Shown: positions 1 to 64,000 of the stretch, in pieces
Position numbering within the stretch: the first letter of the stretch is position 1
Layout: every line of letters starts with the position of its first letter
Source of the DNA: Apostichopus japonicus
Lineage: Eukaryota > Echinodermata > Holothuroidea > Aspidochirotida > Stichopodidae
Assembly: GCF_037975245.1 (NCBI RefSeq)
Contig: NC_092563.1
Location: forward strand, 27,431,960-27,495,959
Reading direction: 5' to 3'
DNA length: 64,000 nt
Translations under genes and position numbers: made by a program
The notes under the pieces: model-generated
The model's input: only the letters and a program-made list of their open reading frames with translations
Databases searched by the model: none
What the model was told of the DNA's origin: nothing

Positions 1-3000
1 ACCCTGTATACGGTACCTGATTCCATAGTAACCCACACCACTTGCCACATGCAATGATCTAGATAGAGTGATAGTGTACAAACTGTAATTTTCAGGACAT
101 ATCAAACTTTACGTAGCAGGTAGAAAAGCAAAGAGACGACCAATAGGGCAGCCAAGTCAATTGGACACCCCCCACCCCTCCCCGACCCTCCATCCCATTC
201 AACAAGGATGAATACACATAAAATCCTATGCTTTCAAATATTTGATCCTAATGATAGCTCTAACCTACATATAGCTGCTTTCCCAGTTTCCCCCTAAAGC
301 AATCCCCCCCCCCCCCCTTTTGCCCAACATTATGGTTCCACATATGGGTGGAGCCTGTAAAAGTTGGACAAGATCATTTTCTACACTGATGCATTTGAGA
401 TTAAGCAGTTCATCAATTTGGAATGACATCAAAACTTTGAAACGGTGAAAATAAGATGGTCAAAAATTAATATTAGACTGTTTATTAATTCTCACACACA
501 TTATGGGGACCCTAATAGTTGAAAAAAAAAAAAAACCCTTTGACATTACATCTAATATACATCACCTTAATCTATGCTGTTGGAAATGGTAAAAAAAATC
601 TTTCTCAAACAATAGGAGAAAGCCATAACAGTGTACATCCCTATTTTCTCTATAATATATCAAATTGTATGAATACAGCACATGCAACAGCATATATATT
701 CTGATTAGGGCTTTCCAATCATCCCCACTCTCATTCCCACTCAACTAGTGAAATGACATCAAAACATTATTTATACATAATATCACATTATTAGGGCGTT
801 ATGGAGGTCTGACCCTGTATACGGTACCTGATTCCATAGTAACCCACACCACTTGCCACATGCAATGATCTAGATAGAGTGATAGTGTACAAACTGTAAT
901 TTTCAGGACATATCAAACTTTACGTAGCAGGTAGAAAAGCAAATAGACGACCAATAGGGCAGCCAAGTCAATTGGACACCCCCCACCCCTCCCCGACCCT
1001 CCATCCCATTCAACAAGGATGAATACACATAAAATCCTATGCTTTCAAATATTTGATCCTAATGATAGCTCTAACCTACATATAGCTGCTTTCCCAGTTT
1101 CCCCCTTCAGCAATCCCCCCCCCCCCTTTTGCCCAACATTATGGTTCCACATATGGGTGGAGCCTGTAAAAGTTGGACAAGATCATTTTCTACACTGATG
1201 CATTTGAGATTAAGCAGTTCATCAATTTGGAATGACATCAAAACTTTGAAACGGTGAAAATAAGATGGTCAAAAATTAATATTAGACTGTTCATTAATTC
1301 TCACACACATTGGGACCCTAATAGTTGAAAAAAAAAACCCTTTGACATTACATCTAATATACATCACCTTAATCTATGCTGTTGGAAATGGTAAAAAAAA
1401 TCATTCTCAAACAATAGGAGAAAGCCATAACAGTGTACATCCCTATTTTCTCTATAATATATCAAATTGTATGAATACAGCACATGCAACAGCATATATA
1501 TTCTGATTAGGGCTTTCCAATCATCCCCACCCCTCATTCCCACTCAACTAGTGAAATGACATCAAAACATTATTTATACATAATATCACATTATTAGGGC
1601 GTTATGGAGGTCTGACCCTGTATACGGTACCTGATTCCATAGTAACCCACATCACTTGCCACATGCAATGATCTAGATAGAGTGATAGTGTACAAACTGT
1701 AATTTTCAGGACATATCAAACTTTACGTAGCAGGTAGAAAAGCAAATAGACGACCAATAGGGCAGCCAAGTCAATTGGACACCCCCCACCCCTCACCCGA
1801 CCCTCCATCCCATTCAACAAGGATGAATACACATAAAATCCTATGCTTTCAAATATTTGATCCTAATGATAGCTCTAACCTACATATAGCTGCTTTCCCA
1901 GTTTCCCCCTCCAGCAATCCCCCCCCCCTCCCTTTTGCCCAACATTATGGTTCCACATATGGGTGGAGCCTGTAAAAGTTGGACAAGATCATTTTCTACA
2001 CTGATGCATTTGAGATTAAGCAGTTCATCAATTTGGAATGACATCAAAACTTTGAAACGGTGAAAATAAGATGGTCAAAAATTAATATTAGACTGTTCAT
2101 TAATTCTCACACACATTATGGGGACCCTAAATAGTTGAAAAAAAAAACCGTTGACATTACATTTAATATACATCACCTTAATCTATGCTGTTGGAAATGG
2201 TAAAAAAAATCTTTCTCAAACAATAGGAGAAAGCCATAACAGTGTACATCTCTATTTTCTCTATGATATATCAAATTGTATGAGCACAGTACATGCAACA
2301 GCATATATATTCTGATTAGGGCTTTCCAATCATCCCCACTCTCATTCCCACTCAACTAGTGGAATGACATCAAAACATTATTTATACATAATATCACATT
2401 ATTAGGGCGTTATGGAGGTCTGACCCTGTATACGGTACCTGATTCCATAGTAACCCACACCACTTGCCACATGCAATGATCTAGATAGAGTGATAGTGTA
2501 CAAACTGTAATTTTCAGGACATATCAAACTTTACGTAGCAGGTAGAAAAGCAAATAGACGACCAATAGGGCAGCCAAGTCAATTGGACACCCCCCACCCC
2601 TCCCCGACCCTCCATCCCATTCAACAAGGATGAATACACATAAAATCCTATGCTTTCAAATATTTGATCCTAATGATAGCTCTAACCTACATATAGCTGC
2701 TTTCCCAGTTTCCCCCTTCAGCAATCCCCCCCCCCCCCCTTTTGCCCAACATTATGGTTCCACATATGGGTGGAGCCTGTAAAAGTTGGACAAGATCATT
2801 TTCTACACTGATGCATTTGAGATTAAGCAGTTCATCAATTTGGAATGACATCAAAACTTTGAAACGGTGAAAATAAGATGGTCAAAAATTAATATTAGAC
2901 TGTTCATTAATTCTCACACACATTGGGACCCTAATAGTTGAAAAAAAAAACCCTTTGACATTACATCTAATATACATCACCTTAATCTATGCTGTTGGAA

Positions 3001-6000
3001 ATGGTAAAAAAAATCATTCTCAAACAATAGGAGAAAGCCATAACAGTGTACATCCCTATTTTCTCTATAATATATCAAATTGTATGAATACAGCACATGC
3101 AACAGCATATATATTCTGATTAGGGCTTTCCAATCATCCCCACCCCTCATTCCCACTCAACTAGTGAAATGACATCAAAACATTATTTATACATAATATC
3201 ACATTATTAGGGCGTTATGGAGGTCTGACCCTGTATACGGTACCTGATTCCATAGTAACCCACATCACTTGCCACATGCAATGATCTAGATAGAGTGATA
3301 GTGTACAAACTGTAATTTTCAGGACATATCAAACTTTACGTAGCAGGTAGAAAAGCAAATAGACGACCAATAGGGCAGCCAAGTCAATTGGACACCCCCC
3401 ACCCCTCACCCGACCCTCCATCCCATTCAACAAGGATGAATACACATAAAATCCTATGCTTTCAAATATTTGATCCTAATGATAGCTCTAACCTACATAT
3501 AGCTGCTTTCCCAGTTTCCCCCTCCAGCAATCCCCCCCCCCTCCCTTTTGCCCAACATTATGGTTCCACATATGGGTGGAGCCTGTAAAAGTTGGACAAG
3601 ATCATTTTCTACACTGATGCATTTGAGATTAAGCAGTTCATCAATTTGGAATGACATCAAAACTTTGAAACGGTGAAAATAAGATGGTCAAAAATTAATA
3701 TTAGACTGTTCATTAATTCTCACACACATTATGGGGACCCTAAATAGTTGAAAAAAAAAACCGTTGACATTACATTTAATATACATCACCTTAATCTATG
3801 CTGTTGGAAATGGTAAAAAAAATCTTTCTCAAACAATAGGAGAAAGCCATAACAGTGTACATCTCTATTTTCTCTATGATATATCAAATTGTATGAGCAC
3901 AGTACATGCAACAGCATATATATTCTGATTAGGGCTTTCCAATCATCCCCACCCCTCATTCCCACTCAACTAGTGAAATGACATCAAAACATTATTTATA
4001 CATAATATCACATTATTAGGGCGTTATGGAGGTCTGACCCTGTATACGGTACCTGATTCCATAGTAACCCACACCACTTGCCACATGCAATGATCTAGAT
4101 AGAGTGATAGTTTACAAACTGTAATTTTCAGGACATATCAAACTTTACGTAGCAGGTAGAAAAGCAAATAGACGACCAATAGGGCAGCCAAGTCAATTGG
4201 ACACCCCCCACCCCTCCCCGACCCTCCATCCCATTCAACAAGGATGAATACACATAAAATCCTATGCTTTCAAATATTTGATCCTAATGATAGCTCTAAC
4301 CTACATATAGCTGCTTTCCCAGTTTCCCCCTCCAGCAACCCCCCCCCCCTCCCTTTTGCCCAACATTATGGTTCCACATATGGGTGGAGCCTGTAAAAGT
4401 TGGACAAGATCATTTTCTACACTGATGCATTTGAGATTAAGCAGTTCATCAATTTGGAATGACATCAAAACTTTGAAACGGTGAAAATAAGATGGTCAAA
4501 AATTAATATTAGACTGTTCAGTAATTCTCACACACATTGGGACCCTAATAGTTGAGAAAAAAAACCTTTGACATTACATCTAATATACATCACCTTAATC
4601 TATGCTGTTGGAAATGGTAAAAAAAATCTTTCTCAAACAATAGGAGAAAGCCATAACAGTGTACATCCCTATTTTCTCTATGATATATCAAATTGTATGA
4701 ATACAGCACATGCAACAGCATATATATTCTGATTAGGGCTTTCCAATCATCCCCACCCCTCATTCCCACTCAACTAGTGGAATGACATCAAAACATTATT
4801 TATACATAATATCACATTATTAGGGCGTTATGAGGGTCTGACCCTGTATACGGTACCTGATTCCATAGTAACCCACACCACTTGCCACATGCAATGATCT
4901 AGATAGAGTGATAGTGTACAAACTGTAATTTTCAGGACATATCAAACTTTACGTAGCAGGTAGAAAAGCAAGTAGACGACCAATAGGGCAGCCAAGTCAA
5001 TTGGACACCCCCCACCCCTCCCCTACCCTCCATCCCATTCAACAAGGATGAATACACATAAAATCCTATGCTTTCAAATATTTGATCCTAATGATAGCTC
5101 TAACCTACATATAGCTGCTTTCCCAGTTTCCCCCTCCAGCAACCCCCCCCCCCCTCCCTTTTGCCCAACATTATGGTTCCACATATGGGTGGAGCCTGTA
5201 AAAGTTGGACAAGATCATTTTCTACACTGATGCATTTGAGATTAAGCAGTTCATCAATTTGGAATGACATCAAAACTTTGAAACGGTGAAAATAAGATGG
5301 TCAAAAATTAATATTAGACTGTTCAGTAATTCTCACACACATTATGGGGACCCTAATAGTTGAAAAAAAAAAACCTTTGACATTACATCTAATATACATC
5401 ACCTTAATCTATGCTGTTGGAAATGGTAAAAAAAATCTTTCTCAAACAATAGGAGAAAGCCATAACAGTGTACATCCCTATTTTCTCTATAATATATCAA
5501 ATTGTATGAATACAGCACATGCAACAGCATATATATTCTGATTAGGGCTTTCCAATCATCCCCACCCCTCATTCCCACTCAACTAGTGGAATGACATCAA
5601 AACATTATTTATACATAATATCACATTATTAGGGCGTTATGAGGGTCTGACCCTGTATACGGTACCTGATTCCATAGTAACCCACACCACTTGCCCCATG
5701 CAATGATCTAGATAGAGTGATAGTGTACAAACTGTAATTTTCAGGACATATCAAACTTTCCGTAGCAGGTAGAAAAGCAAATAGGCGACCAATAGGGCAG
5801 CCAAGTCAATTGGACACCCCCACCCCTCCCCTACCCTCCATCCCATTCAACAAGGATGAATACACATAAAATCCTTTGCTTTCAAATATTTGATCCTAAT
5901 GATAGCTCTAACCTACATATAGCTGCTTTCCCAGTTTCCCCCTTCAGCAATCCCCGCCCCCCTTTTGCCCAACATTATGGTTCCACATATGGGTGGAGCC

Positions 6001-9000
6001 TGTAAAAGTTGGACAAGATCATTTTCTACACTGATGCATTTGAGATTAAGCAGTTCATCAATTTGGAATGACATCAAAACTTTGAAACGGTGAAAATAAG
6101 ATGGTCAAAAATTAATATTAGACTGTCATTAAATTCTCACACACATTATGGGGACCCTAATAGTTGGAAAAAAAAACCTTCTACTTTACATTTAATATAC
6201 ATCACCTTAATCTATGCTGTTGGAAATGGTAAAAAAATCTTTCTCAAACAATAGGAGAAAGCCATAACAGTGTACATCCCTATTTTCTCTATGATATATC
6301 AAATTGTATGAATACAGCACATGCAACAGCATATATATTCTGATTAGGGCTTTCCAATCATACCCACCCCTCATTCCCACTCAACTAGTGGAATGACATC
6401 AAAACATTATTTATACATAATATCACATTATTAGGGCGTTATGAGGGTCTGACCCTGTATACGGTACCTGATTCCATAGTAACCCACACCACTTGCCCCA
6501 TGCAATGATCTAGATAGAGTGATAGTGTACAAACTGTCATTTTCAGGACATATCAAACTTTACGTAGCAGGTAGAAAAGCAAATAGACGACCAATAGGGC
6601 AGCCAAGTCAATTGGACACCCCCACCCCTCCCCTACCCTCCATCCCATTCAACAAGGATGAATACACATAAAATCCTATGCTTTCAAATATTTGATCCTA
6701 ATGATAGCTCTAACCTACATATAGCTGCTTTCCCAGTTTCCCCCTTCAGCAATCCCCCCCCCCCCTTTTGCCCAACATTATGGTTCCACATATGGGTGGA
6801 GCCTGTAAAAGTTGGACAAGATCATTTTCTACACTGATGTATTTGAGATTAAGCAGTTCATCAATTTGGAATGACATCAAAACTTTGAAACGGTGAAAAT
6901 AAGATGGTCAAAAATTAATATTAGAATGTTCATTAAATTCTCACACACATTATGGGGACCCTAATAGTTGGAAAAAAAAACCCTTCTACTTTACATTTAA
7001 TATACATCACCTTAATCTATGCTGTTGGAAATGGTAAAAAAATCTTTCTCAAACAATAGGAGAAAGCCATAACAGTGTACATCCCTATTTTCTCTATGAT
7101 ATATCAAATTGTATGAATACAGCCCATGCAACAGCATATATATTCTGATTAGGGCTTTCCAATCATCCCCACCCCTCATTCCCACTCAACTAGTGGAATG
7201 ACATCAAAACATTATATATACATAATATCACATTATTAGGGCGTTATGGAGGTCTGACCCTGTATACGGTACCTGATTCCATAGTAACCCACACCACTTG
7301 CCACATGCAATGATCTAGATAGAGTGATAGTGTACAAACTGTCATTTTCAGGACATATCAAACTTTACGTAGCATGTAGAAAAGCAAATAGACGACCAAT
7401 AGGGCAGCCAAGTCAATTGGACACCCCCCACCCCTCCCGACCCTCCATCCCATTCAACAAGGATGAATACACATAAAATCCTATGCTTTCAAATATTTGA
7501 TCCTAATGATAGCTCTAACCTACATATAGCTGCTTTCCCAGTTTCCCCCTTCAGCAATCCCCCCCCCCCCTTTTGCCCAACATTATGGTTCCACATATGG
7601 GTGGAGCCTGTAAAAGTTGGACAAGATCATTTTCTACACTGATGTATTTGAGATTAAGCAGTTCATCAATTTGAATGACATCAAAACTTTGAAACGGTGA
7701 AAATAAGATGGTCAAAAATTAATATTAGACTGTTCATTAAATTCTCACACACATTATGGGGACCCTAATAGTTGGAAAAAAAAACCTTCTACTTTACATT
7801 TAATATACATCACCTTAATCTATGCTGTTGGAAATGGTAAAAAAATCTTTCTCAAACAATAGGAGAAAGCCATAACAGTGTACATCCCTATTTTCTCTAT
7901 GATATATCAAATTGTATGAATACAGCACATGCAACAGCATATATATTCTGATTAGGGCTTTCCAATCATCCCCACCCCTCATTCCCACTCAACTAGTGAA
8001 ATGACATCAAAACATTATTTATACATAATATCACATTATTAGGGCGTTATGGAGGTCTGACCCTGTATACGGTACCTGATTCCATAGTAACCCACACCAC
8101 TTGCCACATGCAATGATCTAGATAGAGTGATAGTGTACAAACTGTAATTATCAGGACATATCAAACTTTACGTAGCAGGTAGAAAAGCAAATAGACGACC
8201 AATAGGGCAGCCAAGTCAATTGGACACCCCCCACCCCTCCCCGACCCTCCATCCCATTCAACAAGGATGAATACACATAAAATCCTATGCTTTCAAATAT
8301 TTGATCCTAATGATAGCTCTAACCTACATATAGCTGCTTTCCCAGTTTCCCCCTCCAGCAACCCCCCCCCCCCTCCCTTTTGCCCAACATTATGGTTCCA
8401 CATATGGGTGGAGCCTGTAAAAGTTGGACAAGATCATTTTCTACACTGATGCATTTGAGATTAAGCAGTTCATCAATTTGGAATGACATCAAAACTTTGA
8501 AACGGTGAAAATAAGATGGTCAAAAATTAATATTAGACCGTTCATTAAATTCTCACACACATTATGGGGACCCTAATAGTTGGAAGAAAAAACTTCTACT
8601 TTACATTTAATATATATCACCTTAATCTATGCTGTTGGAAATGGTAAAAAAATCTTTCTCAAACAATAGGAGAAAGCCATAACAGTGTACATCCCTATTT
8701 TCTCTATAATATATCAAATTGTATGAATACAGCACATGCAACAGCATATATATTCTGATTAGGGCTTTCCAATCATCCCCACCCCTCATTCCCACTCAAC
8801 TAGTAGAATGACATCAAAACATTATTTATACATAATATCACATTATTAGGGCGTTATGAGGGTCTGACCCTGTATACGGTACCTGATTCCATAGTAACCC
8901 ACACCACTTGCCCCATGCAATGATCTAGATAGAGTGATAGTGTACAAACTGTAATTTTCAGGACATATCAAACTTTACGTAGCAGGTAGAAAAGCAAATA

Positions 9001-11140
9001 GACGACCAATAGGGCAGCCAAGTCAATTGGACACCCCCCACCCCTCCCCGACCCTCCATCCCATTCAACAAGGATGAATACACATAAAATTCTATGCTTT
9101 CAAATATTTGATCCTAATGATAGCTCTAACCTACATATAGCTGCTTTCCCAGTTTCCCCCTCCAGCAACCCCCCCTCCCTTTTGCCCCACATGATGGTTC
9201 CACATATGGGTGGAGCCTGTAAAAGTTGGACAAGGTTATTTTCTACACTGATGTATTTGAGATTAAGCAGTTCACCAATTTGGAATGACATCAAAACTTT
9301 GAAACGGTGAAACTAAGATGGTCAAAAATTAATATTAGACTGTTCATTAAATTCTCACACACATTATGGGGACCCTAATAGTTGAAAGAAAAAAACCTTC
9401 GACATTACATTTAATATACATCACCTTAATCTATGCTGTTGGAAATGGTAAAAAAAAATCTTTCTCAAACAATAGGAGAAAGCCATAACAGTGTACATCC
9501 CTATTTTCTCTATAATATATCAAATTGTATGAATGTAGCACATGCAACAGCATATATTCTGATTAGGGCTTTCCAATCATCCCCACCCCTCATTCCCACT
9601 CAACTAGTGGAATGACATCAAAACATTATTTATACATAATATCACAATATTAGGGCGTTATGGAGGTCTGACCCTGTATTCGGTACCTGATTCCATAGTA
9701 ACCCACACCACTTGCCACATGCAATGAGCTAGATAGAGTGATAGTGTACAAACTGTCATTTTCAGGACATATCAAACTTTACGTAGCAGGTAGAAAAGCA
9801 AATAGACGACCAATAGGGCAGCCAAGTCAATTGGACCCCCCTCACCCCTCCCCGACCCTCCATCCCATTCAACAAGGATGAATACACATAACATTCTATG
9901 CTTTCAAATATTTGATCCTAATGATAGCTCTAACCTACATATAGCTGCTTTCCCAGTTTCCTCCTCCAGCAACCCCCCCCCCCTTTTGCCCTACATGATG
10001 GTTCCACATGTGGGTGGAGCCTGTAAAAGTTGGACAAGGAAATTTTATACACTGATGTATTTGAGATTAAGCAGTTCACCAATTTGGAATGACATCAAAA
10101 CTTTGAAATGGTGAAAATAAGATGGTCAAAAATTAATATTAGACTGTTCATTAAATTCTCACACACATTATGGGGACCCTAATAGTTGGAAAAAAAACCC
10201 TTCGACATTACATTTAATATACATCACCTTAATCTATGCTGTTGGAAATGGTAAAATAAATCTTTCTCAAACAATAGGAAAAAGCCATAACAGTGTACAT
10301 CCCTATTTTCTCTATAATATATCAAATTGTATGAATGTAGCACATGCAACAGCATATATTCTGATTAGGGCTTTCCAATCATCCCCACCCCTCATTTCAG
10401 CTCAATTAGTGGAATGACATCAAAACATTATTTATACATAATATCACAATATTAGGACGTTATGGAGGTCTGACCCTGTATACGGTACCTGATTCCATAG
10501 TAACCCGCACCACTTGCCACATGCAATGAGCTAGATAGTGTGATAGTGTTCAAACTGTAATTTTCAAGACATATCAAACTTTACGTAGCAAGGAGAAAAG
10601 CAAATAGACAACCAAGAGGGCAGCCAAGTCAATTGGACCCCCCCCCCACCCCTCCCCGACCCTCCATCCCATTCAACAAGGATGAATACACATAAAATCC
10701 TATGCTTTCAAATATTTGATCCTAATGATAGCTCTAACCTACATATAGCTGCTTTCCCAGTTTCCCCCTCCAGCAACCCCCCCCCCCACAACTTCTGCCC
10801 CACATGATGGTTCCACATATGGGTGGACCCTGTAAATGTTGGACAAGGTAATTTTCTACACGGATGTATTTGAGATTAAGCAGTTCACCAATTTGGAATG
10901 ACATCAAAACTTTGAAACGGTGAAAATAAGATGGTCAAAAATTAATATTAGACTGTTCATTAAATTCTCACACACATTGGGACCCTAATAGTTGAAAAAA
11001 AACCCTTCTGCATTACATTTAATATACATCACCTTAATCTATGATGTTGGAAATGGTAAAAAAAAATCTTTCTCGAACAATAGGAGAAAGCCATAACAGT
11101 GTACATCCCTATTTTCTCTATAATATATCAGATTGTATGA
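1..11140. repeat. Tandem satellite array, unit about 805 bp
   Basis: The sequence is a head-to-tail array. Counting from the motif ACCCTGTATACGGTACC, units begin at 1, 812, 1615, 2423, 3228, 4037, 4841, 5650, 6452, 7257, 8060, 8867, 9671 and 10473. That gives 13 complete units of 802-811 bp and a last unit cut after about 668 bp. Length differences lie mostly in a C-rich run and an A-rich run inside each unit. Units 1-9 are nearly identical and units 12-14 are more diverged, as expected for an array homogenised towards its interior. The array is cut by the window start, so its full length is unknown. Open frames inside it stay below about 80 codons, differ between units and resemble no protein, so I read it as non-coding. 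Confidence 0.97.
812..4036. repeat. Higher-order dimer within the satellite (2 x about 1.61 kb)
   Basis: Units at 812 and 2423 share private variants: a shortened CACACATTGGGACC and CATTCTCAAAC. Units at 1615 and 3228 share a different set: CACATCACTTGCC, CCTCACCCGACC, AACCGTTGACATT and GAGCACAGTACATG. The block 812-2422 is therefore repeated as 2423-4036, an amplification of a dimer rather than of single units. The copies are almost identical. One exception near 2335 and 3950 (CCACTCTCATT against CCACCCCTCATT) suggests local conversion with a third unit. Confidence 0.85.
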
Positions 11141-11149
11141 CTTTTGTAC

Positions 11150-11575
11150 ACTGTCGTGCTGGAGATGGTTGGGAAAGTGACATAGGAGCCCTATTTAGAC
11201 CATTTTATGTAGCAAATGCTACATTTCTGTAGTTTGATATGTCTTTGAAACTACAGATTGTACACTGTTTTGAAGTTCATTGCATGGGGCAGGTGGAATG
11301 GGCCCATGGGGAATCAGGTACTTCATACTTCGAGTACTTTATTCAGGGTTTGACATTTCATAATGGCCTAATATTTCAATGTTAATGTCTATTTAATGCT
11401 TTGATGTCATTCCACTTGTTGATTGGAAATGGGGGATAAGGTGACCACCCAATTAAGCTATATGCTGTTGCATATGCTAGATCTATAAAGTTTGGCATGC
11501 CTTGGAAAGTACACTACCTTTTAACCTTTTCCCCTATTCTTTGTCAAATATTTTATCATATTCTCACATAGATAT
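11150..11575 (-). repeat. Inverted, diverged partial satellite unit at the array edge
   Basis: Read on the minus strand, this stretch aligns with the satellite unit. Shared landmarks on the plus strand are TTTGATATGTC (about 11231), TTCATTGCATGGGGCA (about 11276), GGGGAATCAGGTAC (about 11310), GCTTTGATGTCATTCCAC (about 11398) and ATGCTGTTGCATATGCTAG (about 11463). All occur in reverse complement and in the same order in the unit. It covers roughly the unit segment running from position 200 back through the unit boundary to about 580. Many substitutions and small gaps show it is much older than the neighbouring direct units. The array therefore abuts a relic in opposite orientation. Confidence 0.85.
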
Positions 11576-13890
11576 TGTTTTTCTGCTCTCTTACAGACAA
11601 GGGCTGGCTGTCTGGCACAGTACTATCATATAAATGCTCAAGTTGGTATATCAAGGCTGCTTGGTTCCATATTATATAATGTTGTGTTGGGACCTCCGGA
11701 TATGAAATAAACATGTTCTTGGATTTTGTCAGCTGGGTTGGTTTCAAGCAATCAATTCTTGCATAGTGGATATGTCAGCACTATAGCAACAGATCATACT
11801 GATTGGTGAAGTTCAGCTCTATGCACAATATTCATTTCAGAGAATCTTTGTTTCTTGTGTTCAGTTCTTTGATTATCATACATTTTGGAGACCATTGAGC
11901 ACATTGTATTATATCACCATGCATTGATCTTGATATTATGTTGATGTTTATTAAACTGAGATGGTATGTGTTTGAGGAGTTTTAGTACTAAAGAAAATAT
12001 TATGATGCAAGAGAAAGGCATAATTAGAAAATTTACAAAACATTTGTGAACATCATACTTTGTCAATGTGACAGGAAGATTAGCTATGATGAAATATAAT
12101 ATATACCATACCATATATTATACCAGTGAAAATTATACTTTTTTAAAGATAAAGTGATGTACTGTTGATATTTGTCTTGAAACAGTTCCATATGTATGGA
12201 CAAATCTGTTGCAATGTAGATACATAGGGTGCATCATATGCCAAGAATTGAATAAAATTCTACTGTATATATCTACAAGCTGACACCTATTAATGCATTT
12301 TCATTATGTAACCCTCTACTTCCTCTACAATATCTGTAATATCCTCTCTATGTTTCCACACAGTTGTATAAAAGCTCTTCTTTGGTTTTTTTTGTGCTAC
12401 TATTTTACAGGGCACGAAGGGTGTTGTTTTGGCTGTGTTTTTTCCAAGGAGGAAGGTGGATTACCCCCCTCCCCCCGGTTCCCCACCTTCACCTTATGCT
12501 GAAATTATCCCCCTATTTTGAATCAAATTTAGTCAAGTGGTGATGCCAACCAACATGGAGTGTTTGAACAGCAGCTTGGTTTTGAACTGTTATTTAGGTA
12601 AACAGTTCAATTAAATGTTTCCTGTGTGGGAGAGGACAAAGGTGCCCACTTAAGGCTTGGAAAAGTTGGCCAGTATTGTTATCCTATATTTACCATTGCA
12701 TTCTTTCAAAATTGCATGGAATTAAAATTTGAGGGATGTATCAGGAAATAAGTTCCATATGCAACAAACCAATATATGGCATCCTTCCATGACAATTGTG
12801 AAATGCCAGATGTCTTTTTCAATCATTATGCCTCCTCCTCCTCCACTCCCCCCCCCCTTCCTCCACCCCAGAAATTACTTCCAATAACACTATGGAATAT
12901 AATTACATTGGTAATGATTAAAATTATGTGGCTTGAAGTGTTTTTTTTTCATTTTTCGATATCAACCTTTCTGCAAAATCTATAATGTGTCCCTAATGAT
13001 CATTATTTGAAGTAACACACTATTTTCCCCATCATACCCCCTTCGGCATCCCAGGAATGGATAATAAGCACATTTCGATCATGAACAGTTAGAAGTAGTG
13101 CTTCTCAAATGATATCCAGCTGATACCAGTTTCAAACAAGTCTGTGGCCAACTCACTTGTCATGTGTGAAGTAATTTTTTCCCTCATCACCCCCCCTTCC
13201 CCTTCCCCATGATATACTGACAATGGTACAGAAGCATGCTACATTGATTATGATTGAAATAACAAACTTCCAGTGAGGTCCCCATAAACCAATTCAATGT
13301 GTGTTAAGTCAGTAGTGAGTCCCCACAAGTAATGTGGAATGTCTTGTATAGTAACACTATAACAAAAGTAAATAAAAACATAAATAATACCTAACTTAAT
13401 TTTGGATGGAAAGGTCATTACAAATTCAAAGTTTGAAGCCTCTGTGATCATTGTAACTAACGGTCCCCATAATGATAGCCAAAAGGTTGAGTCCCCGTAA
13501 ACCACCTTACGCCTGTATGCGTGTATGTGTGTGTGTGATGCTTTGCTGGTAAACAAGGTAACTCAAAAACACTGCAGTGAACTGCATACTTGGTATGTTT
13601 GAAGACATATTGTTTTCTTTGGAGGTCAACAGTGGTTAAAGTGTAAGCACATTGTCAACATGATAACTCACAAATCATAAAATGGATGAACTTCATATTA
13701 AGGGTATGAATGCACTATGTTGAGTAGAATACACTCATTGCTTTCTGTGAAGGTTGACTGTCCATGAAGGTCAACAGAGGTCAAAGCATCATCACTTGCA
13801 TAGGAAAGTTCGGACTTACTTCATACTTACAGTATCAATCAGGCGGTTCTATATACCTAAAACTGATAAAGAAAGGAATCACAAAGCCTT
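11576..13890. other. Non-coding spacer with degenerate repeats
   Basis: I find no convincing exon here. Open frames are short and low-complexity; several come from C-rich runs near 12467 and 12850. I looked specifically for the RING1 and UBA exons missing from the downstream HOIP-like copy 1 and did not find them. From about 13540 to 13800 there are two degenerate repeats containing GAGGTCAACAG-type motifs and ATGATAACTCAC. Related degenerate repeats occur in a copy 2 intron. Confidence 0.6.
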
Positions 13891-13940
13891 CTGGTGTAAT
13901 ATCTACTATTGAACTTCTCTCTTTCGATTGATTTTCTCAG

Positions 13941-16900
13941 CTGAAACAGCATCTGAATCCTGCAGACTTTGAGTTATACCAACAGAAGCTGGTGACTTCG
14001 GGTTTGATAAAGGACGAGAACTTTCGCTGGTGTGCAAATGTAAGCATGCATGTCCTCAAGCAACCAAACCATTGTCCAAGTGTTACATTATTTATTCAGC
14101 CATGGAAATCAAAAGATATTGATATATGAAAATGCTTGAAAGGTTGATATTTGAATTACACTTCGTAGTGAATAGATTGGAAATGTTTGAAATTTCAGTT
14201 TTGGTGAGCATTAGGTAAAGAAGGTATCTTTCAAAGAGATCAAACAAAGTGGTGAAATAAGAGTTTGTTGTCTCGTTGTAAAATGTTCTTTTTCATTTGA
14301 TGGGTTTTCAGGTTAAAAGTAATAACATCATGATAAAGTTTCAATACACAAAAAAATTCAAGCATGTATCCTCATCTGTGCACTTAGATATGATTGGCTA
14401 AAATCAACTCATGTCACATAGACACAATGAAACAGTGAGGGATATGGATGTTTTTCAGGAAATATGCTTGCAGAAAAATATTTGTAAATTTGCCATTCAG
14501 TTGATTTCAAAATCTTATTTTATTTTTCCATTTTTGAAAACAGGGATGCAGTAATGGATTTATAAATGAAAGGGATGATGTGAAAATCCAGTGTACAAAT
14601 TGTAAAAAGTTCCAGTGCTTTGATTGCCAAAAACCAGTAAGTTTTGAATAACTGAAAGGAATATATGTGCATTGAAGGACTTCTTTCCCTTTTAGACGAT
14701 GTTCAGAATATTTGTACTCTTTACAGAAACAAAAAGAAGTTTGTACAGCTGACTAATATCATCTTCAATGTAACCATTTACTTTAATATTTCATTTGGTG
14801 CTAGTTTTTATGGTTCTGATGACCAATCATTTGCCATCTTGTTGACCTGCATGAGGGCTGATCATGATGTATAAAATACATGTTAACATGGTCTCTCAAG
14901 AAAGGGGCTCTTGGGTGGGCTTCATAAATGTTATGTGGGAGCCCAATATTGATTGAAATGAAAATCCCATATTGGTTGAGTGAAGTCAATGGTCATTTTA
15001 AGTCAACTCATGGTGATTTGAAAACCTTTTGATGTTGATATATCCAGGAGAGAATTATGAACAAATTGTACACAAATGAATGTAAAGTCCTTCAAAGGAT
15101 AGAAATTCCTTTGGGTTTGACCAAGGTCAAAATGAGATGTTAGGTCATGCAAACATCAAACATTTTTCGTTTCATTTGGATGCTTCAAACTAAGATTTGA
15201 GTTTGTACAAGTAATGCTGTTTGGGCCAAGCAGTACTTGATTTAATTAGAACAAATTAAGATGTTTTAAGGGCATTTTAACCCCCCTTCACGATAAAATA
15301 AAATTTTGTTGGGACTAAGAACCTGGAAATTGTGTGCCCTTGATAGTCAGAATCCCTTTTTACGCAAGGAAAGCTAGAATTAGGTCTTCTGTTCATTTGT
15401 GCAGTGGCAAGAACAACATGAAGGCATATCCTGTGAAGAGTTTGAACAATGGAAGAAAGACAACGATCCAGAGTTTCAGGCTCAGGGCTTGGCTGCACAT
15501 CTTAAAGAAAATGGAATAAGTAAGTCTGGTAGATGTATGTTAGCAGGGTATTATTTATCCTGTATCCAGAGCTGCCAACCAGTACGATTTTAGCATATTT
15601 CGTACGATATTTAGAAGTAAATACGACAGTACGATATTTCTTCAATAAAATACGATTTTCTGAAGATCTGAATGTGTTTAGTGTATATTGTGCCTATTCA
15701 ATGGCAAATTGCCCATTCTCCCCTATAAACAGGCATGAGCTTTTTTTTTTAGAATTTCCAAAAACAGCGTTACTGTATCATGAGATCCATCATTCGCATG
15801 TTCTTCATTTCCCATGCATATCCAACCTTCAGGGGGACAGAACATATTATCCTAACACACTGTAGCATACGCAAACTGGAGCCTATACCGCATTTTTTTC
15901 TTTGGATTTTCATAACGTTCTCAACATTACTGCAACAATATTTTCTTAAGTTTCCAATGATATTCATATCTGGAAGCTCTATTGTACAAGATTCTCGTTC
16001 AAGTCCAGGTTAGATTAATGAGGTTTTCATAGCCTATTGTGTGGGGATAAAGCACACATTCACATACACACCCATTGACTTTAAAAAGTTTTAGTTTTGT
16101 ACTGGTGGTTGAAAATTGAGCTTTCTAGTCATCAATGTTTCACAATTTTCTGTTACTCAGATTGTCCCAATTGCAAGATGCGCTACGAACTTGCTAAAGG
16201 TGGTTGTATGCACTTCAAATGCGCCCAATGCATGCATGAATTCTGCTGTGGCTGTAATCTGCCATTCCTGAAATATGTAAGTATGAACAATCCAAATTTG
16301 AAACTAAAGTAATTTGTTTTTTTAAATCCATGCAGACACAAATTGAGTTCAATAGAGGTCAACACAATAACTGCCAACGTATGTAAAGCTCACAAAAAGT
16401 GTGGCAAGAAATGACTGAGCCTTTTGACATGCTTTCTGGTTTTTAAATTGGGGGAGATTGTTGGCCCTGTGGAAGATTTTGATTAAAAGTTACTTAAATT
16501 GCCCTAGGTTATGAATGTAAGTAAACTTTTGTATATGACTACATTAAATAATGATGGTCAATATTTGGTGTTAAGAATCATCTGGCCTTACCTCTGACAA
16601 TTTCTATGTCCCATACTACCTATCTGTGCTGAGTTTGCAAGGAATACCCACTCTCCCTATAAATTGACTACTAACAAAGTTATAAATATTCTCATCCACT
16701 CTTTTAAGGATTGAACAAGAAATGTAGACCATTTTTAAAAGTGAAGTAAAATAGGGGATCAAAGTACCATTTAGCTGTAAAAGTTATTAATACTGACCTG
16801 AAACTTGGCAAGCTAATTCTGCTGAAAGTTTCCAGTAAATTCCTGGAAGTTTGCTCTCTCCAGCATACTCGCAGAGGTGTGTTCAATTGGACAATGAAGT

Positions 16901-19900
16901 CTAAGTGAGAAAAAAACGTTTTGACCTATATTGTACTTGGCATATTCAGGGTCAATGGGGATGTACATTTTTCACATTGCAAACACGTACAGGTATAGGT
17001 AAACACTTCCTTTTTTTGCATGTTATTTGTTAAAATGTTATCTGTTTTTCTATGCAGCCAAACTGTAGGAAATTTCAAAGCTGTCAGGGGAAGGGTCTTC
17101 ATGCTCATCACCCCAGGGACTGTCTGTATCACCTTAGAGACCAAGAATGTGAAACTCTACAGAAACTTCTCCAGGTAAGCTGTCATTGATCTGGTCACTG
17201 TATGTTCTCTCTCCATTACTTGTTCAAACATAAGTGGACTGTTTATAATACCATGAAAGTAATTTAGACTTAGTGTGCATTCAAGCAATTCAGAGGTTTT
17301 CCCATAGTTTGGAGAAAACAGGTGGGAATTTTCTACTAATACAAAACCTGAGACTTCCAAGGAATTTATTTATGGAGTGGTGTACAGTAAAAGGAGGTAA
17401 GAGTACTGGCCTACTTCTTGTTTTGCAAATGCAAAGCTCATGTTACTTATTTGTTACTTTCATGACATAATAATGGAAATATGATGTTATGTTAGGAACC
17501 TGAGAGAATTATGGCACTCTTATAACAGACTTCAACAATGGAGCCTATTCTTACAACACATTTGTAACAGATACACCTAGCTTAATTTGTATATAAGATT
17601 TTGTGCAGTGTTATGTTGCTACATAGCAAGGCTGATGGCTAATGACACCTTTTTGGACCCAGAGCATTCATATGGAACACTGCACTACTTATTACAGCAA
17701 ATCTTTTGAGAAATGGACTAAGTTCTAGGTCCAAATCACACAAGTTGCTTGCTCCATTAATAGGTGGGGGGGGGGGGTATTACCAGGGAAATGCTTTTGC
17801 CAGGAAATACCATCCGGATAATAAATTCCAAAATTGCAAATTGAACTTGGAAATACGTATGACTAGTTTAAGGTTTATGCCTAACAACCCTCTTAGAATC
17901 ATAGATTTGTTAAGCCTTCTGTTTATCATTTGTTTTATTTGTAAAGGATAATGGTGTAGAATACAACAGAGCCAATGCTGCAGCTAACCTACCAGAAGAA
18001 GATGGCTGTCCAGTCAAGGAGCAAAGAGAAGACCCAGATGGATTGGTAGATGTTAATTGTGGAAAAGAGTTAATAGCTGCAGCCGGACTCTGCCTGTAAG
18101 ATTTGTTTGACTCTCTTTCTATTATTTTAACACTTCTGGAAGTGACATAAAGTCTGTCTTGCCCTATGATCTAATTCAGGTTAAGTAACAGAATTTTGAT
18201 GACATATGAGCAAAAAGAAGATAAGCAATCACTGTTTAATGGATATTTCAAGTTTTAGGAATTTACACAAACAGAAATCCTCAATTTAAAGGTGCTTGAG
18301 TATAAGATGCTATTGTTGGATAAATTAGTCATCTGACACACACCAAAGTGTTTGAGTTTCGCACAGTTTGAGTTCTTCAAGACAATGCTAACAGCCAAAG
18401 GTCCTGACAACTATTTCTTCCTGACTTGTATGATTATCAATTGCTGGAAACAAGTTTGGCTGTCATTTGACACCCCAGCCTATATGTCTCAAGTAAGATT
18501 TTGATAGACACAGCAATGGATGGCAAGACAAGGTTTGCACCTTTACACAAAGAAATGAGCCTTTATCCTAAACATACTTTCACCACATATCCGGTCTGAT
18601 ACTGATACGAATGTTGTCCTAATTGTCATTTGTATTGAATTATTACCTTATGTATTTTAATATGCATATCATATGTAACATTTCCTTAACTGGAAGTTTG
18701 TTGTCAAAGTGCTTTTCAAACGTAGAATATTGATGGATAGGAACATCCTAAAATCATATCCACTGATCATACTTCAGTTGATTTTGTTTTTATAGAATTT
18801 TACCACATAGCAGGAAAAACAAGTTTTTTCCACAAAAAGTTCAACCTTGATATTTACATTGAGAAGTAAATCATTTCTTGCAATCTCATATATGTATAAC
18901 TCTAGGAAATATGGACAATACACCATACAGAGTTTGTTACAACAATTTTTTTGATTATTATGTGATATTTTACTTCGATAGGACTCACTACAAGGAATAC
19001 CTCGTTAGTTTAATCAACCAAAGTAAAATAGATCCAGCCGACATTTTAACAGCAGATGAATTAGGAGCAGCACTAAGGAGAGATGGGCAAAATATTCCTG
19101 TAAAACAAGCAGGTGAAGCCAATGAAGCTTATCAGGAAAGATTGAGACAGGTGAGTTTGCAATATTCTACATGATTTGTGAACAATGGCAATTTTAAGAC
19201 CAGAAAATAGTTTGCTCAGTTGTACTGACTCGAAATATTCATGTGGTAGCTCTCAATGCACTATCATGTTCTATGATGTTATGGTTGAATTTTTTTATAA
19301 TTGGTGAGGCTGCCATATATCCGTTACAACCAGCATCAAGTATTTTCACAAGCCCTCGCCATCAAGTTTGTTACTATTCAATTTATGACCTGGTCATGAG
19401 AAGTTTTCCCTATTGAAGCTTGCATTAAACTTCTTCAATGCATAGTTTTCAAGTTATTCTCTTTATTTTGAAGTATTCTGTCGATTGTTGTTCACACGGT
19501 CCGAGGAACTGTTGCAGTTTTCCTTGCCTTAATTAAACTGTTGTAAATCTTACAAGTAACCTTTCAAAACAGTGAAGTTCAGTTTAAGCCTTCCTTTGAC
19601 AAGAGTTGAGTGACAGTAGTAACATCTATAACAGAAGACAGTAGAGTTCGCATGTCAATATGAATTACCAGCACCCTCTTGTAAACATGTATCACCTTTA
19701 TAAGTTCTTTGATAGGTAGTTCTTGGAATCCAATAGTATAAACATGAACCTTGATGGCAAATTCTGAATAGATCCCACCCCATCCTCTCTCATCCAGCAA
19801 CTTCCCTCCATCTCAAGCACCCCCCCTCCAGCTACTTCCCTGCCCCATCCAGCTACTTCCCACCTCCCTCCAGCTACTTCCCATCTCCCTCCAGCTATCT

Positions 19901-20511
19901 CCTTCCCCCTCCAGCTTCTCCCCTGCCCCTCCAGCTAGATAATGCCTCCATCCAGCTACTTCCCTCCATCTCAAGCTACTTCCCTCCCCTTCCAGCTAAA
20001 TCCCTCCCCCATCCAGCTACTTCTGTCCCCCTCAAGCTACTTCCCTCGCCCTCCAGCTAAATCCCTCCCCCATCCAGCTACTTCCCTTCATCTCCTTTCT
20101 ATTTTATCCTTCCTGCAAATGTTTGATTATTACAAAATTCAACAACAAAGTAACCATGTTCACAATTTCCCCGAAGGGTCTGCACCACCCCACCACCTCC
20201 CTCCATGTGAAATAAGACTGGTCATCCTCCCTTAAGTAGCCACTCTTAGGGGTCTAAGAGGGTCATACCTTGATAGCAGCATGTCAAAGAGGATCATACC
20301 ACATTGCATTTGAACTTATCGGAACAAATTGTACATCAAACCGATTAGTTGACAGTATGTTTTAGATACATTTATAGATTATTTTCCTTCAATAAAACAA
20401 GGACTAGACATGGTCTAAATTATGAGCAAATGTACTCTTCTCCTGCAGCTCCTGAAAGCACAGATACCGCTTCATGAAGGAGGAGAAGCAGTGGCAGCAA
20501 ACAGATTGTAA
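13941..20511 (+). CDS. RNF31-like: HOIP/RNF31-like copy 1: IBR-RING2-LDD only (5' truncated gene or pseudogene)
   Basis: The exons, all with GT-AG borders and one open frame, are 13941-14039, 14544-14636, 15405-15519, 16161-16276, 17058-17174, 17947-18095, 18982-19150 and 20449-20511 (stop TAA). They encode 306 residues. In order these are the RING1-IBR linker, the IBR (Cys pairs and the [10 protein letters not shown] knuckle), RING2 with the active-site GGCMHF (Cys about 118, His about 120), and the linear-chain-determining domain with HHPRDC, the YHLRD segment and [15 protein letters not shown]1, UBA and PUB exons are absent upstream. The homology to copy 2 stops in the intron just before 13941 (about 13.89 kb), so the truncation matches a duplication breakpoint. 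No start codon or promoter can be assigned. No frameshift or stop interrupts the eight exons, so either decay is recent or the fragment is still used. By family knowledge, an RBR enzyme without RING1 cannot recruit E2~ubiquitin in the normal way. The family assignment is secure; expression is unknown. Confidence 0.85.
15560..16015. repeat. Copy 1-specific intronic insertion
   Basis: The intron between the exons at 15405 and 16161 is 641 bp, against 349 bp for the matching intron in copy 2. The extra sequence carries a recurrent TACGATTTT/GTACGATATTT motif near its left end. It has no long open frame and I could not identify clear terminal repeats or a target-site duplication. It is probably a non-autonomous transposon or a fragment of one that arrived after the duplication. 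Confidence 0.4.
19796..20097. repeat. C-rich minisatellite, about 21-bp unit, in last intron of copy 1
   Basis: About 14 imperfect repeats of a unit close to CCCCTCCAGCTACTTCCCTCC. The run lies in the final intron (19151-20448) of copy 1. The corresponding intron of copy 2 has only a short C-rich run near 38857-38877 and no array, so the expansion followed the duplication. The strand asymmetry is extreme (almost no G). Confidence 0.85.
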
Positions 20512-21092
20512 GGAGAAGAGACAAACCAGAGAGAGAGAGAGAGTGAGATGGAGAGAACTAACTTTCAAACATTCATATTATATTAAATGCATGTGTAACC
20601 TGAAATCACTCCCAGAGAATTCATCACGAAAAGTTCACTAAAGCTTGCAGACGCTGTCAATCTTGAATTTTATGATTTGTGAGTGTGTGAATATTTAATA
20701 TTTTGTTAGTGAATATTCAAGATGTATTTTAAGAGCGTTAGTATCTCTTTTTATTTGTTTACATCTTCACCCAATTTCGAAATACTCTTCCCATAAGCTG
20801 GCTCTTTCTTCTTCTTTTTTCTTTTTGTGCTTTGAAAAATTAAAGCAAACTGCTGAATCTAAAGAGAAGTATACCACTGCAGCATAAATGATTCATACAA
20901 ACATTGGAGATATCTGCAATCAAGAGTATTTAAAACTTGTACACAGTAAAAATGATATATAAATGCCCTTATTAAGGAACAAAGACTGAGCTCAGCACAC
21001 CTCACTTCACTTTATCAGATACATTGCTCAAAAGCTTCTCTTAGACTTCTGAAATCACATCTATTTTTGACTTTGTTACTCCATTTTCAATT

Positions 21093-21200
21093 CAAAAATA
21101 ATAATAATAATAATAATAACTAAGATTTATAATGCGCTACTTATAAACAAAATAGTTGTCAAAAGCGCCATACAGTACAAGTAACTTAATAAACAGACTG
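21093..21200. repeat. (TAA)n microsatellite with adjoining retroelement-like tail
   Basis: A short (AAT)n run (about 21097-21118) is followed by TTTATAATGCGCTAC and an AAAGCGCCATACAG segment. Motifs of this kind are common at the 3' ends of dispersed retroelements in marine animals. That reading rests on resemblance only. Confidence 0.3.
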
Positions 21201-23563
21201 ATAATGGGTAAATTCATTAAGCTACTGCACACGTTATGAAATATTCATTTTGTAAAGTAACTCTTTTGAAATCCCCGATTAAAATTGCTGGTATTTTTGT
21301 GTCTTTCTTGTTCTCAGTCCTTAAACTAGAAGTAACTTTGTTAGGATCTTATAGTGTTCTCATTAAATATGATGTGATGTTTAATATTTTGGAATAATTT
21401 ATCCTGTAACCTTATGTGTATAGCAATCGAAAACTTGATATGATCTGTGAAAAATTAATGTGGACAGGATCAAAAGTGTTCTTTTACTTTCTCCTTAACC
21501 ATTTTAAGAAAGTCCATGACGACCATAATGGTGTAAATTTGACAATTTCCCTACCACTCAACCAGGAATTATTATTTTCAAGCTTTGGGTCAATAGGTCA
21601 TAGATATTTCGCATTCTTTTCATATACGAAAAAATATTTAAGGTGAAGATCATCTGTACATATGCAGTCATGCAGCAATTGATTAGTTTTAAAGTAAATT
21701 TTCAAGTTTTAAAGGAAATATTCTGCAACAACTTTCTTATTTTAACATTTACTCAATTTGCTCTCATTTGTTAATCAGATGAAATTTAAGAGTGAAACAA
21801 TGACACAAGTAAAGTGTGTACTCATTATAATCATTTTGTTGCAGTATGTTTTCATTATATGTTTTCATTTTTGCCTTCTTTACTGCTTCAGTTAGCTTGA
21901 CTATATTGTCAACAAGGTGGACTTTCATTTCTAACATATGCATAGCACATGTATGATATGAAACAGTTCACTTTAATGTTTTTGAAACATTTTAAACTAA
22001 TTAACTGTGAATTGTATTTTGGAAAATGCCCTTTTTCTCAGGACAATTGCCTATTGTTCTTGAACAGCTGGAACAATAACATATGATTCAGTTATTTACA
22101 TGACAAAAGGGTTAGGCAGCATGATAAGGTAGTGAATGTTAACTCAATTTATATTGCAGTCATGCTCTTACATTTCTTCATGTTTCAACTTTCCTTTATT
22201 ATTAAAATGTATTGCCCATACTGGATCAGAATACATCTAAATATTGCATAATTATTGAAGACTCAGTTTTGCAGTTTTGTTTCTTTGGTTTGAACTCAGT
22301 CAGCCTCCTGGTATGAAAAAATAGCCTCGATAAACATAAATGCACGCAGGAACTGAAACAGGGTGTGGTTGGGTGTGTGTTTGGTGCACTTGTTTTGCAT
22401 TCAGAGTGTGAAAGGAATTTCAAGTTCTCAGAAGAATTCTATTGTTAAGCGGTATTGTTCAGTTGAGTGTATATTGATTCAAGCTATGGCAAAGACAATT
22501 GGATCCTCTGCCTGAATGTAAAACACATTGTTCGTTTGTGTGTGTGGGGGGGGGGGGACACTTGGCACTTAAAGGTTAGTACGATAGATGCATAGCCAGC
22601 CTTCGTTGTGTGAGGGGGAAAAGCAAAATGTTTCCCCATTTTAAGAATAAGGGAATAAAGTTTTTTTAAAGAAGTAAGTTTAATAATGCTTGTATTGTGG
22701 TGATGATTCATGACACCACATAGGCTTTACCTGCTATTATGAATTCAAATATAATATATCATGTGACCATATTTCTCATCTCCGTCAATTGTTTTGGCCT
22801 TACCCTTAAAAGTCACCGAAAATTCCGGCTCCGCAAACCTCGATGGCGGCTGTCATTCGAACTTGTTATTCAGTCAATATTAAATTTAACCCTACTGTTA
22901 ACAAGATTGCGGTACATTTCTTACCAAAATTAAATTAATCGCACTTGACAGAACTTGCCTATTGCAAATCAAAGGTTAAGCATGGTGTACTGGTTAGGTT
23001 CCTGGTTCAAACCCACCCCAAAAAATTCCAGATAATCTCGAACTATTCAAAATTGCGGCTACTTTGCAACGTCGTTGAGTTGTGTGTTTCCATCAATTTG
23101 GTTATCTTCTGGTAACCCCTGTAAGGAAATGGGGTTTGCTTCTGTTCTTTCAATGGTTTCGTTGGTTATGATGTCACGTGCCACACGACAAATACATGTA
23201 ACAGTGTAAAGTGTCAAAGGTCACGAAGTCAGTAATATTCATGGTTCATTACTTCAAACTTGCGTGAGTCAAGAGTGATGACATCCTGTTGGTCGTATAT
23301 ACACAAATGTTGTGATGAGATTTACAAGTGCAGGATGGCCTACTTGTTGATACTTCGTGAATCATATCTATATACAATCTCGTAATGTCAGTGACCTCTG
23401 TCCACTGGCCAGGTAAGTCTACGATACAAATTAGAAAAGTAATATACCACAAGAACTGTTATTATGTTTGTATTAGAGGTAAACTCGTAGTTCGTGTTCT
23501 TGTAGCCCGTTAGTGCACTGTTACCCTATATAAATGTACGCAGTGGGAAGGAAAACGTTCATA

Positions 23564-23762
<199 letters not shown>

Positions 23763-26700
23763 TGCAGAATGGAAAAAGATAATTATTGTAACATATTTGC
23801 ATTTCACACATTTTCACATAAAGTAAAATCTTTCTATCAGTCTTCCAATTCTATATATATCAATAACATGTAGTTGGAAGGTTGAAAATCCAGTAAACTA
23901 CACCCGCCTCAATTTATTCTGTAGAAAGCAAACAAGGATGGTAGCGGTTTGGAATTGGTAAAAGAATATGGCATAATTAAAATTATTTTTCACATGCGAT
24001 GGTTAAGTTTATCTGACGGAGAATTCCTCAATTGCCTTAATGTCTTATTTCTGACGTAACGATGATGATGTTTGAGGGGGGGGGGGGGGTTAGGGGGTTT
24101 CCGGCTTCCAAAATTTACCAGAAAAATGTTTGATATGTTTTAGAAAGTAGGTTCTGTCAGCCCACAGGAAAACCTTTGGGCCCCTTCAAAAGAAGTCTAG
24201 CTAACCCCCTGGCGGTATCTGATGCATTTGTATAACGTAAAGAGTCATCTAGGTCATCAAAAGAAGCATGCACTAGTGGGCAGGCAGATGACTTTTCGAA
24301 CCTAATTCTCTAAAAAGAAAATCCTATTTTTTTGGGGGGGGTACATTTTATGGGCCGGGGATGGGGGATAGCTGCGCCACTTTACACAGTCTGCAAGACA
24401 CTTTCTTGTTGTAACCACCCACCACCGATATTGGATAGTTGCCATACTATGGATAAAGCAGATCAAATGTTCGATATTTAAACCTCATCTATACGGGGGT
24501 ACCAATTAGCGATTGCCTGTAGCTTTATCTATTAGGTGAACAGTTATCTTGCAATATGCAGTTATTAGTATCTGCGTGAATAGATGTGATCAGTAAACAT
24601 TTAGACTCTGGGATATTTTGAACGAGAGAGAAAAGCTTTTGGTTCTTTGTACTACTAGGCTATGTTTTTCGGGGAGGGGGAGGAAACGTCACAATGCACT
24701 GCCCCTCCCCCACCCCCTCTACGTGGTCGCCCATGAATACGTACTGAAAGATCAGGCTCATAACCTGCGCCAAGAACTCGAATTTAAGAAATATTCAATA
24801 AAAGGTCCACCCCAATTGGCAAAAATATCATTAAGTAAAATGAGAAGTGGCAGGGTCGAGAATACATAAACAAGTCGATGGCGTCGAGGTGCTCGGGCTC
24901 ATATCCCAAATGTTTACTTTTCATAATAATACTGCATAAAAACAACAAGTGATGATGCTTTCGGTTCGTACGTGCATTCCAGTAGAAGTAACTACTTCAT
25001 AAAAGCCATTAATTCCGTCTGTAAATTTGTTTGAACAAGTTCCTGTTGAGTTTGGTTCGTCATCGTTTAGTCTGAAGTTCAAGCTCACGCGCACTGTATT
25101 ACTGCAGTCACCGTGGTAGAATCATCTGCATATGTCTTTCATAAATTGTGTATAGTTTTGCAAGACAAGTGTATATTATTTCACAAGCTCTGGTTGTCGC
25201 GAACAAACTAATGCACGATAGTCTGAAGGGGAAAAGTTAGATTCTGACAAATGATAGTGTTTCAAATGGAACCAGGATATTTGTTAAAACTTTTGGCTTC
25301 AGGCAAGTTTGAATATTCCATCTTTTCATATGTTGCGACAATATGAATTTTAATGTAAGGGATATTTCTTCAAGGTCATTGCTTAAGACAACAATGTGGT
25401 GATGGTTCTAATGACATTATCATTGATTAGTGTTATCGCAGGAGACAAAATGAACTGTAAGATCACCTATCAATAACTTGTGTCATTGGGTTTCGTGGTG
25501 GTAGAAACGAATTGTGAAAACTTTGAAAACAAGTAAACATGTTAAAAGGCCGGAAGGAAAAATGTCTGTAACTTCGTGCTTGACTTTGAAGAACACGGAA
25601 CTATAGTGGGTACGAGTTACCGTACACCACCATAGAGTATAATACGCAGGACAACGGTTTGTGTTTATAGTCAGATACATTGACAACACGACAACACAAA
25701 ATGTCTATAAAATTAAACAATGGGTACTAAAACACCATAAAGTAACCATGTTTTCTTTTCCTCGGCTGGTTAGTACTGGAAAAGAGACACATTTTAACTA
25801 GATTAAGGACTGTGTAACCTCATACAACTTTTGACCCGAAAAGGCAATTAACTTGGTGATAGCATATGAGAACATTCAACAGTAACATGAAGTTTGCACA
25901 ACATTTCGAAGCGTTGACCGTTATTGACTTCAAGTGATCAGCAATTAAAGGTTCTTGCACTAATGCCAGGGACGTAACTACAGGGGGAGGGGTGGGGGAG
26001 TGTCTCACCTAGCAATAATTGGTTAAGTTTCACTAGTTGGAAGATCGGTGGTCAAAAACACGAAAGTTGGAAAATTTTATCTATGCAACATATCTCACTC
26101 GCCCTCTTGACAGGATCATTCTGATTTTTGAGCCAATAATATTAGGTTTTTTTCTCATATACGGCGTTCGATTTAGTACCTTTGCATATTTCTAAGTGCC
26201 CAATAGCATACTTAATGTACAAATAATTTACAACACACTCGTATTATGATGCGGTACGGCACGGGCCCCTCCTTAAGAATCGACCCACTTAGAAAATGAT
26301 TATTCTAAGTGTGATATTATGATTCTACAACCCCCCCCCCCCAATCACAAGACCCTAGCAAGTTCATGCGTGCTTTATGTAGGTGTTTGTATGGTTACAA
26401 GGTTTTTAACCTGTGTCATGTGTTTCACGACACTTTCACTTCTGTTGAGCTCTAATCACATTTGGACGCCACAGGACACAAACTCTTCATTATACTCACA
26501 ATAGTGTAGCAAGTATGCATGTAATTCAAGCTTTCCAATTTGAGCAAGCAGGTTTACAGAGTTTGAACCATGTTGGTGCAGACTCACCCGAAAATGTGCG
26601 TATACAATGGTCTCACCGCAATTGCTAACTGAATTACCAAAAATCACGGAGGTACAACACCCAATTCCCAGGCATACACCAAAGTTTGATTCCACGGTTT

Positions 26701-27547
26701 AGCAGAAGTATGCTTACCATTTGTTTAACCTTAAAAAGAACTTACGTCAAAAAATCAAGTTGTTTATTTAACTATTTTACCTAAAAAATTGTGGCATAGT
26801 ATTACAACTTTTCTCTTAACATTTTAATCGTACACACACATGGAATCATAAGTTTAAATGTCGCTAGTTTAACACATGAAAGGAAAGCCTACAACGAACA
26901 GATATAAATATCAATCGAAGGAAAACTTGAGTTGGTCTCACTAAGTCTTGGCCCCCACATTCATTCAAATTACGTTTAGTATCTTTCGTCCAGACCAGAG
27001 TCATTTGAGGTCATGAAAAATACAATTTTTAAAACCTTGTAACCAGTCTCTCAGGAAGGCAAACTAGGATATATCAATCTTTGAATCTGGATGTCCTAAG
27101 CAAGCAATATTAAGTATGAGGACCATCGTGTCTTTAGTCAAAATCAGAAAACCTTGTAAAGAAAGTATAGGTAACTTTGAATGGTTGGCGCATACTTAGT
27201 AAAGTTGCTCAATTGTGTGTACTGCAGATGTAGAAGGTCGTCGGACGTCAAAGATTCAAGACATGTTTGATTGCTCAAAAATCGACAGGTTCCATCATCG
27301 TACCTCGATGCAGTTTTTCATTTCGGGTTTAAAATGTGTAACAATTATCTTCGGGCATTTAATGTGATTATCTATCGTATAACGTATGATCGTATGTAAA
27401 TTATAGGGATAAGGGTTATAGATTACATTTTGTAATTTAAAGCTGTTTTATGGCTTCAATAAACTTCGTCCGATTATTTCAGTGTTGCTTTCAGTTTAAT
27501 GGCGGTATGTGAATGGTGATTTGAATTGATCGTAACTGTTCGTAAGT

Positions 27548-29789
27548 ATGGAGGCATTCAAGTCGTGGAGCGGTCTGCATGGCCGAACAGATATAAACAC
27601 CAGCTGCACAGAAGATGAGGAAGATATCTACAATGAGAGTTCAAAGGGAAGGTCGTCTGTGATCCTAATGCTAAAAGAGAAACTGGTATTGGCCCTTGAG
27701 AAAAGCCAAGGTAACATCAAGCCATGTCAGAGCCTTATTGAGGAACTTGCCTACATCGATGAACCTCTTCGAGTGAAATGCGCTAATGGTGTTGTTCTAG
27801 ACTTCATATCAAAGAATTCAAACTTACAAGTGAGTACATATTGCATTTTCAATTCTTATACAATTTAGAAGAAAGTTTTCTTATTATTCTAAAATGTGGC
27901 ACGGTATATGAAGAAGTAAGAGATGACGGGAGCCAGTAATTGACAACTATAAATCTGCACCACATGAGCTAAACAATTGGATAACACTAATATATTGAAT
28001 GTGTAAAAAGCCAAAGAATTGATTGCCAAATCGTTTATAAATACCTTTATCAATAGAAAAATGTTTCGCAAGTTTAGTAAACATGAACAAATGTTAACTC
28101 GCCTAGCCATATGCAAATGTGCCCCTATATTTGCCAAAATATGATTAGAAGTTTTAATAAAATAACTATAGCGATTAGCATACTGGGGTATTTATGGAAG
28201 TAACATGGTTAGTTACTGTAGCTAGTTCAATGCCAATGTTCAGACCATTTTGTATTCGACCCATTGTTCATTTGTCCAATGTTGATGTCTGTCCATTTGT
28301 CTAGTTTAAATGTGTCCTTAACCTGATTTCATATCAGTTTGCTTGTGAAGGAGATCCGGCTGGGATCGAAACGTCTTGCCCTGTAACTTATACATTACTT
28401 ACACATATTTTTAGCAGTATAGATAACAGTTTGTGCCCTCTTTAAAATATAAAGTATGTCAACCCACGTGTCAAAATATTTTGTTTTCACAGGAAAAGAG
28501 TAAAGTTAACGTTATTTCCGCTGGAGTGGATGTTCTTGTCAAGTATGGAGTCAATTTACTGAAAACAAACAAACATCCAAGTTGGAGGGCCATCAATATG
28601 TATAATAGCACATTTGCACACAAAGTGATGCCCCTGCAGGTAAGCGACAATAAATATGCACCATTACAGTTGTCAAGTTATACAAAATGTTGAATTGACA
28701 CCCAACCTTTTAAAGTTAAGTATCAACAAACATGTATGTACAAATGATGTTCACTTTAGTGCGGAGTTATGGATGAAGGGCGTGAATCCTGCTATTATAT
28801 AGCCCATAATCAATTGCCGTTCTAGATTGGAGTTTGTGATGAAATATGCCTCGTTATGGATTAATTGCTTGAGGTTACAGGTAAATGATTATATCATAGC
28901 TTGCCAATTCAGACGGGTGTTTGCTACATAATTTCTATCTTCAAAAATTAAGTTAGATAAACTCAAACTAAATTATAATTATTTCATCAATTTAAACCCT
29001 CATCACGTTAATGGCACATCATAAATATGTCAAAGATCATAAACCAAAGCTTTCAGATGATAAGTATAGTATAGCGGTGAGAGAAGATGAGATTATATCG
29101 ACGGGTTACACGTTATGGATTGGGTTAGGTGTCATCTTTGAGGACTTCCTTTAGTATAAGCCTATGTTATTGAGCAAATTAACGATAACACTGGGAGCCC
29201 ACGGAGTCAAACTCCGACTCATATTATGTAATAACACATCATGAACTCCACTGGTAAATGCATTTCATATATTTTGAGTTTCAATTTCGAAAGAAGTGAA
29301 ATCGTTGTCTCTCTTGTTGATATTTTCTGGTATCTACAGGGATACGATGAGGTTTTGGCTTCAATTGGATACGCAGGTCGTAATCGAACTAGCTATCATT
29401 TCCCAGATTCCTGCGAAACTGTAAATCTGAAAAGAGTCTCTGAGGTTACAGCAGATCTCTTGGTTCTACAAAGGGAATTCTCCCAGTACTTTAATCAGAC
29501 TCACGTCAACGGAGAGCGTTTTCTAAATAACTTCTTGAATTCCGACAAAACCTCTCGTTCAACTGATCTGGATATAACTCGGTATCTCGACCAAGTAGGA
29601 CTTGATGACCCCAACAAGAAATCTTGCTTCATCTGTGGTGAAGAAAACATATCAGTCCATTGCATAACCTGTTCGGAATGTTTTTGCGATGAATGTGATT
29701 CCAGATACCACCGTACATCTATCCGGTCAAGTCATGACAGAAAAAAGATTGGACCATTTAACATAAATTCCTCGCAAGGCGGTTTCGTT
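27548..29789 (+). CDS. RNF31-like: PUB and B-box-like zinc finger exons of copy 2
   Basis: These three exons carry the N-terminal docking part. Exon 2 contains the [10 protein letters not shown] helix and [12 protein letters not shown], matching the PUB region that in human HOIP forms the pocket for PUB-interacting motifs; the N-x-x-F of that segment is kept. Exon 3 continues with the [11 protein letters not shown] helix, then FPD. After about 70 residues it has the finger starting at CFICG with paired Cys and closing His residues. No equivalent of these exons is visible upstream of copy 1 or copy 3 in this window. Confidence 0.85.
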
Positions 29790-32700
29790 GTAAGCGTATT
29801 CTACTCCCTAATATAATAACTGGTTGCAATGTACATATAATTAGTTCAACTGTTTTTGTTTTTTTTACAAATATTTAGATATCCTTTCTGTAATCATAGA
29901 TCATAATTACTCAGCACCATTTGGTTTAGTTAATTAACATACGTTATTTACGTTACGAAATAATATTTATTATAATGACTATATATGATGCTGGACATAC
30001 AAAGTATGTATTTCAAGCAGGCGAAGAGGGAAGAGAACCTGTTTACTGTCAATGATGGAATCAATTGTACGGTCTCTTCCAGAGTCTTTAATATATCAAA
30101 TCAGTTTTAGACTAAAACTGTGACTATTTTTATGTAATGTTTTTTACATTCTAATGTTTCAGATAAGTCTTGAAAGTAGTCCCGAGGATGCCATTGAAAG
30201 GATTGAAATGAGCATTGTACATGAATCGAAAAAGAAAGAGGTGTAATGATAAATGTATTTAATATATGATAGTAATACGAAACTACATATTGTTTCTTTC
30301 ATATTGAGAAGCATTGAACAATCTATAACAGAACTTAAACTTGCCACATTCAGCTTCGTTCTAATCGACAGAAATAAGGCAAGAAAAAAACATGCGAAAA
30401 AGTGGAATGTTATATATTTCTATCGAATAGTATTTGCATGCAGGAAAATACAATAATAACAATGTCCTCGTTAAAACGAAAGAAAAAGCTGCATAGATGT
30501 TTTCACCTTATGTTAACTGATAATTAAAGATCCTGGTTAGCACCACTGGGGGGTATATACCATCGACAGTGGTAAAAAAATATGTAATGGAACTGATTTG
30601 TTTGTTGCTTGATGTTTGTTCACTGGTGAGCTGTGAGAGCACGAACTTGTCCGTTTAATACTTCTACATCAGATGTAAAAATGTTAAATATTTCCACTTC
30701 ACATGTAGAAATGTTAGTGTTGAAACGAGCTGTTAAATCAATTATTGCAAAGTATCGAACCAGATTTTAGCTTTTGGTTTCTCTTAAAATTAAGAAGTCG
30801 TGGGTTGAAACAGAGTGTGCTGATACTGCTAATTAAGTTGAGTTAAGTTTCCCTTGAACCTTTAAATACTACATATTTTGTCTTACTTTGATTTCATTCT
30901 TATTCACTTCAGTTAATTCGAAGAGTTTTAATGTCTAAAGAAAACATAAAAAAGGCTGCTATGGACACATTCTTCTATCTTAGGTATGAAGAACAACATG
31001 GGCTGAAAGACTGCATGGAAGCAGTGAAATCATCTGGAGGGAATCTAGCAAGGGCTAAAAACTTCTTTAAAGATTGTGCTATTTGCTTTGAAACTTTTGC
31101 TATGAGCCAGGTATAGGAATCATTCCTTTCTTTAAAAATTTATATTCCTTCTTATTAGTATATAGAGTCTCAAGCTATTAAGGCAACCTGAATTGATGTT
31201 TAGGGATTGTATGTATTTAGATCCTACTGCAAGCAGGAACTCGCGAAGAAGCCCCATTAGCTTATCAAAGCCACAAGCTGACCAAAGTCAGTCTCTTAGA
31301 TTCATATTTAACGTCCATGAGTATGAATTGTCAATTGTCAACAACTCTGTAACTGGACGGCATACATTAATCTTGGAGTGACTCGAACTCGAGACCTTAT
31401 GATTGGAAGGCACCGGCGTTAACCACTGAGCTAACACTGAGCTAACACATATTCATAGAACTGTCTCAGACTTATTAAAAAGATGTGAGCTCAGCTAGGA
31501 TATAAAACATTTCATACGTCCGTCTATACTACAATTAATTATTATGTGCATTCTTATTTTAGTATAATATTATTATATCTAGCTTGGAGAGACATAATTC
31601 AATTACAACGCATGACATTATTATGTTTATCCTTTATCAAAACAGCTCATTGGGACTCCATTCTGCCAGTGCCATATCTGTACTGAATGCTTCACTAAAT
31701 ACTTTACAATACTGTCCCAAACCACACAATGCATGTACAAATTTGCTTGTCCATCTTGCAATGAGCCTAATCTTGAGGCCAGTTCCGATGAGGAATTTCA
31801 AGATTATTTTGCGTTACTGGGAATGGTGGTAAGTTGCATCTTGGAACTATAAATTAAAATATAACATTTTATGTTACAATTCTGCCTATTTACATAAAGT
31901 GTAACCATAGTAATCTTCAATATTGCATGTGTGTATTTTATGAGGTGGGAGTCGTTTAGTTTAAGAGTTAAAGTTATATAAAAGCAGCACTCTTCTATGA
32001 TTTGAATAACTGTTTTGTTTTTAGGGCGGGCGTAATAGGGGTAAAGTGGGGATGAGGTGACAGATGGGAGATGTGGTTGTATAAATGAAAACTAAGGTTT
32101 GATTGACTCAATATTTTGCAAGCTGAGTTGAACTGTATCTCCTTGTTAGGCTGAAAGTCATTAATATGTGACATTGAGTAGAAACGGATACACTTAATGC
32201 TGCATTTCGTTTAGTATGTACCATTGAACTTCTCTTTGTCGATTAATTGTTTTCAGTTGCAACATCATCTGAATCCTGTAGACTTTGAATTATACCAAGA
32301 AAAGCTTGTGACTTGGGGTTTGATAAAGGACGAGAACTTTCGCTGGTGTGCAAATGTAAGCCTACATATCCTCAAGCAACCAAACCAAACCAAGTGCTTA
32401 AATATTCAAAAAAGTTATTAAATGTACATATATTAATATGCTTGAAAGGTTTATTTTAGAGTCACAATTCCTTAACGGATAGATTGGAAAAGTTTAAAAT
32501 CTTTCAATATTTGGTGTGCATTTGGTAAATGATCTTTCCTTGTAACACCATGAAGGTGTGTTCAAAGAGATAAAAAAAAGTGGTGAAATAAGATCTGAGT
32601 TTCTTTTCTCGTAAAATGTTACTTTTAATTTCATGGATCGTAGGGTAGAATTTATAACATCATGATTTATTTTCAACGCACATTTTAAATTTCAAGCATT

Positions 32701-35700
32701 TATCATCATATTGCTCTTAGATATGATTGGCTCAAATCAACTAATGTGACACAGACACAACGAAAAAAATTAGGGATATGTAATGTTTGCTAGGAAATGT
32801 GTTTTCCTTAATTAATTAACCCTGCAGTTGTTTTCAAATATTATTTTCTTCTATAACAGGGATGCACTAGTGGATTTATAAATGAAAGGCGTGATCTTAA
32901 AATCCAGTGCACAAATTGTAGAAAGTTCCAGTGCTTCAATTGCAAAAAAACGGTAAGTTCTGCCTGACTGAAAAGAATATATGTCCATTGAACTACCTCT
33001 TTTTCCTTTGATAATGTTGTAAACTTTACAATCAGAATTGTTCATACGGTTGACTTATATCATTTTAATGTTTCATGTAACCATTTTCTACAAAAGTATT
33101 TGGTGCCATTTTTATGCTTCAGATAACCATACATTTGCAATCTTGATGAAGTGCATGAGAGTCCATCATAATATCAAAATACACGTAAACATGGCATCTC
33201 AAGAAAAGGACACAATGGTTAGCTCAATAAATGGTATATGGGTGCCCAACAGTGATAAAAAGCATCATAGAAGTTGAGTGAAGGTCAATTGTCATTTGAA
33301 GACAACTTTATAATGAAAAGAAACCCTTTTCAAAGTTGGTATCTCAAAGAGAGAACGAAGGATAAATCGTAAACAATTGAACGTAAGGTCCCTCAAAGGA
33401 CCAACAAGGCCTATATGACAAACCCTCTTGAACATTTTCTTGATACCTCTAAAATGGAAACTTCAGATGTTAGGTCATCGAAACGTCAGTTTCTTTTTAA
33501 TTCTGGTGATTTAAAGAACTTTGCGATTGTGAGTTTCATTGTTCAGCTCAAGCATTATTTGATTTAGCACAGATTAATATGTTTTGAGGATATTTTAACC
33601 AATTCACGATAAGGTAATATTTGATGGAACTAAGAACATGGAAAACGTGTGCCCTCTATAGTGAGAATTCCATTAAACCAGGGAAAACTTGAACTAGGTT
33701 TCCTGTTTTATGTTACAGGTATGTTATGTTTAAAGTTTAGGGAGATCTTGAACTTCCTCTGTTTATTTGAACAGTGGCAGGAACAGCATGATGGCATATC
33801 ATGTAAAGAGTTTGAACGCTGGAAGAGAGACAACGACTCAGAGTTTCAAGCCCAAGGCTTAGCTGCACATCTCAAAGAAAATGGAATAAGTATGTGTTTC
33901 TGAAACTTACGTCTGGAAGAAGTGTTAGTTATTTGCTGCACAATTGTCAGACAAATGTTCTCATTGATTGGCTCAAACGTTATTATGTTCAAATGTTCAA
34001 ACGATGTTGGTAGAGAAAATGAACATTGATAACATAGTCATATATACATTAAATCATCTGACTAGTTACTGTCATCTGATGACAGAAAGGATATATTGTC
34101 AAGATTGTCAGCACCAACAGGCTATCTCTCTGTAATTAAATTAATAATATGTGTTAGTTATACTGGATGACAATGCAAAGGCGTTGGCATATTGATTGCT
34201 TTCTAGTCATCAATGTTTCACAATTTTCTGTTACTCAGATTGTCCCAACTGCAAGATGCGCTACGAACTTGCTAAAGGTGGATGTATACACTTCAAGTGC
34301 GCCCAATGCATGCATGAGTTCTGCTGTGGCTGTAATCTGCCATTCCTGAAATATGTAAGCATGAACAAATATCAAACTAAAGTCATAATAAAAATAATAG
34401 GGTGGTTGGAATTTGATATTTTAGCATATTTAGCACAAAAAGAAATCGTTGATATCGTGTTGGCGTTTCTTGTGTGTATATGTGACACCACTTGTAAACA
34501 CCGTAACTTAAGAAAAGTACTTAATTGGTTGAATGAATTTCATAGTTGTTGTGTGGATCCATATGTGTGAGTGCAAGAATTATTTTTGGTTTGCAAGGAA
34601 GTAAAAGGTTGCTTGAAGTCAGCAGATATCAAAGTATGAAAACTATGTTAGCACTCAACTCCAAAATGAAAGATTAAAAGATCTTCATATTTTTAAGCAA
34701 ATTCACTACGCTAAGTACAAACAGCCTATGATATATGTATGTAATACAGAGGTTAATTGAGGTCAAAGTATGAAAATGTTGTGAACACAATAACTCCACT
34801 ACTCAGACTTGAATGAGTTGAGATCATCTTAGTGAGTACAAATACCCCTGTGCTTTTGAGGTCAATGTTCATTAAAAGTTATCTAGTCTGGAAACCTTGC
34901 AAACACAAAACTTCAGAGGCAATTCCTTACAGAACTTGTTACCCCTTATCTAAACCATCTTAGTAAGTACTTGAGACTTTGTGCATATTATGGAGGTCAT
35001 AAGTCATATGTGGTTGGTAAAGCCTGAAACTTTGTATATGTAATAAGTTCAAAATTAAAGATGGAATGAATTTCCAGTGCTGTATGCAGATGACATTCAA
35101 TGAGTACAAGAAGACTTGTGCATCATAAGTACAGTAGGTCAAATATCATTTGAGTTCAACAGATGTCAATGTCTGAAAGCCTACTAAACACAATTACTTC
35201 AAATGCAGGAACTCCATGCCTTTGTGGGTAGGTCCACCTCAGTGCAAGAAGCCCATTGCATTTTGTGGAGGTCGAGTTCAAAAGAGGTCAATACAATAAC
35301 TGCCAAAGTATACAAAGCTCACATGAGGTGTGTGGCAAGGAATCACTGGGTTTCTTGTCTTGCTTTCTGGTTTCTAAACAGAGGGAAACTACTAGCCCTG
35401 TAGAACCTTAGGATATCCCCGCTCTAGGTAATGGATGATCGTAACTGTTAACCGAATACATTCATTAACAATGGTGATCAATATTGAGCTTCTGGAATCA
35501 TCTGGCCTTGCCTCTGACAATTGTTGAGTCCCATAATACCTAACTGTGATGAGTTTGCAAGGAATTCCCAACCTTCCTACTGGACAACATATGAAGTTAT
35601 AGACATGCTCATCCACTGTCTTTAAGTATCAAATATTTTGTGCCGTTTCCCCATGATTGATCAAGAACTAAAGATCATTTTTAAAAGTAAAATGTGGGGT

Positions 35701-38700
35701 CAAATTACCACTTAACTGTAAAGTTTTTTTTAATATTGACCTGAAACTTGGCACCTAGAAGTTGCTGATAGCTTTCCAAGTACATTCCTGGAGGTTTGCT
35801 CTCTCCAACATACTCGCAGCGGTGTGTTCAAATGGACAATAATGTCCCAGTGAGAAAATATGTTAAAAATAAACGGTATATGTTGTTCTATGCAGCCAAA
35901 GTGTAGGAAATTTCCAAGCTGTCAGGGGAAGGGTCTTCATGCTCATCACCCCAGGAACTGTCTGTATCACCTCAGAGACCAAGAATGTGATACTCTACAG
36001 AAACTACTCCAGGTAAGCCGTCATGGGTCTGGTCTCTGTATGCTCTCCAGTCTCCGCTCCCATTACATATACAAACATGAGTGGACTTTTTACAATACTC
36101 TGATCTTGAGATAAAAAGACCCTTCTAACAATGAGAGGGTTTTCCAGTGTTTGGAGGAAACAGGTGAAATTTTTCTAATTAAAGAAAGTATGGCACTTCC
36201 AAGGAACCTATTTATCGAGTCGGGTGCAGGGTGGCAAGAATGCTGGCCTACTTGGAAAGAACTTGTACGAAGTCACCCTCTGTACGACGCACCAACCACG
36301 GCGGGCAGTTGGAATAATTTTTTTTATTAAATCACAAGGTTGATATAATATGCAACAGATGCTAAAGAGCGCGAGAGCGATTGGCCAAGGTTAAGGCGTA
36401 TTGCTTGTATCCAGAGAAATGTCACAATGTAAACATTTGTCTTCCCAAATTCTTCCGTATCGAATTTTCATGAACTTTTTAGGCTTTTTGTTAATTGTTT
36501 GTGTTGTATTGATAGGCTAATGGTGTAGAATACAACATAGCCAATGTTGCAGCTACTCTACTAGAGGAAGATGGCTGTCCAGTCAAGGAGCAACGAGAAG
36601 GCCCAGATGGTTTGGTAGACGTTACTTGTGGAAGAGAGTTAATAGCTGCAGCCAGACTCTGCGTGTAAGATTTGCTTTACTTTCTTTCAATTATTTAAAC
36701 AGTGACATTAGTCCAACATTCCTAAATATTCAATTCAACTTAACTAACTGTAATTTTGTAGATTAAGTAGACATCAGCACACATAGAAAGGCAAGCATAC
36801 AAATAAACGATCAACGTTGAACTGATAATTAAATTATTATGAAATTGCTCCAACAGAAATCCTCAATTGAAAGCTGTTTGTTACTTTGCATCAGTTGTTC
36901 TGCACTGCAGCATAAATCATTTGTAGAAATGCATAGAAACTCCCTAAAATGATTAGAAAGATTTTCAACAAAACAATCATTTTACTGAACGAAAAGTTTC
37001 CTGAATGTAACCCAATAACATCAGCTGTATCAGCAATATGAAGATGTTACTGGTGCATTCGGTGAAATCCAGTATATTGTTTATACTTTAATCTTGTGAA
37101 GAAAGTATTAACGTGAGTTGTTACAATCTTCTTTAGGTTAAACACACACTATGCTACTTACATGGTGTACTTAACATGAAATCACAACTTTTTGGATAAA
37201 TTAGACATTGAGATCCATGACAGTCTTTTAGTTTTTGCACTTTTGAATTCATGAACACGATTTTAACAGTCAGAGTTTCCTTATACTTTTTCTTTCTGGC
37301 TAGTTATCATCCACTACAGGACACAAGTTTGGCTGTCTTTTGAAACAACAGTCTATGTCTCTCATTTTAGTCTGGAATTTGGTGAATTTTGAGGGCACTC
37401 TTTTGATAGACACAACAAATAAATGACAATACAGACAGTTTGCGCACCCTTTCCAGAAAGAATTGGGCCATTAGCCTAAACATATTTTCACCACCTATCC
37501 GGTCTGATACTAATACAAAAGTTATTATGATTGTCATCTGTATTGAATTGTTACCTTATGTATTTTAGTATGCATATCATATGTGATCTTGCCTGAACCG
37601 GAAGTTCGCAGTCAAAGTTCTTTTCCAACGTAGAATATTGACTGAAAGGAACATCCCGAAATTAAATCCACCGATCATACTTAGTTGATTTATTTTTTAT
37701 AGAATTTTTACTACTAAGCAAGAAAAACAAGGTTTTTTAATATAAGGATCGACTTTGATATTAACATTGAGAAGTCAATCGCTTCTTGTTATCCTGTATA
37801 TGTTGCATGCTAGGACATATGGACAAGACAACATACATAGTTTGTTACAACAGTTATATGATTATTGTGTGATATTTAACTTCCATAGGACTCACTACAA
37901 GGAATATCTAGTTAGTTTAATCAACCAAAGTAAAATAGATCCAGCCGATATTTTAACAGCAGATGAATTAGGAGCAGCACTAATGAGAGATGGGCAAAAT
38001 ATTCCTGGAAAACAAGTAGGTGAACCAGATAAAGCTTATCGTGAAAGATTAAGACAGGTGAGTTTGCAATATTCTACATTATTTGTGAAAATGGCAATTT
38101 TAAGACCAGAAAATAGTGTTTACAAAATTGGTGGACAGATTTTCCAGTTGTAACGGCTCAACTTTTGACCTGATCATGTGTTGCCCTCCCGATAAAAGCA
38201 TGCATTTAACTTTTTAAATGCAAATTTATGAAGTTATTCTTTACGTTTGGAAGTATTATGTCAATTGTTATCCAAATGTTCCGAGGAGCTGGTGCAGTTT
38301 ATTTACCTAACGTAAACCGTTGGTAAGCTCTAACAAATTACTATTCAATACTTCATTGAAGTTCAGTCTTAGACCTCATTTGACAAGACGTAAGGGACAT
38401 TAATAACAGATAAAACATATCGAACAGCAACCAGCAGAGTATGCATCGAGTTTGTGCATCTGTTACAAGGAATGAGAAGCAAGTTTTGTCTCATTTCTTC
38501 AGTCTTCACGTTGATTTCATTTGATATTTATGGGATTAAGTTTTTATTAACTAAAATATTCAGTAGTGCTTGTCACAGCAACACATAAGATTGGTCATAG
38601 TTTATAATGAACAACTACACTAGCCCTATGGAGGATACTAAGTGCTTCAGTATTGACTTGAAATGTGGTAATAAAATGAATTACCGTCAAACCCATGTAA

Positions 38701-39250
38701 ACTTGTAGAAAATCTAGCATGCTATTAAAACCTGAGATCAAACACCTTTATAAGTTACTTTATAGTTAATTATAGATTTCAATATTATACAAATGGAAAC
38801 TTGATGGCGAATTCTGAATAAATTTCTCCACCATCCCTCGTCTATCTACTCTCTCCCTCTCCCCCCCCCCCCCTCCCCTAACGCCTTCTCCTTTGCATAA
38901 GGCAACATCAAAGTACAATCTACTCAATTTCCTTAAGCGACCCCTCCCCCAACTGTAATAAAACCGTTCATCCTCCCTGAAGTACACACTCCTAGATGTC
39001 AAAGATGGTTATACCATGTCGTATTCAATACTTCTGGTACAAATGTTACATCTCAGAGTCATCATGTTGTGTTCTTAAGGGATTACAGCGGATGCTAACA
39101 AACCGTTCAGTGACAATATATTTTGGACACAGTTATATAAGTAAATGTATTTTTTCTTTCAACGAATGAGTATAAGACATCTCACTTATCAACAAATGCA
39201 CTCTTTCCCCACAGCTCCTCAAAACACAGATACCACTTCATTCGGAATGA
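27548..39250 (+). CDS. RNF31-like: HOIP/RNF31-like copy 2: PUB + B-box-like zinc finger + RBR-LDD
   Basis: The exons are 27548-27829, 28493-28639, 29340-29789, 30163-30240, 30913-31110, 31646-31828, 32257-32355, 32860-32952, 33775-33889, 34239-34354, 35896-36012, 36516-36664, 37889-38057 and 39215-39250 (stop TGA). Phases join into 743 residues. Domains: PUB about 20-205; a B-box-like finger in exon 3 (C-x2-C, HC-x2-C, CFCDECD); RING1 with Cys 374/377, the C-x-C-x2-C-x2-C block 392-400 and CPSC 420-423; IBR; RING2 with catalytic Cys 564 and His 566 in GGCIHF; then LDD. By homology with HOIP it is a RBR E3 ligase predicted to build Met1-linked ubiquitin chains in the cytosol. The PUB should dock deubiquitinase partners (OTULIN; CYLD through SPATA2). 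There are no NZF fingers, and the UBA is reduced to its last helix (30163-30240), so binding to HOIL-1L/SHARPIN-type partners is doubtful. The start has A at -3 and G at +4. An upstream splice acceptor at about 27480 suggests a 5'UTR exon. The exon at 30163-30240 has a weak donor (GAG|gtgtaa) and is the least certain. Confidence 0.92.
28341..28380 (+). ncRNA. Hammerhead-ribozyme-like motif, degenerate
   Basis: In intron 1 of copy 2 the sequence has a five-base-pair hairpin (28353-28357 with 28363-28367), followed directly by the hammerhead core GAAAC (28368-28372) and GTC (28373-28375). The first core box is TGTGAAG rather than TGATGAG, so catalysis is unlikely as it stands. Hammerheads of this compact type occur in Penelope-like retroelements and retrozymes. 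The flanking sequence is presumably a relic of one of these. Confidence 0.45.
31207..31440 (-). mobile_element. tRNA-derived SINE, minus strand, in copy 2 intron
   Basis: On the minus strand the head shows a Pol III A-box-like GTTAGCTCAGTGG (plus-strand 31423-31435) and a B-box-like AGTTCGAGTC (31380-31389). A unique body follows, and the element ends in a short CATA-type tail near 31207. The body (for example TCATGGACGTTAAATATGAA) recurs at about 51935 in copy 3. The tRNA-like head followed by an unrelated body and a simple repeat tail is the standard SINE layout. It lies between the exon at 30913 and the RING1 exon at 31646. Confidence 0.75.
34640..35340. repeat. Degenerate about 150-bp repeats in copy 2 intron
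   Basis: The intron 34355-35895 is 1541 bp, against 781 bp for the same intron in copy 1. The extra length holds several diverged units sharing GAGGTCAA-, GAACACAATAACTCC- and TCTTAGTGAGTAC-type words. One unit end (CACAATAACTGCCAA and following) is also present in copy 1 at about 16361. This indicates expansion in copy 2 or contraction in copy 1. Confidence 0.5.
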
Positions 39251-40524
39251 GACCGAATAGGGGGCAGCAAACAGATTGAGACCAAGAAGGGGGCAGCAAA
39301 CATATTGTGAGAAGAGGAGACAAACCTGAGAGAGAGAGGGGACAACCTTTCATACATATAAAGTATAGTCGTTCAATGCAGACGTTTCCCGAAATCTCTC
39401 ACAAAATGTTCTTCACAAATGTTGTGATTCATGACAATGTGAGGAATATTTTGTTTTAACAGCTTTAGTGTCTTATTTGTTTACATGTTTACACAATTTC
39501 GAAAAACTCTTCCCATAAGTTGATTTTTTTCTCTTTCAGCAAGAAATTAAAAAAAAATAACAACACTCTCATTAGAGTAAATTTAAAGTATGTTGTGCTC
39601 AAAAAGATAAAATATTAAACTTTGTCATACTCTGCTGCAGTTTTGCATTGGAACAATTAAGAGAGCTGCTGAATCTAAAGAGAAGTATACAACTGCATCA
39701 TGAATGATTCATACAAACTTTGACAAAACTTACGAACAAGAGTACTCAAAAATTTACACAGTCAAGATAATAGTAGGAAATAGAGGTACCTTATTAAGCA
39801 ATAAAGATTTAATTATACCTACCGGACAAAGAAACTTTGCATGGCATTGCTAAATTAATGTTAACTTTGTGGCTAAACATTTTGTTACCACACTTAAGAT
39901 CAATGACAATATATAGATATTGAGAAGCCTGAAGATTTTATCTTCATCCATTGATAGGACAGTATACCTCATCTTAGTAGGTCAGATACACGACTCAAAA
40001 TCGAAATCACAAGTATTATTGACTTCGTTATGCATTTCTAAGTCAAAACTTACTTTAAGAGAACAGACTGATAATGGAAAAACTTTCTTAAGGTACTGTG
40101 CATTTTATCAAATATTCTTTTTGAGAGCAATTCTATTGAAATGTCTTATTAAAATTGCTGGTATTTTCATTGCGTGTTCTACATCCGAGCTCCAAGTAAC
40201 TTCTCTAGAATGTTAGTGTTCTCTGTAAGTATCATGCGATGTATAATAACTTGGTTTAATTTATCTTACAACTTACGACTTTACATTGTGAAAATGAACT
40301 TGAACAGGGTCAAAAGTTCCTTATACTTTCTCGTTGTCGTTTTGATTGTTTCATCTTTAAAGCGAAGCATTTTCACCTTTTCTTTCATACATAGGTTACA
40401 CAGACCTGATACCCCCCCCCCCCCCCTTCCATGTGTTCTACTTTTTTGAGCATTTCTCTTTGATCCCCGTATATGTTTAGATAATTCTGTTTCGAATTAT
40501 CTAAACTTAAATTATCTCATATCA

Positions 40525-40615
40525 GCATGTCGTCATTGTAACAAACCCAAGGCAGGTAACTGTGTAAAGAAGAAGTAATAGGCCATAGGGTTACAGTACA
40601 GTTGCCTTCTGATTG
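40525..40615 (+). repeat. Dispersed repeat, also at about 58130-58220
   Basis: About 90 bp beginning ATCAGCATG and containing GTAACAAACCCAAG, AAGAAGTAATA and GTACAGTTGCCT. It is clearly alignable with 58130-58220, which lies a similar distance downstream of copy 3. It could be a transposon end or a leftover of an older duplication that included both 3' flanks. Confidence 0.6.
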
Positions 40616-42667
40616 TCGTACTACACGTTCGTGCGTGAAACTCATATATGAAATTTTATCAGCTTTTTTTTTCGATGAGTGAGGGTATATAGACATATCT
40701 AAGAGATAAACAATTAATATACTTTAAACACAGTTCATCAGAGCACATATACCACTTCACGCGGAAGGAATCTAAGTAATTAAGATATTGTATAGGCCCT
40801 AAGTGGTGAGAAAGATCTGGAACAGATGCAAGGCTTTCGTGTACATGCATTAATCTTTATAGAACGTTCAAACATAACAAGTACAAATAGAAAAGCTTAA
40901 AAGACATATTTTCGAGGGATTTTTTGTCATTCGTAGATTTATCATTTCCCGTATTTGACAATTTAACTTTTTCTTTGAATATACAAATCGCATTTTACCG
41001 TTTTATGTTGCAAAAAATTACCTTCAACGGATTCTGTTCCTTAAATGGATAGGATATTCTTGCCGCTATGTAGCTAGAATCAAATGAAACTTTGTTACGA
41101 TTCACGAAAATGATCATATTAACTATGTAGTACTCTGGTGAGATTTGTTTAATTAACAGTTAATGTGAACCTCAGTGTGGAATCTGCAGGGTAGTTTACT
41201 ATTATTCAAGTGCATTCAGTGTTTCACACAATCACCTGTGATGTATGTGAACTGGAGATCCCAGTGTTCATATTAAACATGAAACTTAAACATGCCCTGA
41301 AGAACTGACTGCAATAGACTATTTCCATAGTAAAGTCATGGCGATTTACCTTGTCCTTGCATTTATTTGTTTATAATTGTTCAAACCATTCTTAGCATTA
41401 ACCACTTTGCCAAAATATAACCTTACATTTGAGCTTACCTGTTGTATCAACGACCCTTAGTTCGCTCTCTGTGGTAACGTATTACTTAGGAACCCGTGTT
41501 ACTGTTTGCATGATGTTTCTTATAGATTTTGTTATTCTTGCTTTGATAGGAATGCGTATCTCACTTCACTACATCAATGTATACCTCGTATTGATCTACA
41601 ATTGTCTTTTCTCTTTTACATTCGTCAATGAAGTCATTTTAATAATAACATTACAGCATCTTATCAAGGTTTACCATGCCTAGCAAAACGTTAACATTCT
41701 CTACAATTACTTTCATGTATAAAGCAGGGGGAAATGAAAATTCAGTAATTACGTAGAAATTCATTTGGCAAACTTGCATATTGTTCAAAGTTTCTTTCCC
41801 TTTTTGACGGCTTCGGTTATATAGTTTCGAGGTGTTTCTAAAATTTCGTATTGCGGAGGAGCCACAATTTGTAGCAGTGCGAAGCACAGGTGTGATAGAA
41901 AATGCAATTTCATATATTTGAAACACTTCTTCCAGTAACATCTGAAATATAATGGGTTACCGTTCACTATCACGCACGTTCGGTAAGATCAGATTAAACC
42001 ATATATTCTGGAGAATGAGCATTTTCCCCACTAAATATTCCTTACAGTTGGTTCATCTTGCTACAGCTATAACAATAATACGTTACGATGACGTGAATAA
42101 ACAGACGATGATGGGACAGCCAGTCAATATCCATCTACGCTTCGACGCATAGAATGGTAAATTAAAATTTATACCACAGTCATGCTGTTTCATTACATCA
42201 TGTTTCAAATTTCCTTTGTTATCTCATCGCTAACTCAGGGAGGATGAGATTTCGTAGTTTCTTTGCCAATTGGGCCATATACAGCTTTGTTAGTTACCAT
42301 AGCAACAGTTACAATGGTAATGGTTCGTTTTTCTGAGTAGCTACTCTCGGAGAGGGGGTGGTGAGGGGATACTCATGGTGTACCCCAGGTGACCGGCCGT
42401 TCATGACTGAGGGAGAGGTCACAACGTGTTCATGTGTGAGTGTTTGTGTGTGGCTAGGTCAAATTGCGTGTCAAAAACTCCTGCTAAACGGATGGGCCGA
42501 TTTTCTTCAAACTTGATAGGAAGGTACACCGGTGTGAACACTTGTGTCTAGCAGTCATCGGCACCAAAGCTCACTATAGGTCAAATTTAGTGAAATCACT
42601 ATAAATTGCTATAACTCCAATGGGAACATTGAATTGACATCCTTCACAGGTATATTGGAATGTCAAG

Positions 42668-43166
42668 AAGGGATGCACCGTATCCAATTTTTTTGATCCA
42701 GCCGGAACCGGATTTTTTCATTACACAAAAAAAATCATTAATAAGAAGTAGAATTATGAAACAAGGAGCAAATTTTGAGGTGAGGTATACGCATATTATA
42801 AAGAAGGTGAAATTAAGACCCCATTTATGAGATTAAATATGACTTAAAGTGGTGTAATCTTCATTATTTAATAACATAAGCTTGTCAGACCATTGAGAAA
42901 TAAATTAAATTAAATTAAACATGTTAAACCTAATTTTTCCTTACGTTGAATGCTTTTATTAACTTTGGGAAATAGTTAACATTGATTTCAGTTAATACCA
43001 ACACCTTTTTAGGAATAATTCAGGCCAGATTTTGAAAAAGATCTGGCCATATTTTGAAAAATAATCCGGCCGGATTTTGAAGAATATCCGGCAGGAACCG
43101 GAACCGGATAATTGCTCACTATCCGGCCGGATAGTCCGGCCGGACCAGATATCCGGTGCGTCCCTA
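42668..43166. mobile_element. Non-autonomous hAT-type DNA transposon (MITE), 499 bp
   Basis: An 8-bp target-site duplication ATGTCAAG flanks the element (42660-42667 and 43167-43174). The ends are imperfect terminal inverted repeats: AAGGGATGCACCG on the left, and on the right CGGTGCGTCCCTA, whose complement is TAGGGACGCACCG. Eight-bp duplications with TAGGG-G-GCACCG termini are typical of hAT elements. The interior is AT-rich with CCGGAACCGGA-type motifs near both ends and has no transposase frame. It has inserted into an older repeat: the host words TCAAAAACTCCT occur on both sides (about 42470 and 43192). Confidence 0.9.
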
Positions 43167-44640
43167 ATGTCAAGTACTATACAAGTTTGTGTCAAAAACT
43201 CCTAATAAACGGTTTGCTGACGATGAAATATGCAACAAAACGAATAACAAGTTTACTCTCATCTATTTGAAATATACGGTACATCAGAACTACCGTTACT
43301 TCCCCCAATTTTTGTAGGACCTTGACCAAACATGTACGTATGAAAAGGCGTGGGCGTTATCCTGTAATCCTTCTTCCTGTTAAATAAATGGTCCCGTGAA
43401 CCTCTTCAAAGGGCAAATAAAATATGTCACATCATTCACAAGTGATCAAAGGCATGTAAGTTTACTGGCAATAAGAGAGAGACGTTTGGCCAGTCATAGG
43501 AAATTCAGATGAAACCTTTTCTCGCGTCCTTGATCCACTCTTTAACAATCTAGTGGCTCCATACCAGGTACACAACGTCGTGTTCCACGTTTCTATCGCT
43601 CGACATGATTCTTTTTAGCAAATGTGTTGTCAATAACAGAAAGCCCGAAGATGTAAGTTTTAAGACAGAACATTAACCGGCAGTCAGGTAACTCGGTGTG
43701 TTGTTAAATTGCTAATGTTGTTGTTACATCCTAGCACCCAAACTGACCGCTCATTACTGAGTAACAATTTAGTAAGTTCAATATGTTGTAAATTAGTTCA
43801 AACCATAGTATACATTATCTCACCCTTTTTTTTCATATTTCCTTTTCTCTTTATAGAGATAAATGATTCATTGAATTAGTGAGACAGTTGGTTAATGTCT
43901 TCAATGGCCACCCATAGTCACCTACGCAATGTAATGCAGATTAGATAATCGTTTGTGCATACTCATTCTGGAACGACGCATTAAACCCACTGCTGATAGA
44001 TCATGTGCAAAGTTCCATTTCAAACTTATTCAATTGTTTCGTTTTATTCGGATTACTGTAATGTCTACTTATGGTCTTGGAGTGAAGTTCATCCGTCGAC
44101 TGAAGAATCAAACAAGAGAAAAGAGGTATTCCGTGGAGGAAGTCTCCAGTCAGGCTTGTATATGTAGTAATAGAAATTTTTAATGTATATTATACTATAC
44201 TTATACACAACTTTAGGCTAACCCACAGTGTACTTGGACGTTTTTATCATTCTGGAATTCCCCGTCTGAGTATATCGTCATCACTCTAAGGACAATAGGT
44301 TGGGTACTGAAAACCAACTGTTAATAACACAGTGGCGTTTGCAGGACTTCGAATGCGTGGGCAAATTCATAATTTCCACGACTTATGTAAGCAGGGGCCC
44401 GAACCTTTATTGAAGGGCTAGAGGCGAATAAAGTATTTTAAAAAGGAGAGGGTTCTAATCTGGGGTAACTGAAGTCGATTCCCGTGCACAGAAGGGGATC
44501 TGGGAGATATCCACAGGAGGAACTTGTGCATTATGCTGCGGAGAGGGAGGGGCGTAGTATACAACCGTTGTAGTGGTCTAAGTCATTCCCTGCTGAATGC
44601 AAAAATCCACCAGTTGAACAAGTTTTCCAAATATGCCACT

Positions 44641-44810
44641 GCCAATACACTCTTAGTCAGCACCCCTGCCCTCCCCCACATTGGGACTGTGAACATGTGA
44701 ATATGAATGTGAATATGAATACGAATATATACCGCTGTATCACGATTCCTCTTGAAGAGAGAACGTACTCTATATTACGCAATCTAGACCGTGAAATACG
44801 CTGTGAAGAA
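44641..44810 (-). repeat. Possible diverged relative of the U2-headed element
   Basis: On the minus strand, words such as GAGGAATCGTGATA and CACAGTCCCAATG occur in the same order as in the element at 50767-50932. The head is poorly conserved and the tract holds a (GAATAT)n-like run, so the relation is tentative. Confidence 0.3.
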
Positions 44811-46208
44811 ACGTAATTTTCTGACAACTGACCATGCGATATGTACGGTTGTACCAACGTATTATTCAGCTAAGTGTATGTTAAATATACAAAAGGCGTA
44901 CTGAAGTGCTTTAGAAGCCATCAGTGACGTCTTAGCTGTTTTAGAAATCTACCAATGGTCGGGTTTGGTCAAACGTCATTTGTTAAACAAGCATTTTTGG
45001 CGGACAACAGCAGATCATAATTTCCTTCTGAGGGATGGATATATTGTGTATATTATCTATACAGTTGAACACCGGATTGTCTGATGAAATACGAAGACCA
45101 AAGAAATCATTGGGCCGGTTCCAGGTAGGATGTGAAATTCGTTAAATGTGTAAAAAGAAACCACATATCACCAAGTCTCACTTAGGCTACCTTGTACATG
45201 CATAAACATAACATATGACTTTAAACACCAAATAAGCTAACCATATGACCAGATCAAGCAAGCGAGTGACATAGCTTATCGAATGTCCTGTATGGGTGAA
45301 TTCCTGTACCGGCATTTAAATATTTAACAGCAGCACTGTATTCTTTGACCTATGAGTAAAGCAAACATGATACAATTGTCTTCTTTGTTGCGGTTTAGTG
45401 CAGTGTTCAAGTTTATATTGTCCTTTTCCCCAAAGATATCATAGCCTGCGTTACTATGGTTGGCAGTGCAGCACGAGTCCTCGCCAAACGTCACGTTGAC
45501 TACATTGGTAAATGATCCAGCTACACCGTTCAGTACTCATCATCGGTGAGTCCACTATAATGCCTTCCACTTTCAATTCAACTAACCATGTTGTTCATTA
45601 AAATTTTAGGTGGTGTATTGGGAGGGCAAATTGGGCAATTGCCTTGGCCCCAGTTTTGTGAAAAATCTCAGAAGTCCCCACTTTTCATAAACAAGAGTTG
45701 CCCGTTTTCTTAATAAAAAGTGCTCTTTTTTTCGATTTTGGTTATTAGAAAGATCAGAAAATTTTATGAGGTTTTAAAATGTTTGTAAAAGGTTTAGTTA
45801 ACTGAAGTTTTTCTTTAAATTGGTGCTATTTACTATGCATGTACTGATGAGTGTAAATAAAATGTAACATTCTACAGGGATTTGTTTGGAGAAAGTGCAA
45901 TTTAAATAGCGTCGAATTTTGTTGACATCTATATACTTGTTTCCTAGATTAGTAAACATCAACAGACGCAGACCATCAGACATTCTGTATTGCCCCATTC
46001 CTTTCGAAATTCTAACAGTCAACTTGAATTGCTTTTAAAACTGCCGGCATAAATGCGTATAAATGCTTAGAATCTCACATATGTGAATAATGTTGTCCTT
46101 TCTGGGGTTTTTAAATTGTAGTAAGACTGGATTAGAGAAGATATATTCAATCTTCAAGATATAGGAGCAAGACCAAAGTTTTCCTGGTGGGATGAAATAA
46201 CAAACAAT

Positions 46209-49200
46209 ATGGAAGCAAGGCGACACAGGTCAATCCGGATGGCATCTCCACCTTTAACTGTCTTCAGAAAGAAACAGATCCTTGAAAGTAAACTGGAAGG
46301 TCTAATGACAAGAGATGTTCATGTCCTAGAAAGGATAGATGCATTAAGGGAAACAGTCAAAAGCCAGATGCATGTACTTGGCACCAGTCAGATTAGGAAT
46401 GACGAAAGGGTCTTGTTACAACAACACCAATACCTGACGGATCAGATTCATGATATCGAGTCTGAACTCTCAATGTTTGGCCTGAGCGACCAAGGGGAAA
46501 TGAGATCAAGATGTCATCCACAAGGGACCGAGAGACTTGCTCCACATTACGTAAGTTAAATCCAGTTTGCCTGGTCTTCCACTCAAAATACTTTGCCAAA
46601 GTTGAATTTGTATTTTCTTAATTTCATGACTGCTGTTAATGAAATGTAATGAAAACACACATTTCAATCCCTCGGATATAATGATTTAGAGCATCTGGTA
46701 ACCTTTCTTAAAAATTAATCATTTTTAATATATTTTACATCCAAGTAAATACTGCGGTTGTGGCCAATCTGATTCTTTTCACAAGCGTTGCATTTTAATT
46801 AATATGGAATTTCATTATTCCTTTGAATAAGATGACTTGGCACTACGATTGTCAACCATTAATTGACCAGTAATAGACCAACAGATGAGAGCACTGTTCA
46901 AGATGAGGTATTATGATCTTATCAACAGGGTCTGTTTCCAGCAGTTGATTGGCTTATGTTGCAATCTTTCAATATTTGAAGCAATGGTTGCAGTAGCATT
47001 ATATCAGACCTGTGGTGTGACATCACAGCAATTATTCAATTTCAAGATCTGTGTCTGTGTCTCATTGTTCCTTTGCCTAGTTACCGGATCTACCAAACTT
47101 TGTAGTCCACGAGCACCCTCACATCATTACTTTACAATCATCATAAAATGCATTGGTTGTGATTTTTTTTTTGTATGTGAAGTCATGTGTCTCTCGCTGT
47201 TATATTTAGAAAGTTAAGTGAACTAAAGTTTCAAGATATTTTAACTTTAAGAAGACATAAGCAGTAAACGTAACAAAGTAATGACAACTTAGAATTCAAA
47301 ATACCACAAAAGAAATGGAAATATGTTTGGCAGCGCTCGAAGTGTCCATTCACCGTCTATTGTGTTCAAGGGGAGTCTAATTACAATATTGCTGATCTAG
47401 GGTAAAATTTATTGGGTATTCACTATAGCTTTTCAATGATTTTTAAAACAAAAATGATTTCTTCTTTGTAATGATCACCTTGACTCATTTCTGGCCACAG
47501 AACGAAATTTATTAAAATGAGTAAATTGATTGCTGAAGAAAATAGTTGCACAACACTTGGTCTAATAATGTTTGTTTATTGCCCTAGGCACGTCCTATAA
47601 ATGTTGATAGGCTATTAACATACCAACAGTATCTTTCTTTACCAGCCTAGTTAATGCAACTGTTAGTTGACATGCAAACCTGAATGACTTACACACAACC
47701 ACCATTTGTCAACTCTCGTTTGTTTCCTGTAAAAGATATATTTACATTATACTCTGCATGAAGTGTTGTAACGTTGGTTTGCAATTGTTTCCGAATAACT
47801 TTAATACGGGTTTGATGTGGTTCTCCCACATTTTAATACCTGCTTGTTTTCATTCTTCCAGCATACTTTTTCCGAAGATAGATCCTGCTCACGAAAATAC
47901 CATAGCCACAGTAATTGCAACTCCAATAGTAATTGCTGAGACATATGCATACTTGCCTTCACTCTCTCTCCTTTTAAAGTTAAATATATTTAGAAATAGT
48001 TGGGTTTACAGTTCTTCGCTTGTCATCATAATAGTTAATGATAGCGAAGGAACTTTGGCAAGAAATCAACGAGCTGTTTGCCTTTCTTGTTTCTTTATTA
48101 GAATGCAGGCATGTTTTGCTCAGGCCCTGAGGAAAGTTTTTCACAAAAAGAATTTGCTACTGCCCGGAAAATTATTGAACGTGGGGATAACAAGACTATG
48201 GAACCCGTTGACTGGTTGAAAATGCATTTAAAACAACAACTGAATCTGATTGGTGAAGATGCCGCCAAAGAACTTTGCAGAATATACCAATTAAACCACA
48301 AGAAAAAGTGAGTTCATGTTCAAATTAGTTAAATATAGTTTTGTAAAAGTTAGAGAGCCTGACGTTTCGATTCATCAGAGAATAACTTATACGAGGACAA
48401 ACGAAGAACACATTAAGAGCGCTGGTGGACAGACAATTAAACTGGGCAAAACAGACACTCGCATTAGAAAAACAGACAATGAATAAAGCAATGGAATGGA
48501 TATATGGCGTGTGGTAATAAAAGACATACGTTCGAAGTTTTTGTTGGATCATAATGACACCTTTGATATATTTTTCAGTTAAATGCAAATTCACCGTCGC
48601 CAATGATGAATCAAATACCACAATACCACATGCCTTAAGTCTTTACTTCTTAGTTTGTCAAATAAGACAAAAAAAAACATTAAACTTTTGTTTTTGGCTC
48701 TGCCGCAGCAATTTTCGCACTATCCCTGCCGATTATATCCACCGTGCTTGGTTGAATAATGATGGGATGCGAGATGAAACTGCAACTGAATGCGTGACCT
48801 TTCTTCAGAATATGGTTAGTACTTACCTTAACTGCTTTGAAAAGAGTAAGTGGATACAGACTGGAACAATGGTAGGATGTGGGAGGTTTAACGTAAGATT
48901 CAATTTATGTGTATAAATGTGCTGGTATGCAGATATGTATGTTCTTGGATGGGTATGGTTACTTCTATTTGTAATTTGGAAATGAGGTATGCTCAATCAA
49001 GTATGGCTGCCACCTAACTTCAGTAACATCGACTTGATGTTCAAGAAGGTTATTGTCTTCTTCGCTTTTCTTTATCCAAAATAGACAAAATCAGCAAACT
49101 TTTGGCATTGTTTTCTTCTATCGTTCATATTTTCGTCCAAATATAGGTGGAAGAGTTCTGTGATGACCATCGTTTTATCAAAGGGAATGCTGCGGCGTTG

Positions 49201-52200
49201 TTGTTGTTTCAGAATGGATTTGACTTGAGTAATGTGAACTGGCAGCTTCTGAGACAAGCAGTGGGAGAAGATGTTGAAGAAATAGAACAATGGCTTAGAG
49301 ACTTTCTAAATGGAAGCGTAAATAACATTGAGGTTGCTATTTCAAAAATTGAGAAGGGCAGCCTTATGACATGTGACAAGAAAGAGGTAAAGTGACATAT
49401 TGCGGTACATGATTTCGCTAATCAAATAAACACGGAGTTGCAATTTCAATGGAAACACCTTTAATTAATAATTGCTTATAGAATACATAAAAATATTTAA
49501 AATTCGTCTCTCATTTATGACCTCCGCACTGAACGAAAGAGCATTCAGTCCTTTTATCTGTTAAACCTCAGTTGTCGTTGTTGGTGTGCAGTTTGGCAAT
49601 ATTTAATTTGTGAACGTTTCACGTATATTCAGCCTTTGTTCTTGGTAGTCATAGCCTCAGTCTACGACTGAATGCTGGCCTTCCATTTTGAACTTCCTCA
49701 AGCCATCAGTCACTGTCACTGAGCGACTTTCAAAGCAATTTGAGTCAATCATCTACATCAAAGGGATCAATCAAACAAATTCGCGCTAGCTTGTTTCATG
49801 TTTTTTTTTTCATCTTTCATGCTCTTTTTGTGTATGGACGTCAGGAATCTATAGTACCCTTTAGTCCCTTTCGAGCCATCTTATAAATATATACTTACTA
49901 GTCAAACATATGGGCAGTTTTTAAGACTCAGTTAGTTGAATTAACCGTTGAGAAATGGTATAGTATGTTTTTTGGTAAGTTTACAAAATTAGAATCTGCT
50001 GACAGGTCTAGCATGTGTTATGGCAAACTTCACTTTATACTGAATAACAGTTTATTCTTATTCACATGTACACTGGGTGAATTATATCCCTTGATTATCT
50101 GTGTAAAGGTTGTTAGTGAATTTAAAGTTTCCATTTAATTCGAACTTTGACCTCTCTGAGGTCAGCGAGACACATTCAGTTCATATTACGGGGCAACTAT
50201 CTACAAATTTGGAAGCAAATCGGCCCAGCAATTCAGGAGGAGTTTTCGACACAACTTTATAACGTTAGATTTAGCATTTGACTATGTGACATATGAACTC
50301 AATTATCATAGCAACCACATTTGTACAGTACTTGGCATTTAGATTATAATTGTGATGGTTGATTCATTGTTCACTTCCTTCAGTTTCGATCTGAGGGTCT
50401 GTGAAACACAAGTTCCAATCATCGGGAACCTTGCTACTAAGTTTGAAGATAATCAGCTGATGTAGCACACACAAACATGCCCACACATGCGTACACACAC
50501 TCACAAGGACATCACTTTATCCGACCCCAGTTATGGACTTCCGATGTTCCCGTGACTCGCTACTCCGGAACAGTAACTGATTACTATAGTAACCTTTGTT
50601 ATGGTAACTGAAAAAGCCGTTATATGTTCCAATAACCAACCGTGTACAATATCTCATCCTACCTTTAGTATCGAGGAGATGAAAATGAGTTGAAAAAATG
50701 TCCCAGCGTAATTGCTTTAAAATACTGCTAACTGAAAATAATACTTTTTTAAGAAAAGTCACCAAGGAAAGAACCTGGGCACGAAAAACCAAACAACCGA
50801 ACGACTGATCCGCTCTCAACCCCAGTCCCCTTGCATCGAGACTGTGACTGTGTGATCATCGTAAGGTGTTTATCACGATCCTCCTCGAAAGGGAACAGAT
50901 ACTACACATGATCTGAGCCAAAACGCCGCGATACACTTAAGAATAAGTCGCCCGAGAAAGAACCTGGGCACGAAAAACCAAACCACCGAACGACCGATCC
51001 GCTCTCAACCCCAGTCCCTTTGCATAGGGACTGTGACTGTGTGATCATCGTTGGGTGTGCACCACCATTCCCTTCGAAATGGAACAGATACTACACATGA
51101 TCTTAGCCAAAAGGCCAAGTAGAAGTGATGAGGAGATGTTATATCAAATACTTGCGAAAGTACAGATGATTACGTATAGTCGTATACATCTGGAAAGAAC
51201 TTGGTTCAGTCCTGAAGAGACGTAAGTCTAAAAGTGTGTGACAGAGGGTAAATTGCAGCAAATAGAAAGTATACAGCAAATAGGAAGCTCAAAGTTGTAT
51301 TAAAATACTTTACTTTAGACATCCAAGCAGGTGCTAAACATCAATTCAGCAATAAAAATGTTCGATAAGTGATCATTTTAATATCTGTATGATCTGAAAT
51401 ATGATTCCCTTTTTTATACTGGTTAAGTATCAAATTCCAAGGGAAATTCATCCTCCCGACTTCTATCCAACACTGCCAACGTGTTAACGCCAATGTCATT
51501 TCAGAAAATCCGATGGTTATTAATGGCTACAAGGGGCATGAATTGGGCAGCTGTGGACTCTTTCCTCTACTTGAGGTTCAACGAAAATTATAAACCGGTA
51601 GATTGCTTGGAAGCAGTGGATTCATCTGGAGGGAATCTTATCAGGGCCAAGGCTTTCTTTAAAGAGTGTTGTATCTGCTATCAAACTTTATTTAGGAGTC
51701 AGGTAAGAACGATAAGGAGAGGAAGGCTGCAATATCAGCAGCTAGTTGTGATGTATGTCGAAGTTTAAAGTGCTTGTGTTTTGAAATGTATCTACTGTCC
51801 AGAGATACAATGGCAATTGGTATGTCTAGGTACGATACTTTCATATCTGGTCAAGGTAAAAACATAAACATTGGATTATAATTTGCTACTTCATTAGCAG
51901 AATACTTCATATGCAGAATTAACAATTCATAATCATGGACGTTAAATATGAATGTAAGAGACTGACTTCGGTCAGCTTGCGGCTTTTATAAGCCAATTAG
52001 GCTTCTTCGCGAGTTCCTGCTTGCAGGAGGATCTAAAATACATACATACATACACCCATACATGCACACCCACACACACACACGCATACACGCATACATA
52101 CATACATACATACATACAGAGTAGCTGAAACGAGATCAACTAAGGCAACTCTATACCCCTTGCTTAGTTACTTCCAAAGGCGGTATCTGTAGTATTTCTG

Positions 52201-55200
52201 TTATTGTGCTTTATATATGATTCCTTTTGTTCTTTCTTTCATGCTTCTTCAAAATATGATAACATCAAAAGCAAATTTGAATCCACGTATGCCCGTTTTC
52301 GTGTCATGTCAATTGAATATCTGTTCAAGGTCTAATAAGAGAGAAATGTCACTACATGGTGTTCGTTGTACACTGTTACTTAGGTACTGCTATGACAGTA
52401 TTAGTCTAACAGTGCATAATAATATCCTATCTTGCTTGGGGAATCTAGTGCACGTGTAAGTGATATGGTCCATACTGACTGAATTCTGTTTTAATTCCCT
52501 TCTATACAGCTCATTGAGAATCACTTTTGTCAATGCTTCCTCTGCGGAGAGTGCTTTTCTCAACATTTTTCAATATTGGCCAAAACACAATATTGTATCT
52601 ACAAGTTTGTTTGTCCAGCATGTGATGAACCTAAGCTTGAGTTTTGCTCAGAAGAGGATTTTATTGGATATTTTTCGAACCTAGAACAGCTGGTAAATAT
52701 CTTCTTACATTCATCATCATTAATAAAATATATAAGTATTTATACTCAAAACTCAATTTGGAGATACAAATTTCTCATAAATTTACTTAACGTTGAAGAG
52801 TTATGTTATTTATAACATTTGTAAGTAAACGACGCTAAGCAAAAAAGGAATACTTTGAATTATAAAGCCTGAAGTTACTAAGAATAATTATCATAACATT
52901 GATTGATTTTTGCAGTTACAAAAGCATATGCAGGAGGCAGATTATACACTCTTTCAACAGAAGCTCCTGACTTGGAACTTGAAGAAAGAGAACAATTTTC
53001 GTTGGTGTGCAAATGTATGTATATTTTAACACATTTCACTACTTCCACTCCAATATTTCTGTCACGTCTTGTTATGAAGCGTTTTTGGAGGGGTTTCATT
53101 AATGGTCAATCAAGTGGGATTCGGGAGGTAACCATTTGAAGTTTCGGCGTGATAAATATATACTTTATATTATTTTTTGCGAGTTAGTTGTTAACACATT
53201 ACATTCATGTAGTCACATATATTTTTTTCAATGTCCACGGCTTGCAATTGCTTTTACTGCCATTTTCGTCAATACCATATAAATCTGTCGATAAGACACG
53301 TAAGCAAAATATTACTCCAATAACAATTGTCTGCCTTATTACATGAGGTTACCATGGGCATACACAATTCGAACCTGTGTCTGGTATATATCCCCTGCCA
53401 CATTTACCTTTTCCTCAGTTCAGTTCACAGTTAAATTGTTACCTTAATTATAACTGTGATTATCCTTAAAATAAATACCAAAATTCTCCCGGAAAATTAA
53501 AAAAAAAAGTCAAATAAACTTCTGCAAAGATATATATATAAAAAATCTGCAGTTGAATTTTGCTCTGTCTCCATTGCTTTGTATTTGATGTTTTTGCACT
53601 TTGTGCTTTCTTTGAGATTCAAGAACCGTCGATGTCACTTGTATTTTGTATATCATTGTGTATCATTGAAACTGGTAAGATTATGACATGATGACATAAA
53701 TATGAATCTCTTTCTTGCCCAGTGGAAATAATCATATCAACAAATGATAAACAAACTCACCATAACGTTTGCTACCGTTCTAATAGGTTTGATCTTATTC
53801 TTATTTGATATTTTGTCTCTTTTTTCTCCCAAGGGATGCACTAATGGATTTATAAGTGATCGGAATGTGAAGAAAATTCAATGCACAAACTGCTTAAAAT
53901 ACCAGTGTTTTTATTGCAATAAGCCTGTAAGTCCCTGATTTACTCTGAAGCATTGTCTTTGAGGTGTTTGGGTTTCTTTACTTCACAAGAAAAATACGTT
54001 TCTGGAATCTGATTCAGTAAACTTAATGTGTTAATTATGTTATCATCATTTGCAAAGTTGAATGTATATGATACAAGAACGCTGTACATGTCTAATGTGG
54101 TCTATATACTGCTGTTCCAGTACCTTACCAAATGAGATCTTCGAATGGTATCTTATTGTTTTACTGTGTCAAATCGACATCTTCAATTAAGATTGTTCTG
54201 CTTTACTGAGTCAAATCGACATCTACAAGATTGTTTGTCATGGCCACGAATTTGCAAAAAAAGCGAACAACAGAACTTGTTAAGTTGTATATTTAAACGT
54301 GGTGAAGAAAATGGTGTACCTTTACCTTTTTTTTATTTTACAGTGGCTGGATCAGCATAAACACACAACATGTGAAGAGGTGGAGAACTGGAAGAAAAAT
54401 AGCTACCCAGAGTTTCAAGCTCCAGGCTTAGCTGCTCTTCTGAAGAAAAATGGAATTAGTAAGTCTGTTTATGTTGTCAATTCTGCAAGATATCAATGTG
54501 CTTATTTGTTTATAGCGATTAACAATAATTGTTAGTCATTGTACATTTGGACATTGAAGTGACGTTTTCGTTAATATTTAATTTTTTGCTCCTTCAGATT
54601 GTCCACGATGTAAGATGCGTTACGAACTTGCTAAAGGGGGATGCATGCATTTCAAATGCCCTCAGTGTTTGCATGAATTTTGTTGTGGTTGTAATCTGCC
54701 ATTCGTAAAGTATGTAAGTATCGGATAATGGACTCGAAATAGACTCTTAAGCCTCTTCAGCAGGCAGTCTTCCACGACTGCAATATGACTTATTTTTATT
54801 TTTTCACCATTAAAAGTTTATTATTTAGTATTGAACTGTTTTAAAGGATATGTCATAATGAGCCCAGCGCATTGGTTACTGTTGGTCAATACCTACATTT
54901 TAGTATACACAATGAGCAGAACGACATTGTCTATATGATAGGCAAGTATGAATTTTGTTTATTATGAAGTGGGATAAAAGTAGATACTTCAATTTCTTTT
55001 CACAGTTAATGTGTCTGATATTATGTGTGGTTGTGTTTGTTTTTATATGTCGCGATGCTGTTTTGTTGTTGTTATTATTCTACGTTGTCATGTTAGTATA
55101 TTTTTTATATGTATTTGCAATGTTGTATTTATTATGATCTTCTATGTCGTTGTATGTTACATATTGTTATGATGCTAATGTGTTGCTCTTCGCAGCCAAA

Positions 55201-57432
55201 CTGTAGATTTCCAGCGTGTCAGGGGAAGGGTCTTCATGCTCATCACCCCAGGGACTGTCTGTATCACCTCAGGGACCAAGATTGTGAAACTCTACAGAAA
55301 CTACTCTTGGTAAATAATCACTTTTTATCATTTGGCCATTCCCTGAATCCGATCATCGTTCCTTACACATGACTCGGATGAGTAACTTGATAATAATGTA
55401 TTGATACAAATGTTTTGAGTAGGTTTCCATCGTGTATTGCATCTCTGCTGATGTGCTATGGTGTGTGTGTATGTGAGCAATGTATGACATTAACATATTT
55501 AACATACATTTTTACTGTAACAATTGGATTGGAAATGTGTGTTTCCAGCCATAACGATGGAGGGGACCGTAATGTTCTATAGAGAGATTTTTGTTTGGTA
55601 GGGCTTGTGATATGGGTCCGTTTTTTCCCAACTTGGTTTCATATTTGTGTGTTTGTTGTAGGACAGGGTACAATACCCCGTGGGCTTAGTTACCCCGCAA
55701 ATGTACTAGGAAAGACATGTATCTTCTTAGTCACCTGTATGAGTGTATGATAATTAATAACGAAACTTTTAATAGGAGTTGAAAAAAAGCTGGCTTGTAC
55801 AAAGTATTATAAGGTATTATTACATATTTTGTTTCGGACTTGTTACATTGACAGACCTATGGTGTAGATATTAACCGAACCGGGACAGTCAATCTAGAGC
55901 AGGTCAATGAATGCCCAGTCAAGGAGCAGCGTGAGAGCCCAGATGGATTGATCGATGAAAGTTGCGGCAAACCGATAAAAAATGAAACTGGCCTCTGCGA
56001 GTAAGATATTAATTTATTTTGAATCATTTTCATAATCCAAGTTAATCAAACGCTTATATTCTCCATCGTTATATGTGATTATAACTTAAAGAAAACAAAT
56101 ATAATTACACAGTCACGCTAATTACTTTTATTGTTCAATACAATGTGTATCCAACATCGCCAGTGGTACAAATTTGCTTTCATTAAATAAAGCAATAATA
56201 ACCGAGTTAACTTTAAATGATTGTTGTTGTTGGTATATAGCTTACAAACGCTTTAGTTGTGATCATTTGTGATAATCACCTTCACAGGTCTCACTACAAG
56301 GAGTATCTGGTTAGCTTGATAAACCAGAATGTTATAGATCCAGCAGATATATTGACCGTAGATGAATTGCTTGCAGCACTACGGAGAGACGGAGTAGAAG
56401 TCTCGGGGAAGAGATTGGATGAAACGGACTACGAGTATCAGACAAGACTAAGACAGGTGAGTTCTGTAGCAGATATCACAAATGCGTTAACCACTAGAAC
56501 ACGCTAAAACGCAATAAAGGCAAATGATTCAGAATGATATCACAAATGCGTTAACCAATACAACATGCTGAAACACAAAAAGGCACATGATTTAGATTGA
56601 CATCACAGATACATTAACAACTACAACATGCTAACACACACAAAAGGCACATAAAATAAATTGATATCACACATGCATTAACCACTACACAACATGCTAA
56701 AACACAAAAAAGGCACATGATTTAGATTGATACCAAAAATGCATTAACCACTACAACATGCTAAAACACAGTAAAGATACATGATTCAGATTGACATCAC
56801 AAATGCATAAACAACTACAACATGCTAAAACACAACAAAGGCAAATGATTCAGATTGATATCACACATGCATTAACCACTACAACATGATGAAACACAAT
56901 AAAGACATATGATTCAGATTGATATCACAAATGCGTTAACCACTACAACATGATGAAACATAGTAAAGGCACATGATTCAGGTTGATATCACAAATGCAT
57001 TAACCTCTATAACACGCTAAACACAATAAAGGAACCTGATTAAGAGGCATACACTCCAACGGCATACTTTATCATTGATGTTTAGTGCTGTTCCTCGTAC
57101 GGGAAAGGTATTTGCCAAATTTTTGAAATTAATTTAGCAAGTGCATGTTTTTTTGGTAATCAACTGTCCTTTACGACAATAAAACATTTGAAAACGTTTG
57201 AAAATTGATTATATGATTCATTTAGTTTCTTTATCGATGCCAATTGATGTATTATTATAAACCAGTTTCCATCTTTCTCAACACAACCTAATATAGGGTA
57301 CATTGATTCTTGATAAGGACAAAACATTAAGCCAGTTTTTCCCTTTATATTGGTAAAAAGGCCTCTTACAAAACGTGTAATGTTTTTCTCTTTCAACAGT
57401 TAATAAAACAGAAGATACCACTCTACTTTTAA
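46209..57432 (+). CDS. RNF31-like: HOIP/RNF31-like copy 3: coiled coil + UBA + RBR-LDD
   Basis: The exons are 46209-46550, 48102-48307, 48709-48814, 49147-49386, 51505-51702, 52510-52692, 52916-53014, 53834-53926, 54344-54458, 54598-54713, 55196-55309, 55855-56000, 56288-56456 and 57400-57432 (stop TAA). All phases fit and give 719 residues. Domains: a charged, heptad-rich, Cys-free segment (about 20-95, predicted coiled coil); an extended UBA (about 115-290) matching the HOIP UBA; a pre-RING helical segment; RING1 (Cys 353/356, [15 protein letters not shown]); IBR; RING2 with catalytic Cys 543 and His 545 in GGCMHF; and LDD. It is predicted to be a Met1-linkage RBR E3 ligase able to bind UBL partners (HOIL-1L/SHARPIN type) through the UBA. 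PUB and NZF fingers are absent. The start at 46209 has A at -3 and G at +4. In the same frame a stop at 46122-46124 sits right after an acceptor, so this ATG is probably the true start behind a 5'UTR exon. Confidence 0.92.
48102..49386 (+). CDS. RNF31-like: UBA exons of copy 3
   Basis: Three exons with phases 0-2, 2-0 and 0-0. They contain the landmarks [31 protein letters not shown] with [27 protein letters not shown], and a final helix ending CDKKE. The order matches the unusually long UBA of HOIP that binds the UBL domains of its LUBAC partners. Copy 2 has an exon aligning only with the last of these helices (ending SKKKE), which supports loss of the rest there. Confidence 0.82.
48349..48386 (-). 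ncRNA. Hammerhead-like motif lacking stem II, minus strand
   Basis: On the minus strand the core reads CTGATGAATCGAAACGTC. This joins the two conserved hammerhead boxes (CTGATGA and GAAAC) with only three bases where stem II should be. Flanking AGTTA and TAACT can pair as stem I. It lies in a copy 3 intron and adjoins about 170 bp of repeat-like sequence. Probably a relic of a Penelope-like element or retrozyme; catalysis is not expected. Confidence 0.5.
50767..50932 (-). repeat. U2-snRNA-headed element, distal copy
   Basis: On the minus strand it starts ATCGCGGCGTTTTGGCTCAG, followed by ATCATGTGTAGTATCTGTTC. This corresponds to the first 45 bases of U2 snRNA, including the branch-site-pairing GTAGTA, with some changes. 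After TATCTGTTC the similarity to U2 stops: no Sm site or U2 3' stem-loops follow. The remaining about 125 bp (through GATGATCACACAGTCACAG and GGTTTTTCGTGCCCAGG) is shared with the neighbouring copy only. It lies in the copy 3 intron 49387-51504. Confidence 0.65.
50956..51129 (-). repeat. U2-snRNA-headed element, proximal copy
   Basis: Its minus-strand head contains GGCCTTTTGGCTAAGATCA and GTGTAGTATCTGTTC, closer to functional U2 than the distal copy, with a small insertion before GGCC. The body matches the distal copy; the period between them is 189 bp. A snRNA 5' end fused to an unrelated body, present more than once, suggests a snRNA-derived SINE or a chimeric retro-pseudogene that was later tandemly duplicated. 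It could also be a divergent U2-like RNA gene, but the missing Sm site argues against that. Confidence 0.7.
51921..52119 (+). mobile_element. 5'-truncated SINE with (CATA)n tail, plus strand, in copy 3 intron
   Basis: The body from about 51921 to 52035 matches the body of the SINE at 31207-31440, here in the opposite orientation. It is followed by a long CATA/CACA simple repeat (about 52036-52119). The tRNA-like head is missing, as expected for incomplete reverse transcription. It lies between the exons at 51505 and 52510, the same intron position as the copy 2 insertion. Confidence 0.8.
56472..57045. repeat. 64-bp minisatellite, 9 units, in last intron of copy 3
   Basis: Units begin at 56472, 56536, 56599, 56663, 56729, 56793, 56857, 56921 and 56985. 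The consensus includes GATATCACAAATGCATTAAC, CACTACAACATGCT and CATGATTCAGATT. It starts 15 bp after the splice donor of the exon ending at 56456. The last introns of copies 1 and 2 have no such unit. Confidence 0.95.
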
Positions 57433-58129
57433 AGATATCAGGTAGCGGCAACTATAAATTTCACAAGAGATCGTAAATAACTGTACAAGGAATTCAGTGT
57501 AGAGTTCTTGCATGCAGATGCAATTGAATTTTGAGGAACCCATTCAAATTAATTGACGTTGTTATTCTTAACTTTAGAATGACCTTAATATGAATATTGA
57601 GCAGACCATCGTTAATATTCTTGATGAATTGTTTAAGCTCCACGCAGCTATTATTTGACAAAATATAACTTTTGTTGCTTTAACTAATTAAACATATTAA
57701 ATATTAATAGTGTATAAAATATGTATTCTAATACCTTCTCTTCATCGCATGGATTACAAGCATGGATTACATTTACTTCAAACAAATGTGTCATTATTAA
57801 TATACTCTGTACTTAGTAAGCAAAAATAATTTGTACAACTTGACAAAGAAAAAGGTAACATTATTTTAACTTTAATTCACGATTAACTTTATCTATTATT
57901 TTCAGAAATTATACAACATGTTTGGAACTTAGTCACTGGAATTATTATTCGTATACTTTCCGATTTACTGAAAATCTTTTGTATGAATTTCATATTCAAC
58001 AACCTTGCTGATGGCTCGTACCTAATATCCAAGTAATGAGTAAATAAACGCGAATCGCGTCTGTGTAGCTTAAGCTGGAAATCCCCCTGTCAGAGGGTGA
58101 AACTATCAATAAGAAAACCAAGCTCGAAT

Positions 58130-58220
58130 CAGCATGCCGCCATGGTAACAAACCCAAGACACCTAATCGACCTGTAAAAAAGAAGTAATATGCGATATGG
58201 TTGTAGTACAGTTGCCTGAT
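58130..58220 (+). repeat. Dispersed repeat, partner of 40525-40615
   Basis: It shares ATCAGCATG, GTAACAAACCCAAG, AAGAAGTAATA and GTACAGTTGCCT in order with the copy downstream of gene copy 2. The (TA)n tract begins just after it. Confidence 0.6.
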
Positions 58221-58226
58221 GGTAGC

Positions 58227-58371
<145 letters not shown>

Positions 58372-60778
58372 TATGTATATGCTCGATATGTTCGAACTCT
58401 TTAAGAATAACACCCACTCCGATAGAAAACTTCGTCGCCAATGTTGTATCTTCCGCATGTAAGATATTAACGAAGTAATAATAACTTGGTTAAACACGTT
58501 ATGGAAGAACTCAAATAATCTTGTTAAGCACTGTATTCGAGAAGATCATTAAAGCCACTGACATATTGTGATATGGTGACATAGAACAAATAACCATATG
58601 GTTATAAGTGTTCAGTTACTCATCATTAGTCTTATCTAGAGAATGGCCACCCGAGTATCGGCTCGCATGCTATTGAACTTTGAATGAAGTATAAGTAACT
58701 AATTAAAGTTGTCATGCGATACCTTAACTTAAACACTAGACATATTGATGTAAGTCATGTGTATTGGTACTCTTTGAGAGCACCTTATTTTTCCTATATT
58801 ATAAATGTTTCTATTTTTCATGTTTAAGCAAGGTAGTCCCTGGTATGTGCGCTGTAGTCTGTGTATGTAGGGTATAATCTTATTGGTTGTTTTTTTTCTT
58901 CTTTATTTTTCATTCTATTAATTTGACTTTGGATTGGATAGGGTTAATAGTTTGTCTAAATGGGATGTGAAGTTTATAAAATACCAATACCTATGGTACA
59001 TTCACATTATGGATGCATCCAATTGTGGAGTATAAACTTAGACGTAAATTTTAAAGGAAAACAAAACATTAAGTATCAGCGTGCGACAATGATGTCACAC
59101 CTGTTTGCTCCAAGTTAGCTTTTGGTACGACAGGTGGCAACTTCAACTGTCAATATCTCAAAAATGATACATAGAAATTGAATTCAAATTTCATCAGAAT
59201 GCTTAGATTATATTAAAGAGGAATATAATAAATAAAAAAGAAAATTTGACTTCGACTATTCTTTAAAATGTGTTCAAACTTCATCGTAGCCGTTTTCCGC
59301 CAACACACAGCGGGTAAGATTTAGAAATATGGTAATTGTACTTAATATGTCTACGAGAATTGCCTGGCCAACATGAAATTTCATCCGTGCATAACGCCCA
59401 TTATAGGACGGGATCCGAGGGTCTTTTCCAAGTTACATCCTAAACGAAATCGGCAATGTTGTATACAACGCTAATGCCCATACACATAATTTTGAGTGCA
59501 AGGGGAGGGGGGAGTTGGGTTGGTAAGTTATCGATTGTGTCCTGGGGAGTGCTCTTTTAAGAGTGTGACACTATCTTTGATGAGCTCCAGGTAGCGTGAA
59601 ATATTTTTGTTTGCTAATAACAACCCAAGGTAGCTGAATGACATTTTCCTGACCTTGAAAATGTCATCACTGCCCTCACCCTCTCGGTACGTGACTGACA
59701 CCTATTTTTTGACTCTCATTACCACTTTGTTACACTTCCTTATCTTCCTCACTCAAACGTCGAGTCAAAGTTTTCTCTCTTGGCAAAAAGGTGTGGCCAT
59801 GCCCCCACCCCCACCCCGTCGCGATAACCATGCGTGAAGCAAACATCCACTTGTAAAGACAAATTGCATTTGATTAATTTATCATCAAATTTACAGTCAA
59901 TAGTTTCAGTTTGCAGTATGCTAGATTTTATGGGCTCACTCTTTAAATACATCATTCTTGTAGAGATGAATTTATGCAAAGTAGGTTAATGAAGTAAAAA
60001 TGAAAACATGAAATTAGATGATAGTCACAAACATAATATTCTGAATCTATATCAGCCTGGGCAAGAAGTGATTATACATGGGATAATAATTGAGGAAATT
60101 TAACTGGAATGATAACTCTCCCTTTGAAGCTCTGAGGCAACTAAAGATAATCGCTGCTATCTAGAACATCCTTCAAGCAGGGAGGTGTTATACTAAATTA
60201 GAATAACATACTACGGTCATTCTTCATCAAACAATATGTACTTGAAACTCTCATAATCCACATAAAGAACATTCTCTTGGGAGTTTGGTAAAGATCTCAA
60301 TAAAAAAAATGCGGAATTTTCCCTATAGATTTCCACACCCGAATAATATTAAAACAGTACGATTATCTATATAATGCTTTAAATGTACAACTTGATACCG
60401 CCAGAAGTTTAATCTTGATTGTAAATTACAAATAAAACGGCTGATTCTAATGCATCCAACGGGTTTGTCGCTAAGACTTATACAGGACTCCATAACACGA
60501 ATGAAAAGTTACAAAAGGAAGCAGACTGCGCTCGGTTATATGTTTTACTATAAGAACTTATTTTGAACAAAATTTCCAGAACCAAGAAACACGCCTATTT
60601 GTTATTTAATAAAGTAATGATGTGATAAAGAATTTCGAACGTCAAATCGCGTCAAAATGCAAAATATGTGGATTTCCACCGAACGACTGGCAGTGCAAAG
60701 TGAATGGCCTGTCTTTGCTTAAACGTGTAACAGCTGACGAATTTTTCTCTGATGATATGTGTATCCCTTTAAATTGCA

Positions 60779-61110
60779 CTAAGTTCCATCAACTCTCAAT
60801 TTCAAGTGATAGACAGGATTATTGTCGCCAACAAGTTCACTGCAAAGAAAATCGACTAGAAATGTCTTCTGGGGTGTTCTGTTAACTTCACTTACAAACT
60901 CCCTCCCTTGGTCAGAGATGAGAATATCAGTGCAACCGAATCTGTGCAAAATGCAAAGTTGAAAGCAATATATGAGTAGTGAATGCCACACTGTAAGTCA
61001 TACATAAAATAAATTCTCATCTTGAAAGATTCACTACAAAAAAAATTAACATTCAACATGTTGGTTGAGTGTAGACTGTTAGTGTACAACTGAGCTATAT
61101 GCTCAGGCAT
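60779..61110 (-). pseudogene. Decayed DDE-type integrase fragment of a retroelement or related transposon
   Basis: A minus-strand frame contains RFGCTDILISDQGREFVSEV, which matches the second catalytic Asp region of integrase cores (DQGREF). About 20 residues later comes a weak match to the region before the catalytic Glu, with the usual YHPQ-x-x-G motif degraded. The frame is only 70 codons long, is broken on both sides, and no reverse transcriptase is recognisable nearby. It could come from a Ty3/gypsy-type LTR element or a Ginger-like transposon. Confidence 0.6.
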
Positions 61111-62011
61111 TGAGTTAATTGGATGATCTTTTATTGTGACACCATGTTTTTGGGCTTACTGGTTCAACTTTCTTTATTGGAGCTTCTTGCATTTTTGGCG
61201 TTGCATATATCACACAGTGTACTTCAAAAACTGAACATTTTAACCATACGAGCCAATACAACATTTGTGATATATTAACTCAATTAAATATCATACATTT
61301 TATATCGGAATATACCAGGAGTTTGATGCCTTTTGCCGGGTGGTGCTCAATTGATTTATGTGTGCAATGTCTAAATGTATAATGCCAATCAAACATTAAT
61401 TGTCCTGAATCAGGATCCATGATGGTTCAAAACACCCTCTGTATGACTTAAATGCAAAAAACAAAATAATGCTAGCTTAACATTTTAGTAAAATGTACTA
61501 TTATACCATTTTGCATCGAGAGACCTAAAAAATTCCTTATTTCTCCAAAGAAAAGAGGACCCTACCCCAGGTTTTAGAAATTCCCCTCCCCCCTACCCAT
61601 ACACACACAAATACATTAGCAATTTCCTCACAAGACCTAACAGAGAAATGGTACCAAAATTCAGTTGATATATATTATCACTCTTATCATGTTGAAGTTC
61701 CTGCCAAAACAGCCAAGTAGTAATAAGTTCACACTATCTTAACAGAAAGTTCCCTGTGGTTACAATATCAAACTGTCCAACACTTTTTGAACAAACAATA
61801 TAGGTAATGTCTAGCTGTGGAATGTGGTCTTAATTATTTACTTATCATTTGCTTGAACAAATAAACTGTGTCTGCTTAAGAGAAACAGGTCCAGGCAAAA
61901 TCTCTATTGGGGATGTAGACTAATAAAGACAATTGTCTGGCTATATGCCACTTAAATGTTAATAGTTCTGTATCAAATGTGGGTAAGAACCACAAAATGT
62001 AGCCGTTACAA

Positions 62012-62066
<55 letters not shown>

Positions 62067-64000
62067 AACAAAAACTACGATGTCGATTTCTTTCTGCACA
62101 TGAATTGGACATATGCCAATTACGTCCAATCAGAACACTAGAATGAGCCAATGAGAGCAAGAGAAAACTCATTTGTGGTGGAAAACTGACATATGCCAAT
62201 GTTATTGGACATTTTGTTGGACTTATGACAGGTTAAATGCGCACCATAAATGTTTGATATGTGGAACTAAATGAGAAAGTATCAAATGATTTATAGTGTA
62301 CAACAAATAGGGATTGATACGCGAAAAAAGAGCACCTAGTAGGCCTTTTACTCCATCGTTATGCCGGGCTGTCGGAAGCCAGACCCTGAGACAAATCACC
62401 GTTTTAATGTCTTCAGTTTAAAACTGAGAACGAAATGTTGCCTACTTCATATTTCTCCGACCCCACTGATTGAACCGTGCCTTGCTGCTGTAGCCCCCGA
62501 CCGACCCATTGATCCGTCCTGAGTAGACTACTTATTCCAGTAAGTATGCCTTTTATGTGTTATTGCCTTCAGCGAACGGTACAAAAGTCATACATAAGTT
62601 CATGTATATGGGATCTTTCTTTCTTCCGTATTCAGTCATATGAAGTTCGTACAAAGTCGTCACGGTTGACAGCCAATGCCAAACAATTAGAATTGTTTAC
62701 ACAATTACACAGTAAGCTGAATTGCACCGTATGACAGTATAGGCCTGTGTTGTTATCATATACAAGCCATTTAGTGTATTGTAAGATTGCAAGTATTACG
62801 GTAACACCTATGGACTACTTTGAACTGTTACATTCTTTCAAATTCCACAAATATAGCGACAGATAGATCTCCAACTACTGACAATCATTTACCAAGTACT
62901 TTACACCTCGGCAACTTGAAGTAAAAGACATCGAAACCGCTTGGTATGTTAATTTTCTGTATACAGCCTTACAGCCTTTGTAATCAACGGCTTTAACACC
63001 ATACTTCCTAAGTTCGTGAAGACCAGTTAACAAGAGGTTATTTAATCTTTTACTTACTGTATAACCAAATAGACACAATAATTGAATATGATGGTTTTCC
63101 TTAATCTCTGAAATTCAATAGAAAATATCAATCTTCTTTGCTTGAAGAAAAGCGATTGGTTATATCAAGATTTAAGGTATTATTTTGGCTGTTGCTTAGC
63201 AAGAGGTAATCTGGTCACGGTACAGCAATATAACTTGGCCTCAAGGGAAAGTCCACTCTCGTTCAGACCACTTTAAAACTGGAATTATCAATATTTAAGA
63301 CATTACCAAATGAAAGTAATTCTTCTCATTATAATGCTTGCTTTCAGGCAGTTGGTGGTCATAGTTGTCAGTCCTTGACACCCTCCCCCTCCCCCTGGGG
63401 CCGGGCCTTTTTATTAGTACAGTACACCGATCGCAGGTAAAAATATCAATACAAATGCGTCACTTATACAGTTTTGGATATATAAACACAAGAACTTGAC
63501 CTCGCGTGACAACAACAATATGTCATGAATTATAAGCTTGAAACTTGTTTTCATTTCGATGTACAGTGTTCAAAAGTGTCGACGTTGATCGTAAAAACAC
63601 AAACACATCAACACGCAAATAAACAACGAGACAAAAAGGAAAAGACTTTTGCTGATCCGAAAAAATACGGTGTTCCAGATGAGAGAACGACATCGAAAGA
63701 CTGTCGACAATAAAATTCGAAAAAGAGAGTTTATCTCTAATTTTGATGGATCAATTAGTTAATTTATTTATTGTCTAAGCTTTAGACTTTTGTTTCGAAT
63801 AATCGTCAATTTTTTCTCAAAATCCTGTTTTAAACTTGAAACTCTCAAAGGCAAATTGTTGGGATGAAAAGTCACAATTTCCAAGATCTTTACAAAGAAT
63901 GCAACCAAGTCCAACAGACTATTTTAACGATGTTGTGGTACAAATGTTTTATTTTGGATATTCACGTAAATGATATAGAAACGCGTGTTTAGTTTATCCA
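61111..64000. other. Non-coding AT-rich sequence with (TA)n at 62012-62064
   Basis: I see no convincing exon. A 50-bp (TA)n tract lies at 62012-62064. A short frame beginning MPGCRKPD near 62350 has no match I recognise and is not supported. Confidence 0.45.

Follow-up and report, generated by a model that had tools for sequence, protein, structure and literature searches.

A tandem array of four RNF31/HOIP-type genes in Apostichopus japonicus: probably one complete copy and three trimmed paralogs

Four genes of the RNF31/HOIP type lie in tandem in Apostichopus japonicus, and in our judgement they probably represent one complete gene (copy 1) accompanied by three derived paralogs (copies 2, 3 and 4), which would be add-on variants and not the halves of a split enzyme. 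Most likely, HOIP has not been split here, and trimmed side copies were gained. The stretch of DNA analysed, called the window below, is 64,000 nucleotides long and its position 1 is position 27431960 of contig NC_092563.1 (C3:27431960); the features are collected in Table 1. A genome-wide search for the LDD yielded 6 rows, all inside the cluster and corresponding to four genes, which is a lower bound. With IBR_1, the best 4 of 24 genome-wide matches were the same four HOIP copies. Among the matches listed from the open-licence literature, no published cluster of RNF31/HOIP genes was found in titles or abstract openings, and neither Rfam (gathering score) nor ARAGORN gave a match in the window.

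Human has one RNF31/HOIP gene, the catalytic subunit of LUBAC, instead of the four tandem genes found here. Copy 1 follows the human order, with a PUB, zinc fingers including a candidate NZF, a UBA assigned by homology to copy 3, an RBR and an LDD; a long proline-rich region and two B-box-like fingers are extra. The RBR-LDD part is common to all four copies, whereas copies 2 to 4 lack modules of the human protein.

Table 1. Position of the features in the window, unless marked C3
Feature	Position	Strand	Basis
End of satellite array, period ~804 bp, stronger period ~1613 bp	1..11200	.	Self-shift periodicity over 1-11200; ORF repeats ~804 bp apart
Copy 1, exons 1-10: PUB, B-boxes, NZF-like motif, UBA exons, RING1	C3:27304953-27320589 (outside the window, 125 kb upstream of exons 11-18)		
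Copy 1, exons 11-18 (IBR, RING2, LDD), 3′ half of full-length HOIP model	13941..20511	+	Exon coordinates, phases; Pfam on joined model
Copy 2, 14 exons, 743 aa: PUB, one B-box-like zinc finger, RBR-LDD	27548..39250	+	Model; Pfam
Copy 2, exon 3: PUB C-terminal part and B-box in one exon	29340..29789	+	Model comparison
Copy 2, exon 4: 26-residue stump of last UBA exon	30163..30240	+	Aligns to end of copy 1 UBA exon
Copy 2, intron 6, matching flanks of copy 1 insert	32149..32256	+	Alignment
Copy 3, 14 exons, 719 aa: linker, HOIP UBA, RBR-LDD	46209..57432	+	Model; Pfam
Copy 3, three UBA exons	48102..49386	+	Pfam UBA_HOIP; human HOIP UBA in PDB

A preliminary description of this DNA had pointed to two adjacent RBR-LDD genes, one with a PUB and no UBA (copy 2), the other with a UBA and no PUB (copy 3). 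The open 14-exon models and the Pfam results confirm this. Both models are open throughout, with GT-AG borders at 13/13 introns each, a score that is partly built in, as the splice sites were picked by reading, guided by the frame and by the other copies. Pfam matches were listed at E values up to 1. For copy 2, they comprised a PUB of 39.8 bits (cut-off 34.3), a B-box-like zinc finger of 19.6 bits, below the 24.1 of Pfam, and an LDD of 83.7 bits; no UBA_HOIP row was present. For copy 3, a UBA_HOIP of 30.6 bits (cut-off 22.4) and an LDD of 80.6 bits were obtained, with neither a PUB row nor a B-box. Both LDD scores are over the PF18091 cut-off, and no NZF-like motif was seen by eye in either model. 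The best match to a solved structure was in both cases the human HOIP RBR-LDD (E 2e-95 for copy 2, 8.2e-87 for copy 3), and the UBA of copy 3 matched the human HOIP UBA in the PDB with an E value of 7.2e-4. Our own HMMs were run on ORFs of at least 15 aa on both strands of C3:27280000-27545899, except 27430000-27431959. No PUB match was detected between copies 2 and 3 at E values up to 10; chance-like matches in the same search reached at most 6.9 bits (PUB) and 4.3 bits (UBA), and a control with the reversed window (64 kb only) gave maxima of 4.0 and 2.4 bits.

The same description had proposed complementary loss after duplication. Module loss after tandem duplication is supported by the remnants observed; the partition between two genes is not. 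Exon 4 of copy 2 shares its end phase with the full last UBA exon of copies 1 and 3, and none of 5000 shuffles reached its alignment score against the end of the copy 1 exon (78 of 5000 did so against copy 3). By blastn this stump was 73% identical over 67 bp (E 0.001), and in copy 2, ahead of the RING1-side exon, our own HMMs gave only a 7.4-bit match (E 1.2), to the end of the UBA. As for exon 3 of copy 2, an internal deletion may have fused what copy 1 carries as a proline-rich and a B-box exon. The first exon of copy 3 corresponds to the linker exon following the B-box exon of copy 1, and the UBA exons of the two copies are homologous (77/182 identical residues). A further 5′ exon upstream of copy 3 is possible, with an AG at 46120-46121; phase-0 splicing there would hit a stop codon immediately.

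The preliminary description had also seen in copies 2 and 3 two genes that share the work of one HOIP or cooperate. Such a two-gene partition is not supported because the same cluster retains copy 1, which has both modules and whose catalytic exons are open; this cluster holds at least four HOIP-type genes and not two. The joined model of copy 1 has 18 exons and 1761 aa, with GT-AG at 17/17 introns (the donor sites GTATGA and GTACTC are weak) and consistent phases across an intron of 125 kb. Pfam found in it a PUB of 52.7 bits and an LDD of 88.7 bits, over the PF18091 cut-off, and its PUB matches the human HOIP PUB (5.2e-18). Its UBA_HOIP, at 18.9 bits, is under the cut-off of 22.4, and a PDB search with this UBA returned no HOIP UBA among 3 matches at E values up to 1, so that its identity as a UBA rests on homology to that of copy 3. 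Exon 5 carries WRCEHCTYLNEASDGNICTMC, which we take to fit the NZF pattern; Pfam listed no zf-RanBP in the joined model at E values up to 1. The proline-rich exon is 1849 nt long, and a separate B-box exon is present.

Exons 1-10 and 11-18 apparently belong to one gene stretched over a satellite-filled intron, as judged from exon content and from the flanks of the insert. The 5′ part is devoid of the exons present in the 3′ part, and tblastn of the fetched stretch revealed no second set of exons for either of them; in cross-copy tblastn, plus-strand rows of more than 25 bits were considered, leaving out those holding the repeat of copy 4. Both edges of the insert have a counterpart in intron 6 of copy 2: positions 32149-32205 match the sequence just 5′ of the insert (C3:27321453-27321511, 79.7% over 59 bp), and the intron from 32209 onward matches the sequence just 3′ (window 13894 on). 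The satellite array lies inside this intron, most of which it fills, and was traced upstream to C3:27348399 by 21-mers common with window positions 1-10800. The two halves could instead be separate fragments. Should copy 1 be dead, or have been disrupted when the satellite inserted, the partition model would return, and copies 2 and 3 would each do half of the work of a split HOIP. The modules of copies 2 and 3 are indeed complementary, and the insert does part the docking half of copy 1 from its catalytic half. Against this, no stop interrupts exons 11-18 and their splice sites are intact, the PUB and UBA exons are open, and long introns are ordinary in animals. In addition, the protein branch over E7-E13 is shorter for copy 1 (0.028) than for copy 2 (0.149), in a five-sequence tree with weak supports (58-72). 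We hold a split HOIP with a dead copy 1 to be improbable.

Divergence between copies 1 and 2 differs along the gene: in the PUB exons dS reaches 1.59 [1.05-2.7], compared to about 0.24 over E7-E13, and alignment of the introns starts only just before E7. A recent duplication of the whole gene is therefore rejected. These values suggest that the catalytic half was recently homogenised, while the docking halves would have diverged long ago. A third reading, by which copy 1 alone is important and copies 2, 3 and 4 are pseudogenes in decay, draws on the loss of modules in all three and on a raised dN/dS of 0.76 over E5-E6 of copies 1 and 2. It also draws on the PUB exon of copy 4, located downstream of copies 1-3, which is 146 nt long, against a 147-nt counterpart in copies 1 and 2, and cannot be read through in register. 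Nevertheless, E5-E13 is free of stops in all four copies (copy 4 without its last exon), dN/dS over E7-E13 is well below 1 in the old pairs (0.15-0.29 in the five pairs other than 1-2), and it is 0.22 [0.12-0.35] between copies 1 and 2 in the PUB exons (212 codons). This leaves decay of the three paralogs with little credit, a shade less than the split. For the UBA of copy 3 versus copy 1, dN/dS is 0.54 [0.33-0.82] over 182 codons. In copy 4, the catalytic exons are open and the LDD exon is over the PF18091 cut-off; no UBA and no first PUB exon were found there with our own HMMs or tblastn.

Over E7-E13 the four copies are 44.2-50.7% identical to human, and by eye, in the alignment with human, the zinc ligands of RING1 and RING2 are kept, and the cysteine of the GGC motif, presumably C885, is present in 4/4 copies. 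In place of the histidine at which the chains 4ljo (H) and 4ljp (A) differ, all four have a Lys. On the docking side, eight residues of the HOIP PUB are named as PIM contacts (I78, Y82, N85, P92, Y94, N102, V104 and Y124), and changing N102 to Asp or Gln abolished binding (PMC4017264). Mapped by eye on the PUB alignments, 6/8 contacts are kept in copy 1 (P92 and Y94 are lost) and 4/8 in copy 2 (same losses, plus I78V and V104T); N102 is kept in both. An exon-wise genome search for the OTULIN (Peptidase_C101) and LTM (HOIL-1L/SHARPIN) families, blind to split exons and run without a positive control, gave no match over cut-off, and a loose OTULIN search gave 10 matches, the best at 20.3 bits (cut-off 27) and 9/10 with an internal stop. 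These misses are not read as absence, since the exon-wise search missed the real UBA of copy 3 as well: genome-wide, PF16678 found nothing at E values up to 1, with one candidate scored, because that UBA, which Pfam finds in spliced copy 3, is cut over three short exons.

In the arrangement that we favour, one complete HOIP with three trimmed paralogs, copy 1 would encode the full set (PUB, proline-rich region, B-boxes, NZF-like motif, UBA, RBR and LDD), would be spliced across the satellite DNA by which its ~125-kb intron presumably grew, and would perform the ordinary HOIP job. Copies 2, 3 and 4 would have kept the catalytic half, each losing different N-terminal parts: the NZF and UBA in copy 2, the PUB, B-boxes and NZF in copy 3, and in copy 4 possibly the UBA, which was not found, with a PUB exon that appears out of register. 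All four copies are predicted to make linear (Met1-linked) ubiquitin chains. The HOIP UBA is autoinhibitory, and HOIL-1 and SHARPIN release this inhibition (PMC5135002). Copy 2 would still offer its PUB to deubiquitinase adaptors but escape UBA-dependent autoinhibition and assembly with UBL partners, and copy 3 would keep a partner-gated UBA, with no dock for PUB partners. More tentatively, and as a reading that we find rather doubtful, the array might form a natural separation-of-function set. It would then comprise one HOIP with all modules, one that has only the PUB and escapes autoinhibition by a UBA, and one that has only the UBA and escapes docking of deubiquitinases; gene conversion would hold copies 1 and 2 similar in their catalytic halves while their docking halves diverge, so that the same chain would be produced under different control.

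A UBA without a PUB is an already-known HOIP architecture: the Drosophila orthologue LUBEL (CG11321) has a HOIP-type UBA and an RBR-LDD, and no PUB (PMC5090701). LUBEL is larger, and keeps a B-box, an NZF and a second UBA, while copy 3 has neither B-box nor NZF-like motif and, unlike LUBEL, is one of four paralogs. A proline-rich motif has been described in RNF31 of Echinodermata, and Acanthaster planci RNF31 binds Amphiphysin (PMC12778051). The long proline-rich exon of copy 1 resembles it in proline richness; copies 2 and 3 are without this exon, and the portion of that paper available to us does not mention paralogs.

The locus also illustrates a trap: of a satellite-stretched gene, a 64-kb window captures no more than the 3′ half, and the trimmed neighbours can then be taken for all there is. 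Provided that they are expressed, the truncated paralogs would be natural HOIPs without UBA and without PUB, each beside a complete parent; such forms are otherwise made by mutation. Such paralogs could show which control a linear-ubiquitin ligase can do without.

The exons of copies 2 and 3, the two HOIP-type genes that lie whole within the window, were modelled by splice-site reading. Both models have 14 exons with GT-AG borders at 13/13 introns, and encode 743 and 719 aa respectively. In Pfam searches of these proteins, copy 2 yielded PUB (39.8 bits), IBR and LDD (83.7 bits), with a B-box at 19.6 bits, under the cut-off of 24.1, and no UBA. Copy 3 yielded UBA_HOIP (30.6 bits), IBR and LDD (80.6 bits), and no PUB. 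For both, the best solved-structure match was the human HOIP RBR-LDD (2e-95 for copy 2, 8.2e-87 for copy 3). Gene models and Pfam thus agree with the preliminary description, which gave PUB without UBA to copy 2 and UBA without PUB to copy 3. The layout of copy 3 is not new in kind, because Drosophila LUBEL is, like it, a HOIP with a HOIP-type UBA and without PUB, according to the available portion of PMC5090701, where HOIL-1L, SHARPIN and OTULIN are reported missing from Drosophila. A copy 3 intron also contains two tandem U2 snRNA-like pieces (32.3 and 43.9 bits, both under the Rfam gathering score of 46), and the window has a long TA microsatellite.

The window also holds exons 11-18 of a further gene, copy 1. 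The surrounding region was sampled as 20 stretches of 10 kb, minus 1,960 bases that by position fall within a satellite array, and compared with the copy 2 and copy 3 proteins. A 5′ exon set was found, with PUB, a long proline-rich exon, two B-box-like fingers, an NZF-like motif, UBA exons and RING1. When the window exons are added, the model reaches 18 exons and 1761 aa, its phases are consistent and 17/17 introns are GT-AG, two donors being weak. Pfam scores were 52.7 bits for PUB, 88.7 for LDD, 52.3 for IBR_1 and 18.9 for UBA_HOIP, the last under its cut-off of 22.4. We conclude from the sequence that copy 1 is a predicted HOIP carrying both docking modules. Echinoderm RNF31 is reported to have a proline-rich motif, and that of Acanthaster planci to bind Amphiphysin (PMC12778051, in the text available); copy 1 has a long proline-rich exon that may hold this motif, and copies 2 and 3 lack such an exon.

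The two parts of copy 1 are separated by an intron of 125,310 bases, mostly satellite. The 5′ part holds the exons missing from the 3′ part, no second 5′ set for copy 1 was found in the fetched stretches with the copy 2 and copy 3 proteins, and frames and splice sites are intact on both sides of the insert. The short intron 6 of copy 2 aligns with sequence just before the insert (79.7% over 59 bp) and just after it; since it matches both edges, the insert sits inside one ancestral intron. Most likely, the two halves are one gene, predicted to be spliced across the insert. The satellite has a unit of about 804 bp, and its stronger period lies near 1613 bp; 21-mers of the window's array cover 81-95% of positions in eight 10-kb stretches. 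A weaker, different periodicity of ~785 bp, with 0 21-mers in common with this satellite, was seen near the 5′ exon set.

Coordinates of the features (minus strand where stated); the window spans C3:27431960-27495959
Feature	Window	Contig position
Copy 1, 5′ exon set		C3:27305064-27320592
Copy 1, long intron		C3:27320590-27445899
Copy 1, exons 11-18	13941-20511	
HFKC in RING2 (example)	16161-16276	
~785-bp periodicity		C3:27320000-27339999
~804-bp satellite	1-11200	C3:27348399-27429999
Window array 21-mers recurring		C3:27348399 onward
Stretches 81-95% covered by 21-mers		C3:27350000-27429999
Unsampled bases		C3:27430000-27431959
Copy 2	27548-39250	
E5-E6 (L005:9481-9678, L006:408-590)	30913-31828	
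Copy 2 intron 6, first part	32149-32205	
Its match before the insert		C3:27321453-27321511
Copy 2 intron 6, second part	32209 on	
Its match after the insert	13894 onward	
Copy 3	46209-57432	
U2 snRNA-like pieces (minus)	50861-50937, 51050-51129	
TA microsatellite	about 58270-58370	
Copy 4		C3:27498295-27513844
Copy 4 open frame (L017:2324-7645)		C3:27498223-27503544
COX1 matches		C29:14745-31219

The same two proteins revealed a fourth copy downstream of the window. An LDD search of the 671.6-Mb genome (35 contigs; 11 candidates scored, counts being lower bounds) gave at least 6 matches, all in this cluster, hence at least four genes, and in the IBR_1 search these four HOIP-type genes supplied the best 4 among 24 matches. 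PUB exons over the cut-off on contigs C4 and C23 would belong to other PUB proteins. In copy 4, E5-E13 (of the exons matched across copies) are open. Its PUB exon is 146 nt long vs 147 and has no single reading register; an HMM search did not find the first PUB exon, neither HMM nor tblastn found a UBA, and tblastn gave no B-box or NZF over 25 bits. The place of the proline-rich exon is taken by an open frame of 1774 residues, a large part of which consists of 17.1 copies of a ~198-bp tandem repeat with 88% matches. Elsewhere in the assembly, COX1 of contig C35 reads as a normal protein under mitochondrial code 9, with AAA as Asn (NHKDIG, GFGNW) and TGA as Trp. Echinoderms and flatworms use this code, and the genome is accordingly taken to be that of an echinoderm, as the preliminary description also had it. 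A second contig, C29, has five COX1 matches and may be a mitochondrial contig that was duplicated or rearranged.

The proposal that HOIP had been split by complementary loss, PUB staying in copy 2 and UBA in copy 3, is most likely not right, as the array has four genes with one complete member, copy 1. The genes and the losses are real, and the locus is most likely one complete HOIP with trimmed paralogs. No paper on an RNF31 gene cluster was found in the literature, which was partially covered.

How the modules were lost can be partly traced. Exon 4 of copy 2, 26 residues long, aligns with the terminal part of the last UBA exon of copy 1 at a score reached by 0/5000 shuffles, and it stops at the same place and phase. 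Support from copy 3 is weaker (78/5000 shuffles), and the HMM alone gives a non-significant 7.4 bits (E 1.2; maximum of 2.4 in the reversed 64-kb window). Because of the exon 4 match, it is most likely that copy 2 formerly possessed a UBA. In copy 2, exon 3 unites PUB and B-box. In copy 1 they lie in separate exons, on either side of the proline-rich region, so the simplest reading would be an internal deletion in copy 2. The first exon of copy 3 is the counterpart of copy 1's linker exon, which follows the B-box exon, and the linker start (GARPK) is recognisable upstream of the ATG chosen for the model.

Between copies 1 and 2, dS is 1.59 (1.05-2.7) over 212 PUB codons, vs 0.45 in E5, 0.18 in E6 and 0.24 over the 286 codons of E7-E13, the catalytic part. 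Downstream of E7, two introns measured singly align (70.8% in one, 68.4% in the other), as do longer exon-intron blocks, at roughly 72-80%; upstream of E6, 0/4 introns compared align. With low dS and alignable introns on one side, and high dS and unalignable introns on the other, the catalytic halves were homogenised recently, by gene conversion or partial re-duplication, the docking halves having stayed old. The edge of the tract is not sharp, as the E5-E6 intron does not align. The dN/dS ratio is below 1 for PUB exons (copies 1 vs 2, 0.22, 0.12-0.35) and UBA exons (copies 1 vs 3, 0.54, 0.33-0.82), and is 0.27 over E7-E13 (copies 1 vs 2). The raised ratio of 0.76 for E5-E6 (copies 1 vs 2), at the UBA-RING1 boundary, counts against a tidy divergence story, an excess over 1 not being established for either exon (E5 0.65, 0.34-1.4; E6 0.96, 0.49-2.63).

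In mammals, the PUB pocket is used by OTULIN and SPATA2-CYLD, N102 being essential (available parts of PMC4017264 and PMC5135002), and the human HOIP changes Y82F, V104A and N85A, as a set, cause a 10- to 50-fold loss (PMC4017264, same part). Eight PIM contacts are named there (I78, Y82, N85, P92, Y94, N102, V104, Y124). By visual mapping, copy 1 retains six of them, with N at P92 and Y94, and copy 2 four (P92 to H, Y94 to S, I78V, V104T). In RING2, HFHC follows the catalytic cysteine in human HOIP, and HFKC is found in 4/4 copies. Partner genes gave no match over the cut-off genome-wide, in searches of a kind unable to show absence. We predict that copy 1 would act as an ordinary HOIP, copy 2 as a ligase working independently of assembly, its PUB being weaker or altered, and copy 3 as a partner-gated ligase without PUB docking.
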